Source of the DNA: Caldifarciminota bacterium
Lineage (GTDB): Bacteria; Hydrothermota; UBA3073
Length of the DNA stretch: 64,000 bases
Reading direction: 5' to 3'
NCBI GenBank assembly: GCA_023129165.1
Contig: JAGMCL010000060.1
Span: 1-64,000 of the forward strand
This document shows positions 1 through 64,000 of this stretch, in pieces (positions within the stretch are counted from its first letter, which is position 1; the number at the start of each line of letters is the position of its first letter). A model generated the notes under the pieces. That model ran no database searches, had not been told where the DNA came from, and saw only the letters and a program-made list of their open reading frames with translations. A program made the translations under genes and the position numbers.

Positions 1-353
1 GGGAATGTTTAACCACAGAGCACGTCCCGCCTTTGCGGGATCCCGAAGTAAGCGGGACAGAGATCGCTGAGTTAAAAGAAACATCTTAAGTTTGTAGATT
101 CTTGATTCGGTTTTCCCTATTGGTTATTAAAACTAAAGAGAATGGTGTTTTTTATCTACTTCAGTGTTTAGAAAAAATTTGGTTTAAGAGAGAATATGGA
201 GATTTTTAACTGCAGAGCACGTGGAGAACACAGAGGTAACTCTTTGGTGATTTTTGATTTTTTATCTATCATTTTGATGTTTGATTTTTAATATTATATG
301 TGACCTCTGTGGTTGATATTTTAAAATAACATCTCAACTAAGAATGATGGAAA

Positions 354-830
354 ATGAAAAAAGAAATTAATTTCGTGTTAAATAAAAAAAGGGTCAATAT
401 TACAACAGACCCTCTGAGAAGATTACTCGATGTTTTAAGAGAGGACCTCGGATTAAAAGGTGTAAAAGAAGGTTGTGGAGAGGGAGAGTGTGGTTCATGT
501 GCTGTCATCATAAATAATAGGATTGTTAATTCCTGTATTGTCGCAGTGGGTACAGTAGAGGGTGCGGAAATTATAACAATTGAGGGTTACAGGAAAACAA
601 AACAATACAAACTACTGGAGGATTCCTTTGCTGAAGCAGGTGCAGTTCAATGTGGGTTCTGTACTCCAGGAATTATAATGGCTGCCGAAACACTCTTAAG
701 AATAAATCCTGAACCTGATGAAAATGCGATAAGGGATGCAATCTCAGGTAATTTATGCAGGTGTACTGGCTATAATATGATCGTAGAAGGTATCAAAATT
801 GCCTCACAAAAAGGGAAGGGATTATGGTAA
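354..830 (+). CDS. (2Fe-2S)-binding small subunit of xanthine dehydrogenase/CO dehydrogenase family
   Basis: CGEGECGSC, CGFCTPG and CRCTGY double [2Fe-2S] motifs; overlaps the FAD-subunit gene. Confidence 0.93.
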   Translation: MKKEINFVLNKKRVNITTDPLRRLLDVLREDLGLKGVKEGCGEGECGSCAVIINNRIVNSCIVAVGTVEGAEIITIEGYRKTKQYKLLEDSFAEAGAVQCGFCTPGIIMAAETLLRINPEPDENAIRDAISGNLCRCTGYNMIVEGIKIASQKGKGLW

Positions 831-1669
831 GTGCATACAGACCAGAAAATCTCAAAGAAGCATTGCTCAGGAGAAAAGAATTCAGGGTAATTCCTTTTGC
901 AGGTGGTACTGACCTTATGGTAAAAGGAAGAAGATGGTCCGGGCTTGCTCCTCATTTCAAACTACCTGTTCTTTTTATCGGACACCTTGGTGAGCTCAAG
1001 AATGTGGAATTGGAACAAAACTGCTTGAGAATCGGCTCTTGCTGTACGTTGAGCTATCTTCTTGAAAACGAGAATATGCCTCAGGCAATAAAAATAGCAT
1101 TATGGATGTTCGCCTCTCCTGCAATAAGAAATATCGGAACCATTGGAGGAAATATATGTAATGCCTCCCCTGCAGGCGATACCCTCCCGGTTCTATATGC
1201 TGTGAATGCCTCAGTAGTCCTGAAAAACATGAACGGCATAAGGGAAGTACCAATTGAACAATTTATAAAAGGGGTGGGCAAAACAGTTCTACAGGATGAT
1301 GAACTTTTAAAAGAAATTATTATACCTATAAAGAGTTTTGACATAATTTATTATAGAAAAATAGGCACAAGGAAGGCAAATGCGCTCTCAAAGATTTCTT
1401 TCCTCGGACTTGCCAAAATGAAAAATGGTTTGATTGAGGATATCAGAATTTCTTTTGGAGCTGTTGCTCCAACTGTTGTAGGGTCGAGGGAGATTGAAGA
1501 CAGACTGAAAGGGAAAACAAAAAAAGACATTAAACAGATAATCCCTGAAATTTGTAGTCAATATTCTACTCTATTAAAACCCATAGACGACCAGAGGTCG
1601 AATGCTTATTATAGAAAGACAGTTTCACTCAGGCTATTAAAACATTTCTTAACCACGGAGATATTATGA
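824..1669 (+). CDS. FAD-binding subunit (CoxM/XdhB-type) of molybdenum hydroxylase
   Basis: PFAGGTDLMV and RNIGTIGGNICNASPAGDTLPVLYA motifs typical of CoxM; overlaps the upstream gene. Confidence 0.92.
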   Translation: MVSAYRPENLKEALLRRKEFRVIPFAGGTDLMVKGRRWSGLAPHFKLPVLFIGHLGELKNVELEQNCLRIGSCCTLSYLLENENMPQAIKIALWMFASPAIRNIGTIGGNICNASPAGDTLPVLYAVNASVVLKNMNGIREVPIEQFIKGVGKTVLQDDELLKEIIIPIKSFDIIYYRKIGTRKANALSKISFLGLAKMKNGLIEDIRISFGAVAPTVVGSREIEDRLKGKTKKDIKQIIPEICSQYSTLLKPIDDQRSNAYYRKTVSLRLLKHFLTTEIL

Positions 1670-1699
1670 GAAGAGATTCGGCAACAATCTTTACAGAGC

Positions 1700-2449
1700 T
1701 TGCTTTTTCAATTATCTGATATGGATTTAATTAAAGATTTAATATCAATTGTTTCTTCTTATCCAGTCAAAGAGGTGTTTGTAGGAATATTCCAGACACT
1801 GGTCTGGAGTAGAAACTGTGGTCTTTCAAGCACTTTAAAACAAGAGAGATGTCCCCATGTTGGCGTTAGAGAATCCGGCAGTCTAATTAACAAAAATGTA
1901 AAAGAACTTTCCCAATATCTACTTTCGGATAATCTCCTTGAAGCATCTATCGGAATGGCTGCAATAAATAGTGCTTTATATATTGAAAGAGAAAAATTGG
2001 AAGCACTGAATGCAAAGGATTTGATTCTGGAAAAAGGAAAGGGTAAAATCGTTGGTGTAATAGGAAACTTTCCCTTTCTGGGTAAAATAAAGCATAAGTT
2101 TAATGAACTTTATATTTTTGAAAAATTCCCTGGTGAGGGTGACCTCAAGGAAGAGGAGATTCAAGAATTTCTTCCCCGAGCTGATGTGGTTGCAATAACT
2201 GGGACATCCATCCCCAATCATACCTTTGAAAATATAGTAAAGTATACAAAAAGAGAAAGTTATATTATAGTACTTGGTCCCAGTACTCCGGTTTCACCTT
2301 TACTCTTTGAGTATGGTGTAGATGCAATTTCAGGAATTCTTGTTCAGGATATTCCCTTTATCATTTCTCAGGTTAAGGAACCTACACCCTTTAGGTATCT
2401 GAAGGGTGTGGATTATGTTACTCTTGTGAGGGAGGATTATTTTGCTTGA
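1700..2449 (+). CDS. DUF364/DUF4213-type putative heavy-metal chelation protein
   Basis: VGVRESGSL...EASIGMAAINSAL and Rossmann-like C-terminus (GTSIPNHTFENI, GPSTP); start uncertain (TTG). Confidence 0.75.
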   Translation: MLFQLSDMDLIKDLISIVSSYPVKEVFVGIFQTLVWSRNCGLSSTLKQERCPHVGVRESGSLINKNVKELSQYLLSDNLLEASIGMAAINSALYIEREKLEALNAKDLILEKGKGKIVGVIGNFPFLGKIKHKFNELYIFEKFPGEGDLKEEEIQEFLPRADVVAITGTSIPNHTFENIVKYTKRESYIIVLGPSTPVSPLLFEYGVDAISGILVQDIPFIISQVKEPTPFRYLKGVDYVTLVREDYFA

Positions 2450-3269
2450 TATCTATGAAGAAATATTGAAATTAAAAAAGAGCGGTGGAGAAGGAGTTCT
2501 TATTACTGTTGTGGGGAAAGATGGACATGGACCTGCGAGTATCGGAGATAAAATGCTTGTTTTAAACAATGGAAAAAAGAAAGGAACTGTAGGTGGTGGG
2601 GCAATGGAAGAGGAAATTTCGAGAGAGACAAAAGAGATTTTAAAGAAGAGAAAAAATATTCTAAAGAGGTATGTTTTGAGTGAAAATAACTCTATTATGG
2701 ATGCAAAAGATACAGGAATGATCTGTGGTGGGAATATCACCCTCTTTTATGAACATATCTGTCCTTGTGCCAGAATATACATCTTTGGGGCAGGTCATAT
2801 TGGAAAGGCACTTGCTTATCACCTAAAGAATTTAGATTATTATATAACACTGATTGATAACAGAGAGAATGCACTCAGAAACTACGAAGGTTCCCATAAG
2901 ACCATAACTGGAAATTACACAGACATACTTAAGGGTGAATATATTCCTCAAGGCAGCTTTTTCATTGTTACAACCTATTCTCACGAACTTGATTATGTTG
3001 TTTTAAAAAGGATATATGAAGCCAAATGGAAACCGAAATATATCGGGCTCGTTGCCTCACAAAGAAAGGGGGAAACAATATTAAAAAAACTGCTTAATAA
3101 CATCGGAAAAGATATAGACTTAAGTATTTTATATACGCCAGTCGGTCTTGATATTGGTGGAACAACTCCTGATGAGATTGCAATCTCTATTATATCTGAA
3201 ATTCAGTCACTGCGTTATGGTAAAAAGATTCATAAACATTTGGGGAAAAAATGGTCTGTCTTATCATAG
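2442..3269 (+). CDS. XdhC/CoxI family molybdenum hydroxylase maturation protein
   Basis: TVGGGAMEEEI and Rossmann IYIFGAGHIGKALA motif; overlaps both neighbours. Confidence 0.9.
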   Translation: MLDIYEEILKLKKSGGEGVLITVVGKDGHGPASIGDKMLVLNNGKKKGTVGGGAMEEEISRETKEILKKRKNILKRYVLSENNSIMDAKDTGMICGGNITLFYEHICPCARIYIFGAGHIGKALAYHLKNLDYYITLIDNRENALRNYEGSHKTITGNYTDILKGEYIPQGSFFIVTTYSHELDYVVLKRIYEAKWKPKYIGLVASQRKGETILKKLLNNIGKDIDLSILYTPVGLDIGGTTPDEIAISIISEIQSLRYGKKIHKHLGKKWSVLS

Positions 3270-3754
3270 GAGAAATTAATCAGGGAAAGACCCAAAAAAT
3301 ACTCTCAGTATACAATAGAAAAAAACAGGGTGATGGGTTTATAACAAGAAAATTATTCAAGAATAATACCTTTATAGGATATGAAATTGTGAGATTATCG
3401 ACAGAAAAATCAGTTCCCTTTGCATACATGAGAGATTACGCACCCTCTGAATGGGATGAGATTTATAAATATGGTCCTTACACCTTTTCAAGGAAAGCAT
3501 TTACCTTCGCAGAAAATATAGTTGATGAAATAATAAAAAAAAGAATTAACCCCATCTTTATTGATGAAGTTGGACCACTTGAACTTCAAGGAAAGGGATT
3601 TTTCAGGACTCTAAAAGAAGTCTTAAACACCGAAAAAGATATATACATAACTGTGAGAGACCATTGTGTTGATGAAGTTATTAAAAAATTTAATATTAGA
3701 AAATATGATGTAATAAAATTAAAAAATTCCAACAAAGGAGAAATTCGTGATTAA
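3251..3754 (+). CDS. THEP1-like nucleoside-triphosphatase
   Basis: P-loop GEINQGKTQ, IFIDEVGPLEL Walker B-like motif. Confidence 0.75.
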   Translation: MVCLIIGEINQGKTQKILSVYNRKKQGDGFITRKLFKNNTFIGYEIVRLSTEKSVPFAYMRDYAPSEWDEIYKYGPYTFSRKAFTFAENIVDEIIKKRINPIFIDEVGPLELQGKGFFRTLKEVLNTEKDIYITVRDHCVDEVIKKFNIRKYDVIKLKNSNKGEIRD

Positions 3755-5207
3755 TCTTACAATTAACAAAGAGCAACTTGAAAGGACTGTTAAAAGATGC
3801 AGAGATAGGGGTATTATAGTTCCAACCTTTGAACAGATGAAGAATCCCTCATTTATACCGGAGAATATAAAAGGAGAACTGAAAAGCATAGGATTATGGG
3901 ATGTCCATCCAAGAAATCTTTTCAGAATTACATGGAAAAATGAACCCAAACCAGATGGTGGTGGATATGGCGGAGTTAATTACATGATACTACCCTCTGA
4001 ACTAACTGGTGTAAAGCCGAAAATAATCGCCCTTGTAGGTAAGTGGTTCCCCACAGGCTCACATAAGGTTGGGGCTACCTTTGGATGTATTGCACCCAAC
4101 CTGATTACAGGTCAATTTGACCCCACAAGACAAAAGGCTGTATGGCCATCAACCGGGAATTATTGTCGGGGAGGCGCATATGTTGCTTCGCTCCTTTCCT
4201 GTGAATCCATCGCAATTCTTCCTGAGGAGATGTCAAAGGAAAGATTTGAATGGCTTGCATCAATCGCAGGAGAGGTTATTGCAACTCCAGGATGTGAAAG
4301 TAATGTTAAAGAGATATTCGATAAATGCTGGGAACTCAGAAAAACAAGGGATGACCTTGTCATTTTCAACCAGTTTGATGAGTTCGGAAATCATCTCTGG
4401 CATTACGTAGTAACAGGAAGTGCCATGGAAGAGGCGTTGAACAAGGAAATGGGAGAAGATGATAACTATGCAGGGGTTGTCCTTTCTTCTGGTTCTTCGG
4501 GAACACTTGGAAGCGGGGACTATCTAAAAGGTATTTATCCAGCATCCAGAATTGCCGTCGGAGAAGCACTTCAGTGCCCAACACTTCTAATAAATGGTTA
4601 TGGTGGTCATAGAATTGAGGGAATAGGGGATAAACATGTTCCCTGGATTCATAATGTCAGGAACACAGATATGGTGATAGCAGTGGATGATGAACATTCT
4701 ATGAGACTTTTAAGGCTATTCAACGAACCTGTTGGTAAAAGATATCTTAGAGAGCAGGGAATCCTTGAAGATATAACAGAAAATCTCAATCTTCTCGGTA
4801 TCTCTTCAATTGGTAATATGATTGCTGCAATAAAATTCGCTAAATATTATGAGCTTACAGATAAAGATGTAATTCTTACAGTTTTCACCGATTCTATGGA
4901 ACTTTATGATTCGAGGCTCGAGGAGCTGAATGAAAAAAAAGGGATATATAAAAAAACTGATGCAATAAGAGATTTTGAACTCCTGATGAATCTTGGTATA
5001 GATTATGTTTTAGAACTTTCACATTATGATAAAAAAAGAATCCATAATCTTAAGTATTATACCTGGGTCGAACAGCAAGGCAGGAATATGGAGGAATTAA
5101 ATAAACAGTGGTACAACCACACGGAATATTGGGCTGAATTTCACAATCAGGTTCCTAAAATAGACAAATTAATAAACGAATTTAATGAAAGAGTAGGGTT
5201 GATATAA
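3747..5207 (+). CDS. Pyridoxal-phosphate-dependent enzyme (fold type II, cysteine synthase/ammonia-lyase-like)
   Basis: GSHKVGA PLP-lysine motif, SSGSSGTLG phosphate-binding loop. Confidence 0.8.
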   Translation: MINLTINKEQLERTVKRCRDRGIIVPTFEQMKNPSFIPENIKGELKSIGLWDVHPRNLFRITWKNEPKPDGGGYGGVNYMILPSELTGVKPKIIALVGKWFPTGSHKVGATFGCIAPNLITGQFDPTRQKAVWPSTGNYCRGGAYVASLLSCESIAILPEEMSKERFEWLASIAGEVIATPGCESNVKEIFDKCWELRKTRDDLVIFNQFDEFGNHLWHYVVTGSAMEEALNKEMGEDDNYAGVVLSSGSSGTLGSGDYLKGIYPASRIAVGEALQCPTLLINGYGGHRIEGIGDKHVPWIHNVRNTDMVIAVDDEHSMRLLRLFNEPVGKRYLREQGILEDITENLNLLGISSIGNMIAAIKFAKYYELTDKDVILTVFTDSMELYDSRLEELNEKKGIYKKTDAIRDFELLMNLGIDYVLELSHYDKKRIHNLKYYTWVEQQGRNMEELNKQWYNHTEYWAEFHNQVPKIDKLINEFNERVGLI

Positions 5208-6583
5208 TGATACTGCTTAAAAATTGTTTTTACATTGCTACTTTTAATAACAAGTACGATGAACTAAAAAACCATGACATCCTTATTGAGGACAATATTA
5301 TAAAAAAAATTTCACCCTCAATACAGTTGTCCTCACAGGAATTAGAAAACACAGATGTGATAGACTGCTCCCACTTCCTTGTAATACCTGGAATGGTTAA
5401 CACCCACCATCATCTCTACCAAACCGTTACAAGAAATCTTCCAGTAGCTCAGAATACAAAACTATTTGACTGGCTTGCTTATCTGTATCCCATATGGGGA
5501 TGTATGGATGAGGAGGCAATTTACTATTCCACGCTTTTAGGAAGCGCTGAACTATTGAAAACAGGTGCCACCACAACAACAGACCAGATGTATTTGTATC
5601 CTTATGACTTCAAAGGTGACTTGATGGAAATTCAGTTTGAAGCAGCTACAAGAGTCGGGATACGTTTTTCTCCTGCAAGGGGTTCTATGACAAGAGGTAA
5701 AAGCAATGGGGGGCTTCCCCCAGATCATTTAGTTCAGAGCACCGAAGAGGTGATTAAAGATATGGTAAGGGTAATTGAAAAATTTCATAACCCTAAACCA
5801 CTGGCAATGAAGAAGATTGTTCTTGCGCCCTGCAGCCCATTTTCTGTTGATAAAGAGGTAATGCTTGAAACGGCTCGGATTGGAAGGAAATACAATGTAG
5901 TAATTCATACCCATCTTGCAGAAACTGAGGATGAAGAGAGATACTGCCTTGAAAAATATGGAAAGAGACCTCTTGCTCTCATGGAAGAATGGAGGTGGCT
6001 GGGAGATGATGTGTATTTTGCCCATGGAATATGGTTTAAAAATGATGAGCTTAAAGTCCTGAAAGATTCAAATACAGGTATCGCACATTGTCCAACCTCC
6101 AACATGAGATTGGGTTCTGGCATTGCTAAAGTAAAGCAGATGTTAAGTATGGGAATCCGGGTGGGACTTGGAGTGGATGGTTCTGCCTCTAACGATTCAT
6201 CTGACATGCTTGGAGAGGTAAGGAATGCAATGCTCCTTCAGAGGGTGCAATATGGCCCAGATGCATTAACTGCAAGACAGGCACTCAATATGGCAACAAG
6301 AAACGGTGCAGACTTGTTGAAATTAGATGGACTGGGAAAGATAGAGCAGGATATGGGTGCAGACCTTGCCCTTTATGATATGTTCAAACTTCAATATGCA
6401 GGTGCAATTGAAGACCCACTCGCTGCAATCGTCTTTTCTGGTTATAACCACGAAACGGCATATACAATCGTGAATGGAAAGGTTGTTGTCAGGAATGGTA
6501 AACTTGTGTGTTATGATGAAGAGGAGATTGTAGTTAAGGCGAATGAGATAACAAAAAGAATCGTAAATAATTCGAAAACATAA
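5207..6583 (+). CDS. Amidohydrolase, 8-oxoguanine deaminase/SsnA-like
   Basis: PGMVNTHHHLYQT metal motif, HTHLAET, LGVDGSASND; start overlaps previous stop (taatg). Confidence 0.88.
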   Translation: MILLKNCFYIATFNNKYDELKNHDILIEDNIIKKISPSIQLSSQELENTDVIDCSHFLVIPGMVNTHHHLYQTVTRNLPVAQNTKLFDWLAYLYPIWGCMDEEAIYYSTLLGSAELLKTGATTTTDQMYLYPYDFKGDLMEIQFEAATRVGIRFSPARGSMTRGKSNGGLPPDHLVQSTEEVIKDMVRVIEKFHNPKPLAMKKIVLAPCSPFSVDKEVMLETARIGRKYNVVIHTHLAETEDEERYCLEKYGKRPLALMEEWRWLGDDVYFAHGIWFKNDELKVLKDSNTGIAHCPTSNMRLGSGIAKVKQMLSMGIRVGLGVDGSASNDSSDMLGEVRNAMLLQRVQYGPDALTARQALNMATRNGADLLKLDGLGKIEQDMGADLALYDMFKLQYAGAIEDPLAAIVFSGYNHETAYTIVNGKVVVRNGKLVCYDEEEIVVKANEITKRIVNNSKT

Positions 6584-6655
6584 ATCAAGTTTAGTTGAAA
6601 AATTATATATACAACGAGGAACAAAAAAAGGAATAAGCTAATGGGAATTTTTTTC

Positions 6656-6685
6656 TTGACAAATCGCCCTTTTTGGGTGTATTAT
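6656..6685 (+). promoter_or_regulatory. Candidate sigma70 promoter TTGACA-N18-TATTAT
   Basis: Direct motif match upstream of the sORF at 6717 and the gene at 6792. Confidence 0.5.
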
Positions 6686-6716
6686 TATATAGATATTATA
6701 CAAGGAGGTACTAGAT

Positions 6717-6779
6717 ATGGTTTTATTAGAAGGGCAGCTTTTTATGTATAAAAGTATGCAGATTTTTTACACTCTTTAA
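6717..6779 (+). CDS. Candidate 20-aa leader/small ORF (MVLLEGQLFMYKSMQIFYTL)
   Basis: AAGGAGGT 7 nt before the ATG; stop codon 12 nt before the ATG of the next gene. Confidence 0.35.
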   Translation: MVLLEGQLFMYKSMQIFYTL

Positions 6780-6791
6780 CAAGGAGACATC

Positions 6792-9059
6792 ATGAAGTTA
6801 TTTGTAGTCCTTTTATGTCTCTCTATTATAAGCGGCTCAGTCCAGGGAAGGAATATCACAACGCTTGAGGGTAAAGAGATGAGATGCGTTAGGGACGAAT
6901 CTGTTGCACCCTCCTTTGAAAGAAGGGAAGTAGTCTCTATTACTAAGCTAATGTTAGGTTACGAGCTAAAAGACAGTATAGATTGGATTTATTCAGATTC
7001 CCTCTTCTTACATTGCGTAATTCCATCAGGTGGAAGAGCCATCTTCGCTATAGATACAGGAACTGATACCATTGAAATAGTTGAAGTACATGAATCCCTA
7101 CCAGATTCAATATTGGATGCAATAGATTATGCACCTTTGTGGTTAAGAGACGACCTTGTTGACAACTTCGCAAAACTTCCTGCTGACACTCAGGGTATCT
7201 ATGCAAATATCATCTTGAATGCTCCAGCAGCCTGGGTGGATGAGGTTGCATATCAAGTAGCACATGTTGGTCCTGAGATTCTCTCTGACACCTCCTTTGC
7301 CCCCGAACTTGTGACTGTTAATGCTGAGTATCTTTACAAAAACGATTCCCTCCTGCGTTATGTTGATATTATTGATTATGGAGCACCAGGCGATGATAAT
7401 TACTACTCGACAGTAAGATACAGAGCACTTGAGAATGGGGATACTATTTATTATGAATTACCCCCTGGATATTATTATATGTACATTGTCCACCCTGAGG
7501 TATCTGATGAATCGCCAAGGATGGATTCCTATGTCTATAACAGGTTCTGGAGGGATTACCTCTTCTATGCCGCTGATTCTGGCTATCCTGTTCTATCTGA
7601 GAAACTCACGGGAGTTAAAATTATATGGGATGTTACTGATACAGCTCAGGTCTATCCTGCTGGAAGACCCTTTGATTCTACATGTTGTGCCCTTGACATC
7701 ATTGGTAATTGGGGTTCTGAGACTGTTCCACAGGCAGCAATGGGTAATAGACCCATTCAACCAAATGTAATAGCCCATGAGCACAATGGAAACTGCGGTG
7801 AGACTCAGGATGTTCTTCAGGCATCAGCAAGAGCCGCTCTTATTCCTGCTGTCGCCACTATGAATATTGCAGAAGACCATGTATGGTGCGAGTTCTATTA
7901 CAAAGGATGGCATGAATACCAGATTGACCTGGGACATGGAGTAACCCATATCAACGATTTTAGAACCAGTTATGACAGGGATATGACAGGAAGTCCTGGT
8001 GGTAAGGAGATCTCCTCTGTATGGAATTGGAGGTCGGATGGATTTGCCTGGACAGTTAGTGAAAAATATTCAAAATCATGTTCCCTTATAGTGCATGTTT
8101 ATGACCTCAATGGACACCCTGTTGATGGTGCCAGACTTTTGATCTATGCAGATAGCTCACCCTGGGGTGGAGGACTAACCACCTGGGGATTTACAGATGC
8201 TAATGGAAGGTGTGATTTTAGCCTTGGAAACAGGAGGGATTTCTACATACATATCTCCTCATCAATTGGTGATTATCCAGAGGGAGCAGATGAGATTGTA
8301 CAAATTATTTCTGGTTCACAGGATGGTGCTTCCTATTATAAGACCTTTTATCTCCCTGGTTCCATTCAATCTCCAGATGTGAGACTCATCACCCCTTCTG
8401 GTAGTGAATATGCCCGCAAACTCGACATCGGTATAAATGCTCCTTCTCTATTCGAACATGGTTATGCACGAGCCCGCAGAAAGACCCTGGACCCTGCACC
8501 TTTTTACCATACATACTCAGATAAAAAAACTCCTGGAAATATCGACTTCTTCGTCTGTGATGAGACAAATTACCTGAGCTACCTTGCAGGTGATGAATTT
8601 GAATCACCTGTAATAGGAGAAAATATCACTGATGAAGATATTTCATTTATTACACCTCAACTTGGTAGGTGGTATCTTGCAGTATCAAACGAGGATAAAA
8701 TTACAACTTCTAAAAGTATAAATATCTCACTCAGACTCTATAAGAACCCGGAATTCGGCATAGCTGAAGAGGAGCTCGCCTTTGGTTTCAACTTGAAGAG
8801 TATAGCACCAAATCCGTTTATGAAATCCACAACCATAAAATACGAAATCCCCTCTACATTAAAAACCAATATAGGTGTCTATGATATCTCAGGCAGACTG
8901 ATAAAAACCCTTATTAATGTATCTCAGAAACCAGGAAATTACACAGTCACCTGGGATTGCAAGGACGTGAAAGGTAGAATGGTGCCATCGGGTATCTACT
9001 TTGCAAGGCTTATGGCAGAGGGGTATAAGTCAACAAAGCGAATGGTGCTAATGAAATAA
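6792..9059 (+). CDS. Secreted transglutaminase-like protein with C-terminal T9SS/FlgD-like sorting domain
   Basis: Signal peptide; GNCGETQDVLQASARAALIPA...EDHVWCEFYYKGWHEYQIDLGHG Cys/His core; NPFMKSTTIKYEIP...GIYFARLMAEGYKSTKRMVLMK. Confidence 0.8.
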   Translation: MKLFVVLLCLSIISGSVQGRNITTLEGKEMRCVRDESVAPSFERREVVSITKLMLGYELKDSIDWIYSDSLFLHCVIPSGGRAIFAIDTGTDTIEIVEVHESLPDSILDAIDYAPLWLRDDLVDNFAKLPADTQGIYANIILNAPAAWVDEVAYQVAHVGPEILSDTSFAPELVTVNAEYLYKNDSLLRYVDIIDYGAPGDDNYYSTVRYRALENGDTIYYELPPGYYYMYIVHPEVSDESPRMDSYVYNRFWRDYLFYAADSGYPVLSEKLTGVKIIWDVTDTAQVYPAGRPFDSTCCALDIIGNWGSETVPQAAMGNRPIQPNVIAHEHNGNCGETQDVLQASARAALIPAVATMNIAEDHVWCEFYYKGWHEYQIDLGHGVTHINDFRTSYDRDMTGSPGGKEISSVWNWRSDGFAWTVSEKYSKSCSLIVHVYDLNGHPVDGARLLIYADSSPWGGGLTTWGFTDANGRCDFSLGNRRDFYIHISSSIGDYPEGADEIVQIISGSQDGASYYKTFYLPGSIQSPDVRLITPSGSEYARKLDIGINAPSLFEHGYARARRKTLDPAPFYHTYSDKKTPGNIDFFVCDETNYLSYLAGDEFESPVIGENITDEDISFITPQLGRWYLAVSNEDKITTSKSINISLRLYKNPEFGIAEEELAFGFNLKSIAPNPFMKSTTIKYEIPSTLKTNIGVYDISGRLIKTLINVSQKPGNYTVTWDCKDVKGRMVPSGIYFARLMAEGYKSTKRMVLMK

Positions 9060-9228
9060 AGGCTAAAATAATTTTAACCACAGAGAACACAGAGCTACAT
9101 TGAGTTAAAAATATACATCTCTCTGCTTTCTCCGCGCTCTCTGCGTTTTCTGCGACCTCTGTGGTTGAAAGTTAAATTATCTATTAGATACTGTAGAAAA
9201 GAATATGAAAGAATATGAAAGCAAAAAT

Positions 9229-9287
9229 GTAGGGGTTCGATTTATCGAACCCGTAAAAGAAACGGGTCGGATGAATCCGACCCCTAC
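9229..9287. repeat. 59-bp GTAGGGG-type palindromic repeat, copy 1
   Basis: GTAGGGGTTCGATTTATCGAACCC...GGGTCGGATgAATCCGACCCCTAC; second copy at 32437-32495. Confidence 0.9.
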
Positions 9288-9398
9288 AAGAATCAGGTGA
9301 AGGCAAGCAAAAAGTAGATAATTACTTTAAAAACTATAGGTCACGAAAATTAGTTGAGATATTTTTCACATTACCATCTATCAAAAAAAGGAGGAGAT

Positions 9399-12275
9399 AT
9401 GAAAAGAATATTTGTTCTTATAACCATACTGGTGCTTGTTAGTCCGTCCTTTGCTATATGGGACAGTGGATGGCATAATAAAGGTCTGGTCGAACTTCTT
9501 ATAAGAAATGATGGCAGATTTGGATATACAAACGCGGGAATCTGGCCCACAGGTTCAGGACAGCACTACATCTACGGAGCGGGGATATGGGTGGGAGCTA
9601 TGAAGGAGATTCCTGAAGATACCACTACTCTCGCAATCGACCTTGATGATACCACAACAACAGTATTTGTCAACTCCACAGCAAACTTTGCGGAAGCTGG
9701 AGCGATAAAGATCGAGGATGAACTTATATATTACCGCACCACAAATGATACATCATTTCTTGAGTGTGAGAGAGGATTTGCAAAATCTGTGAGTTGTGCC
9801 CACAACCTCGGCGTAACTATCCTTGGTATGAGTATGGAGACAAGCTATGGCTACAATCCAAGCAATGGGCAGACAGAATATACACCTCCGGACTTCCCTG
9901 ACTATGATGATGATAGCTATAGAATCTACTGGTCTGATGACCCAGCAGATACTGCAGACTGGCCGCTTAGAGATGACGATGGAAATCCAATTATAGTCTC
10001 CAGTCAGGACAGTTACTGTCAATTCACAGATGCAGACTCTTCTCGACATACAGGTGGTGGCTTTCCTCTTGATATAGAGGTGACACAGATAGGTTATTCG
10101 TGGTATTATGAGATTTACGAGGATTTCCTATTTATCACCTATATTATAGTCAATAACTCTCCTGATACCCTCTTCTATGTTCATGCTGGGATATGCTGCG
10201 ATGCCGATGTAGGTGATGCCTCTGATGATCTGGTTGATTTCGATGCTGACCGGGACCTGGGCTATGCATATGACCACGATTTTAATGAACCGGGATGGCA
10301 GTATCCACCAGGGTATATGGGATTTGATTTTTTGGAGAGTCCTCTGGATACTGCTGGAGAACAGTTGGGACTCACTGCATTCAAGATTACAACAATTCAA
10401 ACTGACCCTGGAGACGATAGGGAGGCATACCTTCTCCTTGCAGGATATAATTTTGCAACAGCAGAGTATCATCCCTGGGATAGTATCTCACAAGAACAGG
10501 ATATAAGATTCGTTCAGTGCACGGGTCCCTTCAGTCTTGGAAGTGGTGATACAGCGAAGGTGGTGATAGCAGTTGTAGCAGGTGAGGATATGCCTGATCT
10601 CCAGACTAACAGCGATGTGGCACAGAATCTCTATGACCTGAGTTTTGAGACACATAAAGTTACAGTTCTTTACCCGAATGGTGGAGAAGAGGTCGACGGC
10701 ACAGTCTCTATCACCTGGGCTGATTCGAGTGTTACGGGTAACCCGCTCACAGTGGATATCTTATATTCAAGAGATAATGGGAATACATGGGATACCCTTA
10801 CTTCGGGTATAGAAGATACTCATGAGTACGAATGGAACACACTTACAGTCCCTGATGGAACAAGATACCTGATAAAGGTCTTTGTATCTGATGCAATCAC
10901 CCTTGGAGCAGATATATCAGATGCAACTTTCACTATAAACAATCCAGGAAATGGTGTCCCTGATATAATTCTTCTCTCTCCACACAGGGGAACAGTTGAG
11001 GGAGTAGTCGCTGTTGAATGGGATGCAGCGGATGCTGACCAGGACTCTATAGTTATTGATATATCTTTGAGACGACAAGATAGTGAGGAGTGGATAACCA
11101 TATCAGAGGGTGAGGAAAACACCGGCAGTTACCTCTGGAATACCTATCTCATACATAATGGGGATTACAAACTGAAAGTGATTGCCAGAGATGCTGACAC
11201 ATCATCTGCTGATTCCTCAGACGGCTATATAAAGATATTGAACGACCATTCTCCAGCAGGGACTGTTATTCATTCAAACGGTGGTTGTAACGCACTCTCA
11301 ATCCAGGCACTCGAATATATACCCGAGGACTATACTGGACATACATATGAGATAAGATTCAATCTTATTCAACGTTCGGGGTTTATGGACCCCTTGTATA
11401 CCTATGAGTTTTATGATATCACCCTTGACTCCTTGCTTCTTACAGCTCAGCCGCTCTCCACGAAATTAGATGGCGAGCTATATGTTGATTACACTATGAT
11501 CATAGATGGATTCGTGCTCGAGTTGGATTCACAAATTGACCTGAATTTTTTCAGATTTGTTGACTTCTATATAGTTACGAATGTAAGCGGCTTTGATGGA
11601 AATCTTGAGATTGACAGTCCACAACCACCCACTCCCAGGGCATGGCCCTTCAGGGGCTCTGATTTTGAGTTGTGCTGGATACAATATCCTGATGATACAA
11701 CCCTGATTAGCCTTGAGGTTCATGATATCACAAATGATGTTTTTGTCCCGTTTGGTACTGGAACAGGAGACAGCTGGTATATCGGTTCAGGGAGTGAAAC
11801 CCTTGACCCGGCTACCGATGAAAAAATTCATCTATGTGGTGGATACTTCTGGTTCAACGAGGATGGAACAATGACTACGCCACCTGGACCAGGAGATGTC
11901 TGGAGGATCAACTCAGCAGGACCAAGGGTCCCCTGTGATGGCAATGTTTATACATTTACAACAATTGTTGGGATAGAGGAGGGACCAGAAAATCCATTAA
12001 TGAGCGTTCTCTACCAAAACACTCCAAACCCCTTCAACTCTGAAACAGCAATCTCCTATTCAATGATATCAAAAGAGATGGTCAGCTTGAAGGTCTATGA
12101 CCTTGCAGGGAGAGTGGTTAGAACATTGGTGGATAATACACAGAATGCTGGTAATTATAATATTAGATGGGATGGTAAAGACGATAAGGGTAACAGGCTC
12201 GCCTCAGGGATATATTTCTACAGGATAGATATCGGTGGATTCAAGAGTATGAGGAAGATGATACTACTGCGATAG
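9399..12275 (+). CDS. Large secreted protein with Ig-like/Fn3-like repeats and C-terminal sorting domain
   Basis: Signal peptide MKRIFVLITILVLVSPSFA with gaggag RBS; VTVLYPNGGEEVDGT repeats; NPFNSETAISYSM...GIYFYRIDIGGFKSMRKMILLR. Confidence 0.8.
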   Translation: MKRIFVLITILVLVSPSFAIWDSGWHNKGLVELLIRNDGRFGYTNAGIWPTGSGQHYIYGAGIWVGAMKEIPEDTTTLAIDLDDTTTTVFVNSTANFAEAGAIKIEDELIYYRTTNDTSFLECERGFAKSVSCAHNLGVTILGMSMETSYGYNPSNGQTEYTPPDFPDYDDDSYRIYWSDDPADTADWPLRDDDGNPIIVSSQDSYCQFTDADSSRHTGGGFPLDIEVTQIGYSWYYEIYEDFLFITYIIVNNSPDTLFYVHAGICCDADVGDASDDLVDFDADRDLGYAYDHDFNEPGWQYPPGYMGFDFLESPLDTAGEQLGLTAFKITTIQTDPGDDREAYLLLAGYNFATAEYHPWDSISQEQDIRFVQCTGPFSLGSGDTAKVVIAVVAGEDMPDLQTNSDVAQNLYDLSFETHKVTVLYPNGGEEVDGTVSITWADSSVTGNPLTVDILYSRDNGNTWDTLTSGIEDTHEYEWNTLTVPDGTRYLIKVFVSDAITLGADISDATFTINNPGNGVPDIILLSPHRGTVEGVVAVEWDAADADQDSIVIDISLRRQDSEEWITISEGEENTGSYLWNTYLIHNGDYKLKVIARDADTSSADSSDGYIKILNDHSPAGTVIHSNGGCNALSIQALEYIPEDYTGHTYEIRFNLIQRSGFMDPLYTYEFYDITLDSLLLTAQPLSTKLDGELYVDYTMIIDGFVLELDSQIDLNFFRFVDFYIVTNVSGFDGNLEIDSPQPPTPRAWPFRGSDFELCWIQYPDDTTLISLEVHDITNDVFVPFGTGTGDSWYIGSGSETLDPATDEKIHLCGGYFWFNEDGTMTTPPGPGDVWRINSAGPRVPCDGNVYTFTTIVGIEEGPENPLMSVLYQNTPNPFNSETAISYSMISKEMVSLKVYDLAGRVVRTLVDNTQNAGNYNIRWDGKDDKGNRLASGIYFYRIDIGGFKSMRKMILLR

Positions 12276-12426
12276 GAATGTTAATTTTAGACAGGATGGA
12301 CAGGATATAAAAAGAATTAGAAAAATTTTTGACAGGATTAACTGGATTAACTTGATAAAAAAAAGAATAAAAGAAAGAATATTAATCATGTTTATCCTGT
12401 ATTTCCTGTCTAATGAGATAAGAGCT

Positions 12427-12514
12427 GGGGTCAGGCTGGAATCTGGCATTTCTAACCCCATCTTGCTTCTAATCGTTTCAAGTTCTCTCCTTTTCCAGAT
12501 TCCAGCCTGACCCC
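12427..12514. repeat. GGGGTCAGG hairpin element, family 3 (88 bp)
   Basis: 20-bp perfect terminal inverted repeat GGGGTCAGGCTGGAATCTGG/CCAGATTCCAGCCTGACCCC. Confidence 0.85.
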
Positions 12515-12529
12515 AGTTTTGCATGACTG

Positions 12530-13714
12530 TCAAAAAAGAGCAAGTCTATCCTTAATATATTTATTTATTTTACCCTTAATATCTCTCGGAATTCTTATTC
12601 CCTCAGGTAGACCTTCTTTATTTATATACTTCAATATAGATCTTACTATACTGTAGGTTTGGTTAAGTCCATAACCTGTTACCTTTGAAGAGTCACCCTT
12701 TGTATGTATGTAGAAGGAAGGTATACCCCCTGCTCTGTTTATGTTGATAGAAGGTATGCCGATTTTTCCAAAAGGAATTGAATCACTGCTGTATATATTC
12801 TTTTTTATCTTTGCATAAAGTTTCTCCCTTTTCAATATCCCTTTTACCCATTCCTTTAAAATTCTATCACCCGTAACTATTATATTGTTTGTTCCTATAT
12901 CATCTCCAGTCACATCGATGTTTATTACAAACTCTGCACTTATGTTCTTTTTATTATTTACATAGTTAAAACTTCCAAGAAGCCCAAACTCTTCTGCTCC
13001 AAACCAGATAAATTTAACATTTTTATCTAAATCTTTCAAGAGTGTAAGCAGTACTGCTGAACCACCCCCATTATCACTTACTCCCTTTGAATAAGCAACC
13101 GTATCATAATGGGCACATATGATAATGGCAGGATTTTCAGATTTTTTGACAATTATGTTTGCTGATTTTGATTTAATTATTTTACCTTCTCCTTGTATTC
13201 TCACCCCTTTTCCTGTATAGTTGAGAAGTTTTAACCCTATATTATATGATACTGATACTATTGGTATCTTAGCACTCTTTATTATACTCTGAACTATATT
13301 CCCTGTCATTTCCTCTCTTTCAGGAGCATTTACAATTATAATTCCCCTGATTCTCTTTCTTAACATCTTTTTGTATTCCTTTGGAGTGATACGGTAGTAG
13401 AGCATCAGAATCTTCCCTTTAGGATTTTCAACTACTGAGTGATGCTCAATGTACTGCAGTTCACCCTCTATGTCAAAGCTTTCAAATCCTCCAAATGGTC
13501 TTGCATTAAACTTCTTACTACCAACTTTTATTTCTCCATTTAAGGGTATGAATGAAAATATGTCAAAGTATTGAATCTCTGGAGTGAACCCATAAGATTT
13601 TACCACCTTTACAATATAGTCTCTTGCTCTCCTTTCGCCATCTGTTCCAGCAATCCTCTCAAAACTTATATTATAAAGATGGTTCTTCAGTTTATTTATG
13701 ATTTCGTTATCCAT
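12530..13714 (-). CDS. M28 family zinc aminopeptidase-like peptidase
   Basis: ICAHYDTV, GVSDNGGGSA, FGAEEFGLLGS metal/catalytic motifs; start moved to the codon after an RBS. Confidence 0.88.
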   Translation of the reverse strand: MDNEIINKLKNHLYNISFERIAGTDGERRARDYIVKVVKSYGFTPEIQYFDIFSFIPLNGEIKVGSKKFNARPFGGFESFDIEGELQYIEHHSVVENPKGKILMLYYRITPKEYKKMLRKRIRGIIIVNAPEREEMTGNIVQSIIKSAKIPIVSVSYNIGLKLLNYTGKGVRIQGEGKIIKSKSANIIVKKSENPAIIICAHYDTVAYSKGVSDNGGGSAVLLTLLKDLDKNVKFIWFGAEEFGLLGSFNYVNNKKNISAEFVINIDVTGDDIGTNNIIVTGDRILKEWVKGILKREKLYAKIKKNIYSSDSIPFGKIGIPSININRAGGIPSFYIHTKGDSSKVTGYGLNQTYSIVRSILKYINKEGLPEGIRIPRDIKGKINKYIKDRLALF

Positions 13715-13763
13715 ATATTCTCCAGAAATATGTTGGTGCATTGCAATCTCACTCTACTAGCTA

Positions 13764-13873
13764 TCATTGCGAGTCCGTCGTCCGTCAAGAAGTACGACGG
13801 ATTGACGGACGTGGCAATCTCATTCCAGCCCTCTATCATTGCGAGCGAATGGAGTGAGCGTGGCAATCTCATT
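13764..13873. repeat. Two adjacent ATTGCGAG...GGCAATCTCATT modular palindromic repeats
   Basis: cattgcgagTCCGTCGTCCGTCAAGAAGTACGACGGATTGACGGACgtggcaatctcatt and cattgcgagCGAATGGAGTGAGCGtggcaatctcatt. Confidence 0.85.
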
Positions 13874-13914
13874 CTTTTTAACAGGGACTTGCCTGCCTGC
13901 CGGTAGGCAGGTAA

Positions 13915-13978
13915 GAGACTTGTAAGAGAATAAAAAATATAAAGAAATTTTTATCTCTTAAATTCTATTATTTGTCTG
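13915..13978. repeat. 64-bp AT-rich dispersed repeat, copy 1
   Basis: gagacttgYaagagaataaaaaatataaagaaatttttatctcttaaattctattatttgtctg; copy 2 at 32039-32102 with one mismatch. Confidence 0.85.
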
Positions 13979-14006
13979 TTCTACCTACCGGTAGGCATGG
14001 TTTGCT

Positions 14007-15737
14007 TTACATTTTCATCTTTATCAACTTTTTAGTTTCAGTTTGTTCGCCAGCATTAAACTTAAGGAAATATATACCACATGGAACTGTCTTTCCCAAA
14101 TTGTTTCTTCCATACCATACTATTTTATGATAGCCTGGTTTTTGGGGCTCGTTAATTAAACTTCTCACTAACTGTCCAAAAATATTATATATCTTCAATT
14201 CAGCATTACATTCGTATGGAAGAAAATAGCGAATCGTTGTTTCAGGATTGAAAGGATTGGGGTAATTATGAGATACTGATGGGATTTCTAATATTGAAGA
14301 AACCTTATTGTTAACTATACCCGTTGGTTCAACTGTAATAGTGTCTGTTTTTGTTGAAGAACCCGAACTATTTTTAACAGTTAAACTTACTATATAAGTT
14401 CCACAACTATCATAAGTCCACTCAGGATTTTGTACTGTAGTGTCAATTGTACCATCATTATTAAAGTCCCATTCCCACATTATCGGATTATGTAATGATC
14501 GATCTCTAAAACGAACTGTCAAAGAATCTCCGCCAAGGATGTAGGTAAAGTTGGCTACAATGGATATTGTATCAATAACATCAAAAGCCCGTTGAAGTTC
14601 GGAAAATGCATACCCAGCCATTTCAGCTTCAAATATTAACATTTCACTTTCGGATGGATTGTCTTCAATAAAAGAATCAGTAGAATCGAAAATTATTTCC
14701 CCTACTGGATATATTTGATCCCATAGACCGCTCCCGTCTTCATTCCGGAGCTTATAAGAGTCTATATATCTTTCATTTGTATAGTCGAAAAGACATTGTT
14801 TAATTTGGTAAGTCACATCAAAAAGGCTATCTGTATCATCAGGAGGATTTCCAACAGACCAGTAAGGTACGGCAATTGACCCTGCAGTTTGCCCGAGCAT
14901 TGTCCACATGGTAGTTAACCTTACCAGTTCGCTGGGTTCAACTCCCTGAATAACTGTTGCTGAAACTGATATGTGTCTGCAGATGCTATATCTGGTATTT
15001 ATATAACCATATGGTCTATCAATGATCCACTGATGAGGGTATGGAACATCAACTGGTTCACTATCTGAGTACGAAAAGTCCCGCATATGGTCCTGGAGAA
15101 TGCTTTGGTAATTCAGGTTACTATCAGCATAGAATTCTCCGATAAGGTTCATAGATCGAATATAACGCTTCTTGCTTTCACTCTCAGGTATACTATCTAT
15201 ATCTGTACCACAAAGGAAAAAGTCTGTTCGCACAATAAAACTATCTGCATCACACCTTCCATAAAGACTATCCCCTATTTCAAACATTGCTGCACCACCT
15301 ATTCTATCAATTACACCGAAAATTCCATGAATGTCATGATCGGGTAAATATAAGCTGTTGACTAAAGCAACAAAATCACCTATAGTGTCGCATATACCAA
15401 GTGCTTCAAACATTAATGACCCGTTCCCATGTCTTACTGGAATGGAATCCGTAACATTTACATTCACAATTGCAAATCCTTTCTCGTTCATACCCATCCA
15501 GGTAAGTCCATTTCCATAGTTTACATCCCAGACATATATAAAATTATAAATTCCTCCAGTGTCATAGCTTATTTTATTATTTACATAAGTAGTGCAATCT
15601 CGTGTTTTCCAAAGCAACGGGTGTCCATCTGTCGCTTCACCCGAGGCAACTCCAATTGTACAACCTTCTGCGTTTTGATACCCAACTGTCAAAAAAAGAT
15701 TAATAATTAACAAATGTAAAATTAGATATTTTTTCAT
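14007..15737 (-). CDS. Secreted Ntn-hydrolase (C45/acyl-transferase-like) with PKD domain and sorting domain
   Basis: GCTIGVASGEATDGHPLLWKTRDC after the signal peptide; PKD MWEWDFNNDGTIDTTVQNPEWTYDSCGTYIVSLTVKN; NPFNPETTIRYFLP...GIYFLKFNAGEQTETKKLIKMK; start moved out of the repeat-derived ATGs. Confidence 0.78.
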   Translation of the reverse strand: MKKYLILHLLIINLFLTVGYQNAEGCTIGVASGEATDGHPLLWKTRDCTTYVNNKISYDTGGIYNFIYVWDVNYGNGLTWMGMNEKGFAIVNVNVTDSIPVRHGNGSLMFEALGICDTIGDFVALVNSLYLPDHDIHGIFGVIDRIGGAAMFEIGDSLYGRCDADSFIVRTDFFLCGTDIDSIPESESKKRYIRSMNLIGEFYADSNLNYQSILQDHMRDFSYSDSEPVDVPYPHQWIIDRPYGYINTRYSICRHISVSATVIQGVEPSELVRLTTMWTMLGQTAGSIAVPYWSVGNPPDDTDSLFDVTYQIKQCLFDYTNERYIDSYKLRNEDGSGLWDQIYPVGEIIFDSTDSFIEDNPSESEMLIFEAEMAGYAFSELQRAFDVIDTISIVANFTYILGGDSLTVRFRDRSLHNPIMWEWDFNNDGTIDTTVQNPEWTYDSCGTYIVSLTVKNSSGSSTKTDTITVEPTGIVNNKVSSILEIPSVSHNYPNPFNPETTIRYFLPYECNAELKIYNIFGQLVRSLINEPQKPGYHKIVWYGRNNLGKTVPCGIYFLKFNAGEQTETKKLIKMKM

Positions 15738-15761
15738 GAGGATCATGGGGTCAGGGATCAT

Positions 15762-16023
15762 GGGGTCAGGTCTTTAGTTTTAAGTTTTCAAGTAACCTTA
15801 TTAACTATTCTCTTAAGGCGTTGGGTTTTTACTATATGAATTTCAAAATATTTAACAATAATTGGAATATTGATTTAACTCGAGTTAAAGAATTTCGCTA
15901 TAGTCTGAGAGGCAACGTGGTATACCCATCCAGTATATTACTTATTAACACTCTCATTATAGTATCAATATAATATATCTTTTATAAAAAGTCAAGTAAA
16001 TTTAAAACTAAAGACCTGACCCC
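15762..16023. mobile_element. MITE-like GGGGTCAGG element, family 1 copy A (262 bp)
   Basis: 22-bp TIR GGGGTCAGGTCTTTAGTTTTAA/TTAAAACTAAAGACCTGACCCC; same length as copy B with about 10 mismatches. Confidence 0.85.
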
Positions 16024-16291
16024 AATTTCGCAATTTAACATCTATTGAATATGTTGAAGCAAAGCGTATATCCGTTCCCATCAAGTTACAGAGACACCTA
16101 ATTGAAAGGTATAGATAGAAATAGTGAAATTGGTGTACTTATTTAATGACTAAAGATAATTTAGTCATTCATTAAATATAATCGAGCTCGTATACGCTAA
16201 AACTAACTCCCCTTAAATAGCGTAACTATTTCTTACAAGGTATTATTATCAACTCCTTATAAAAGGACTGTCCTTACCTCGTCATATGATA

Positions 16292-18259
16292 CTATCGTAT
16301 TGCAACCATCTTCTTAGTAGTCACTATATTCTCAGTCTGAAGTTTACAGAAATAAATTCCGCCAGCAATTTCATACCCTTTATCATCCCTGGCATCCCAG
16401 GTGATTTGATGGTAGCCAGCATCATATATATCCTGGGCTAAGGTCCTTACTAATTTACCTGTGACATCGTAAACTGAAATATTTACAAAACTCTTAGCCA
16501 TTAAGTAATACTGAATTATAGTTTCGAATTTAAAAGGATTGGGATTGTTCTGCAATAAAGGAGATGGATCAACCCCCGAAATATCTTCACCAGTTGTTTG
16601 CGAGCCACCACCAGCTTCATGCTCCCAGATATAAATGTCAGATACTATCGCATTCTCCCCTTGTACTCGTTTTATGTTCAGATGAATTTCATTATCGAGA
16701 TACATATTTCTTGGTATCCAGCGGCAAATGAGAATTGGAGTTTCTGGAATTTCAATATGACCATGAATTTGGATTCCATCAATATTAAGAGTTTGAATTC
16801 GTTCCTGTGTGGTATTAGGTGGTTCATAATATAGGATGCCCATTTTATATTGCTTATCAGGATTTAATCCTGTGATACAATAGACCAAGCTATCTGGATG
16901 ATAATCAACTGTCTTATCCGGTGTTTCTCCCCATTCATAATATCCTTCTCTTTGTACTAAGTACAGTGATGGTTCTGACTTCCCCGTGGCAAAAATGAAA
17001 TTGGGTACTATAACATAAATTTCTTCTGAGTAATCACTCTCATTCTCATCCCAATCTAAGGCTGTAATCTTATAACTGTATCTTCCACCTGGCTCGACAT
17101 CGTGATCGTCATATTGACTTACTGTAACAATTCCACTATTGATTTTAACTCCGTTTCTGAAGACATTATAACCATCAAGGTCGATCTCAATGTTATTGTC
17201 CCAGGTTAAATGAACGAAGACTCCTCCGTTGATACCGAATACATAGTCGAACCCGGTAGGAGCTAAAGGAGTTTTCTCAAGGAAGATCTTATGTCCTATA
17301 TCACCTGGATCCGAATAATTTGTAAGTGGGTAACATCTTGGGTCTGCTGGGGGAATGGGTACCCACATTGTATCTATGCTATCATATTTATAGACATATT
17401 TGTATGCTTCCCATACTGATGCTCTGCCATTATTATCACTATCGTAACCCCCTAAAATATCTATAGGCTCACCACCATCAGGCTTGACTCCAGAAAATGC
17501 ATTCATAACATGGAAAACGAATTCATCATGATGATATGTATGTTCTTCAATTATCTCATTCTCTGACCCTTCTACTACGTGAGTGCCCCTTCGAATAAGT
17601 ACATCGTCGCACGGATAAGACTTACCGTACTTAGGACCTACTGACAATGAGCAGGCAGTAACTACTACAGTGCTATCATTTTCTAAATCGTCTATAAATC
17701 CACCACTCTGACATTGTTCCATAATAATAACACGATAGGCATGTGGTATATCACTGATCCAATCAGCTAATTCCCAATCTATGAGTTCTCCATCTTCTAA
17801 CTTAAGCCTTGCATGCTGAGGATCTACTTCATTATTGCCATGTCCATTAGTCCATATGTAAAGGAAATCCTGACTCGTCATTGTAGATTCCAGTAAAGCA
17901 AACACATATTGAAGATTGTCACGAGTAGCGGGATAATCAACAAACCCTTCTGGTCTCTTATATCTCACCCAATAATCCCACTCGTCAAATTCCCAACTCC
18001 AATTTGTACCGTCTGCCCAGAGCACATATACATCATCATTGTTCCAACCTCGTTTTTCAACCAATATCTCGTGCATTATAAAGGGATCGTTCCAATATTC
18101 GTCACGTATTCTTTTCCCTTTAAGCTCTTTTCCCACCTCAGGAGTAACTCCCGAGATCAATACACCATACTCTTTTCCAAAAATAATACCTTGCAGAGAC
18201 ATCAAAACCAGTAGGGACATGCCTCCTGTCAGCAACCAACGAAACATTTCTTTCTTCAT
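16292..18259 (-). CDS. Secreted C13/caspase-like cysteine peptidase with sorting domain
   Basis: Signal peptide; YGVLISGVTPE, TNGHGN (His) and VIIMEQCQSGGF (Cys); NPFKFETIIQYYLM...GIYFCKLQTENIVTTKKMVAIR. Confidence 0.82.
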   Translation of the reverse strand: MKKEMFRWLLTGGMSLLVLMSLQGIIFGKEYGVLISGVTPEVGKELKGKRIRDEYWNDPFIMHEILVEKRGWNNDDVYVLWADGTNWSWEFDEWDYWVRYKRPEGFVDYPATRDNLQYVFALLESTMTSQDFLYIWTNGHGNNEVDPQHARLKLEDGELIDWELADWISDIPHAYRVIIMEQCQSGGFIDDLENDSTVVVTACSLSVGPKYGKSYPCDDVLIRRGTHVVEGSENEIIEEHTYHHDEFVFHVMNAFSGVKPDGGEPIDILGGYDSDNNGRASVWEAYKYVYKYDSIDTMWVPIPPADPRCYPLTNYSDPGDIGHKIFLEKTPLAPTGFDYVFGINGGVFVHLTWDNNIEIDLDGYNVFRNGVKINSGIVTVSQYDDHDVEPGGRYSYKITALDWDENESDYSEEIYVIVPNFIFATGKSEPSLYLVQREGYYEWGETPDKTVDYHPDSLVYCITGLNPDKQYKMGILYYEPPNTTQERIQTLNIDGIQIHGHIEIPETPILICRWIPRNMYLDNEIHLNIKRVQGENAIVSDIYIWEHEAGGGSQTTGEDISGVDPSPLLQNNPNPFKFETIIQYYLMAKSFVNISVYDVTGKLVRTLAQDIYDAGYHQITWDARDDKGYEIAGGIYFCKLQTENIVTTKKMVAIR

Positions 18260-18336
18260 TTCAAATCACCTCCTTTTAAAAATTTTCATACCAAGAGCCT
18301 AGCAACAAAACACATTGGTTTAACCACCTCCTTTCC

Positions 18337-19803
18337 TTAATGGGGATACTTATGTGTCAAAATGATTTTCTTCGTATCATTGAAATCTGCTGTCCTCATT
18401 ATATAAAAATATATTCCTCCTGATACCTTTTTACCATGCTCATCTCTTCCGTACCAGACAGTCATATGGTGACCAGGATGTTTTATATCATCGACCAATG
18501 TCCTAATTAGTCTCCCATTTATACTATATATTTTAAGACTCACATGAGAAATGACAGGGAGTTGGTAGTAAATGGTTGTCGAGTGCGAAAAGGGATTCGG
18601 TTGGTTTTGTAAAAGTCTAATTGTAGAGAATGTGTACACATCTTGCTCCTCTACTGAGGTTTGAGAATGATATGTATAGTAAATTTCGTCCATAGGGTAT
18701 CCTTCACTCCATACTACATGAATGTTATCATTTGGATCAAGTGTTATGTCAGTATAACTTGATACATTGTCTGGTGTGTTAGAGATATTGACTTTTTTAG
18801 AGATAACATCCCCAATTATGCAACTAAAATATATATCTCTTTGACTCGAACCTGCCCGACCTTCTCCCCAAAAAAGATAAATACGATTATAGGTATCAAT
18901 TGCTATACATTGACCACCAACGGAAGTCATTGAACTGTGTGAAATATTAATAGAATTAGACCAAAATGAACCATTATAAAAACTGTAGTAAATCTCCTGA
19001 TCTTGAGGTGCTAATACCTCGGTCCAGGCGACATGAGGATAGCCCAAAGTATCAGCTGCTATTGATACATCACAACCATCTTCAGTATCAGGGATTTTAA
19101 CTGGTTCCGACCATGAAAATCCATCAAACTTGCTATAAAAAATACCGAATCCCTCTATAGCAGGCCTGTCTCTCCATACAACATGAATACAATCTTCTAA
19201 ATCTATAGCCATAGCAGGATTACCCGAGGGCTCTGGATTATGAGATATGTTTATTGTATCAGACCAAAATGCTCTATCATAATATCTATAAAAGATCTCA
19301 CCATAACCAGGAGATGCACCCTCCTGCCATACTATATGAACTATATTTCTTGAATCAATTGCTATGTTCGCATGTTGAGAAATCCTGTCTGATGAATTTG
19401 ATAGATTTACTTCCGGTGTCCAGGAACAATTTACCCATTTGCTGTAATAAATGTCTACACTTCCTGCCCAATCATCCCATACTACATGAGGATTATTAAA
19501 GATATCACAGGCAGCATCAGATATAGAAAGCCAATCAGTTGAATCTCCCGAGACAAGGATAGGATCAGACCATGTTGTACCGTCGTCACTATAGGAGGAG
19601 TATATATTATTTCTATGCCATTCAGTCTGATAGTCATCACTCCAAGCAACATAAATACGATTATATTTATTGACAGCGATCGCAGGATATCTTGAGCGAC
19701 CATCGGGTGTGTTGGAGATATTAATCGGCGTTGTCCAGCCGTAAAGTACAGCTGGTAACAAACCAACGCACAAAACTAAGCAATACTTACAAAACCTGTT
19801 CAT
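18337..19803 (-). CDS. Secreted beta-propeller (sialidase/BNR-like) protein with sorting domain
   Basis: Repeated HVVW/IHVVW-D blades; NPFSHSTTIYYQLP...GIYFYIMRTADFNDTKKIIL. Confidence 0.75.
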   Translation of the reverse strand: MNRFCKYCLVLCVGLLPAVLYGWTTPINISNTPDGRSRYPAIAVNKYNRIYVAWSDDYQTEWHRNNIYSSYSDDGTTWSDPILVSGDSTDWLSISDAACDIFNNPHVVWDDWAGSVDIYYSKWVNCSWTPEVNLSNSSDRISQHANIAIDSRNIVHIVWQEGASPGYGEIFYRYYDRAFWSDTINISHNPEPSGNPAMAIDLEDCIHVVWRDRPAIEGFGIFYSKFDGFSWSEPVKIPDTEDGCDVSIAADTLGYPHVAWTEVLAPQDQEIYYSFYNGSFWSNSINISHSSMTSVGGQCIAIDTYNRIYLFWGEGRAGSSQRDIYFSCIIGDVISKKVNISNTPDNVSSYTDITLDPNDNIHVVWSEGYPMDEIYYTYHSQTSVEEQDVYTFSTIRLLQNQPNPFSHSTTIYYQLPVISHVSLKIYSINGRLIRTLVDDIKHPGHHMTVWYGRDEHGKKVSGGIYFYIMRTADFNDTKKIILTHKYPH

Positions 19804-19931
19804 GGCTCATTTCAGGTAGATTAGACTTAAATAGTTATCTCTTTTCCCTCAATTACATTATAGCACCAAAAAGATGAAAAATCAAGAAAAATCTTGCATG
19901 AGTGTTTGAATTTTTATCAGTGGGGGATCAT

Positions 19932-20193
19932 GGGGTCAGGTCTTTAGTTTTAAGTTTTCAAGTAACCTTATTAACTATTCTCTTAAGGCGTTGGGTTTTT
20001 ACTATATGAATTTCAAAATACTTAACAATAATTGGTATATTGATTTAACCCGAGTTAAACATTTTCGCTATAATCTGAGAGATAACGTGGTATACCCATC
20101 CAGTATATTACTTATTAACACTCTCATTATAGTATCAATATAATATATTTTTTAGAAAAAGTCAAGTAAATTTAAAACTAAAGACCTGACCCC
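19932..20193. mobile_element. MITE-like GGGGTCAGG element, family 1 copy B (262 bp)
   Basis: Same TIRs and identical length to 15762-16023. Confidence 0.85.
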
Positions 20194-20251
20194 AATTTCG
20201 CAATTTTGCCACGGACAATATGAGGGTGTAGGAACTCGAATTTTTAATAAA

Positions 20252-21358
20252 CTATCTCACCTTTAACAGCTTCTTGGTTGCAGTATATTCTCCAGCATCA
20301 AACTTAAGAAAATATACCCCTGATGGAAGTAATGAATTATCCCATAAAACCCTATATTCACCAGCATCCATCACATTGTCAATAATCGTCTGTATTAGTC
20401 TTCCGCTCACACCATATATACCAAGACTTACTTCTGTCTTCTTTGAGAGCGTAAACCTAATATTCGCATCTGAGGTAAGCGGGTTGGGATATACCTCGTA
20501 TAGTGATATCATAAATCCAGCTTCGGCATCTTCTATACCAGTTGATGGAACATACTTGACTGTGAAGTAGTCATAGTCCCCTCCGATCTTAGAAGCTCCT
20601 GTGACTATGATGTTGTCTAAACTATCCACAGCCACTGCGTAGGCATTATCCCGGGCTCCATTATCGATTGTGTCAGCCCACAGGATGACACCTGATGGAT
20701 CATACTTGACCGTGAAGTAGTCATAGTACGCTCCGATATCAGAAACTCCTGTGACTATGATGTTGTCCGAACCATCCACAGCCACACCATAGGCATCATC
20801 GCAGGCTCCATTGTCGATTGTGTCAGCCCACAGGATGACACCTGATGGATCATACTTGACCGTGAAGTAGTCATAGTACGCTCCGATCTCCGAACATCCT
20901 ATGACTATTATGTTGTCTGAACCATCCACCGCCACACCAAGGGCCCAATCCCAGGGTCCATTGTCGATTGTGTCAGCCCACAGGATGACACCTGATGGAT
21001 TATACTTGACCGTGAAGTAGTCATGGTCCCCTCCGATTTCGGAAGATCCTGTGACTATGATGTTGTCTAAACCATCCACGACCACACCACGAGGATAATC
21101 ATCGGGTCCATTGTCAGTTGTGTCAGCCCACAGGATGACACCTGATGGATCATACTTGACCGTGAAGTAGTCATGGTCCCCTCCAGCAAAGGAATATCCT
21201 GTGACTATGATGTTGTCTAAACCATCCACAGCCACACCATAGGCAACATCAATGAATCCATTGTCGATTGTGTCAGCCCACGAGATGTAATACTGAGCCT
21301 CAACAACCGAAGATACTACAAACCCCAAAACCGCAATAGATAAAAAGAAATACTTCAT
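20252..21358 (-). CDS. Secreted SBBP-type beta-propeller protein with sorting domain
   Basis: Five 50-aa repeats (YDPSGVILWADTIDNG...GVAVDGSDNIIVTG); GVYFLKFDAGEYTATKKLLKVR. Confidence 0.82.
   Translation of the reverse strand: MKYFFLSIAVLGFVVSSVVEAQYYISWADTIDNGFIDVAYGVAVDGLDNIIVTGYSFAGGDHDYFTVKYDPSGVILWADTTDNGPDDYPRGVVVDGLDNIIVTGSSEIGGDHDYFTVKYNPSGVILWADTIDNGPWDWALGVAVDGSDNIIVIGCSEIGAYYDYFTVKYDPSGVILWADTIDNGACDDAYGVAVDGSDNIIVTGVSDIGAYYDYFTVKYDPSGVILWADTIDNGARDNAYAVAVDSLDNIIVTGASKIGGDYDYFTVKYVPSTGIEDAEAGFMISLYEVYPNPLTSDANIRFTLSKKTEVSLGIYGVSGRLIQTIIDNVMDAGEYRVLWDNSLLPSGVYFLKFDAGEYTATKKLLKVR
20551..21300. repeat. Five tandem 150-bp repeats encoding 50-aa SBBP units
   Basis: catacttgaccgtgaagtagtcat recurs at 20551, 20701, 20851, 21001 and 21151. 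Confidence 0.9.
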
Positions 21359-21535
21359 ATCTTCCACCTCTTTTAATAAGAGTTAATAATATGTCAATAT
21401 AATTGCTAATGATACATGCATGAAGCTTATCCTTGAGGTTCGATTCTGCTGGTGCTGTGGACGCAATACAACATCTATTGAATTTAAGATAGTTAAAGAG
21501 ATTGTGAGGGTGTAGGAACTCGAATTTTTAATAAA

Positions 21536-22849
21536 CTATCTTACCTTTAACAGTTTCTTGGTTGTTGTATATTCCCCGGTATCGAACTTAAGAAAATACA
21601 CGCCAGCTGGAACAGCAATGTCTGAATCATCTCTCCCATCCCAGACTACTTGATGAAATCCTGAATGCTTGAATGTATCTAAAAGTACTTTTATTTCTTG
21701 ACCTAATACATTATAAATCCTGAGAGTGACCTTGCTATCTTTCTTTAAAGTATACTTAATACTTGTCAAAATATTAAAAGGATTGGGATAGATTTGTAAG
21801 ATCATATTGTTTAATAATTCCTGTAAACCTACATGGGGAGAATAGCATAATACAACACCTCCACTTCCAGCTACCCACCCATGGGATGTATCTGTAAAAC
21901 AAACCTGGTGTAAAGTAGAATTAACAGGACTACTTTCAGTTGTCCAGTGCTCGCCGCCATCTCTTGTTCTTAAAATTACACCACCTTCACCAACTATCCA
22001 ACCATTCAGAGAGTCAACAAAATCAATTCCATTAAGAGTGTTGTTTATACCACTTAATTGGGTTACCCAGGTAGTGCCGGCATCTTCAGTATGTAAAATC
22101 GTTCCAGATTCACCTACAATCCAACCCTTAAGAGAATCAACAAAGAAAATATTTTTTATTGAAATAGAAAAACTATCTATTAAATTCAAATTTTCTGGTC
22201 CTGTTTGTGTTGAAAAGAGATAACATTGCGAGTCACCCCTAAAGGCGGTTGATAAATACCAACCACATAGTGAATCAATAAAGTGAATTTTTTCCCCACA
22301 CATAGCTTCTGGAATCCACCATGATATTTCACAATTACCTGTAACTATGTTATATATTGATGAGCTTACTTCACAAAAATAATAAAAACATTGTAAGTAA
22401 TAACCGCAGGTGGTATTTGGGATTGATATGTCTTTAATCCAGTTATATAAAGGTGGATTATTACTTTTTAACTCTATCCATGTACTACCAGCATCTATTG
22501 TATGTAATAATAAGACATAAAAATCAAATCCATACTCACTCTTGCTACCACCTGCCCAGCCTTCTGAATTATTTCTGAAACCAATAGTATATAGTCTTCT
22601 TTGTTCGCGACAATACTGTCTTTCCCAGCTATATCCACCATCACTCGTATGTATGATTTTGCCATATTTTTCTACCGCCCAACCATTCAGGCTATCTATA
22701 AAAAATATGTCTAAAATCGCTTGTCCAATACCAGTTTCCTGAATGAACCACCCTCTTGTATTATCAGTAACCTTTTTATTATTATCAATTTTCTCAGTTG
22801 GCTGAGGAATATTTATCAATGATAGGAAGATAAATATAAAAATGTGCAC
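21536..22849 (-). CDS. YCF48/BNR-like beta-propeller protein with sorting domain
   Basis: Repeated FVDSLNGWIVGEGGVILRTRDGGEHW units; NPFNILTSIKYTLK...GVYFLKFDTGEYTTTKKLLKVR. Confidence 0.85.
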   Translation of the reverse strand: MHIFIFIFLSLINIPQPTEKIDNNKKVTDNTRGWFIQETGIGQAILDIFFIDSLNGWAVEKYGKIIHTSDGGYSWERQYCREQRRLYTIGFRNNSEGWAGGSKSEYGFDFYVLLLHTIDAGSTWIELKSNNPPLYNWIKDISIPNTTCGYYLQCFYYFCEVSSSIYNIVTGNCEISWWIPEAMCGEKIHFIDSLCGWYLSTAFRGDSQCYLFSTQTGPENLNLIDSFSISIKNIFFVDSLKGWIVGESGTILHTEDAGTTWVTQLSGINNTLNGIDFVDSLNGWIVGEGGVILRTRDGGEHWTTESSPVNSTLHQVCFTDTSHGWVAGSGGVVLCYSPHVGLQELLNNMILQIYPNPFNILTSIKYTLKKDSKVTLRIYNVLGQEIKVLLDTFKHSGFHQVVWDGRDDSDIAVPAGVYFLKFDTGEYTTTKKLLKVR

Positions 22850-22881
22850 AGCGACTCCTATGTCAACTTAATTTTTAAGTT

Positions 22882-24897
22882 TTATTTTACTACCAAAAAC
22901 TTCCTTGTCCCTGAAAACTCACCTGCGTCCATCTTAAGGAAATAGACACCTGATGCAAGTTTATCTGTGTTTATAGTGAGATAATGTTTCCCAGCATTAA
23001 ATCTTTCATCTGCAAGGGTCTTAACAAGTGAGCCTGTTACATCGTATATCTTTATTGATACTTTCTCGTTTTTAAGTAGTGTGAAGCTTAATGTAGCGGA
23101 GTTTGTAAGTGGATTTGGGGTTACGACAGGAGGTTTGAATACAAGTTCCTCAGGTTCTTCCTCCACTTCAAGTTCAAACCAGGAGGTAAGGTTGTAAATG
23201 AATATATCCTGTGCATTTGTATCAGTTATGGCATTAAAGGGGAAGTATAGAAATACCAACCTAAATCCATACTCCGGGTCTTCATATCTATATCCAATGA
23301 TATTACCCTCTTCATCAAAAAAGAGCGGTACACACTCATCATCTATTTCAGTGAATATACCTACCCAGGTCGATTGACCTATTGAATCACAATCAACAGT
23401 AACCTCGGAAGGCATACCCGTGGTGAGTATATCTGTGTTTTCTATGGTAACAGTGAATGGAGATTCGAATATGTAATCATCGATGCCTTCATATGCCTTG
23501 AGATAATACCTTAAAGGATGTGGAGATGGTGGTGCAATCCAGTCGCCATATCCCAGCCCGTATCCACCACCTGGTATATCCTGTCCACAGAGGAATAGAT
23601 GTCCACCGTTATCCATAAAGTCTCTAAAAGCTTGAGTCCAAGACCAACCATATGTATTATAATAACAATAATAATAGCGAGCAAAGGTGAGACCAGAGAA
23701 AGCTAGCCAGGATATTGCCCTCCCGCCATCTCCATATACGTAGAAGTCTGTTACAGTATTATCTGCAAAACCACAAATGGTATCACTCCATTGATCCCAC
23801 TGTAGGTCTGCAAATGCATCATGCCCGTCACCCCAGGGGTAGTAGTCTCCGATGTAAAGAAGACCATTACCATCTGTACCCTGTCCTACTGTGTATGTAA
23901 ACTCTTGTGTAGACGCTTCGGCACCACAACCATCAATGCCTTCAACCCAGTAGGTTACCTTAGTTTCTGGTAGTTGACCGGGTATGATAGCGTGCCACCA
24001 TCCATATTCCCATCCATGTTCTGGATATAAGACTGAATCATTAATAACATCAATTTCTATTGTGTCAGATTGATTATCTATATAATAATACAGGTGTATG
24101 TCATCAATTCCAAGAGTAATACGGTCCGGATCAAAGTCTTCTGTGTATATGCTCACAGTTCTACCACCCGTATAATACGTACCCAGCAGTTCTTCAGCTT
24201 CGATAGCAGGACTGATATTTCCATAGACCTTTACAAGTGCCCTTATCCAGAAGAGATGCCATGAAGAGTACCAGCCAGGACCATTAGTTTGTGGTCCAGC
24301 ACCACCCTGTTTCCAGCATATCGCATGATATGGCGGGCTTTCGCCCGCGTGGATTGCTATTGTTTGACATGTGTCTTCTATCGCGCATGCACCTATAAAG
24401 GCATTCGTACCTACATCAGGCATAGTCGGAACAACAAGTGTGTCCCATTCCCGGTCGAACATGGGCTCAATTTCCAACACAGTATCAGCATAAATTGTAT
24501 CTATGGGACTTGGTCCAGGCATAGATTCAGAAGAGTGATACTCTTCGTAAATGGACATAGGGTGGGCTGCGCGTGCAACCATTGCATAGTATTCTCCAGG
24601 TCCATTTGTCCATCTATTTCTTAAGAAGTGTATCTCTACAAGTGAACAGGCTGCTGGTGGCTCGAAGTATACACCAAGGGTATCACCTACTTGGAAAACT
24701 ATATAGGTGCCGGTTAGTTCTCTGTAATACTCTATGAGCCAATACACAGATGCCTTATCTCTACAAGAGAGTATCTTACCTGGTTCACCTGGTTTGGAAG
24801 GTAGCAGATATACTTCTTGGGATTTTGCATATATGTTTTCTATGGGGATAATCATTGCAAGTAAGATAAGTATTTTTATGACATTATTTATTTTCAT
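22882..24897 (-). CDS. Secreted protein with sorting domain (paralog 1)
   Basis: Signal peptide; shares AKSQEVYLLPS..., GPGWYSS, WWHAIIPGQ, GIDDYI.ESPF with the neighbour; GVYFLKMDAGEFSGTRKFLVVK. Confidence 0.75.
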   Translation of the reverse strand: MKINNVIKILILLAMIIPIENIYAKSQEVYLLPSKPGEPGKILSCRDKASVYWLIEYYRELTGTYIVFQVGDTLGVYFEPPAACSLVEIHFLRNRWTNGPGEYYAMVARAAHPMSIYEEYHSSESMPGPSPIDTIYADTVLEIEPMFDREWDTLVVPTMPDVGTNAFIGACAIEDTCQTIAIHAGESPPYHAICWKQGGAGPQTNGPGWYSSWHLFWIRALVKVYGNISPAIEAEELLGTYYTGGRTVSIYTEDFDPDRITLGIDDIHLYYYIDNQSDTIEIDVINDSVLYPEHGWEYGWWHAIIPGQLPETKVTYWVEGIDGCGAEASTQEFTYTVGQGTDGNGLLYIGDYYPWGDGHDAFADLQWDQWSDTICGFADNTVTDFYVYGDGGRAISWLAFSGLTFARYYYCYYNTYGWSWTQAFRDFMDNGGHLFLCGQDIPGGGYGLGYGDWIAPPSPHPLRYYLKAYEGIDDYIFESPFTVTIENTDILTTGMPSEVTVDCDSIGQSTWVGIFTEIDDECVPLFFDEEGNIIGYRYEDPEYGFRLVFLYFPFNAITDTNAQDIFIYNLTSWFELEVEEEPEELVFKPPVVTPNPLTNSATLSFTLLKNEKVSIKIYDVTGSLVKTLADERFNAGKHYLTINTDKLASGVYFLKMDAGEFSGTRKFLVVK

Positions 24898-24928
24898 CTT
24901 TTAATCCTCCTGAAAACTTATAAGGATA

Positions 24929-26938
24929 TTATTTTATCACCAAAAACTTCCTTGTTCCTGAAAACTTACCAGCGTCCATTCTCAGGAAATAGACACCTGA
25001 TGTTAGTTCATCTGTGTTTATTTTTACGCTATGCTCACCCACATTTAATTTTTTATCAACCAATTTAATTAATAGGGAGCCTTTAATATCGTAGATATAT
25101 ATTTTTACATACTCAGGTTTTTCAATTGAGAATTTGTATCTTGTATCATTTGACAACGGGTTGGGTTTAACCTTAGGGAAGTTACATATCTCTATTTCCG
25201 AAGTTCTATCAACGCCAACGCAAGTCCAATTATGGAAATTTTCTATTAATATCTCCTGTGCGATTGTATCTGTTATAGCATGTAAAGGGAAGTAAAGAAA
25301 TAGTAACTTGTAGCCACTTGGTGATTCGTATCTATATCCTAAGATTGTGCAATCGGTTGAATAGAATAGTGGCTTACACTCTGAATCAAGTTCTGTGAAT
25401 GTACCAACCCATGTCGGGTATAATGGTGTGCAGTCTACAGTAATCTCATCTGGCATAGCGCAAGTAACATAATCTGTTACATCAATAAACACATCAAACG
25501 GCGATTCAGTAATATAATCATCTATGCCACCGTATGCTTTAAAATAATCTCTGAGTGGGTGTGGAGATTCAGGTGCTTCCCATTCTCCATATCCGAGATT
25601 AAAACCCGAACCTATAAGATCTTGAGATGATATTAATAGATTCCCACCTGAATTCACCAGACATTCAAACAACTGTGTATTAGTGAAATCAGCCAGACCT
25701 TCACCTCCGGGTGAAAGCCAACAGATTTCTCTGAGACCTGGTCCACTTATGTAATAATCTATAACAAAATTATCAGCAGAGCCATCAAGGTTCTCATTCC
25801 ATACATTGTAAAAATAAGTGGGGAAAGCATTGTGTACACCTGTTCCAAACCCAAAATATTCGTCCTCTTCAATATATACAAGAGAACGAAGCTGGGTGAC
25901 CCTCTTTACCATGTAGCAGTAGTAATGTGTTTTATATGTGGGTCTTAGTGCACTTCTATACTTAAGCTTTACCCAATAAGTTAATTTTACCTCCGGTCTC
26001 TGACCAGGAATAATAGCATGCCACCAGGCATCTTCGGAATATGGATCAGGGTTATAAACAGAATCCTGTATAAGAGATACTCTAAAAGTATTACATTCAT
26101 TTATAGAATAATATAGAAATGCCGAATCTGGATAAAATCCTACACCAGCCGAATCTTCATTGTAATCCCAGGAATAGATATGAACAGTTCTATCGTGAGT
26201 ATCGTATGTACCCTTTAATTTCTCAACAGAGACCCCAGTATAGTTCTGACCATAGAATTTAACAAGTGCTCGTATCCAGAAGAGATCAGATGAAGAATAC
26301 CATCCTGGACCATTAGTTTCGGGTCCTGCACCACTTTGCCGCCAGCATATTGCATGATAAGGAGGAAGAACATTTAAATCTACCTTCGTTGAATAGCAGG
26401 TGTCTTCAATTGTATACCCAGCCCAGAATACATTTTGGTCTATATTTGGCTGTCCTGGAATAACGAGAGTATCCCAGTGTAAACCTACTGTGAAGGGTAT
26501 CTCCATAGCAGCAGGCCTAAAGTATAAATTACCTATTGGGCTTGGACCAGTTATAGATGTAGAATCACGATACTCCCCATAAGATTCAGGTGTTACACTA
26601 TCGGGAACATCAGCAACAATACCATAATATAGGTCGGGTGTATTCCCACACCTTTTATATCTACAGAAATGAACTTCAATAAGAGAGCAGGGGAAAGGTG
26701 GAACAAATAATACCCCGATAGTATCACCAGGAAGGATATCAGTTAGGTAATGACTACTTTCTCCACAATCATACTGTATTAGCGAATGTGCTGAAAGCAT
26801 ATCTACAGACATCACTTTACTCGGTTCGCCATTTACAGATGGTAATAGATATACCTCTTGTGATTTTGCATAAATATTGCTTACTAAATTGCTACTTACA
26901 AGCAACATTACAAAAAATATTTCGATGAGCTTTTTCAT
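24929..26938 (-). CDS. Secreted protein with sorting domain (paralog 2)
   Basis: Tandem paralog of 22882-24897; GVYFLRMDAGKFSGTRKFLVIK. Confidence 0.75.
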   Translation of the reverse strand: MKKLIEIFFVMLLVSSNLVSNIYAKSQEVYLLPSVNGEPSKVMSVDMLSAHSLIQYDCGESSHYLTDILPGDTIGVLFVPPFPCSLIEVHFCRYKRCGNTPDLYYGIVADVPDSVTPESYGEYRDSTSITGPSPIGNLYFRPAAMEIPFTVGLHWDTLVIPGQPNIDQNVFWAGYTIEDTCYSTKVDLNVLPPYHAICWRQSGAGPETNGPGWYSSSDLFWIRALVKFYGQNYTGVSVEKLKGTYDTHDRTVHIYSWDYNEDSAGVGFYPDSAFLYYSINECNTFRVSLIQDSVYNPDPYSEDAWWHAIIPGQRPEVKLTYWVKLKYRSALRPTYKTHYYCYMVKRVTQLRSLVYIEEDEYFGFGTGVHNAFPTYFYNVWNENLDGSADNFVIDYYISGPGLREICWLSPGGEGLADFTNTQLFECLVNSGGNLLISSQDLIGSGFNLGYGEWEAPESPHPLRDYFKAYGGIDDYITESPFDVFIDVTDYVTCAMPDEITVDCTPLYPTWVGTFTELDSECKPLFYSTDCTILGYRYESPSGYKLLFLYFPLHAITDTIAQEILIENFHNWTCVGVDRTSEIEICNFPKVKPNPLSNDTRYKFSIEKPEYVKIYIYDIKGSLLIKLVDKKLNVGEHSVKINTDELTSGVYFLRMDAGKFSGTRKFLVIK

Positions 26939-27222
26939 ATTTTATAAATTTACACTAAGTTTATCTATTTAGAAGTTTGTTAACTAAGGATGAACAACAG
27001 TGAAGGAATAAGAGTTGGAGAACCATAATCCAATTATCTATATGCAGTTTATAATTCTTAGTTCATTGAAGCCACTCTTATTTCTGGCTGGAATGCGATG
27101 TGGAGTATTACAACTATCGGAGCAATCTCGAGGTATTATTCTATCACTACAATTCAGATGTATGTATATTTATTATAATTCAAAATGTGCTAAAAGTCAA
27201 GAAAAAAGATAAAAAACTATCT

Positions 27223-27396
27223 GGGGTCAGGCTAAAAGATAAGAGATAACTGCTTGGCATAAAGGGAAAGTTATAGTAGTTTTGTAATATGCTTAGAAAA
27301 CTGAGGATAGAATATGAAGGAGTTTTTTTGTTATGTGATATCTCGTGGTAAAAGGAGTGAGTTTATATTCTATCTCTTATCTCTTAGCCTGACCCC
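27223..27396. mobile_element. MITE-like GGGGTCAGG element, family 2 copy 1 (174 bp)
   Basis: GGGGTCAGGCTAAaAGATAAGAGATA...TATCTCTTATCTCTTAGCCTGACCCC; same length as the copy at 33085-33258. Confidence 0.87.
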
Positions 27397-27666
27397 CATT
27401 TCCCCTCCCAATTTAACATCCATTTAGTTTGTTGAAGCAAAGCGTAAATCCGTTCACGTCATATTCGGATCCCGCAGAAGGCGGGACATTTGAAGGAAGG
27501 TAGAGAAAGAGATTGTGAGGGTGTAGTATTGCTGAACTTCTTTATCTAAAGGTTTCAGGTAACCCTATCGGTGTATATGAAGTGCAAAGCATTTTTCATT
27601 TTACATATGCACCGTGTTATATGAAGTTCGGCAACATTCCTGTCTTTTTCTGTATTTATCTCCCTG

Positions 27667-28443
27667 TCATCTCATTACTATTACTTTCTCTGTTCTACTG
27701 AATTTACCAGATTCCAGTCTCACAAAGTAATGACCAGAGGTTACCTTCACTCCAGTATGGTTTGAGCCATCCCATCTAATAGTATAATTACCAGGCGTTA
27801 CCTCTTTGTTCACGAGTTCCTTTATCATCTCTCCAGCAATGTTGTATGTTCGCAAGCAAACTCTTCCCTTTCTTTTAATGCAATAGTCGATGACCACCCC
27901 ATAAGAAGCAGTTATAGTTGGCTTAATCTTGAGAATGCAGAACTCAGAGGTAGAGGGTGATATTTCAATACCTTGCGGAGAAGAGAGCTTGTAAATCTGC
28001 CAGTTATATGTCGCATCATACTTATCATACACAATCCAGTTTCCGTCAGGTGACCACTGGGGATTGCAATGGTGATAACCATCGTTGGTCAGGGCTATCT
28101 CTGTTCCACCTGCTGATGGAACCTTGTAAATCTGGTAGTGGCCTGTCGCATCATTCTTATAATACACAATCCAGCTTCCGTCAGGTGACCACTGGGGATT
28201 GTAATGGTTATAACCATCGTTGGTCAGAGCTATCTCTGTTCCACCTGATGATGGAACCTTGTAAATCTGGTCGTAGCCTGTCGCATCCAACTTCTGATAC
28301 ACAATCCAGTTTCCGTCAGGTGACCACTGGGGACAGTAATGAGCCCAATCATCGCTGGTCAGGGCTATTTCCTGTGCCCACAATGTGGACAGTAGAACCA
28401 TACAAGCGAGAATGGGGTAAAAAATCCTCCTATAGTTAATCAT
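27667..28443 (-). CDS. TolB/PD40-type beta-propeller secreted protein with sorting domain
   Basis: Three 45-aa units PQWSPDGNWIVYxKxDATGxxQIYKVPSxGGTEIALTNDG; GHYFVRLESGKFSRTEKVIVMR. Confidence 0.82.
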   Translation of the reverse strand: MINYRRIFYPILACMVLLSTLWAQEIALTSDDWAHYCPQWSPDGNWIVYQKLDATGYDQIYKVPSSGGTEIALTNDGYNHYNPQWSPDGSWIVYYKNDATGHYQIYKVPSAGGTEIALTNDGYHHCNPQWSPDGNWIVYDKYDATYNWQIYKLSSPQGIEISPSTSEFCILKIKPTITASYGVVIDYCIKRKGRVCLRTYNIAGEMIKELVNKEVTPGNYTIRWDGSNHTGVKVTSGHYFVRLESGKFSRTEKVIVMR

Positions 28444-28987
28444 AACACACCTCCTTTAAAAAGTTGCAGAGAACTGACACCATTTATGAACTTTATTTTT
28501 TCTGAATACTATTTACAATCTTCTGTAAGGAAATGAGCATTTTTATCTTTTCTTCAAAAGGTATCTTTGCGAGTTCTTTATGAAATAGTTCCTTTTTTTT
28601 CAAACAATTTCTTTCGTGTTATTATTCTATTATCTTCCATAACAATCTCTCTCTCATTTCGTAACCCAGATCTCTCCATCTGTTACTATTATAGCACAAA
28701 CTTAAGAAAAATCAAGAAAAATCTTGATTGAGTGTTTGATTCTTTTGTCAGAGTTAAGGCGTTGAGAAGATTAAAAGTGTTATTTGAGGAAGTGTTTTTC
28801 GGGAATCTGTCTGGCTTTCGATATCTTGAACAGCATGGACAAATTGCGAATCATCTCATGTATCAGTAAGGTTCGATTATGCTGGTGTTATAGACGCAAT
28901 TTAACATCAATTGAATTTGATGTAGCGTCAGCTATATTTGCTTTATTAGGCGGAATTATAAAATGGGTTACTTGTGGAATGGTATCT

Positions 28988-29629
28988 CTATGCTAAATAT
29001 AGCTCAAGATTTTCCATTAAAACAAAATCTTTTCTAATTTCTATTGATTCACCTGACTCTACTCCAGTAAGTTTTGCTATAATGGTTCCTTTTCCATCTA
29101 AAGTAAATAGTTTTGGGATCAAGTGGAAACGAAAAACTTGATTTGGTTTAAGAACATATATATTGGTATGATCCCAAATCATTTTAGTGTCATTTTGTGG
29201 AAAAAATTTTGTTATCTCAACTAATCTCTTATGGTCGTTGCGATCTTTGTAGAGTATCTTTATATCTACATCTTTCGCAACCTCAGTACCTACATAGTGC
29301 ATTTCAACTGCATAGGATGGTGGATTTATGTAAGGATATATCAATAGCGAATGTTCATTGATTGCTGATATTTCCGAATGTTCATTGATTGCTGATATTT
29401 CTTTGTTTAGCTTTCTATAGAGGAAAAAATTCGCCAATAGGAATGATAGAAGAAATATTGTTCCACCAACCTGCCTAATTAGCATTACATCTCTGATTAA
29501 TTTCTCCGCTATATTTGGACAAAAGAAAAGGATTATCCCCAAAATGCTAAAGGATGTAAAAAGCCATTGTAAACCGCTTGCGAAAACGTTTATAAAATAT
29601 GACCAAAAATCAGAAAGGAAATCTTTCAT
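28988..29629 (-). CDS. Hypothetical membrane protein, two N-terminal TM segments
   Basis: Hydrophobic segments FSILGIILFFC and IFLLSFLLANFFLY; sits downstream of attC-like site 1. Confidence 0.55.
   Translation of the reverse strand: MKDFLSDFWSYFINVFASGLQWLFTSFSILGIILFFCPNIAEKLIRDVMLIRQVGGTIFLLSFLLANFFLYRKLNKEISAINEHSEISAINEHSLLIYPYINPPSYAVEMHYVGTEVAKDVDIKILYKDRNDHKRLVEITKFFPQNDTKMIWDHTNIYVLKPNQVFRFHLIPKLFTLDGKGTIIAKLTGVESGESIEIRKDFVLMENLELYLA
29348..29401. repeat. Perfect tandem duplication of 27 bp
   Basis: cgaatgttcattgattgctgatatttc x2, in frame, encoding EISAINEHS twice. Confidence 0.95.
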
Positions 29630-29686
29630 TGAATTTACCTTTTTAGAGTTGCGAGGTAATAACTACTCGGTTTCGGGATTTTTCCA

Positions 29687-29741
29687 CCTAACGTCTGAGC
29701 TAAATTGCGCTGAAAGTGTCAGGTTAAGCGATTTGTTATAT
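29687..29741 (-). mobile_element. Integron attC-like site 1
   Basis: Minus strand ATAACAAATCGCTTAACCTGACACTTTCAGCGCAATTTAGCTCAGACGTTAGGT; AAC...GTTAGGT (GTTRRRY) core and imperfect dyad. Confidence 0.65.
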
Positions 29742-30018
29742 TGTGAGGTGTTATAATAAGCAATCATTCCCGTAATCAAGGGGTAAATTATGACAGATAA
29801 AGATATGGTTCTAGTTGAGTAGCATGATACCACGTTTTTCTCCGTTACATACGACTAGGAAGCAATCCATGGACATAGGATGGCTTTTTTTCAGAAGTCT
29901 GGGCTATCTAATTGCAAGGGATAATGTTACTATAGCCATCGCTGCTGAACAGAATGACCAAAAGAAATACAGGGATATAACTCTGATTCCTAGTGGTTCA
30001 ATTATATCCATTAGTAAG

Positions 30019-30210
30019 CTAGTAGCCAGCCCTTCTATGGAGTTCGTCGTGCTCTTTTATTGTTAGCACTCTTAGGTTACGAGGATCGTTGTTATTTGTA
30101 TTACGATCTTTATGATGTATCTCCAAGTTGGTGATACGATGCACTCTGCCATCTTTGTCTGAACGACGCCTAATGATTGCCTCTTTCTGAGATGATGATA
30201 ATAGTGACAT
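30019..30210 (-). CDS. Small HNH endonuclease-domain protein
   Basis: LEIHHKDRNTNNNDPRNLRVLTIKEHDELH; RBS aggag upstream. Confidence 0.8.
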   Translation of the reverse strand: MSLLSSSQKEAIIRRRSDKDGRVHRITNLEIHHKDRNTNNNDPRNLRVLTIKEHDELHRRAGY

Positions 30211-30470
30211 TTCTAGTTACTCCTATTGTTATTATTCAGGCACTCGATTATAGCACTTAAATAGATAAATGCAATCCTTGTGCTTGTAAACAACTTCATA
30301 TTATTAGTTCACATTATAACATAGGTTTAGCTAATGATAAATTAAGAATTCGATCATACTTTTTCATTTTGTTGGACATTTTCCAAATTACAGTTTTGTG
30401 CCAAATAAATACCAGAAAAATAATTCCAAAACAAATATAATAAGGTGTTATAGCACCTCCTTTAGAATTT

Positions 30471-30541
30471 GCATAACGGAAAGCTCACCGACGCTATGGA
30501 GCGCCAGGGTAATAGCTGTCAGGTGTAGTGATTTGTTAGCT
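30471..30541 (-). mobile_element. Integron attC-like site 2
   Basis: Minus strand AGCTAACAAATCACTACACCTGACAG...GTCGGTGAGCTTTCCGTTATGC; begins 3 nt after the stop of 30544-31446; left half 19/22 identical to site 1. Confidence 0.7.
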
Positions 30542-30543
30542 AT

Positions 30544-31446
30544 TTATCTTTTAACAACAATTTGTTGAACACTTTGGATAAATGCTATACCGTTATGATT
30601 TTCTATTATTTTTATTGCATTAGTTGCTCCAAGAGTGTGAATACAAGCATGGTGGACTGAAAGCACCGCCTCTTGTAGTTTGGGATCATCTTCAAGTGGA
30701 ATAATGTTTAAGCCAATCTCCTTACATTTTTCTACTGATAAATGTCTAGCATGAGATTTAAGTAAAGCAAGATTGCCTAATTCTTCTATTATATTTTCTA
30801 TAAGGTTTTCTGCGTCTTTTTTTGTAGCAAGCATACCAGAAAGCAGCCATTCTTTAACCATTTCGTTTGACCAATCAATCGCTTTTTCGCATTCACCTAT
30901 GAGTGTTGGCGTATATTTTGCTATTATTGGTTGCCATACAGCGGCTTTTTTGGGGTCTGAGCAAATTTCTAAATACGCACGCTTGAATTCTTCAACTACA
31001 CCATGAGCAGGAATTCCTCTGAATTGAGGATCTATTGGTCCAAGACTAGATTGTTTACCCATGATTATCTCTTTGCAAGCACAAGCAATCATTGTTCCAG
31101 CTGACATTGCTAGTTGAGGTATAATAGCACGAATATTTGTCCCGAACATCGAATGAAGATAATCTACTATAGATTCCATTGCCGAGGTTTCCCCGCCAGG
31201 TGTATGTAAAAGTAAATCCAATCCCTTACTACGATTTAACCCATGAATAACTGTCATAAAGCCATTTTTGTCCGCATCATTTACGTGTATATTAGGGGCA
31301 TCTGGTTTTTGCAACCACCCTGAATAATAAATTATTACATTTCTCATAGTTACCTTCTGCAGTTTCTTTAGATATTTCCTGCGTATAATATCATGGGTGC
31401 TTCCCGCTCTACTTATTTCATGTAATATATTATGCCAATTAGGCAT
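30544..31446 (-). CDS. SDH-type ClpP/crotonase-fold serine protease-like protein
   Basis: LDLLLHTPGGETSAMESIVDYL, PQLAMSAGTMIACACKEIIMGKQSSLGPIDPQ (nucleophile MSAG). Confidence 0.82.
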   Translation of the reverse strand: MPNWHNILHEISRAGSTHDIIRRKYLKKLQKVTMRNVIIYYSGWLQKPDAPNIHVNDADKNGFMTVIHGLNRSKGLDLLLHTPGGETSAMESIVDYLHSMFGTNIRAIIPQLAMSAGTMIACACKEIIMGKQSSLGPIDPQFRGIPAHGVVEEFKRAYLEICSDPKKAAVWQPIIAKYTPTLIGECEKAIDWSNEMVKEWLLSGMLATKKDAENLIENIIEELGNLALLKSHARHLSVEKCKEIGLNIIPLEDDPKLQEAVLSVHHACIHTLGATNAIKIIENHNGIAFIQSVQQIVVKR

Positions 31447-31615
31447 TTCCTCCTCCTTTTATAGCGTGAGTACTAATATCCAATCTAATAAATATTTGCT
31501 TTTTTTCTGTTGCTTCTAATTCTTTCTCTTCTAATTTTAAAAATTTTTCACGTTTTTTCTCTGTTCCCAAACCTATTTCTGTGAACATTTTTTTTAATTC
31601 TTTCTTTGATCGCAT
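31439..31615 (-). CDS. 58-aa charged small protein, translationally coupled to the SDH-type protease
   Basis: ATG after AGGAGGATAAATA; MRSKKELKKMFTEIGLGTEKKREKFLKLEEKELEATEKKQIFIRLDISTHAIKGGGNA; its stop overlaps the protease start (ATGCCTAA). Below the ORF-track length cutoff. Confidence 0.65.
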   Translation of the reverse strand: MRSKKELKKMFTEIGLGTEKKREKFLKLEEKELEATEKKQIFIRLDISTHAIKGGGNA

Positions 31616-31902
31616 TTATTTATCCTCCTAATTTCATTAATAAATTTTCATATAACATAGGTTTATTTGTGCTAATAAATTAACAATCATGGCTAATCTT
31701 AACTGTATAAATCCTCTCTTACTTATTCTTTTTACTTAATCATTCTCTTAATTTGTTGGTAATTACATCATACTGGAAAAACACCAACTTGTCAAGTTTT
31801 TTCTGTTGACTCTAACATCCTAAAGTTTGGTCCTCCTGCCAGATTGGTACTATCTGTGTAAGAAGGTATAAGTAAGCATGCTCTCGTATAAACGAAATTT
31901 CC

Positions 31903-31931
31903 TTGACAATTTATTTTAAATATGGTAGAAT
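31903..31931 (+). promoter_or_regulatory. Orphan candidate promoter TTGACA-N17-TAGAAT
   Basis: Direct motif match; no adjacent plus-strand ORF until 32608. Confidence 0.4.
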
Positions 31932-32038
31932 ACAACAACATCAAACATAATTACTATATTATATGACTTTTCAAAAGTCATTTTAACAGGGTAAGAGAGA
32001 TTCTTTTTTTATTTTTAATATTCAACAGGGACTTTAAC

Positions 32039-32102
32039 GAGACTTGCAAGAGAATAAAAAATATAAAGAAATTTTTATCTCTTAAATTCTATTATTTGTC
32101 TG
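32039..32102. repeat. 64-bp AT-rich dispersed repeat, copy 2
   Basis: One mismatch from 13915-13978. Confidence 0.85.
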
Positions 32103-32140
32103 CAATAGGCAGGTAAATCCCTGTATAACAAAAGTTTCTG

Positions 32141-32328
32141 TCATTGCGTGGCAATCTCATTATTAATTACCAATCCTTTATCGCTTTGGAGTACATTACC
32201 CTGGTAATGTAAAACAACAATACTATTCTAAAAACAAATTCACATAAAATGCGATTGCTTCACCTACAGTTCGCAATGACAAGTTGTTGTATGCGATTGC
32301 TTCGTCGTTAATACTCCTCGCAATGACA
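32141..32328. repeat. Cluster of three ATTGCGAG/GCGATTGCTTC modular repeats
   Basis: tcattgcgtggcaatctcat; gcgattgcttcacctacagttcgcaatgac; gcgattgcttcgtcgttaatactcctcgcaatgacat. Confidence 0.8.
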
Positions 32329-32436
32329 TGGAGAAAAGAGTTTAAATATCCTGCTGTGAAAGGTGGGAATATTATACAGTTATAATGAATATTAGGTAGT
32401 GTCAAAAATAATACGAAAGAATAAGAAAGCGAAAAT

Positions 32437-32495
32437 GTAGGGGTTTGATTTATCGAACCCACAAAAGAAACGGGTCGGATAAATCCGACCCCTAC
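32437..32495. repeat. 59-bp GTAGGGG-type palindromic repeat, copy 2
   Basis: Near-identical to 9229-9287. Confidence 0.9.
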
Positions 32496-32607
32496 AAGAA
32501 TCAGGGGGAGGCAAGTCAAAAATTGATAACTATATAAAAAACAGTGGATTAAGAGAAAATTCATAAAAGATTTTTGACAATACTTATTTATTCAACCAGG
32601 AGGAGAT

Positions 32608-33039
32608 ATGTCTGAAAAATTAGAAGTCCTGAAAAACGAGGTTTGGGGTTATTTCAAACCTATCCAGTTCATCTATTTAGCAACCTGTGAGGGAAATAAG
32701 CCAAGGGTTAGACCTGTAACTCTGGTATATTTCAATGATAAATTCTGGGTTGCAACTGGAATGAAAGCTGCAAAAACAAAACAGATAAAAGAGAATGAAA
32801 ACATCGAATTCTGTATTTTGTTGAAAAAAGGTGAAAACAGTGGATACATCAGGGGAGCCGGGATAGCTAATATCATCAAGGACAGAGAAACAAAGAAACT
32901 AGTGGCAAATAATATTTCCTTTTTTAAGGATTACTGGGAAGACTCAGATGACCCGAATTTTGCTCTACTGGAAATTGTTATTAAAGGGATTGAGTATCTA
33001 AAACCAGGAGAATTTTCTGCAGAAAGATTTTCAGTATAA
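32608..33039 (+). CDS. Pyridoxamine 5'-phosphate oxidase family (split-barrel flavin-binding) protein
   Basis: FIYLATCEGNKPRVRPVTLVYFNDKFWVATG...KTKQIKENENIEFCIL; strong RBS aggaggag. Confidence 0.85.
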   Translation: MSEKLEVLKNEVWGYFKPIQFIYLATCEGNKPRVRPVTLVYFNDKFWVATGMKAAKTKQIKENENIEFCILLKKGENSGYIRGAGIANIIKDRETKKLVANNISFFKDYWEDSDDPNFALLEIVIKGIEYLKPGEFSAERFSV

Positions 33040-33084
33040 AAGAGATATACCTACCCTACTTATAAGGAGCGACAGTTTGAAAAT

Positions 33085-33258
33085 GGGGTCAGGCTAAGAG
33101 ATAAGAGATAATTACTTGACATAAAGAGAAAGTTATGGTAGTTTTGTAATATGCTTAGAAAACTGAGGATAGAATATGAAGGAGTTTTTTTGTTATGTGA
33201 TATCTCGTGGTAAAAGGAGTGAGTTTATATTCTATCTCTTATCTCTTAGCCTGACCCC
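33085..33258. mobile_element. MITE-like GGGGTCAGG element, family 2 copy 2 (174 bp)
   Basis: 26-bp perfect TIR; about 6 mismatches to 27223-27396. Confidence 0.88.
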
Positions 33259-33268
33259 CATTTTTTCC

Positions 33269-33297
33269 TTGACAACTACATAAAATTATGATATAAT
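33269..33297 (+). promoter_or_regulatory. Consensus promoter TTGACA-N17-TATAAT
   Basis: -10 ends 8 nt before the ATG at 33306. Confidence 0.75.
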
Positions 33298-33305
33298 GAA
33301 TACCT

Positions 33306-34406
33306 ATGTTCTATATTATAGCCATACTCTTATCGATTTCCCCTCCTGGTGATGTACGGGCATACGATACACCAAATGATGACGGTCAATGTATAACTGT
33401 CGAGTGGGACTTATCAACCGATGATGATTTATTGGGTGGTTACGAGATATGGAGAAGTGAAACTCCAGATACAGGTTTTATAATGGTCGGGTTTGTAGGA
33501 AGGGGTATATCACGGTTCAGAGATAGAGACGGCTTAGAAAATAGAATCGAATATTACTATAGGATGAGGGGGCGTACAAGAGAATTCGAACACACCGAAT
33601 TTTGTCTTGTGTCTCCACCAGCGGTCTGTACCTACCAATGGTTTAATACTAACAAGATCAATGTCCTTGTTGCACTTGCAATCTTCCTGTCAATTCTACT
33701 ATATTTTGTTAGAACCGCAAAAAAGGGCAAGGGTTTCTTTGTTAGGAAGATTGCAGGACTGGATGCAGTTGATGAAGCCGTTGGCAGGGCTACTGAGATG
33801 GGCAGAGGTGTTCTATATGTTCCAGGACTATCTACTATGTCTGATGTAGCGACTATTGCATCGATAAACATATTACAGAGAGTTGCAAAGAAGGTTGCAG
33901 AATACGATACACCTCTTATAGTACCAAACAGGGACCCAATAGTATATATGGTAGCAAGACAGGTTGTTAAAGAGGGTTATATGGAGGCAGGAAAACCGGA
34001 TTCTTTTGATGAAGATAATGTCTTCTTCGTTACACAGAGTCAATTCGCATATGCCGCAGCTGTAGATGGTATAATGTTAAGAGAAAAACCTGCCACAAAC
34101 CTATTCTTAGGAATGTTCTGGGCAGAATCACTCCTTTTGGCTGAGACAGGGCATATGACAGGTGCTGTACAGATAGCAGGCACAGATGCAGTACATCAGC
34201 TTCCTTTCTTTGTTACTGCCTGTGATTACACAATCATAGGCGAGGAACTGTATGCAGCATCTGCCTATCTCTCTAAAGAACCTATCTTGTTGGGTAGTAT
34301 AAAGGCGCAGGACTGGGGAAAACTAATTATCCTACTTCTGGTAATAGTGGGGATTATAGGGAGTATATTTGGAACTCATTTTATTGCAAACCTTCTTACA
34401 GTATAA
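33306..34406 (+). CDS. Fn3-domain and DUF6754-like membrane protein
   Basis: N-terminal Fn3 (VTVEWDLSTDDDLLGGYEIWRSE), TM, conserved TEMGRGVLYVPGLSTMSDVATIASINIL. Confidence 0.65.
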   Translation: MFYIIAILLSISPPGDVRAYDTPNDDGQCITVEWDLSTDDDLLGGYEIWRSETPDTGFIMVGFVGRGISRFRDRDGLENRIEYYYRMRGRTREFEHTEFCLVSPPAVCTYQWFNTNKINVLVALAIFLSILLYFVRTAKKGKGFFVRKIAGLDAVDEAVGRATEMGRGVLYVPGLSTMSDVATIASINILQRVAKKVAEYDTPLIVPNRDPIVYMVARQVVKEGYMEAGKPDSFDEDNVFFVTQSQFAYAAAVDGIMLREKPATNLFLGMFWAESLLLAETGHMTGAVQIAGTDAVHQLPFFVTACDYTIIGEELYAASAYLSKEPILLGSIKAQDWGKLIILLLVIVGIIGSIFGTHFIANLLTV

Positions 34407-34441
34407 AACCTTCCTTCACACTTCCAATTAACAAAAGAATT

Positions 34442-35314
34442 CTAAAAGACAATTTTAATGTAGGAACTTTTATATATCACTTCCTCGTAACCTGCTGTAT
34501 TTATTACGGCATATTTTGGTATTATAAGTCTCTCTAAAAACCACCCTCCTAATACCCTGGATCTCTTGCTTGATAGTAACTCATTCTTTGAATAAACCTC
34601 AATAGCAAGCTTAGTCTTGAAATTTTGTCTTATTATATCTGCTGTTTCTTCAAGCAGAATGATACCATCTTCAGTTATCCTGTCAGAATTCTCCTTAAAT
34701 ACCATATTGCCATTGAGAAGAATTATCCACACTCCCTTATCCTTATAAAGGATACCTTTCAGCACAATCTCCCTCCCAACAACCCTCGATATATTTCCAA
34801 GTTTATCATAAGCCTCGCCACTGTATATATAAACTATACCTGGATTCATCATCACTCCCTCATTACTCCTGCCATCCCAGTATATAGTTCTTGGGGGAGC
34901 ACCCTCACCTTCGTAACTTCTAAACTCCGTACCTTTTTCATCTGTTATTACCATCTTCCATATTCTCACATCATATCCATAGACAGGGTTAAATAAGGCT
35001 ACATAATCTCTGACAATTTTTTTGAGCCAGGGTTTAATTATTTGATCTGAGGCGAGCACAGGAAGTGGACTGGATGCAATCTCTGAGTTTGAAAGAAGCT
35101 GACTATCATATATGTACTCCTCTTCGCCAATAAATGGTATTACTGTCTCATAGGGGTCGAAATCGAGCTCAATTTGAGGTTTCTTCTCAGCTATAACACC
35201 CTTGTATTCTCCCCTTATCTCTTCCTCAACCTTTTCTTCATCCTGTGCTGTTAGATAAAAGACAAACGTAATCAAGATAAGAGAACTTACTATAAATACT
35301 ATTCTACTCCTCAT
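34442..35314 (-). CDS. Membrane/periplasmic protein with FlgD-like segment and OmpA-like C-terminus
   Basis: IYWDGRSNEGVMMNPGIVYIYSGEAYDKLGN; C-terminal DGIILLEETADIIRQNFKTKLAIEVYS...SSKRSRVLGGWFLE. Confidence 0.55.
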   Translation of the reverse strand: MRSRIVFIVSSLILITFVFYLTAQDEEKVEEEIRGEYKGVIAEKKPQIELDFDPYETVIPFIGEEEYIYDSQLLSNSEIASSPLPVLASDQIIKPWLKKIVRDYVALFNPVYGYDVRIWKMVITDEKGTEFRSYEGEGAPPRTIYWDGRSNEGVMMNPGIVYIYSGEAYDKLGNISRVVGREIVLKGILYKDKGVWIILLNGNMVFKENSDRITEDGIILLEETADIIRQNFKTKLAIEVYSKNELLSSKRSRVLGGWFLERLIIPKYAVINTAGYEEVIYKSSYIKIVF

Positions 35315-35363
35315 ATAATCATTCCTCCAATAACACTGTTATGTGATTAACTATGACCTATGC

Positions 35364-36317
35364 CTAACCTGATACAAGTATATATCTAAAGGTTATCGTT
35401 CCTGTATGAGTTATAGGACAGCTTTCCCATCTCCATTTAGCAAGTGTCTTCATAACCAGATTATCCCAATCACTATACCCGGAAGTATGAATAATTAGCA
35501 TTTCGGGTTTTGGCTTACCATCGGGACCAACAGTAACTCTCACCGTCACGACAGCAGATAATCCTCTTTTAAGTGCCCAATCAGGATAGGAAGAAAGGGG
35601 CTTCTTTAAAAGCTTTCTCTCAGCAAGAGCCCCGGCTATTTCCACCTCTGTCGTTGTCTTCTTTTCTGGTGTCGTCTCTATATCTGTTGTTATTTTTTTC
35701 TTACTGAAATCTGCTGTATGCGAATCATCCTTTAACTCTGATATATCCACCTTCTCCAGTTCTATAATCTGTCCCTTACTACCAGGTGATGTAAAGAGGC
35801 CAATCTTTGCATCAAGATCCTCCCTGGTCTTGGGTAGGGCTATAGAGGGTTCTTCAAGTATCTCATTTATTGACTTACTTTCAGAACCTATACGTACTAC
35901 CTCAACATCACCTGTCACATCAATGGCTTCGTAAGAATTGAGGTTTATAGTTGCCTGTATATCTGCCAGCTCCTGTATCTTACCTATATCAATCTTAGCA
36001 TCTGGTGGGGCAACCTCCATGGGTCTTACTATGTCCAGTTTTTTTAACTCTGCCTCTAATTCTGGATCTATCTTCTGGCGATTTAATCTATCCCTCAGGG
36101 CATCCACAATACTCTTTGTTGGTTCTGGCTGTGATATAGGTTGGGGAGGTTCTTTTATCTTTTTCTCTTCCTCTTTCTCTTCCTTTTCTTCAATGAACTC
36201 GATTCTGTGCAATCGTGCACTCTGCTCTCTGGTTACTGACTGAACCTCAACAAAAAGAAACACACTAACATGAATAATAAGCGAGAAAAATATATATCTT
36301 GTAAACCTTGTATTCAT
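35364..36317 (-). CDS. TonB family energy transducer
   Basis: N-terminal TM, charged/Pro linker, C-terminal YPDWALKRGLSAVVTVRVTVGPDGKPKPEMLIIHTSGYSDWDNLVMKTLAKWRW. Confidence 0.85.
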   Translation of the reverse strand: MNTRFTRYIFFSLIIHVSVFLFVEVQSVTREQSARLHRIEFIEEKEEKEEEKKIKEPPQPISQPEPTKSIVDALRDRLNRQKIDPELEAELKKLDIVRPMEVAPPDAKIDIGKIQELADIQATINLNSYEAIDVTGDVEVVRIGSESKSINEILEEPSIALPKTREDLDAKIGLFTSPGSKGQIIELEKVDISELKDDSHTADFSKKKITTDIETTPEKKTTTEVEIAGALAERKLLKKPLSSYPDWALKRGLSAVVTVRVTVGPDGKPKPEMLIIHTSGYSDWDNLVMKTLAKWRWESCPITHTGTITFRYILVSG

Positions 36318-36347
36318 AATAGATTTTCACAATCCTGGTATAAAAAA

Positions 36348-36761
36348 TCAATCTTTTCCCTTCTGAGTAGTTGCTATTGATATATTATCTACACCAAGTA
36401 TCTTTGTAACCTGTATCACGGAAAGAACCGTCCCATGATACACATACTCATCTGCTCTTATTAAAACAGGCATAGACGGATTATTATCCACTGCATATTT
36501 CAAGAGCTCAATATAACCATCCCAATTTGTTTCCGTTCCTCCAGGATTGTCAGGCCATGAGATCTCTATCCTATGGTCATCTGTTATAGTTATGGATATA
36601 GCCTCTTCATTTCTCTCCTCAACTGTGTATGCAGAAGGTAACGAAACCTTGAGGCTCCCAGTCATCGATATAACCGGAATAGTCACCATGAGTGTTATGA
36701 GTATAGTGAAAGCTACATCAGAGAGCGGTGTTACATTTATACGAGCTTTCTTTACCTTCAT
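36348..36761 (-). CDS. ExbD/TolR family biopolymer transport protein
   Basis: INVTPLSDVAFTILITLMVTIPV...LIRADEYVYHGTVLSVIQVTKILGVDNISIAT. Confidence 0.88.
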   Translation of the reverse strand: MKVKKARINVTPLSDVAFTILITLMVTIPVISMTGSLKVSLPSAYTVEERNEEAISITITDDHRIEISWPDNPGGTETNWDGYIELLKYAVDNNPSMPVLIRADEYVYHGTVLSVIQVTKILGVDNISIATTQKGKD

Positions 36762-36782
36762 ATGATACCAAGTTGATATTAA

Positions 36783-37889
36783 TTAGTACAAAATCTTATT
36801 TTCTTTACGCTTAAGAAGTGCAATTTTGACAGCACCTGCAATTTTTGCCCTGTCTATTAAGTCTACAACATCCTTATGGTATATTGTGGTATGGGCAGAG
36901 ATTAAAACTATCCTCATTGGACTGCGTAATAGAAGCTGGTGCATTATTTCATCCTGTCTTTTCCTGTCTTCGGGATTATCTATTCTACCGAACACCTCTT
37001 CATTTATGAACACAGTACTGTCTCTGGCAATATACATATTTAGTTTTACCTCTGTCTTCTTCTCATCTTTCTGCATTGTATGTGCCCTTGCTAACGAAGG
37101 TGTCGATACAGCAATATTTGACTGATACATCAATGGAGCAAACATCATAAAGAAAAGTATTAAAAGCATCGCCACACTTATACCCGGGGTCAAGGCCTCT
37201 GCTGTAGATGATATATCCTCTCTTTCCTCATAACTTCTTGTTCTCCTCACTCTGGTAGGGGTTTTATCCATTATATTCTCTTGAGATAGAATGAGCAGGA
37301 GCTCTCTTGAACCAATGAACAGTTTATCAACAATAGAGTCTACATCTTTAGAGAAGTAACCATACATAATCGCTGCAGGAACTGCAATTATTATACCAAT
37401 AGCTGTTGTCACAAGAGCAACTGCTATACCAAGCATCATCCCCTTTGGCGAACCACCACCAACAGCTGCCATAGCCAAAAATGCCTGAATTATTCCTATT
37501 ACTGTGCCCAGCAACCCAAGCAAAGGTGAGATATATGCTATAGTAGAAAGTGTGCCTACATGGCTTTCAAGTTTTATCTTCTCCTCAGAAATACTATAAT
37601 CCAGTTCGTTGTATAAGGCATCTCTGCTAAGATTAGCCCTAGATAGTCCAGACTTGCAGACTCTTGCAAATGGATGATCGGTGGAACCAACATATTCCAC
37701 CGCACCATTTATATCTTTCCTGGATAAAAAATCTCTTATCCTTCCAAGAAACACATCATAGTTAAATCTCATTCTCAAGAGAAGAACTAACCTATCAAGT
37801 ATAGCGCCTAATGAAATGATAGAAATAATAGCAAGAGCTATTATTATAGGATTCTTTATAAGATCAAATATGAAAACACCAAGAATCAT
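36783..37889 (-). CDS. MotA/TolQ/ExbB protein fused to an ExbD-like domain
   Basis: ExbB core YISPLLGLLGTVIGIIQAFLAMA then PGISVAMLLILFFMMFAPL TM and MRIVLISAHTTIYHKDVVDLIDRAKIAGAVKIAL ExbD-type C-terminus. Confidence 0.85.
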   Translation of the reverse strand: MILGVFIFDLIKNPIIIALAIISIISLGAILDRLVLLLRMRFNYDVFLGRIRDFLSRKDINGAVEYVGSTDHPFARVCKSGLSRANLSRDALYNELDYSISEEKIKLESHVGTLSTIAYISPLLGLLGTVIGIIQAFLAMAAVGGGSPKGMMLGIAVALVTTAIGIIIAVPAAIMYGYFSKDVDSIVDKLFIGSRELLLILSQENIMDKTPTRVRRTRSYEEREDISSTAEALTPGISVAMLLILFFMMFAPLMYQSNIAVSTPSLARAHTMQKDEKKTEVKLNMYIARDSTVFINEEVFGRIDNPEDRKRQDEIMHQLLLRSPMRIVLISAHTTIYHKDVVDLIDRAKIAGAVKIALLKRKENKILY

Positions 37890-37896
37890 ATAATCA

Positions 37897-38520
37897 TTAC
37901 CTCTTTCCTGACTTGCTCAATATCACCATCAATTCCTTTGAGGCAATTTCAATTCTCTGAATAATTGAATCAACCCTGCCGGAGAAAACACTAAATAATA
38001 TAGCTGATGGAACGGCAATTATTATGCCTGTAGCAGTGGTAAGTAGTGCAACTGCAACGCCTGACATCATGGCAGTAGGGTCTGTGCCCCCTGCCTCTGC
38101 CATACCTGAGAAGGCTTGTATAATACCGACAACTGTTCCGAGAAGCCCGAGAAGTGGGGCTATAAAGGCAATCGTTGAAAGTATCCCCACCCTGGTCTCC
38201 AGTTCCGCCCTCTCTTTCATCTGAGCCTTCTCAAGAGTATCATAGGTATCTTCTCTCGTAAGAGAAGACGTCTTAAGTCCTTCATACAATACCCTTGTAA
38301 GGGGTGAATTCTCAGTTCTACATTGATTGATTGCTGAGTCCAATCCCTCCTTTTCTATCTTTCTCTCTATCTCCTGCATTATCCTGCTTTCGTCAAATCT
38401 AACCTTTCTGAGATTAACAAACCTTTCAATTGCCACAACAATCATAACTGCTGCAGTTATTAGTAATACGATTATCCATGGTGAAGTCAAAAGTCCAACC
38501 AAGGTCGTTCCTGGTAGCAT
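37897..38520 (-). CDS. MotA/TolQ/ExbB proton channel family protein
   Basis: FIAPLLGLLGTVVGIIQAFSGMAEAGGTDPTAMMSGVAVALLTTATGIIIAVPSAI. Confidence 0.92.
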   Translation of the reverse strand: MLPGTTLVGLLTSPWIIVLLITAAVMIVVAIERFVNLRKVRFDESRIMQEIERKIEKEGLDSAINQCRTENSPLTRVLYEGLKTSSLTREDTYDTLEKAQMKERAELETRVGILSTIAFIAPLLGLLGTVVGIIQAFSGMAEAGGTDPTAMMSGVAVALLTTATGIIIAVPSAILFSVFSGRVDSIIQRIEIASKELMVILSKSGKR

Positions 38521-38629
38521 GTTCCCTCCTGCTTATAATAATCTACAGTAAAACACAATTTCAGAGAACACATAGATTCTAATGATTTATAAGATATTTC
38601 TTCCTCTTAGAATACTAAGTATATAGGAC

Positions 38630-41110
38630 CTATTCTCCGAACCTTGTAATATACTCCTGTGCCTTTTCTTCATCTCCTATAGCTTGATACGTCTTTGCAA
38701 TATACCTTCCAGCTTTATTGTATTCCTCACCATCCGGATATTCTGCAAGCACCTTTTTGAAAATCCTTAAAGCATCCTCGTAACTTCCAAGATTATAATA
38801 AACAACACCCATGATATTAAAAGCTGATGGCACCTTATCGCTCTCAGGGAAATACCTTATAAACTTCTCAGCCTCCTCTAATTCCTTCATTGGCTGTTTC
38901 AACTTGGCGTATGAGAGGATTATATAGTACTGTGCATCTTCAGCATATGGACTCTCTGAAAAGTTCGTAACCAATTTTCTAAACTCAATAACTGCATTCG
39001 CATAGTTCTCGTCATTAAAGGCACTTCCAGCCCTTATCCACTGTGCCTCAGCAGCATATTGTGATGATGAATGCTCATTAATAAGTATATCAAGTGCCTC
39101 GGGGTTATCCTGCCCTAACATATAATATGAAAGTTCCATCTGGTCTTTTGCTGTTTGTGCTTGTGGAGACTCTTGATACAGGATACTGTATTTATCATAC
39201 TCCCTTATCGCGTTTACATAGTCTCCTGCATTGAAATAAGTGGCTCCCAACTGGAACTGTGCCTCACTGGCAAGCTCTGACTCCGGGTATTGATTTACCA
39301 CCAGCCTGAAGTGGTTAATTGCCTTGGTATATTCTGCTGCTTGTTTATACGTAACAGCGAGATCAAAGGCAGCATAAGGTGCCTTCTCTGACTCGGGGTA
39401 GTTAATTAACACCTTTTCCCAGTAATCAATGGCATTTGCATATTTTTGTGTAACGAATAATGCTTTCCCACCATAGTAGTATGCATCACCGGCAATTGGA
39501 CTATCCTGAAATTCATCCCCAATACCAAATAGGAAGACCTGGTATGCTTCGTCATATTCGCCCATATTGAATGATGCTATACCCCAGCCATAGAGTGACG
39601 CTATAGCAAGAGATGTGTCAGAACCATATCTCTGAAACGCAGACTCAAAAATGTCCTTTGCAGTATTATATCTACCCTCTTCAAGTATACACCACCCCTT
39701 ACTCACATATGCAGGTGCCTTAAGTAAGACAACTTCGTCGTAGTCCTTTAAAACGCTTTCATAGAATGTTTTTGCCTTTGCTATCCTGTCCATATAATAA
39801 TAAAGCTCACCTAAAAATAACTTTGCTCTACCAACCCAGATTCCGCCTTTTGATTCAATTAGATGTTCGAAGGAACTTGATACAGAAGCTCCTTCGTTAT
39901 AATCCTGCATTAGATTGTAAGAGTACACCATCATTGCATATGCTGGTATAGCAATCTCTGATATGCTAAAATATCTTAATATATTTTGAAACCTCTCTAT
40001 TGCCTCGGTATACCTCTTATCAGAAAGAAAGGTTACTCCTGCAAGATAATCTCCCATACCCGCAAAAGAACCCGTTGGATAAATACTTGACATCTGATTG
40101 AATGCTATAAGAGAATTCAGGGTATCCCCAAGTGCTATATAAGATCTGCCGTATTCAAAATTAGCTATGGCAGCCACTCTCAAGTCCGGATAACTGGATT
40201 TTGCCTCTTGAAACATTGTAATCGCTTCGTTAATCCTACCAGTTTCAGTAAGTGCCTTACCAATCATATAGATGGAGTGGGCTGCAAGAAATCTATCCCT
40301 CGAATCTGTAGAATATTTATAACAGAACAACGAGGCCTCATAATCACCTTCATGAAAATAACAACATCCTAATTTATACCTGGAGTACTCCTTAAGATGA
40401 CTCCATGGATACTTCTCTATAAAAAACTCATACTTTTCGATGGCTCCAGCATAATCTTTATTATAAAACAGGGCATCAGCCATTCCATAGTGACAATATT
40501 CAGCAAAGTTTTCATCCTTAAAGCTGTTAGCCAGTTTTTTATATATGGCAAGTGCCTGTAGAGGCTTTCCGAGGCGCGCAAGACATTTTGCCTTATAGAA
40601 TAAACCCTCTTTTGTAACTGCATCCTCAAAAAACACCATAGCCTCTTCGTATCTACCCTCAAAATATAATAATATACCTTTACCCGAAAGAATTCTCTTA
40701 TCCTCCGAGTATCCTGGAAATTCATCTATCTTTTTAACAAGATATTCCTTCGCCCTCTCTGAATCACCTCGCGCAAGATAAGCCATTCCACAGGCATATA
40801 TTGCCTCGGGAGCTATATATGAACTCTCATGTTTATCTATTAGGTCTCTGAAAGTATATATAGCCTCGTTATACTCACCAAGGTTATAATAACACTCTCC
40901 AATACGATATAATGCTTCGGGCGCTGTTTCATCAAAGCCTGTTAGTAATTTGTATCCCTTTATTGCATCTTCATACTGGTGGTGAGCAAAAATCACCTCC
41001 ACCTCCTCAAGCCTTTCCACAGGTGTCTTTGAAACCACTGCATATACAGGTTGGAATACTATAATCAACAATAGATTATATAAAAATATATATCTTCTTA
41101 AACCATTCAT
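38630..41110 (-). CDS. TPR repeat protein (YbgF/BamD-like repeats)
   Basis: Many 34-aa TPRs (ALYRIGECYYNLGEYNEAIYTFRDLIDKHESS...). Confidence 0.9.
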   Translation of the reverse strand: MNGLRRYIFLYNLLLIIVFQPVYAVVSKTPVERLEEVEVIFAHHQYEDAIKGYKLLTGFDETAPEALYRIGECYYNLGEYNEAIYTFRDLIDKHESSYIAPEAIYACGMAYLARGDSERAKEYLVKKIDEFPGYSEDKRILSGKGILLYFEGRYEEAMVFFEDAVTKEGLFYKAKCLARLGKPLQALAIYKKLANSFKDENFAEYCHYGMADALFYNKDYAGAIEKYEFFIEKYPWSHLKEYSRYKLGCCYFHEGDYEASLFCYKYSTDSRDRFLAAHSIYMIGKALTETGRINEAITMFQEAKSSYPDLRVAAIANFEYGRSYIALGDTLNSLIAFNQMSSIYPTGSFAGMGDYLAGVTFLSDKRYTEAIERFQNILRYFSISEIAIPAYAMMVYSYNLMQDYNEGASVSSSFEHLIESKGGIWVGRAKLFLGELYYYMDRIAKAKTFYESVLKDYDEVVLLKAPAYVSKGWCILEEGRYNTAKDIFESAFQRYGSDTSLAIASLYGWGIASFNMGEYDEAYQVFLFGIGDEFQDSPIAGDAYYYGGKALFVTQKYANAIDYWEKVLINYPESEKAPYAAFDLAVTYKQAAEYTKAINHFRLVVNQYPESELASEAQFQLGATYFNAGDYVNAIREYDKYSILYQESPQAQTAKDQMELSYYMLGQDNPEALDILINEHSSSQYAAEAQWIRAGSAFNDENYANAVIEFRKLVTNFSESPYAEDAQYYIILSYAKLKQPMKELEEAEKFIRYFPESDKVPSAFNIMGVVYYNLGSYEDALRIFKKVLAEYPDGEEYNKAGRYIAKTYQAIGDEEKAQEYITRFGE

Positions 41111-41183
41111 AGAAACTTTCAGTATTTATAAATATGGAAAGATATACAGATATTAATTTTGGAAGAGGGATATAGAGCTCCAT

Positions 41184-42563
41184 CTACTCTTGTTCTTCTG
41201 ATGTTTCATTCTCATTCTTTTCCTCAGGTGGAGTCTCTTGCTCGGGGGATTCGGTTTTCTCTCTTATCTCCTCCTTTATAAGTTCGGGTTTTTCTCCCAT
41301 TGGAGTCATTATTATCGTTCCTTTTGGTCCTACCGTTTTAAGTGTTACGAATGCATCCTCACACTCATAGACCCTTTCAGTTCTCTCTTCAGTAACCCTA
41401 TACTCGAAGTAATAATTACCATCCTCCACAAATATACCGTTATTATCTTTACCATCCCATGCAATCCTATAAGGGGGTGGGCCATACGCGCCCATTCTCC
41501 GTACAGGGGTTCTATATCTGTCCTTAATTATGACCTCCCACTTCTGCACCTCTCCTCTTATATTCGTTTCAAAAACAAGCCATGCAAGATTCTCTCCACC
41601 TTCACTCATTGGTGAAAACGCAACCTTTGGTGTCCGTGCTCTCACCCTGAATCCTCCAAATTCAAAAGATATTGAGATGTTATGGGCTGGTGATAGTAAA
41701 GAAGATGATTCATAGTGGTAAGCACCTGCATAATCTATCTTAATTGTATATCTGTCCATATCCCTTTTCAATCCAACCCCGTATGTGAATTTATACTGAT
41801 CCATTCCACCTCTTACAGCCATTGAATATAACGGCTTGTATTCAAATCCCATGTGAAATAGCGGAAGTTTTTTTTCTGAGACAAGGACATCACCACACAT
41901 CGCAAACATATCACGGTATGGACGAAACGAGAAGCCAATTCTTGCAGATATCGGGGTAGTCTGGGTTTCATTTATAAGTGTCCATGAGGGACTTATAAGA
42001 TTCTGTCCAGATACACCAAAAGAGAACCATCCTGAAGGAAACAGAAGAAGCCCAAGGTCCAAGCCGTGGCCAACCCCTGACTCATTCATCATTGCCTCGT
42101 ATAATATCTTATAAGAAATACCCGCTGAAAACCAGCTCTTAATACTAAGAGCATACGTTAACATAGGAGCAATATTTGTGTATGTGAAGGTTCCTCTTGG
42201 TACCGCTTCCTCAGCAGGATAGCGGTCAATCTTACTTGAGTGCAATGCAAGGAGACCTATACCAAAGTTGCCAATTTCTTTGGTTGAAAAGGTATAACTT
42301 ATAGCCTCAAGCGACAGATTGCTGCTCATGTAAATCATAGAGTGCATAAAGGTTACTCTGTGTCTTTCAACACAGGATAGACATGCGGGGTTATAATACG
42401 AAGAAGATGCATCATCGGCAAGTCCTGTTATTGCTCCTGCCATAGCAAGACCTCTGCTGTCAGAACCCCATGAGACGAATACATCCCCGGGCATACCACC
42501 ATCATTCTCTGCATTTAATAATACCGGTATGAATATGATTAGCAGTAGTATATAATTCCTCAT
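41184..42563 (-). CDS. PorV/PorQ-like outer-membrane barrel protein with FlgD-like C-terminal domain
   Basis: GDVFVSWGSDSRGLAMAGAITGLADDASSSYYNPACLS; C-terminal YRIAWDGKDNNGIFVEDGNYYFEYRV. Confidence 0.78.
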   Translation of the reverse strand: MRNYILLLIIFIPVLLNAENDGGMPGDVFVSWGSDSRGLAMAGAITGLADDASSSYYNPACLSCVERHRVTFMHSMIYMSSNLSLEAISYTFSTKEIGNFGIGLLALHSSKIDRYPAEEAVPRGTFTYTNIAPMLTYALSIKSWFSAGISYKILYEAMMNESGVGHGLDLGLLLFPSGWFSFGVSGQNLISPSWTLINETQTTPISARIGFSFRPYRDMFAMCGDVLVSEKKLPLFHMGFEYKPLYSMAVRGGMDQYKFTYGVGLKRDMDRYTIKIDYAGAYHYESSSLLSPAHNISISFEFGGFRVRARTPKVAFSPMSEGGENLAWLVFETNIRGEVQKWEVIIKDRYRTPVRRMGAYGPPPYRIAWDGKDNNGIFVEDGNYYFEYRVTEERTERVYECEDAFVTLKTVGPKGTIIMTPMGEKPELIKEEIREKTESPEQETPPEEKNENETSEEQE

Positions 42564-42610
42564 TATTAGAGTCCCTGTTAACTCCGGATTTATTAAAATC
42601 TTATGGCTTT

Positions 42611-43378
42611 CTACCTCATCACACCAAGACCCATCTTTAGTGCGTTTTGCGCTCCGGCACCTTCAAAAGTAATTATAAGGTTATATACACCATTTGCGAC
42701 CTTTATATCATCCTCCCTCTTCCCATTCCATACAAGATAGAAGTAATCATCTTCTTCCCATTTATTAAATCCAGAGAGATAAGATTCCTTACTCCATATA
42801 AGATGTCCGAAGGCATCATAAATCAAGATTGTAGTATTTGTTTCTCCTGATACACTTTCGGGTCTTTTAAAAACAATTTTAGTAGTATCACACATCGGGT
42901 TAGGATAGGCAAATATATAGGGTAATTCTTCATCTTTAGACTCAGAAACTCTGGATATACCTTCATCTTGGTCAAATCTATTCCCAATGTCGATAGGGGG
43001 TAAGGTTAAACCTGGTTTGACCTCAAAACTATTACTTGTATCTATCAATGCCTCTCCAGCATCTGCGATAATTGATACGCTATCTGAAGAATATAAAACA
43101 GATACCTTAATTTCATTTATCCCTTCTGAGAGAATCAATGAACAGGGAGAAAGTAATCTTCGGCTTGGCTCAGATAGACCAGGAGAAATAACATAAAGGC
43201 TGCATGTTATATCCAGGGGGTTAGAGTTTTCTGAATCTCCATCCAGAACCACCTTTATATTAAATGGAACGCCCTCTTGTTTTGGTGTATCAAGTGGTTC
43301 AATTCTCAGCCTTGGTTGGAGTTGAGAAAAAAGTGGAAGACCAAAAACAAGAAGAATGGGTATTAAAAACCCTTTCAT
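42611..43378 (-). CDS. Secreted protein with sorting-like C-terminal domain
   Basis: Signal peptide MKGFLIPILLVFGLPLFS; FAYPNPMCDTTKIVFKRP...GVYNLIITFEGAGAQNALKMGLGVMR. Confidence 0.65.
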   Translation of the reverse strand: MKGFLIPILLVFGLPLFSQLQPRLRIEPLDTPKQEGVPFNIKVVLDGDSENSNPLDITCSLYVISPGLSEPSRRLLSPCSLILSEGINEIKVSVLYSSDSVSIIADAGEALIDTSNSFEVKPGLTLPPIDIGNRFDQDEGISRVSESKDEELPYIFAYPNPMCDTTKIVFKRPESVSGETNTTILIYDAFGHLIWSKESYLSGFNKWEEDDYFYLVWNGKREDDIKVANGVYNLIITFEGAGAQNALKMGLGVMR

Positions 43379-43385
43379 ACCTGAT

Positions 43386-43414
43386 ATTATAACATCTTTT
43401 TTACAATTTGTCAA
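43386..43414 (-). promoter_or_regulatory. Consensus promoter TTGACA-N17-TATAAT
   Basis: -10 ends 7 nt before the ATG at 43378. Confidence 0.75.
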
Positions 43415-43431
43415 GTTTTTAAAAAAATTTC

Positions 43432-43460
43432 TTGCATTTTATAGAAAAATATGATATAAT
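43432..43460 (+). promoter_or_regulatory. Promoter TTGCAT-N17-TATAAT
   Basis: Upstream of the GWxTD gene. Confidence 0.6.
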
Positions 43461-43476
43461 TCCATCAGGAGATATC

Positions 43477-44592
43477 ATGTATACTTTTTTCTTAATATTT
43501 ATATCGTTCCTTACCCTGCCAGAAATAGACTTTGTATATGCTCCAGGTACATTTATAGGTGACAAGGGGTTAGAGTTGCGCGTATTCCTCAATATAGATG
43601 TTGGAAAATTAACACTTATAAAAGAGGGTGAAGATTTCAATACGGCTTATTCTATCTCTATTATTCTAAAGAAAGACAACAGGGAAAGAGGTAACATATG
43701 GATGAAAAAGATAGAAGGACTGGCGTATGGAGCAAAACAAACACTCTATGATACAATTACTATAGATATATTACCAGGCTGTTATGATATGACCATAATC
43801 ATCTCCGATTTGAACTCTCAGAAATCCATGGAAAAGAAGAGTGAACTTCTGGTCGATAGTCTATCATCTGATTTTTCAATATCGAGTTTTATTCTTGGAA
43901 AATATGACAATTTGATAACCGATAATGCCGTCACAAACATAGATGGAATCTCGTGCTATCTGGAGGTCTATTCAGATAAAGAGGCAATGTTTTATTTCAC
44001 TGCTGAAGATTACAACGATAGCATTTCTATAACTCCTGGAATGACACCAATCACTATGAAACCAGTAATAAACAAATTAACCAATAATTTTGTCACTCTT
44101 ACTGCAGTTATACGGGAAGACGGGAAGAGTTTTGAAAGGGTTGATACTGTTTTTATAGGTAGTACTATTTTTGCAGATGATAATCTATACAAGAGTAAAA
44201 TAAATGCACTGATGTATATCTTCGATACTCCAAAGTTAGATACGCTACTCCTAGCTAAACCCGAGAAAAGAGATAGTCTCTGGGGAGCCTTCTGGAAATT
44301 CTATGACCCCACTCCTGAAACTGACAGGAATGAACTTGAGGATGAATATTTGGCAAGAATTAACTATGTGGAAAATTATTTAGGAGGTTGGCAAACAGAT
44401 ATGGGTAGAGTCTGGTTAGTAATGGGAATGCCGGATGAAATTGATAGACATCCGTTCGAACTGGAAGTCTGGGCGTATGAGATATGGTATTATTATTCTA
44501 TAAACGAAAAATTTATTTTCTACGATACGCATGGACTCGGCTGGTATGAGCTTATATATCCCGAAAACTGGAACCCCTGGAGAAGTAAATAA
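43477..44592 (+). CDS. GWxTD domain-containing protein
   Basis: NYLGGWQTDMGRVWLVMGMPDEIDRHPFELEVWAYEIWYY; start chosen after caggag RBS. Confidence 0.85.
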   Translation: MYTFFLIFISFLTLPEIDFVYAPGTFIGDKGLELRVFLNIDVGKLTLIKEGEDFNTAYSISIILKKDNRERGNIWMKKIEGLAYGAKQTLYDTITIDILPGCYDMTIIISDLNSQKSMEKKSELLVDSLSSDFSISSFILGKYDNLITDNAVTNIDGISCYLEVYSDKEAMFYFTAEDYNDSISITPGMTPITMKPVINKLTNNFVTLTAVIREDGKSFERVDTVFIGSTIFADDNLYKSKINALMYIFDTPKLDTLLLAKPEKRDSLWGAFWKFYDPTPETDRNELEDEYLARINYVENYLGGWQTDMGRVWLVMGMPDEIDRHPFELEVWAYEIWYYYSINEKFIFYDTHGLGWYELIYPENWNPWRSK

Positions 44593-44610
44593 TTACTGAC
44601 TTTATAAAAA

Positions 44611-47007
44611 ATGAAAATCATTGCTCCACTTCTAATACCAATCATTATATTTGCTGTTGAGGTTAACATTCCTACTGCAGATTACAGTTTTGATAATGGA
44701 CTGTTGTGCATGGATGGCTTTGGCCATACACCTGGTTTCACCCTTCCAGTCAGGGTTTTTCCAATAATAATACCGCCAACAATAGAAATATATCAGATCG
44801 AGGTAAGTGGTTTCCCTTCTACCATATTAGAATTCAGCCCTAACCTAACCCAATATGCAATCCAAAGAGCCCCTTTGGAGTCATTAAAAATAGATAGTTC
44901 ATTCAATAGGAACATGGCTGTTGTTTTACCCTCGATGATATTTAATGATAATGTAATACATCCAGTAATAATATATCCTTTTTTCTACAACGAGAATGAC
45001 GAATTAACACATACACCAGTTATTAACATAAATATAGGTCTTAATATAGACAATCTATCGCTTCCTTCTTATCCATTCGGAAGAAATGAAGATAACAAAC
45101 ATCTCTGTATCCTGACGATTCCATCGATTGAGTCCATTCTTGAAAACTTTATTTCTAGAAAAGTATCTTTAGGGTATAAGGTTTCTGTTCTTATAGTTCC
45201 ACCCTTAGTGGATGCTATAGAGATTCGCAAACTTATTAAAGAGAGATATATCGAATGGGGGTTTTCTCATCTTCTGATAATCGGTAATTACGAGTCAATA
45301 CCACAATTTCAATACCGGGAAGTAAATACGGATTTCTTTTACGGTGAACTCACATCGGATATGCAGGACAGGCTTGAACCATTCGCCGAGGTCGCTGTTG
45401 GTCGGATACCCTATACTGAACCCCAGGCTGTAGAGTGTCTACTTTCGAATTCGATTCTCTTTCAGATAAGAGATGAAAAGAAGGATATATTTTTCTCAAT
45501 CACTGAAGACATGGTTTCACCTGAATTCATAAAAGATATGTACAGTCTTTTCAGTCCCTATAATGTTGACTGCGATATTCCAGGGGGTGAATATAGTGTA
45601 TATATAGAACATACACTCAACGTAAGATTAGATATCCCTCTTGAGAATGCTATTATAATATCTACTACTGCTCATTCTGCTGATTTACTCTTGAAGAAAT
45701 ACGGAAATCGAGCAGCATGTATAATTGCCCCAACCTCTGACTCATATCTAATGCCCCGTAACCCTGGTGGTACCTCAACCTACTTATATAACATATTGAA
45801 AAATCTCCTGTTAGAGGATATGAGTATAGGAGAGGCAATAAGATTGGGTGCAATAGATTACTGGATGGAATATCCCGATTCCTTTACAGAGAAAAATATT
45901 GCAAGTTTTCATATCTTTGGAGACCCTACAAATACATTCAAAATCGCCCAATTAGAGGATGTAGGTTTAAAAGATGTTCTCTGTATCCCTTTCAGGGTTG
46001 AACCTGGCAAGAGTCTTTCTCCAACAGTTATCGTGAAAAACTTTGGGGATAAAACAGCCTATAATGGTAAGGTTATTGTTGAGATTAAAAAGGATGGAGA
46101 TATCCTATACTCTGAAATTGTTGACATATTAGATATCAAACCAATGGATGAAAGAGAAATAGACTTCCCTGAGTTTGTTATGTGTGAAGGAACCCTACAT
46201 ATAATCATATCAACAATATTCCCAGGGGATTTCAACGCATCAAATGACATAGTAGAAAAGACAATACTTTCAGGTTTCGATGTTCCGATTGTAATATCAA
46301 CCGATACATTATATGCAAATCTTTTTATGGAATCCTTATCACAGGAGGCGTTCTTTTCAACTGATACGTCATACAGAGGGGAATTGAGGAATGTATTTTT
46401 TTTAGAACCCTTTCAGGCAGTGGGTGAGAATATATACATAGAGGGATTTATCCCTGATAAAGACTACAGTGGGAGGATCGATGGTATTGGAAGATTTGCT
46501 GGATATTCATTTGAGTATAATGGACCACTCTCATCTGGTCTGCCGGATTGGTTAAACTATGACAGTCTCTCTATTGCAATGGTAGATACAGATGGAAATC
46601 CTGTGGCATTCAACCAGGGTTCTTATTTTATATTTCTTGGTAGGGCATTGTATTTGAACCAACCAGCCCTGTTTCTGAGCATTATAAGAGCTGATTTTGA
46701 TATAAAAACAGGCACTCTAAAGGATACATTAACAACCCTGTTCGAATGTAACCCAAATCCAACAAGGGGTGAAACAGCGATATTGTTTGAGATACCTCTT
46801 GATGATATTCAAGTCACTCTATCCATATATGACATAACAGGACACCTCGTCAAGAAACTTGTAGACAAGAAATTTTCCATGGGTATCTATTCCTATATAT
46901 TTGATGGTCTTGATTCCGCCGGGAGGGAACTTGTAACCGGTACATATTTTATCAGTCTCTCACTTGAGGGTATAACATTCACAAGAAAACTTATAAAACT
47001 AAGGTAG
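44611..47007 (+). CDS. C25 (gingipain)-like peptidase-family secreted protein with CARDB-like and sorting domains
   Basis: FSHLLIIGNYESIPQFQYR...AVGRIPYTEPQAVECLL...FHIFGDPTNTF; CNPNPTRGETAILFEIP...GTYFISLSLEGITFTRKLIKLR. Confidence 0.72.
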   Translation: MKIIAPLLIPIIIFAVEVNIPTADYSFDNGLLCMDGFGHTPGFTLPVRVFPIIIPPTIEIYQIEVSGFPSTILEFSPNLTQYAIQRAPLESLKIDSSFNRNMAVVLPSMIFNDNVIHPVIIYPFFYNENDELTHTPVININIGLNIDNLSLPSYPFGRNEDNKHLCILTIPSIESILENFISRKVSLGYKVSVLIVPPLVDAIEIRKLIKERYIEWGFSHLLIIGNYESIPQFQYREVNTDFFYGELTSDMQDRLEPFAEVAVGRIPYTEPQAVECLLSNSILFQIRDEKKDIFFSITEDMVSPEFIKDMYSLFSPYNVDCDIPGGEYSVYIEHTLNVRLDIPLENAIIISTTAHSADLLLKKYGNRAACIIAPTSDSYLMPRNPGGTSTYLYNILKNLLLEDMSIGEAIRLGAIDYWMEYPDSFTEKNIASFHIFGDPTNTFKIAQLEDVGLKDVLCIPFRVEPGKSLSPTVIVKNFGDKTAYNGKVIVEIKKDGDILYSEIVDILDIKPMDEREIDFPEFVMCEGTLHIIISTIFPGDFNASNDIVEKTILSGFDVPIVISTDTLYANLFMESLSQEAFFSTDTSYRGELRNVFFLEPFQAVGENIYIEGFIPDKDYSGRIDGIGRFAGYSFEYNGPLSSGLPDWLNYDSLSIAMVDTDGNPVAFNQGSYFIFLGRALYLNQPALFLSIIRADFDIKTGTLKDTLTTLFECNPNPTRGETAILFEIPLDDIQVTLSIYDITGHLVKKLVDKKFSMGIYSYIFDGLDSAGRELVTGTYFISLSLEGITFTRKLIKLR

Positions 47008-47011
47008 AACT

Positions 47012-48283
47012 ATGTTTTACATAGAAGAGCTCTGCAAATACGAGGGACAAGAAGTAACCATCAAGGGATGGATTTACAACAGGCGTTCCAGTGGTAAGAT
47101 TGTTTTTCTTCTCATAAGGGATGGCACCGGGATAGTACAGTCTGTGGTGTCAAAAAAAGATGTTCCAGATGATATATTCAGACTTTGCGATATGATACCA
47201 TATGAATCCTCTGTCATAATTACAGGGATAGTAAATAAGGATTCGAGGGCTCCTGGTGGATATGAACTTCTATTTAAAAATATAAAAATCGTATCTCTTT
47301 CAGAGGAATATCCTATTTCACCCAAGGAGCATGGTATAGATTTTCTTCTGGAGCATAGACATCTCTGGATACGCTCAAAAAAACAGTTCGCAATTATGAA
47401 AATAAGGGCAATATGTATTAAGGCAATCTGCGATTATTTCGACTCAAGAGGATTCATAAGACTTGATGCACCGCTGCTCACTCCCTCTGCCTGCGAGGGT
47501 ACAACAACTCTCTTTGAGATCCCCTACTTCGACAACAAGGCATATCTATCACAGTCTGGACAGTTATATAATGAGGCGGGGTGTATGGCTTTTGGTAGGG
47601 TCTATTGTTTCGGTCCCACCTTTAGAGCAGAAAAATCTAAGACAAGAAGGCATCTAACTGAGTTCTGGCAAGTTGAACCGGAGATGGCATGGGAAACACT
47701 GCAAGATGCAATGGGACGAGCAGAAGAGTTGGTAGAATACATCGTTGAGTGTGTTTTAAATAAGAATACCAGGGAACTGGAGATACTTGATAGAAAAATA
47801 GAAGTGCTCAAAAAAATAAAAAGACCCTTCGAAAGAATAACCTATTCAAAGGCAGTTAAACTTCTTGATATTGAGTGGGGTGGTGATTTTGGTGCTCCAG
47901 ATGAAACAAAGTTATCGAATATGTTTCATAAACCAATCTTTGTAACAGGTTATCCAAAAGGTGTAAAGGCATTCTATATGAAGAGAGACCCCGAGGACGA
48001 CAGGATCTCCCTGAGTTTTGACATGCTTGCACCTGAAGGATACGGAGAAATCATTGGTGGTGGTCAGAGGGAAGACGACATCACTCAACTCAAGGAAAGG
48101 ATAAAGGAATACAACCTACCAAAAGAGGAATATAAATGGTATCTTGATCTTAGAAGATATGGAACCTGTCCACATTCTGGTTTTGGACTTGGAGTGGAAA
48201 GGACGGTAACATGGATATGTGGCATACATCATGTAAGGGAGACAATACCATTCCCACGAACCATAGATAGAATATACCCGTAG
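47012..48283 (+). CDS. asnS: Asparagine--tRNA ligase
   Basis: EGQEVTIKGWIYNRRSSGKIVFLLIRDGTG; class II motifs FGPTFRAEKSKTRRHLTEFWQVEPEMA and FGLGVERTVTWICG. Confidence 0.92.
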   Translation: MFYIEELCKYEGQEVTIKGWIYNRRSSGKIVFLLIRDGTGIVQSVVSKKDVPDDIFRLCDMIPYESSVIITGIVNKDSRAPGGYELLFKNIKIVSLSEEYPISPKEHGIDFLLEHRHLWIRSKKQFAIMKIRAICIKAICDYFDSRGFIRLDAPLLTPSACEGTTTLFEIPYFDNKAYLSQSGQLYNEAGCMAFGRVYCFGPTFRAEKSKTRRHLTEFWQVEPEMAWETLQDAMGRAEELVEYIVECVLNKNTRELEILDRKIEVLKKIKRPFERITYSKAVKLLDIEWGGDFGAPDETKLSNMFHKPIFVTGYPKGVKAFYMKRDPEDDRISLSFDMLAPEGYGEIIGGGQREDDITQLKERIKEYNLPKEEYKWYLDLRRYGTCPHSGFGLGVERTVTWICGIHHVRETIPFPRTIDRIYP

Positions 48284-48434
48284 TAATTGAATATTGATGA
48301 TTGACTATTGACGATTAAGGACAAGGAAAAAGGAAATTATTGCAAATTGAGAATTTACGATTGGGAACAAGTAAAAAGTGAAAAGTTAAAAGGCAAAAGT
48401 AAATTATTGTAAATTGCGTATTGATAGTTGAAAG

Positions 48435-48599
48435 CAATTGTCAATAGTCAATAGAAAATAGTAAATTAAAAGATGATTAAGGACAAGGAAAAAGTAAAAG
48501 GTAATTATTGATTTAGACCCAAAAATTGAAGCCAATCGTAAATTGTAAATTAAAAAGGCACTTGCAATTGTAAATAGTCAATAGAAAATAGTAAATTAA
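48435..48599. repeat. Low-complexity AT-rich spacer with repeated words
   Basis: caattgtMaatagtcaatagaaaatagtaaattaa at 48435 and 48565. Confidence 0.75.
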
Positions 48600-48613
48600 T
48601 AGGCGATTGACCA

Positions 48614-49507
48614 ATGACCAATATATCACTTATAGCATATATTGATAAATTCCTCTCGTTTCTAAAGAGCGAACGGGATGCGTCAAAGCATACTCTCAGG
48701 GCATATAGAAACGACCTTTCAGAATTTGAAGACTGGTTAAGTGAATTCTCAGATGTTACCGTTATAAAAAAGATTTCCCGAAGAAATGTAAGGGATTTTC
48801 TTGGCAGTCTTGGAAGATATGGTTATGAACGCACCTCTATATCGAGAAAAACTTCATCACTCAAGTCCTTCTTTAAGTTTCTTATGCGGGAGAATATAAT
48901 AGAGTTAAACCCTGCCTTGAGTATAAGGTGTCCAAAAAAAAGACGTAATCTTCCCTCTTTTCTCTCAATAGAAGAAATGAATGAAATGCTGGGCAAAGAA
49001 CTTTCAGAGCGCGATAGGGCAATCATTGAACTTATCTATGGTACGGGTATGAGGTCGAGTGAAATCTGTTCGTTGAATACAAATGATGTAAATTTTTTCA
49101 ATGAAACAGTGAAGGTAAGGGGTAAGGGTAAAAAGGAAAGAATAATCCCCTTAACAAGGAAGGCTAAGAAAGCACTTCGTGATTATCTTTCTCCTGCGAG
49201 AGATAAGAACACACCACTCTTTTTAAATAAATTCAGTAAGAGGCTTTCCCAAAGAAGTTTGCAAAGGATTGTCGGAGGGTATATAAGGTCTGTAGCAGAT
49301 GTTACAAGGTCATCACCTCACACACTAAGGCACACATTTGCCACTCATTTGCTCGATAAGGGATGCGATTTGCGTACGGTTCAGGAACTTCTTGGTCACT
49401 CATCTATATCTACAACACAGATATATACCCATCTCACACCTGAGACACTTAAGAGGGTATATAAACGTGCACATCCAAGAGCAGAATCGAAAAAGAATGA
49501 TTACTGA
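48614..49507 (+). CDS. XerC/XerD-type tyrosine recombinase
   Basis: GTGMRSSEICSL, HTLRHTFATHLLDKGCDLRTVQELLGHSSISTTQIYTH. Confidence 0.93.
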   Translation: MTNISLIAYIDKFLSFLKSERDASKHTLRAYRNDLSEFEDWLSEFSDVTVIKKISRRNVRDFLGSLGRYGYERTSISRKTSSLKSFFKFLMRENIIELNPALSIRCPKKRRNLPSFLSIEEMNEMLGKELSERDRAIIELIYGTGMRSSEICSLNTNDVNFFNETVKVRGKGKKERIIPLTRKAKKALRDYLSPARDKNTPLFLNKFSKRLSQRSLQRIVGGYIRSVADVTRSSPHTLRHTFATHLLDKGCDLRTVQELLGHSSISTTQIYTHLTPETLKRVYKRAHPRAESKKNDY

Positions 49508-49572
49508 TATCTGTCTTAAAAGGTAAAAATATAAGGAGTTATAGTCTTCAGACTATTAATGAAGATATTTAA

Positions 49573-49613
49573 ATGAGATTGCTTCATCCGTCTAACGACG
49601 GACTCGCAATGAC
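49573..49613. repeat. ATTGCGAG-family repeat, inverted
   Basis: gagattgcttcaTCCGTCtaacGACGGActcgcaatgacat. Confidence 0.8.
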
Positions 49614-49672
49614 ATGATTTGGGATATGTTGTTACAAGGAGGGAAGTTTAAAACAATCAAAAAATCTACATT

Positions 49673-50296
49673 ATGAAGGAGTATAAAGACATATTTATAA
49701 GAATTTTCCAGATTGTAATTCCTATCATTATTACAATCATTATACCTCTGTTAGCAAGAGGAAGCTTTAAGAGAAAATTGAAAAAAGCGAAGGAAAACCT
49801 TTTAGAATTAAGGAAACATATACCAGGTGATATTAATAAAACAGATAATGGTCTTCCCTACTTCAAGGGAAGATATGGACATCATAACATTGAGATCTCA
49901 TTCGAGCGAAAAAAGAATACACCTCACGCAGATATTCAGATAACCATGGGTCTTTCCTCGGGATTTCCTGTAAAGATATATAACAGGAGAATTATGCCTC
50001 TTAAGGAAAGTATAAAAACAGGAGTCGCTCATATAGACAACCTTTATTCTGTTATCTCTTCAAGCTCTGAACAGGCAAAATCTCTAATCCTCTCAATATC
50101 AAGGGATGACATCGGGGCTTTAGACGATTTCCTTAGAGAGGGTATAGTAATAGATACTGAAAAAATCATCCTGCTCAAACGAAATGTTAACTCAAAAGAT
50201 ACAGAACCCCAGAAACTCCTGTCGGTCCTTGAAGTAACTTATAGGATTGCACGAGTCGTCGAAAGACTCGCCCCCCTGAAAACTAGTTTCTCATAG
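49673..50296 (+). CDS. Hypothetical membrane-anchored protein
   Basis: N-terminal TM IFQIVIPIIITIIIPLLARG; no recognised domain. Confidence 0.55.
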   Translation: MKEYKDIFIRIFQIVIPIIITIIIPLLARGSFKRKLKKAKENLLELRKHIPGDINKTDNGLPYFKGRYGHHNIEISFERKKNTPHADIQITMGLSSGFPVKIYNRRIMPLKESIKTGVAHIDNLYSVISSSSEQAKSLILSISRDDIGALDDFLREGIVIDTEKIILLKRNVNSKDTEPQKLLSVLEVTYRIARVVERLAPLKTSFS

Positions 50297-50704
50297 GGTC
50301 GACATCTTGACCCTGTCACCCACTTTTATTCCATTTTGTTCAAACCAGCCCATTTCCACCTCAAGCGCATAGAGGATTGGTACAGGAGGAAAATACAATC
50401 TGTTTTTATACTGTATGTCCATATCCTGGATTGATACTATCACACCCTGTCTATCTATGAATGCAATAGAGAGTGGTATATAGGTATCCCTCATACAAAA
50501 CGGGTATCTATCATCCTTTTCAAATACAAAGAGCATACCACCATCTATTCTCTTCCTGTTCGATAATCCTTTACTCCTTTTATCAGGTGTGTCTGCAATC
50601 TCTACCATGATAGGCATACCACCAATATATATAAGACTCTTCTTGTTATTACATGCCAGAAGAAGAATGATAATGAGAATTGTGAATGATACAAGTCTAT
50701 TCAT
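50291..50704 (-). CDS. DUF192 family protein
   Basis: DTPDKRSKGLSNRKRIDGGMLFVFEKDDRYPFCMRDTYIPLSIAFID. Confidence 0.88.
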   Translation of the reverse strand: MNRLVSFTILIIILLLACNNKKSLIYIGGMPIMVEIADTPDKRSKGLSNRKRIDGGMLFVFEKDDRYPFCMRDTYIPLSIAFIDRQGVIVSIQDMDIQYKNRLYFPPVPILYALEVEMGWFEQNGIKVGDRVKMSTL

Positions 50705-50767
50705 AATATATTTTATTCTACTCTTGACAATGAAGTAGGTATATCATCAAAAAAGGAGCTATTATAT

Positions 50768-51298
50768 CTACCCTATCATTTTGATTGGTTTTATCAGCGC
50801 AACTACAACAAAAAGTATTATCTCCAGGGTAATATAAAGTGAATAAGGGATTTTATGTATCCTGAGGGGCCAGAATATGGGTGTTATTCCCGTTGCCGAG
50901 TCCCTTATAATATGCGAAAGGAGTGAAATAAATATAAATATTGGTATATAGTTTCTAAATGGCAGAGGAAGTATGAACCACAATGTACAACACAAGAGCG
51001 CCGCAAATGTAACACTGTGAGTCACTGGTCTCAATGGAAGATTTATTACATCCTTTATTCTGATTGATCTTGCAGTCACAAAGTGGTCAAAATCAATAAG
51101 GAATGCCGCAAGAAATGCAATTATATAATCATAAACTTGTGAACATAGAGGAAGTAGTATCAGAAGAGAGATAATACCGTGAAGAAATGCATCAATTATT
51201 CCTGTTATTTCTCTTGAAAGAAAGTGAATCCTATCACCTATTATGAGAATGGCAATAAGCAGTATTAATCTTGCTATGTGGTTCTCAATGTTCAGCAA
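50768..51298 (-). CDS. Integral membrane protein, YdjM/DUF457-like metal-dependent hydrolase
   Basis: FLIDFDHFVTAR...PVTHSVTFAALLCC...LLSHIIRDSATG. Confidence 0.65.
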   Translation of the reverse strand: MLNIENHIARLILLIAILIIGDRIHFLSREITGIIDAFLHGIISLLILLPLCSQVYDYIIAFLAAFLIDFDHFVTARSIRIKDVINLPLRPVTHSVTFAALLCCTLWFILPLPFRNYIPIFIFISLLSHIIRDSATGITPIFWPLRIHKIPYSLYITLEIILFVVVALIKPIKMIG

Positions 51299-51384
51299 TT
51301 ATGAAAGAAAGTAGAAAATACACAAAAAAAATAGGTAATTGAGAATATATCTCACTAAAAACTCAAAATAGCAATCAAGCCATT

Positions 51385-52575
51385 TTATAGTCTCCTCTCC
51401 ACATATATCTCTTCTTCAAGTCTTGAGAGAAGATAGTTTAGTTTTTCTATTGTCTTTCTCTGTGATAGAAGATTCTTTAAGTCTTCCTTTACTTCCTCAA
51501 AACTGGGATGTCTTGATTCCTTTTTATCATAAATCTTAGCCACATAAATACCATCCTCATGCTCAATAATTTTGGTTTCACCACCTATTGGAATATCTTC
51601 AAAGAAAGGGGGTATGGGAAGATAACCACTGCCATCAGATATAGTTATTATTCTTTCATCCCTCTCTGGAACCTTACCCAATTCAATTGAATCTTTTATC
51701 TGTGAAGCAAATGACAGCACTCTCAACGAATCCTCTTTTGTGGGGGTAAGTATGAAAATAATACTCCTTAGTGATACACGATTTCCCATCTTCATATCAC
51801 AACGTAGAAGGTGTACTGCACCCAAGGTCTGTATCAATCTTATTTCACCCGCGCTCATATTTTCTATTTCCTGTCTGAATAAAGGATCAAGGTCATCTAT
51901 ATCTACAGTTCCAAGACTACCCCCACGCTGCCTTGTAATTGGATCTTCGGAGTAAGTCATTGCAAGTTCACTGAAATCCTCGCCAGCAAGAATTTTACTG
52001 TTAACCTTTTCTATAAGAACTTCCTTTTCCTTTAATGTTTTCTCACCTGGTATTATCGGTAAAAACACACTGGAATATCTTGCAACTGTCGGGATATCTG
52101 GGATTGATTCAGGATAGGTCTCATAATAGTGCAGTGCTGTTATGTCTGAAGTAGATAATATGCCAAATTTCTTCTGAATAAGTGCCCTTACTATTAGATT
52201 GCTCTCTACATCGTCCCTGTAATATTCCCTAAGAACATCTTCTGTTATGCCTAGCCTCTGTAACTCTGAATAAAAAGCATCAGGAGATGGAAAATTCTCC
52301 TTAAGGGAATTAATAGTATTTGATAATGCATCCTCAACTGCCTGGTCGCTAACTGATAGTGTCTCCTCCTCAGCAGCGATAAGAAGAAGCTTTGTCTGAA
52401 TGATACTCTCGAGCATCTGCTCTTTTGATTCCTGTGTAACAGGTAACCCTGTCAAATTCAGTTTTTGCTCTATCTCGCTCAATGTTATCGCCTCTTTATC
52501 TACCACTCCAATTATTCTATCTGTTTTGGAAAACAGAATGGCCGGAATGATTAGTATGATTAAATATCTCCACAT
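51385..52575 (-). CDS. SurA-like parvulin peptidylprolyl isomerase
   Basis: SurA N-domain DRIIGVVDKEAITLSEIEQKL; rotamase DFSELAMTYSEDPITRQRGGSLGTVD. Confidence 0.85.
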   Translation of the reverse strand: MWRYLIILIIPAILFSKTDRIIGVVDKEAITLSEIEQKLNLTGLPVTQESKEQMLESIIQTKLLLIAAEEETLSVSDQAVEDALSNTINSLKENFPSPDAFYSELQRLGITEDVLREYYRDDVESNLIVRALIQKKFGILSTSDITALHYYETYPESIPDIPTVARYSSVFLPIIPGEKTLKEKEVLIEKVNSKILAGEDFSELAMTYSEDPITRQRGGSLGTVDIDDLDPLFRQEIENMSAGEIRLIQTLGAVHLLRCDMKMGNRVSLRSIIFILTPTKEDSLRVLSFASQIKDSIELGKVPERDERIITISDGSGYLPIPPFFEDIPIGGETKIIEHEDGIYVAKIYDKKESRHPSFEEVKEDLKNLLSQRKTIEKLNYLLSRLEEEIYVERRL

Positions 52576-52607
52576 AATCGGACACGGTAATCTCATCCTA
52601 CGCATCT

Positions 52608-52785
52608 GTCATTGCGAGCGAATGCAATGAGCGTGGCAATCTCATCCTTTAAATTCTTGACTTCCTTAACAGTCTAAAGACTGTCACCCCTGTTTAGTTT
52701 CTTTAGACTCCAACAGATGGGATTGCTTCGCCTGCCTGCCGGCAGGCAGGTCGTCCGTCAATCGACGGACTCCTCGCAATGACAG
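52608..52785. repeat. Two ATTGCGAG-family modular repeats with different inner palindromes
   Basis: 52608-52644 cattgcgagCGAATGCAATGAGCGtggcaatctcat; 52719-52785 gggattgcttcGCCTGCCTGCCGGCAGGCAGGTCGTCCGTCAATCGACGGACtcctcgcaatgacag. Confidence 0.85.
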
Positions 52786-52942
52786 AAATCAATTCCTGTC
52801 GTTTGCAATATTAGCACGGCAATCTAATTAATCTTTGTAATACTATTTCAATTGAATTTATTATCTCACCTAATATTCTCTGTTTCACAATTCTCATGTC
52901 TAAAAACAAGCAGACATCTGGTAAGTAATGCACAACCTGAGA

Positions 52943-53755
52943 TTATTTTATAAGCTCGTAATATACTTCTACGGGAATCTCTTCTCTAAGTTGTTTAACA
53001 AGCGAGTCAACAACAGCTATCTGTTTCGCCATTAGTAACTGGTTTTTTATACCCTCTTTTATGTTCTCAAATTTAGGTGGATTACTCAACCTTTTCCTTC
53101 CAAGGAGCTTTATAATATGAAAACCCCGTTCAGTCTGTATTATATCCGATATATCACCTATTTCTCTAAGCGAGAATGCAGCATCATCAAAACCAGTGAG
53201 TGCAATATCACCGAGTTTTACATATCCAATAACTCCTCCATCGGCTCCGGAGTTATCTATTGAATATTCCCTTGCTATCTTACTAAAATCAGCACCTTCA
53301 TCTATTCTTTTCTTCAACTCTATTGCATCAAGTTTTGTGCTTGAAACTATGTGTGCCACCTTTATCTCATTATCGAATGCCTGTCTATTAAACTCGTAGA
53401 AATCCTTTACATCAATGTCACTCACAGATATTTTGTCATATGTATTTTGGTTCAACCAGTAGTTTATAACAATCTGTTTCTTCAATTGTTCAATCTGGTC
53501 GGCTATTTCACTATTCTCCAGTGTGCCTTCACTTATAGCCTTCTCATAAACAAGCTCTGTACCTATCCAATTCTCAATAAGGCTTATTTTATCTTCATGC
53601 GAGATAGTTGCTAGATATTCAACTGGTAAAGCAGACTCAAATTTTTCAAGAGTAAGCGTAGTCTTACCCACTCTGGCTATTACCGTTCCCTCTTCCTTTT
53701 TGCATCCCAGAAATAATATGATAAATATGGTAACAATCAGTGATAATTTTTTCAC
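52943..53755 (-). CDS. PrsA/PpiC-like peptidylprolyl isomerase lipoprotein
   Basis: Lipobox FLGC; VAHIVSSTKLDA...DFSKIAREYSIDNSGADGGVIGYVKLGD. Confidence 0.85.
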   Translation of the reverse strand: MKKLSLIVTIFIILFLGCKKEEGTVIARVGKTTLTLEKFESALPVEYLATISHEDKISLIENWIGTELVYEKAISEGTLENSEIADQIEQLKKQIVINYWLNQNTYDKISVSDIDVKDFYEFNRQAFDNEIKVAHIVSSTKLDAIELKKRIDEGADFSKIAREYSIDNSGADGGVIGYVKLGDIALTGFDDAAFSLREIGDISDIIQTERGFHIIKLLGRKRLSNPPKFENIKEGIKNQLLMAKQIAVVDSLVKQLREEIPVEVYYELIK

Positions 53756-53791
53756 GATACCTCCGTTGTGTACTTGATTAAACTACAAATT

Positions 53792-55378
53792 TTAAGTTAC
53801 CGGGATTTCAGCCTTATGCTCTTTTATATCTACAGTAAATTTTTTCCTTAGCTGCTCAATAAGTTGATCTTTAATATTCTGTCTTGCCTGAGTTTTAAGT
53901 TCGCTTATTACCTGTCTTCTCACCTCATCCAGAGGTTTGGTCCTCTCCTTTTTCCTGTCTTCGACGATTAATATACACCATCCTGAAGAGATGTGAAACG
54001 GTGTTGTAATCTTATTAAGTGTAGTTGTAAATACCTTCTGGTCAAGTTCTTTATGTTGTTCCTTTCTTATCCATCCAAGACTACCACCCCTTGCACTTGA
54101 TTGGTGGATGGAAACCTCCTTAGCTACCTGGGCAAACTCTTCTCCCCTCATTAATCTTTCTCGTGTCTCTTTTGCCTCCTCTTCTGTTTTACATTCTATT
54201 ATTTTCACCTTTGCCCTTGCAATATCCCTATATTTCACTATGTTATCCTTGTAGTAGGATTCAATTTCAGAGTCTGTAGGCTCTGGAACTATTTTCTCTA
54301 TTTCATTTTGATTGTATTTCCTTAGCACAACACTCATTCTTCTCTTTTCAATATCTTTCTTTATCTCTGGAGCTGTATGTATTCTATGTCTTTTTGCTTC
54401 AATAGGTAGTAATATTTCATACACAAGGTAGTTGGCTAAGAATGTTTTTATGTTTTCAGGATTATCAAATGGTGGTCTTCGCCTTGTTTCAACTATCTTT
54501 ATGAATTCTTCAATGCTTATGTTTTTTGCACCTGATTTAAGAACTATACTTTTCGGGTCAAGAGCTGAAATATCTGGTAATCCAGATCTGTCTATCGATT
54601 GTGAAATATCCTTTACAACCATATCATCAAATTTAATGTCTGCAAGTCCCTTCATGTGTTCCAGGAACTCCATAGCAATCCTTCTCTCCTCCTCTCTCTT
54701 AAGTTCTTGCTCTATTCTGTCCATTTCTTCCCTTGTGAGTGTACCCTCCTTAAATCTTATATCTTCTGCCATGACGATAAACCAATTTCCTCTGGATTCG
54801 AAGGGAGAAGAAAACTTACTCTTTCCAAGAGAAAGAATAGACTCGAGTAAATCTGGTTCTATCTCTGCTCTATAATCTACCCATCCAAGATCCCCACCTT
54901 TTGATGCAGTCGACCTGTCTTCAGACTTTTCCCTTGCAAGTTCAACAAAATTATCACCTATGACTAATCTTCTGTATATTTGCTTTGCATTGTCCATGTC
55001 ACTTACGGATATCTTTCTTGCCCTCACTTCTTTTTGCATCTTATTCCACCGATTCTTGATTGTGTATGGATGTATCTTTATTCTATCCAATACAGCTATC
55101 TTATATAGGTTGCGTACAAGTAATTGATTTGAAGCATTATTCAATTCATCCTGTACTAATTCCACATATCCCTTGTCCAGTGCATCGTTGTACACTAGCG
55201 CTTCTTCTATTAAATCCTTCACAGCATCCTCTCTCGACATACCCCTTATCATCCTTTCTGTAACAGCATCCTCATCTATAATGATATTACCAACCTTTGC
55301 AACCCAATCTTGTCTGGCACAACCAGCAAGAATAAATACTATAGTAAATGCTATAGTAAGCGCTGTCCATCTTTTCAT
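53792..55378 (-). CDS. Peptidylprolyl isomerase lipoprotein with two rotamase domains
   Basis: Lipobox LAGC; FVELAREKSEDRSTASKGGDLGWVD and FAQVAKEVSIHQSSARGGSLGWI. Confidence 0.87.
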   Translation of the reverse strand: MKRWTALTIAFTIVFILAGCARQDWVAKVGNIIIDEDAVTERMIRGMSREDAVKDLIEEALVYNDALDKGYVELVQDELNNASNQLLVRNLYKIAVLDRIKIHPYTIKNRWNKMQKEVRARKISVSDMDNAKQIYRRLVIGDNFVELAREKSEDRSTASKGGDLGWVDYRAEIEPDLLESILSLGKSKFSSPFESRGNWFIVMAEDIRFKEGTLTREEMDRIEQELKREEERRIAMEFLEHMKGLADIKFDDMVVKDISQSIDRSGLPDISALDPKSIVLKSGAKNISIEEFIKIVETRRRPPFDNPENIKTFLANYLVYEILLPIEAKRHRIHTAPEIKKDIEKRRMSVVLRKYNQNEIEKIVPEPTDSEIESYYKDNIVKYRDIARAKVKIIECKTEEEAKETRERLMRGEEFAQVAKEVSIHQSSARGGSLGWIRKEQHKELDQKVFTTTLNKITTPFHISSGWCILIVEDRKKERTKPLDEVRRQVISELKTQARQNIKDQLIEQLRKKFTVDIKEHKAEIPVT

Positions 55379-55794
55379 ACCTCCCCCTTTCCAAGATAAT
55401 AGTATTGTCAAAAATCTAACCACAGAGAGCACAGAGGAATATAGAATAATAAAGAATCGCAGGAAATTTTCATCCCTCCCCTCTGTGACCTCTTTATCCG
55501 TCTATCGTCGGACAGGTAAAACTAATCTCTTTACTTAATATTTTATCGCCATTCTGTTATTTTTAGACGCTGATTTACACTGATTGTTTTTTACTTCAAA
55601 GTTTTTTATTTATCTGTGAACCAAAGGTCGCCGTTAGGCAACATCTGTGATTATCTGTGGTTAATTTTAGTCTTTTGGGGAGAGCACAGAGAACTAAATT
55701 TACTCTGTGACCTCTGTGGTTTGTCATATTCAATTTGATACTACTAAGATAATATCTAGATTTCTTAAAATACACTCTTTTGAATTTGGTGATA

Positions 55795-55823
55795 ATTATA
55801 ACACAAAAGGGTAAAAATGTCAA
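55795..55823 (-). promoter_or_regulatory. Consensus promoter TTGACA-N17-TATAAT
   Basis: Reverse strand, upstream of the PPIase genes but about 0.4 kb from the start. Confidence 0.6.
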
Positions 55824-55858
55824 GAAAAATTGTTACCTTTAAATTCTAACCATACTCC

Positions 55859-56317
55859 TTACTCTAATACGATTCTTACGATAGACTCGGATACCTTTTC
55901 TGCCAGGGATTGGATTCCATCATCCTCTGTAAGAGAACTTTCATATGTTATCCATTCCCGTAATGTTTTCTCCCATATACCTTCACCATTACCCTTTTGA
56001 AAAGAAAGGCTCAACTCAACATCTATTCTATAATCTTTGATGTTTTCGTTCTCATCATATGTAAAGGGTTGGTTTACGTAATTTGTAATATCTACACTTA
56101 GGACAGTCTCTCCACCACTCTCCACAAGTTTTATTCTCCCATCTCTAATAAATTCGTCTATAGTATTCTGATAAAAGATATCCTCCAGTCCATACCGTAT
56201 TGTCTGATTATTGAATTGCACAATTGTTATACTATCATACTCAACAACGGTAAAACCCCTGAAGCTATATATACAACCACTCAACAAAATAGGAAGTATG
56301 AACAAAAGTCTTTTCAT
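55859..56317 (-). CDS. LptE-like LPS-assembly lipoprotein
   Basis: Lipobox LSGC; YSFRGFTVVEYDSITIVQFNNQTIRYGLEDIFYQNTIDEFIRDGRIKLVE. Confidence 0.75.
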   Translation of the reverse strand: MKRLLFILPILLSGCIYSFRGFTVVEYDSITIVQFNNQTIRYGLEDIFYQNTIDEFIRDGRIKLVESGGETVLSVDITNYVNQPFTYDENENIKDYRIDVELSLSFQKGNGEGIWEKTLREWITYESSLTEDDGIQSLAEKVSESIVRIVLE

Positions 56318-56336
56318 TTGATTTATTTCCAAGTTC

Positions 56337-57512
56337 TTAAATATCGTTGTCTTGATTTTTTTTTAATATTTCCTTTACATAATTCATCTCATCTTCCTTA
56401 CTAGAAAGGGAGCTACTAAGTCTTTTTCGTTTAACAGAACGTAGTATTTCACCTATTTCCTTTCCATTACTGATACCCATTCCCCTGATATCATTTCCTG
56501 TTATCTCTAATCTTACAGGCTCTATCTCTTCCAAATATAAAGATATCTTCTCTCTTATGGACATCTTTACTCCGATATAGATGAGTGAAGGATGCGGAAA
56601 TCCCTCAAGTATCGTAAATATATCTTCCCTTTTTTCCTTCTTTTTAAGGCAGGGAATTTTCTTATAAAGGATTTCAATTGAATTAAGGAATTTTGTCTCT
56701 TTCTTTGTTAGAAAATTCCTATTCTTGCCACCATCAGCAAAAGCAATAAAATAAAGTGACTCTGGCTCAATCATAAATTTTATTGCAAACTCCTCAAGTT
56801 CCTGCAGAAAATTCCTTCCGGGATATACCATTCCCAGTTGTTTAAAAATACCAAGCTTTGCTATTCTATTAAGAAGATCCCATCTCTTCTTCTCCATGAG
56901 ACAGAGTGTAAGCTCGTTTCTTATTCTCGCTGTGGAGACCTTTGAAAGAAATCCCTTCTCTATTGCCTCCTCTATAAGAGACATTGTTATCTTTTCTATC
57001 TGAAAATCCATTCTCTCGGCAAATCTCAATGCGCGGAATATCCTTGTGGGGTCTTCTGAAAAACTCTTACCATGCAATACCCTGATCAATCTTTTTTTAA
57101 GGTCATTCAATCCATTAAATAGGTCAATTACTGTATCCGTTCCTATAGGTACAGCCATGCTGTTTACTGTAAAATCTCTCCTTGAAAGATCTTCAAGTAT
57201 ACCTCCTGGCTCAACCAAAGGAAGTGTGCCTGGTGATGGATATTGTTCACTCCTTGCAGTAGCAATGTCTATTCTGTAAGCGGATGCGAAGAGAATATAA
57301 GTTCCAAATTGAGAGGTCCTTTTTATGCCTACTCCCAACCTATTGCTCAATAGCTCTGCAACCCTCTTTGCATTTCCTTCAACTGTTACATCTATATCCT
57401 TGTTATCTATACCAAGGATCTTATCCCTTACATATCCACCTACCAGATATGTTCCTATACCTTCTTCTCTAACTATATCTCTCAGTAGATTTATTATGTC
57501 CATCTTTCCCAT
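56337..57512 (-). CDS. CCA tRNA nucleotidyltransferase/poly(A) polymerase family
   Basis: YLVGGYVRDKILGIDNKDIDVTVEG; RRDFTVNSMA; DPTRIFRALRFAERMDF. Confidence 0.92.
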   Translation of the reverse strand: MGKMDIINLLRDIVREEGIGTYLVGGYVRDKILGIDNKDIDVTVEGNAKRVAELLSNRLGVGIKRTSQFGTYILFASAYRIDIATARSEQYPSPGTLPLVEPGGILEDLSRRDFTVNSMAVPIGTDTVIDLFNGLNDLKKRLIRVLHGKSFSEDPTRIFRALRFAERMDFQIEKITMSLIEEAIEKGFLSKVSTARIRNELTLCLMEKKRWDLLNRIAKLGIFKQLGMVYPGRNFLQELEEFAIKFMIEPESLYFIAFADGGKNRNFLTKKETKFLNSIEILYKKIPCLKKKEKREDIFTILEGFPHPSLIYIGVKMSIREKISLYLEEIEPVRLEITGNDIRGMGISNGKEIGEILRSVKRKRLSSSLSSKEDEMNYVKEILKKNQDNDI

Positions 57513-57518
57513 TATATT

Positions 57519-57547
57519 ATTTTAACACATTTTTTACAAAAATGCAA
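57519..57547 (-). promoter_or_regulatory. Promoter TTGCAT-N17-TAAAAT
   Basis: -10 ends 6 nt before the ATG at 57512. Confidence 0.55.
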
Positions 57548-57556
57548 ACTTTTTTA

Positions 57557-57585
57557 TTGACAAAATACTATTTTTCTGTTATTAT
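57557..57585 (+). promoter_or_regulatory. Promoter TTGACA-N17-TATTAT
   Basis: -10 ends 8 nt before the ATG at 57594. Confidence 0.65.
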
Positions 57586-57593
57586 TATAGCAC

Positions 57594-58466
57594 ATGATTA
57601 AATATATACTGATATCAATGCGACCAAAGCAATGGACAAAGAACATCTTGATCTTTGCCGGCATCATATTTGCAGAAAAACTCTTCTGTTCAGAGGATCT
57701 TATAAGGGTGGTCTTTGCCTTCGTACTTTTTTCCCTCTCATCTGGAGGAATGTATATTATAAATGACATCATAGACAGAAAGAGGGATATGGTCCATCCT
57801 AATAAGAAAAACCGACCAGTAGCCAGTGGCGCCCTTTCTATTCCAATTGCATGGGTAAGTTCTCTATTGTTAATACTTCTGAGCTTGTTTCTATCCTATT
57901 TTCTTTCTAAAGAATTCCTTTTGGTGCTTACTATATATCTTATCTTGATGTTCCTCTACTCAATATATCTGAAAAGAATTGTTCTAATAGATATTATGAG
58001 CATAGCATTTGGATTTATACTTAGAACCTTTGCAGGATGTGTTGTTATAGTTGTTTCCCTCTCACCATGGCTCTTTATGTGTACCCTTTTGCTTGCTCTT
58101 TTTATTGCAGCCTCAAAACGCAGGCAGGAGATAATCTCCCTTGGATCTAATGCAAAAGAGCATCGTATATCTCTTTCAGGGTATTCAAGTCAATTAATAG
58201 ACCAGATTGTGGTGATTGTTACAGCATGTACACTTATTGCCTATACACTATATACTCTTTCACCTCAAACTATTGAGAAGTTTGGTGGACATGGTTTGGT
58301 ATTTACTGTCCCGTTCGTGCTTTATGGAATAATGCGATATTTCTATCTAATACACCAGGAGGGTAAGGGGGATAGTCCCGATAGGGTATTCATAGAGGAT
58401 AAACCACTTTTTATTGATATTTTACTCTGGATTTTGAGTGTGATTTTTATAATCTACAAGTTTTGA
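57594..58466 (+). CDS. UbiA-family prenyltransferase (decaprenyl-phosphate phosphoribosyltransferase-like)
   Basis: MRPKQWTKNILIFAGIIFAEKL; YIINDIIDRKRDMVHPNKKNRPVASG. Confidence 0.88.
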   Translation: MIKYILISMRPKQWTKNILIFAGIIFAEKLFCSEDLIRVVFAFVLFSLSSGGMYIINDIIDRKRDMVHPNKKNRPVASGALSIPIAWVSSLLLILLSLFLSYFLSKEFLLVLTIYLILMFLYSIYLKRIVLIDIMSIAFGFILRTFAGCVVIVVSLSPWLFMCTLLLALFIAASKRRQEIISLGSNAKEHRISLSGYSSQLIDQIVVIVTACTLIAYTLYTLSPQTIEKFGGHGLVFTVPFVLYGIMRYFYLIHQEGKGDSPDRVFIEDKPLFIDILLWILSVIFIIYKF

Positions 58467-58472
58467 GGTAAA

Positions 58473-59183
58473 ATGCGTATTCTTATTATCATACCGACAT
58501 ATAACGAAATAGAAAACATATCAACTGTGATTTCAAGAATCCTTTCAATAAGAAAAGACATAGAAGTCCTTGTTATTGATGATAATTCAATAGATGGTAC
58601 TAGTGAATATGTGAGCAATTTATCAAAAGAAGAGGAACGGGTTAAACTTCATAGACGTCCACGCAAACTTGGACTCGGAACAGCATATAGAGAGGGTTTT
58701 AGATATGCTATAAATGAGAGATATGACTACATATTCGAGATGGATGCTGATATGTCTCATAATCCAGATGACATTCCGAGATTCCTTGAAGAGATAGAGA
58801 CTGCAGACCTTATCATAGGTTCAAGATATGCTATGGGTGTATCCGTAATAAACTGGCCTATGTCCAGGCTTCTCCTATCATTCTTTGCGAATATGTACTC
58901 AAGGATTACAACAGGTGTTCCAGTGAGAGATATGACAAGTGGCTATAAATGCTATAAAAGGAAGGTAATCGAGGAACTCCTAAAGGAGAAAATAGTATCT
59001 GATGGCTATGGTTTTCAGATTGAAACGGTTTTCTGGGCTTATAAAAAGGGGTTTAGATTGAGAGAGATGCCTATAATATTCACTGACAGGTTGGAGGGTA
59101 GCTCCAAGATGTCAAGAAGGATTGTTTGGGAGGCTCTATGGATAACCTGGCGGCTCAGATTTGTAGGAATGTTTCGAAATTGA
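58473..59183 (+). CDS. Polyprenol monophosphomannose synthase-like GT2 glycosyltransferase
   Basis: IIIPTYNEIENISTVI, VIDDNSIDGTSEYV, FEMDADMSHNPDDIP. Confidence 0.92.
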   Translation: MRILIIIPTYNEIENISTVISRILSIRKDIEVLVIDDNSIDGTSEYVSNLSKEEERVKLHRRPRKLGLGTAYREGFRYAINERYDYIFEMDADMSHNPDDIPRFLEEIETADLIIGSRYAMGVSVINWPMSRLLLSFFANMYSRITTGVPVRDMTSGYKCYKRKVIEELLKEKIVSDGYGFQIETVFWAYKKGFRLREMPIIFTDRLEGSSKMSRRIVWEALWITWRLRFVGMFRN

Positions 59184-59216
59184 AAGTAAAAAAACCTTTA
59201 GATATTTTAATTTTCT

Positions 59217-59897
59217 ATGTTTATTTCTGCTATAATCGTGGCAGGTGGTCGTGGGGAGAGGATGAAAAGTCCCGTTCCCAAGCAGTTTTTAGACATAAAC
59301 GGGGTTTCACTTATTTCGCTCTCAATCATTTTTTTTGAAAAATTAGAGATTGTTAATGAGGTAATCATAGTAATGCTTCCAGAGTGGATAGAACATTTGG
59401 AGAATAATATCCTCTCAAAGGGCAGTTTTAAAAAGGTAAGTAAGATTGTAGAGGGTGGTAAATTTCGTCAGGACTCCTTTAAGAACGGTCTTATGCATTC
59501 GAAGGGAGAGATAGTAATTGACCATGATGCAGCAAGACCATTCCCGGGATTTCTTGATATTAACAATATGGTTAAAAAGTGTGAAAAATTGGGAGCAGTC
59601 ATTCCTATTATCCCGGTGAAAGATACAGTGAAGTATTTAGAAGATGATAGAGTTCAGAAAACAATTAACAGAAATAATCTCTTTTGTGTTCAAACACCTC
59701 AGATATTCAGGAAGAAACTCTGCCTGAGGGCATATAAAAGGGCAGAAGAGGATGAATTCTATGGCAGTGATACTGCCTCACTATTTGAAAACGTTAAAAT
59801 ACCAGTCTATACATATTTGGGTTCTGTATTTAACATAAAGATAACTACTGATGATGACCTCGAACTTGCAAGGGCAATTAATCAATATGTTCTATAG
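59217..59897 (+). CDS. ispD: 2-C-methyl-D-erythritol 4-phosphate cytidylyltransferase
   Basis: AIIVAGGRGERMKSPVPKQFLDING; HDAARPF; next to ispF. Confidence 0.92.
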   Translation: MFISAIIVAGGRGERMKSPVPKQFLDINGVSLISLSIIFFEKLEIVNEVIIVMLPEWIEHLENNILSKGSFKKVSKIVEGGKFRQDSFKNGLMHSKGEIVIDHDAARPFPGFLDINNMVKKCEKLGAVIPIIPVKDTVKYLEDDRVQKTINRNNLFCVQTPQIFRKKLCLRAYKRAEEDEFYGSDTASLFENVKIPVYTYLGSVFNIKITTDDDLELARAINQYVL

Positions 59898-59900
59898 AAT

Positions 59901-59971
59901 TGTAGGCACAAATTCAATTTGTGCCAGCACGATTTGAAATCCCCGCAATAAACGGGGCAGGCGTGCCTACA
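59901..59971. repeat. 71-bp TGTAGGCAC hairpin repeat between ispD and ispF
   Basis: TGTAGGCAC...GTGCCTACA ends with inner CACAAATTcAATTTGTG and CCCCG...CGGGG dyads. Confidence 0.8.
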
Positions 59972-59986
59972 TGACCAGTAGAAATT

Positions 59987-60439
59987 ATGCGTGTTGGAAT
60001 TGGATATGATGTCCATAGATTCGTTTCAGGGAAACCACTAATAATAGGTGGAGTTAAAATACCCTATGATATGGGTCTTCTTGCACACTCTGATGGTGAT
60101 GTTCTCATCCATTCAATCGGTGATGCAATACTGGGTGCATATAGTATGGGTGACCTCGGTACTCATTTCCCTGATACAGATGAGAAATGGAAGGATGTGA
60201 GTAGTGTTCTTATTCTTAAAGAAATTATGAGAATAACAGGTGCGAATGTGATAAATGTGGATTCAGTAGTAGTATGCGAGAAACCAAGATTATCGCCTTA
60301 TATCCCCAAAATGAGAGAAAACATAGCAGGTATACTCAATATCTCCGTAAGTTCAGCATCAGTAAAGGCTACTACTGAGGAGGGTTTACTCCTAAGAGGA
60401 GAAGGGATGGCTACATATTCGATTGTCCTCTGTTTATAA
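59987..60439 (+). CDS. ispF: 2-C-methyl-D-erythritol 2,4-cyclodiphosphate synthase
   Basis: RVGIGYDVHRF, LLAHSDGDVLIHSIGDAILGA. Confidence 0.95.
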   Translation: MRVGIGYDVHRFVSGKPLIIGGVKIPYDMGLLAHSDGDVLIHSIGDAILGAYSMGDLGTHFPDTDEKWKDVSSVLILKEIMRITGANVINVDSVVVCEKPRLSPYIPKMRENIAGILNISVSSASVKATTEEGLLLRGEGMATYSIVLCL

Positions 60440-61204
60440 TCTAACATCTCCCTCATTTAAAGAAAGAAATTCTTCCGCAAGTTCAAAATATGCCTGTGCT
60501 CCTTTCGACTTTACATCATGCAGAAGTATTGGTTTACCAAATGAGGGCGCCTCAGCAAGCCTGATATTTCGCGGTATGGTAGTCTTAAATATTCTGTTAC
60601 TAAAATGTCTTTCTATCTCCTGCCTAACCTCTCTTGCAAGCAATGGTCTCATATCCAGCATCGTAAAAAGAATTCCCTCTACGTAGATACACGGGTTAAG
60701 TGTGTTCCTTATCCTGCTTATTGTTGAAAAAAGCCTTGACAGACCCTCCATTGCATAAAACTCACATTGAACAGGAACAAGGACTGAATTTGCTGCCACA
60801 AGACCATTAATGGTTAGCAACCCAAGCGAGGGTGGAGAATCGATAATTATATAATCATATTCACCTATCAGTACATCTAATTTTGATTTGAGAACACTCT
60901 CTCTGTTTTCCATATCAACAAGCTCAACCTCTGCTCCTGCAAGAGATAAAGAAGAGGGCACGAGAAATAGGTGAGACAAATCGGTTTTTATGATTATATC
61001 ACGGATATCTGTATCACCAATTAATACATCATAGATGCTATCTTTGGGTTTCCCTCCCAGACCTGTGGTTGAATTTGCCTGGGGGTCTACATCAACTAAT
61101 AACACTCTCCGTTCTGCTACAGCAATAGATGCAGAAAGATTTACAGCTGTGGTTGTTTTACCTACTCCGCCTTTCTGGTTTGCTACTGAGATAACTTTAC
61201 CCAT
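60434..61204 (-). CDS. parA: ParA/Soj family chromosome-partitioning ATPase
   Basis: NQKGGVGKTTTAVNLS deviant Walker A; DVDPQANSTTGLG. Confidence 0.92.
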   Translation of the reverse strand: MGKVISVANQKGGVGKTTTAVNLSASIAVAERRVLLVDVDPQANSTTGLGGKPKDSIYDVLIGDTDIRDIIIKTDLSHLFLVPSSLSLAGAEVELVDMENRESVLKSKLDVLIGEYDYIIIDSPPSLGLLTINGLVAANSVLVPVQCEFYAMEGLSRLFSTISRIRNTLNPCIYVEGILFTMLDMRPLLAREVRQEIERHFSNRIFKTTIPRNIRLAEAPSFGKPILLHDVKSKGAQAYFELAEEFLSLNEGDVRL

Positions 61205-61829
61205 TAGCCCTCCCAATTACAACAATCTCACCCTTCGTGAAAATCCTCTTGTGTCTTTCAGTAATCGAGAGACGGTTTCTCTTCAGGACATTTCTGGCAT
61301 CCTCAATCTCCTTTGGCAATTTTTCCCCCTTGAACATTATAATTCTACCATCTTCCTCTAATAGTCTTGCTGTAAGTTTAACAATCTTTTTAATGCTGCC
61401 GACCTTCCTTGCTGTTATAATATCGTAGCACATCTCTGGTTTATACTGGATAATGTCAACATTGTATATACGCACATTACATAACCCTAGTTCACGCCTC
61501 AACTCCCTCAAGAATACAGCCTTCTTCTTTCTTGATTCAACTAAATCAAGGAATATATCATCTTTTAATATCTTTAAAGGGATTCCGGGAAACCCAGCAC
61601 CAGTCCCGAAATCAAGGAGATGGTCACCCTTTAATAAATCATGTATTGAAAGTGAGTCGAGGATATGCCTTTCTATGATGTTTTCTTCCTGTCTTGATAC
61701 TATATTGATCTTTTTGTTCCATTTTAAAATAAGTTCATAGTATCTTAATAAGAGTCCAAGAGTCTCATTATTTTCAGACAGTTTTAACTGTCTAAAACCT
61801 TTCTTTAACCTCTCTATCCCAGAAACCAT
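61197..61829 (-). CDS. rsmG: 16S rRNA (guanine527-N7)-methyltransferase
   Basis: HILDSLSIHDLL, LLDFGTGAGFPGIPLKI. Confidence 0.9.
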   Translation of the reverse strand: MVSGIERLKKGFRQLKLSENNETLGLLLRYYELILKWNKKINIVSRQEENIIERHILDSLSIHDLLKGDHLLDFGTGAGFPGIPLKILKDDIFLDLVESRKKKAVFLRELRRELGLCNVRIYNVDIIQYKPEMCYDIITARKVGSIKKIVKLTARLLEEDGRIIMFKGEKLPKEIEDARNVLKRNRLSITERHKRIFTKGEIVVIGRANG

Positions 61830-61890
61830 AATCTAAAAAAACCTTCAGAGAATGTCCTAAACTCTCATAATGAAAGACAGAATGATACTT

Positions 61891-62009
61891 GTCATTGCGA
61901 GTCCGTCGTCCGTCAAGAAGTGCGACGGATTGACGGACGTGGCAATCTCATTCCTTTATAACCAATCCTTACTAATATGAGATTGCTTCACCCTCGGTTC
62001 GCAATGACA
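61891..62009. repeat. ATTGCGAG-family modular repeats, direct and inverted copies
   Basis: cattgcgagTCCGTCGTCCGTCAAGAAGTGCGACGGATTGACGGACgtggcaatctcatt; gagattgcttcaccctcggttcgcaatgac. Confidence 0.85.
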
Positions 62010-62149
62010 GACTAAACCCGCACAACAAGGAGAGGATGAATATCAGTCCATATGGTTCCCGTGTTTATACCATGCAGGTATTTCTTAATCCTGATTCACT
62101 GATAACCTGATACGCCTATGCTATCTCAGTTGACTCATCATTCTACGCA

Positions 62150-62533
62150 CTAAAACCTGTACCCAACCTCCAGTTCAATGCCAACATCCTCTTGAAAGTT
62201 GTATAAATGAGCACCGATATAGGCATCACTTATAGAGAATACCCACATACCTAATGACCACCAGAGCCAGTCAGTTCTTTTAGCAATATGGTAATCATAG
62301 TCCTCGTCTTTCCCTTCTGCCTTTGCATCCATGGCGTAAATATGCTCTCTAACAACAAATCCAAGGCAAATTGTCTGGGCAGCTGCAAACAGGAAACCTT
62401 TTGTATACTCCTCGTTGTAGAATTGTCCTCCTCCAGGAAGGATTGATAGAAGCATTGCCTTTTGTGCAGACTTACCTTCTCCCTGTAGTATTACAGGAAT
62501 TAGAATTAATAAAGTTAGTAGTAGTTTTCTCAT
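62150..62533 (-). CDS. DUF5683-like small membrane/outer-membrane protein
   Basis: Signal peptide; KAMLLSILPGGGQFYNEEYTKGFLFAAAQ. Confidence 0.65.
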   Translation of the reverse strand: MRKLLLTLLILIPVILQGEGKSAQKAMLLSILPGGGQFYNEEYTKGFLFAAAQTICLGFVVREHIYAMDAKAEGKDEDYDYHIAKRTDWLWWSLGMWVFSISDAYIGAHLYNFQEDVGIELEVGYRF

Positions 62534-62578
62534 AATCTAATCGTTTTTTAATATATTATACTCTACTTCCATAAAAAT

Positions 62579-62724
62579 GCGATTGCTTCACCTTCGGTTC
62601 GCAATGACAGTGTGTTGTATGCGATTGCTTCATCCGTCAAGAAGTGCGACGGACTCCTCGCAATGACGACGCTATATTTCTGTCATTGTGAGTCCTGATG
62701 ACAATCAGGACGTGGCAATCTCAT
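62579..62724. repeat. Three ATTGCGAG-family modular repeats in tandem
   Basis: gcgattgcttcaccttcggttcgcaatgac; gcgattgcttcatccgtcaagaagtgcgacggactcctcgcaatgac; cattgtgagTCCTGATgacaATCAGGAcgtggcaatctcat. Confidence 0.85.
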
Positions 62725-62793
62725 CACTTAAACCATAATCGCTATTTATTATACGAAACTTCTCTGTTAGAGATTGTATTAACCATTTAAAGT

Positions 62794-63855
62794 TTATGAA
62801 AAATACCGTTCATTGAGATATCCAAATATCCTTTCAATCTCAATTCTTATTCTATCACGGGATATTCTATACTCCTCTATTCCACCTCCGATAGGATCTT
62901 CTATTTCCTCTTTTTTATCGTCTCTGCCAAATTCACCCAGGATAAAAATTCTGCTGGATATCTCTGGATAATGCGAAACTATCCATTGTCTGTTTTTTTC
63001 TTCCATACACAGAATAAGGTCGTAATTATATGCAACTTCTCTTGTTATTTGTCGAGATAGCTGTCCACTAATATCTATATTCTCTTCTAACATAACATCC
63101 ATTGCAAGCAACGAAGGAGTAGAACCATCTGTGGTATGTACACCTGCGGAACCAACAAATACATTCATAGGTCTTACCTGTCTTGCTAAACCCTCAGCTA
63201 TCTGACTCCTGCATAAATTTGCAGTACATACAAAAAGTACTCTAATCCTCATCCCCCTGGATAACATAACTCTGACTCCTGTCTTTTGTTCTATCTCAAA
63301 AAGGGATACTTTACCTCTCCTGAGAAGGATAGGTGGTGATAGCGAAAGCACCGTTGAAGGAATTGCAGGTTCTGGTGTTTCTCCTTCTATCACATAGTCT
63401 ATGTCTTTTCTAAAAATTCTTTTTATCTCCCTGACATTCGAAAGGACAGGAAGATTTTCTACATTGCAACTCGTTGTTGCAAGAGGATTTGGATAATTAT
63501 TAAGAAGAGCTAATATATGCTTTTCGTCAGGAATTCTTATACCTATAGTCCCGTCTTTTGCCTTAATTGGAACATCTTTATTCGTCTTAATTACTAATGT
63601 AAGTGGACCTGGCCAGAAATACTTAGATAATTTATCGATGAGTCTTGTAGAATGGGTTATAATCTTCTCAAGTTTATCAGATGATGGAATAAACATAATC
63701 AGTGGCTTATCCTTGACTCTATGCTTTATTTGATAGATTTTTTCAATTGCCTCTTTGAGTGTTGCATCACATCCTATTCCATATACAGTATCGGTTGGAA
63801 ATGCAATGATTCCTCCACCTTTAAGGATACTAATCGACCTTTTTAACCAATTCAT
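62794..63855 (-). CDS. Sua5/YrdC threonylcarbamoyl-AMP synthase fused to low-molecular-weight protein-tyrosine phosphatase
   Basis: GGGIIAFPTDTVYGIGCDA...TIGIRIPDE (Sua5/YrdC) then VLFVCTANLCRSQIAEGLAR (CX5R) and IEDPIGGG DP loop. Confidence 0.9.
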   Translation of the reverse strand: MNWLKRSISILKGGGIIAFPTDTVYGIGCDATLKEAIEKIYQIKHRVKDKPLIMFIPSSDKLEKIITHSTRLIDKLSKYFWPGPLTLVIKTNKDVPIKAKDGTIGIRIPDEKHILALLNNYPNPLATTSCNVENLPVLSNVREIKRIFRKDIDYVIEGETPEPAIPSTVLSLSPPILLRRGKVSLFEIEQKTGVRVMLSRGMRIRVLFVCTANLCRSQIAEGLARQVRPMNVFVGSAGVHTTDGSTPSLLAMDVMLEENIDISGQLSRQITREVAYNYDLILCMEEKNRQWIVSHYPEISSRIFILGEFGRDDKKEEIEDPIGGGIEEYRISRDRIRIEIERIFGYLNERYFS

Positions 63856-64000
63856 ATATCTAAAGTTATGCGTAAATAAGCATTTAAGAGTATATTTATT
63901 AATTATTATACCATAAATATTTTAATTTTGCAAGTTTATTAAAGAAATTGCTTCGTCTACAGCTCACAGGTATATGTAAGAAGATGTCATTACGAGTCCA

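Follow-up and report, generated by a model that had tools for sequence, protein, structure and literature searches.

Miniature elements sharing GGGGTCA ends in a Caldifarciminota genome as probable deletion derivatives of three different TIRYT transposase elements

Miniature elements of the window

The window, a 64,000-nt stretch of a Caldifarciminota bacterium draft genome, contains five short elements belonging to three families, all of which start with GGGGTCAGG and finish with CCTGACCCC (Table 1). As given in the initial annotation, they measure 262 bp in both family 1 copies (15762–16023 and 19932–20193), 174 bp in both family 2 copies (27223–27396 and 33085–33258), and 88 bp in the family 3 element, with 10 mismatches between the copies of family 1 and 6 between those of family 2. 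All five are intergenic and without coding capacity, and they carry perfect TIRs of 20–28 bp (22 to 28 bp with two mismatches allowed).

Table 1. Coordinates of the miniature elements in the window and of the Y1 transposase elements elsewhere in the genome.
Feature	Location	Strand	Description
Family 3 miniature element	12427..12514	-	88 bp; TIR GGGGTCAGG-CT-GGAATCT-GG(A/C)ATTT; transposase-upstream end is the right end (12514)
15-bp tandem duplication of element end	15741..15770	.	GATCATGGGGTCAGG twice, read from the sequence
Family 1 miniature element	15754..16031	-	262 bp from GGGG to GGGG; conserved 8-bp tails on the left (GGGATCAT) and right (AATTTCGC)
Family 1 miniature element, copy 2	19924..20201	-	Structure as in the 15754..16031 copy
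Family 2 miniature element	27223..27404	+	174 bp; an 8-bp tail, CATTTCCC, follows on the transposase-downstream side
Family 2 miniature element, copy 2	33085..33266	+	Matches C125 element; same site occupied in G143
C125 TIRYT element	L016 2232-3262		Intact gene of 306 aa; family 2 TIR
C97 TIRYT element	L046 2477-3330		Family 3 TIR; gene broken into 111 and 134 aa
C15 Y1 gene			331 aa; GGGGTYAAA ends

The outer limits proposed in the initial annotation were slightly short, given conserved bases continue outside them. In family 1, the edges of which were taken from an alignment of 11–12 copies with unrelated outer flanks, 8 more bases are conserved outside GGGG on both sides in copies at different sites (GCGAAATT and GGRATCAT). 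Family 2 shows 8 conserved nucleotides (GGGAAATG) outside GGGG on the transposase-downstream side and weak conservation upstream, and such conservation is near absent in family 3. A repeat comparison likewise took two of the elements (D2 and D4) to 283 and 180 nt. At the 27223 copy, the genome G143 (a member of the same genus as the source genome) is collinear until 1 nt before GGGG and then diverges, and at the family 2 copy L021 the departure from collinearity lies 9 nt before GGGG, at AGGGAAATC. We infer that this boundary asymmetry would fit a Y1 mechanism that cuts at different positions at the two ends.

One further GGGGTCAGG in the window, at position 15747, is unpaired because it is part of the 15-bp tandem duplication of a family 1 end. 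Arrays of this kind, comprising two to three partial repeats of a 7–8 nt tail followed by GGGGTCA, are seen there and at L017, L221, L222, L226, and L228. They occur on one side of the elements, with units that begin at the same base and stop at variable places, and may have arisen by repeated insertion into the end or by slippage there.

The window also holds repeats of other kinds. Adjoining the family 3 element, the region 12290–12410 comprises period-9 arrays of GACAGGAT(T/A)NACAGGAT in an inverted arrangement (12290, 12331, and 12410 minus), and similar strings are found at other loci of both genomes. A 64-bp repeat (13915–13978 and 32039–32102; 98% identical) is not a GGGGTCAGG element, and the region 20393–21292 consists of overlapping copies of a 150-bp-period repeat within a gene, the protein of which has beta-propeller repeats and a secretion tail.

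Distribution in the genome and phylum

The 9-mer GGGGTCAGG occurs 11 times on both strands of the window, where shuffles gave an expectation of 0.135. Across the draft genome, 3.03 Mb in size, it is found 93 times and its reversed control 11 times. Approximately 78 of these 93 words run on into the TIR of a recognisable family, and by the sequence after the 9-mer we distinguished at least five TIR families, namely TCTTTAGTTTTAARTTT (family 1), CTAAGAGATAAGAGATA (family 2), CTGGAATCTGGAATTT (family 3), CTCAACTATTT, and CTGAAAAATAGAAATAA. In the stretches of the genome analysed, a collection of paired ends of the kind suggested in the initial annotation returned 19 distinct exact-ended miniature pairs of ≤520 bp with matching inverted TIRs, against a chance expectation of ~0.3 (49 × 44 × 480 / 3.03 Mb, our own arithmetic); the motif is thus neither limited to the window copies nor present only as isolated words. 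Many ends are unpaired in the genome, with the partner lost or diverged. The word is similarly in excess over its reversed control elsewhere in the phylum (65 vs 11 in G143, 55 vs 9 in G144, and 61 vs 5 in G014); all counts come from draft MAGs, in which repeats lie at the ends of contigs. A literature search on the 9-mer returned unrelated papers only.

The similarity between copies had been taken as a sign of recent mobility. Recent mobility is not demonstrated, as the 15762 and 33085 copies lie at the same sites in the congener, where the locus L175 matches window positions 32593–34746 at 96%, straight through the 33085 element. Comparison of joined flanks between G000 and G143 yielded no clean empty site; most copies are shared, have one flank rearranged, or are replaced by a solo TIR (as in L045 vs G143 C57). 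Given several copies are common to G000 and G143, current activity is not demonstrated. An apparent nesting of family 2 in family 1 (L017) was rejected on account of a right junction that is not clean, ~70 bp of the host copy being missing. We did note that several family 2 copies (L019, L020, L021, L037, L042, and window 33085) lie just upstream of the promoter-like TTGACA...TATAAT of the next gene, the expression of which they may affect.

Parent transposase elements

An IS200/RAYT-type Y1 transposase encoded elsewhere and flanked by the same ends had been suggested, and such genes are indeed present. Among the 8 Y1_Tnp matches in the genome, two lie within exact GGGGTCAGG ends, one intact (C125) and one deleted (C97), and in both the gene is flanked by GGGGWSAS TIRs; C125 is the only intact exact-GGGGTCAGG TIRYT remaining in the assembly. 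Compared to the congener copy L079 (G143:C51), C97 is missing ~185 bp between 12-bp repeats, a deletion that takes the catalytic Tyr region. One scan of genome contigs yielded a single close relative, and the nearest named relative is a WOR-3 MAG (L047), with a transposase 97% identical.

The miniature elements align to the transposase elements. In family 2, the 27223 copy matches the C125 element over 147 bp at 80% and 33 bp at 100%, the 33085 copy over 147 bp at 82% and 33 bp at 100%, and the L042 copy at 92.5%, with copies of 445 and 467 bp representing deletion intermediates. The family 3 copy matches the two ends of L079 over 65 bp at 91% and 27 bp at 100%, and those of C97 in its own genome (L046) over 56 bp at 91% and 27 bp at 100%. 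For family 1, the parent match comes from a related genus only and covers one end only, because the contig cuts the other end of L082; here, the transposase-upstream half shows 74% identity over 119 bp to the 5′ end of the L082 TIRYT (G144:C69-like), including the TIR and gene-start remnants. Families 2 and 3 thus match a parent element at both ends, as a MITE would, and family 1 does so at one end. These alignments make it very probable that the three families are MITE-like internal-deletion derivatives of three different TIRtrons, one parent per family. The parents are different paralogues, ~50% identical to each other, which is why the interiors are unrelated, and the shared 9-mer represents a core motif, GGGGWSAS, that is common to TIRYTs as a class. 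One known system in this way accounts for three repeats that are unrelated except for their identical ends.

Two-part structure of the ends

We inspected ~107 loci encoding TIRYTs in the phylum, and at 82 of them could read a TIR that carries the core or a close variant of it. In 25 clustered GGGGTC-type TIRs, a set selected on G1–G4, T5, and C6 (which are accordingly fixed), A7 is found in 24 of 25 and is followed by 2–4 variable bases and then by two tandem 7-mers. The self-match of these clusters at a lag of 7 is 0.60, vs 0.31 when shuffled (z 9.8; statistics from one phylum). No other lag gives a comparable value (lag 8 follows, z 2.1), and neither does the DNA immediately internal to the TIRs. 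Seven GGGGAC-type TIRs instead show a period of 8 (z 6.3). The identity between units within a TIR is 0.62–0.66, vs 0.39–0.42 with units re-paired between TIRs (p ≤ 1e-4). Among ~80 TIRYTs of the phylum, the ends are therefore composed of a GGGGTCA core and two tandem 7-mers (8-mers in GGGGAC types). Among nine plasmid TIRYT-like proteins of other phyla, a core-type TIR was present in four (Legionella, Iodobacter, Sporomusa, and Rhodospirillum) and the variant AGGGACGG in Acetoanaerobium, while no TIR was found at the genes of the other four; the TIRYT-like protein search returned no phage matches.

The transposase and its C-terminal domain

The Y1 domain of the transposase was recognised with PF01797 (E 1.1e-16), and the residues H60, H62, and Y119 are invariant in 36 relatives. 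Pfam assigned Y1_Tnp together with Bac_DnaA_C, the latter 0.7 bits below the curated cut-off in the C125 protein and above it in C97; Bac_DnaA_C was matched in 21 of 36 members (E ≤ 0.1), and other HTH models in several more. A profile built from 36 TIRYTs encoded at these loci matches DnaA domain IV (3PVP, 8BTG, and 1J1V) as well as TnpA-REP (4ER8) in the PDB. The AlphaFold (AF2) model (mean pLDDT 87, pTM 0.69) aligns to 4ER8 with a TMt of 0.75, and its C-terminus to the DNA-binding domain of DnaA in complex with box DNA (3PVP) with an rmsd of 1.8 over 87 columns (TMt 0.75). By profile and fold, the C-terminus of the enzyme is a DnaA-domain-IV-like HTH.

Covariation between enzymes and ends points to this domain as the candidate reader of the 7-mers. 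In a partial Mantel analysis of 50 dereplicated enzymes, 7-mer distance was correlated with the C-terminal domain given Y1 (r 0.47, p 0.0005; reverse r −0.21), whereas for core positions 8–11 the correlation is higher with Y1 (0.37) than with the C-terminus (0.21). The HTH columns gave an r of 0.56, compared to a mean of 0.42 and a maximum of 0.50 for entropy-matched columns elsewhere in the protein (300 sets), and the correlation, when taken by sliding along the protein, climbs toward the C-terminus. When the comparison was confined to closest pairs (25, all disjoint), differences in the 7-mers were about equally correlated with those in the recognition helix (rho 0.60) and in Y1 (rho 0.67). 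Given these pairs fail to separate the domains, we hold recognition of the tandem 7-mers by the C-terminal HTH as our leading hypothesis and not as a result, and place its likelihood a little short of even. A candidate single-residue code (K288 with G14 and S284 with G14) was strong in raw Fisher tests, vanished in phylogenetically disjoint pairs, and was rejected.

Alternative explanations and proposed mechanism

The initial annotation had favoured a common enzyme, that is, one trans-acting TIRYT that recognises the 9-bp terminus only and moves all three families. The presence of GGGGTCAGG at all ends and the survival of C125 as the sole intact enzyme of this exact type are consistent with such an arrangement. 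However, the whole TIR of each family, together with its subterminal sequence, corresponds to that of a different TIRYT (C125 for family 2, C97 / G143:C51 for family 3, and the G144:C69-like gene for family 1), family-specific 7-mers included, and the parents are paralogues as distant as noted above, so we regard a shared enzyme as quite unlikely. We also consider it highly improbable for the elements to be MITEs of a DDE-type IS that share ends with RAYT genes by accident; although their long perfect TIRs and constant length do look like classical MITEs, these ends enclose a gene for a Y1 transposase whose HUH and Tyr are intact, the miniature copies align to the element of this Y1 gene, and the junctions inspected show no target-site duplication.

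The repeats might otherwise be kept for a host role, such as a transcription terminator, a stem-loop RNA, or a protein-binding site, and now be immobile, for which the intergenic position of all five elements and the presence of at least two of them in the congener would speak. No Rfam family matched the elements, and therefore no known RNA is involved. The many copies at unrelated sites, together with the series of progressively deleted forms of a transposase element, argue for past mobility, with which later co-option is compatible; a host role in place of mobility thus appears unlikely.

Returning to descent from three different TIRtrons, internal deletion of a transposase element would yield each miniature family with both ends kept, and, for that reason, its copies would presumably be movable in trans by the cognate transposase. 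By homology to TnpA-REP and IS608, the N-terminal Y1 domain would recognise and nick at the shared GGGGTCA core, and the HTH may read the two family-specific tandem 7-mers beside it, replacing the hairpin of IS200/IS605 and REP systems; such reading would assign each enzyme its own family. More generally, we tentatively propose that a large Y1 branch has swapped hairpin reading for a two-part end, in which an invariant GGGGTCA core is read by Y1 and the adjacent 7-/8-mers by a captured DnaA-domain-IV-like HTH, a proposal we rate as nearly an even prospect. A change in the HTH would then re-address the enzyme to a new end family, and, if this is true, sequence-unrelated element families with one common core can therefore coexist in one genome.

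Comparison with known systems

TIRtrons, as described by Di Nocera et al. 2013 (PMC3733652), comprise a Y1 gene (TIRYT) between GGGGWSAS TIRs, with TIR families that are dispersed and sometimes number several per genome. The Y1 gene, GGGGWSAS TIRs, and dispersed TIR families are all found here too. What differs is the genome, which is of the WOR-3 type, the presence of full miniature elements that appear to be internal-deletion derivatives, and the resolution of the TIRs into a core and tandem 7-mers. The main texts of PMC3733652 and PMC6006769 make no mention of heptamers or direct repeats in such ends.

The TnpA-REP proteins of subclass 2.1 (PMC6006769) are long Y1 proteins that terminate in Bac_DnaA_C or another HTH, lack REP hairpins in their vicinity, and have GGGG[AT][CG]A[CG] ends; in that 2018 paper, the core was noted to be unlike a DnaA box, and the role of the HTH was left open. 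The enzymes described here share the combination of Y1 and Bac_DnaA_C/HTH (such as HTH_23/28 in the class definition) as well as the core ends, and differ in that tandem 7-mers adjoin the core as a candidate HTH target. These 7-mers offer a concrete candidate site for the DnaA-like C-terminus, and make the open question of PMC6006769 on DNA-end recognition testable.

As in REP/REPIN-RAYT systems (GTAG REPs), a Y1 transposase is accompanied by dispersed non-autonomous inverted pairs; in contrast to these, the ends carry GGGGTCAGG and direct 7-mers, and the GTAG/GTGG tetranucleotide and hairpin are absent from them. L024 (G000:C50:1500-6000) encodes, at 1876–2352 plus flanks, a separate RAYT of typical form (158 aa; NF047646 above cut-off), near which lie several copies of GTAG-type REP hairpins (ATGTAGGAGGGGTTTCCTAACCCC), and so GTAG-REP and TIRYT systems occur in one genome. 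The HUH/Y1 fold and catalytic residues are held in common with IS200/IS605 elements (IS608 and ISDra2), which have subterminal hairpins, no TIR, and no HTH extension, unlike the perfect TIRs seen here. This kind of element has already been published; the elements of the window are additional members of it, and the two-part end is our addition.

Follow-up and report, generated by a model that had tools for sequence, protein, structure and literature searches.

An integrase-less gene cassette array that seems to occupy one of about 12 dispersed attI-like sites in a Caldifarciminota genome

Integrons are modelled as one intI gene, one attI site and one array, and attG sites, at which cassettes enter away from intI, are assorted genomic sequences. 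The attI site is typically single and close to the integrase gene, and IntegronFinder overlooks attI sites other than those of class 1 (IntegronFinder 2.0, PMC9024848). The locus described here lies on the minus strand of a 64,000-nucleotide stretch of the genome of a Caldifarciminota bacterium, the whole of which we call the window; its segment from 31.80 to 29.69 kb is in all likelihood (we would put it at about 0.8) a small cassette array situated at one of the dispersed copies of an attI-like element, with integron-type entry of the cassettes and no integrase gene. Such a locus resembles a CALIN, in which two or more attC sites of the same orientation surround short genes and intI is lacking from the vicinity (IntegronFinder 2.0, PMC9024848). 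Here, however, the array starts from an attI-like element that lies downstream of a promoter-like sequence and has many other copies in the genome. It also resembles a sedentary chromosomal integron, in which promoter, attI-like core, cassettes and attC follow each other in the same usual order and exchange takes place at G^TT; there, however, attI and promoter stand beside intI, whereas here the attI-like copies are many per genome and none of them is beside intI. Parts of attI are known to travel inside cassette arrays in the Delta-attI-type cassettes of class 1 and class 2 integrons, yet there they arise rarely, as by-products in integrons that possess intI (PMC12901181), while here the full 55-bp element is repeated across the genome and the genus and in several families. 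Archaeal integrons and CALINs recovered from MAGs are likewise mostly integrase-less attC clusters of uncultured lineages, but the putative attI there is immediately downstream of intI (PMC9668308), which is not the case here. Unlike attG, the target is one conserved sequence common to 14 genomes. A search of the open-access literature gave no description of a dispersed multi-copy attI.

The array would be organized, in order, as promoter, attI-like site, cassette 1, attC 1, cassette 2 and attC 2, and its parts are the following:

31767 to 31795, minus strand: promoter-like sequence TTGACA-17-TATGAT, 11 of 12 consensus positions, tied with one other as the best of the region
31650 to 31710, minus strand: attI-like element (also called the leader below), 55 bp at 31710-31656 ending in G, plus R box GTTATAT (31656-31650); putative crossover G31656^T31655, G^TT boundaries being seen at another copy
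30477 to 31655, minus strand: putative cassette 1, 1179 bp, with the 58-aa ORF, the SDH/ClpP-like protease and attC 1; limits inferred from the G^TT of the attI-like element and that of attC 1
31439 to 31615, minus strand: 58-aa ORF (ORF only), overlapping the protease start by 8 nt
30544 to 31446, minus strand: SDH/ClpP-like serine protease, 300 aa (PF01972, E=2e-20)
30471 to 30541, minus strand: attC 1, with R'' AGCTAAC, L'' ACTACACC (extrahelical A), L' GGTGAGC and R' GTTATGC (30477-30471)
29692 to 30476, minus strand: putative cassette 2, 785 bp, with the HNH gene and attC 2; limits inferred from the G^TT of attC 1 and that of attC 2
30315 to 30349, minus strand: possible partial attI-like element 5' of the HNH gene, 81% over 35 nt (E=0.014 on the genome)
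30019 to 30210, minus strand: HNH nuclease, 63 aa (PF13392 HNH_3, E=7.7e-7, exceeding the gathering score)
29686 to 29741, minus strand: attC 2, with R'' ATATAAC, L'' GCTTAACC (extrahelical T), L' ATTTAGC and R' GTTAGGT (29692-29686)
28988 to 29629, minus strand: 213-aa membrane protein, downstream of attC 2

The initial annotation of this DNA had proposed two attC-like sites bracketing an HNH cassette in an integrase-less array. Both sites are indeed present on the minus strand, 730 bp apart, with left halves identical at 19 of 22 positions, the first one starting 3 nt past the stop of the protease; the coordinates given for attC 1 are right and the end of attC 2 was off by one base, since its R' box runs to 29686. 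The four flanking ORFs (58 aa, protease, HNH_3 and 213 aa) do point in the same direction. Cuts at the G^TT of both attC sites are predicted to release 30476-29692, 785 bp (about 784 bp in the initial annotation); the HNH gene, however, makes up one of two cassettes, since the protease is a cassette too. This had been overlooked, as had the promoter-like sequence and attI-like element at 31.65-31.80 kb and the dispersed repeat that heads cassette loci: we are dealing with cassettes without an integrase gene that were apparently inserted at one of about 12 promoter-linked docking sites. No third attC was found behind the membrane protein when the 64-kb window was searched with a covariance model (see below), a Pfam search gave no match for the 58-aa ORF, and Rfam gave no match at gathering thresholds in the window and chance-level matches only in the array region. 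The partial element at 30315-30349 is weak and may be due to chance. Promoter consensus matches in this region are, as a class, not above shuffles, and a consensus match by itself is no evidence of function. Between attC 1 and the HNH gene lies an open frame (30470-30320, minus strand; ITPYYICFGIIFLVFIWHKTVIWKMSNKMKKYDRILNLSLAKPML followed by a stop) that lacks a standard start codon and may encode a small membrane peptide; a small terminator-like hairpin adjoins it at 30459-30442.

A hand-written attC descriptor, which recovers seven known class 1 attC sites, does not set the two window sites apart from background: they score 11.9 and 11.8, and controls reach 13.2. This descriptor yields so many false positives in AT-rich DNA that we replaced it by a covariance model, calibrated and trained on 14 attC sites from which both window sites were excluded: four of plasmid-borne class 1 integrons, two of other phyla, and eight located on other contigs, either of this genome or of the sister species. 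In the attC alignment, 97% of the L-arm cells are paired, two-sided changes occur in 9 of 12 L-arm pairs and the covariation score was reached by none of 500 shuffles. Within the 64-kb window the model ranks attC 2 first (35.8 bits, E=3.2e-6) and attC 1 second (19.2 bits, E=0.052). Both sites carry AAC and GTT at their R''/R' ends and an L''/L' arm with an extrahelical base, the extra base being at L'' position 4 as in the aadA1 attC; the L' arm of attC 2 (ATTTAGC) has lost two L-arm pairs. Folding of the bottom strand, a check proposed from the outset, bears out the first site and not the second: attC 1 adopts a canonical attC hairpin with L-arm bulges, with a z-score of only -1.5, and attC 2 folds weakly, no better than shuffles, and may be less active. 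By score alone attC 1 is borderline, and no good match to it was found in plasmids; we nevertheless accepted it because of its fold, its position 3 nt from the protease stop, its pairing with site 2 and the occurrence of an attC behind the same gene in two other phyla. Both window sites are genuine attC, and the 19.2 bits of attC 1 and the shuffle-like fold of attC 2 are to be counted against our main reading.

Searching the 3.0-Mb genome with the same model yields 14 attC matches on contigs C7, C142, C28, C89, C36 and C111, several of which were training sites, those on C28, C89, C36 and C111 being independent of the training. About 12 sites in one orientation form an array on C7 (L014, 2910-13854, minus strand), whose cassette genes include Fic, HNH_5, Mrr-like and PIN-like proteins, and ahead of three of these cassettes the 55-bp element stands immediately after an attC. 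At the scale of the phylum, attC matches at E<=0.001 occur in 25 of 148 genomes. An exact match to the left-half pattern at C133:31093 proved not to be attC. A low covariance score and a lack of attC elsewhere in the genome, which had been named beforehand as signs that the proposal was wrong, did not come true, given ranks 1 and 2 in the window and 14 matches in the genome. These results bear on the simplest alternative, namely a vertically inherited locus that carries two inverted-repeat-like sequences by chance. It would account for the failure of the simple descriptor to separate the sites from background and for the fold of attC 2, but because of the model ranks, the further attC and leader copies in the genome, the lack of the protease in the sister species and the exchange boundaries at G^TT on C36 and C11 (both below), we judge it refuted and leave it practically no chance.

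The closest relatives of the protease are found in other phyla, with 79% identity in an Actinomycetes MAG and 75% in a Desulfobulbaceae MAG, and at E<=1e-30 the gene is present in 5 of 148 genomes of the phylum, including this one, and absent from 143, with no match in the sister species at this threshold. In a Planctomycetaceae MAG (L051) the protease gene is flanked by one attC before (2399-2458) and another after it (3599-3658), and in the Desulfobulbaceae MAG (L044) an attC (1920-1981) follows it. The same gene thus stands with attC in unrelated genomes, as expected of a gene cassette, and this distribution indicates that the protease cargo was acquired horizontally. The CALIN originally proposed is strengthened by the independent covariance model, by the additional attC and by the horizontal protease, and it was incomplete in that the attI-like element had been missed.

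The copy of the 55-bp element in the window (31710-31656, minus strand) is 94% identical to the element query over 62 bp, and its 25-bp core has two mismatches, zero such occurrences being expected by chance in the window. The element search gives 14 matches in this genome, 11 of them strong (10-14 copies), and 11 copies in the sister species; by BLAST the element is found in 12 of 81 genomes, and the 25-bp core with <=3 mismatches occurs 47 times in 14 of the 148 genomes of the phylum, against none for the reversed-pattern control. It was not found in plasmid and viral collections. Across 33 copies, conservation jumps at -55, peaks over TTATTAGTACAGATAAAC and ends after ...CCTATG^TT, beyond which the next four bases only fit RRRY, so that the consensus reads GATAAACCTATG^TTRRRY. 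The element has the form of an attI core, with a G^TTRRRY end and an adjacent inverted AAC box, and the published minimal attI cores, AAACAAAGTTRRRY for attI1 and AATAAAATGTTRRRY for attI2 (PMC12901181), resemble GATAAACCTATGTTRRRY. Many copies have TTGACA...TATAAT immediately upstream. We read the element, from its sequence and its distribution, as a putative dispersed multi-copy attI with no integrase beside any copy.

Is the element connected with cassettes? Leader, gene and attC follow each other in this order on C40, C142, C28, C36 and C111 of this genome; leader-gene-attC or leader-gene-attC-gene-attC recurs on C11 and C49 of the sister species, and separate attC and leader searches give the same order in four other genomes (G002, G012, G024 and G037). 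A model-detected attC lies <=2.5 kb downstream on the same strand of 17 of 33 leaders, as compared with 0 of 33 in the opposite direction and 15% for random points in the same loci. Downstream of about half of the leaders no attC was detected, partly because the covariance model loses long sites. Likewise, attC is found in 11 of the 14 core-bearing genomes versus 14 of the 134 others (Fisher P=9e-8, a value that ignores relatedness).

The most direct evidence for cassette entry at the element comes from one orthologous pair of contigs (C36 here, C11 in the sister species), which share the leader and both flanks and carry entirely different cassettes. Their left flanks agree through ...ACAGATAAACCTATGTTA and then diverge, and identity restarts exactly at CGTTATCTGACTATGG, which in each contig is the R' box of its last attC. 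The exchanged segment is thus bounded by G^TT on both sides, identity stopping at that of the leader and resuming at that of the last attC. The C36 cassette (L097) consists of a gene for a 385-aa 4Fe-4S protein and an attC (8992-9051), and the C11 insert (L124) of three other genes, another leader and three attC, the last of which is weak (17.6 bits). A genome of another family also has the C36 cassette (94% over 1240 bp) behind a leader, and there the sequence further upstream is unrelated. Clean breakpoints are restricted to this pair; entry at G^TT is seen at this copy and not at the window copy, which presumably worked likewise.

One may object that the locus is an ordinary CALIN, in which the attC sites are real and the 55-bp element is no more than a promoter or 5'-UTR leader that is conserved and travels with horizontally moved genes. 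The place of the element, downstream of promoter-like sequences where a 5' UTR would be, and the half of the copies without a detected attC behind them are in keeping with this explanation, but it does not predict that conservation should end at G^TT and continue with RRRY as in the R box of attI and attC, nor that two species should have a common leader up to G^TT followed by cassettes that differ between them and stop at the crossover base of attC. We consider it improbable.

If the element is an attI, an integron-type recombinase would join the folded bottom strand of an attC to the G^TT that ends the 55-bp element, and the newest gene would land behind the promoter, presumed active, in a transcript whose 5' leader or 5' UTR is the attI element. 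Many copies of the element head a short array of their own, and this attI would be neither unique nor next to intI. As cassettes with a leader at their 5' end can occur (on C7), an attI-led cassette inserting elsewhere could plant a new attI, and it is tempting to propose that the element spread as the 5' part of such cassettes, which would explain both its dispersion and the sharp boundary at -55; the base before the element, which is not G in many copies, counts against this proposal.

The enzyme involved presumably acts, or acted in the past, in trans. The statement that no IntI-type integrase lies in the window proved right, and none scores over the TIGR02249 cut-off (265 bits; 508.6 bits for IntI1, scored as control with the same profile) in the window, in the genome (a MAG about 94% complete) or in the 148 genomes of the phylum, the recombinase inside the window being XerC-like. 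No complete integron, understood as an intI gene with the IntI-specific patch region, was found in the 148 genomes. There is, on the other hand, a family of IntI-like recombinases that score 165-225 bits with TIGR02249 and are devoid of the patch region; among the matches listed, they accompany the leader in 9 of 12 genomes as against 6 of 69 (P=3e-6, from a count by eye that ignores relatedness). No convincing leader and no linked attC were found in the recombinase loci examined, and no element copy was found to adjoin an intI gene. Moreover, the I2 helix is presented as the innovation through which integron integrases acquired single-strand recombination (PMC7790495), and a patch-less attC recombinase would for this reason be surprising. 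The IntI-like patch-less recombinases are thus only candidates, and an IntI that was lost, left unassembled or external is at least as likely as a patch-less enzyme. The full scheme of a distributed integron, with many promoter-attI platforms per genome, seeded by attI-ORF-attC units and served in trans by a patch-less IntI-like tyrosine recombinase, is accordingly put forward as a tentative and rather unlikely extension.

The lack of an IntI over the cut-off in 148 genomes may also be taken to mean that a transient integrase from another cell inserted the cassettes at attG, the repeat being then a favoured attG family and not a dedicated attI. Insertion at attG is an established integrase activity according to work cited in PMC12901181, but the target here is one conserved 55-bp sequence with an attI-like core in 14 genomes and not an assortment of sites, and we hold this explanation to be very improbable. 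As for the candidates themselves, the copy on C31 of this genome (L003/L017) and that on C9 of the sister species (G001, L129) are syntenic; both have an NPAPSRCG insertion after the first catalytic-domain motif, and our copy has an in-frame deletion of about 20 residues compared with that of the sister.

Returning to the reading of the window locus as an array at a dispersed attI-like site, if such platforms are real, a genome with about 12 promoter-attI sites, none of them adjoining an intI gene, could take up many cassettes and express them in parallel. Current software would score such a genome as scattered CALINs or miss the platforms, because attI outside class 1 escapes IntegronFinder (PMC9024848). 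The nature of CALINs, as degraded integrons or as platforms served in trans, becomes directly testable, and the patch-less recombinase candidate could be used to test how IntI acquired single-strand attC recombination.

Finally, comparison with the sister species brought a few other features to light. A second orthologous stretch with leaders, conserved flanks and different gene content links C28 of this genome (L095, 9042-11300) with G001 C11 (L124, 14597-17760), with breakpoints less clean than on C36. The window locus is rearranged in the sister species, with a contig end at the expected place. An interspersed repeat of about 180 bp (…TTATCTCTTAGCCTGACCCC), present in the window at 27222-27402 and 33166-33263, has many copies in the sister genome, one of which abuts the contig end where the cassette locus would be. 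At 27986-28380 of the window, an internally repeated PD40/beta-propeller gene aligns with a locus of the sister species in several registers, which suggests a change in repeat number.
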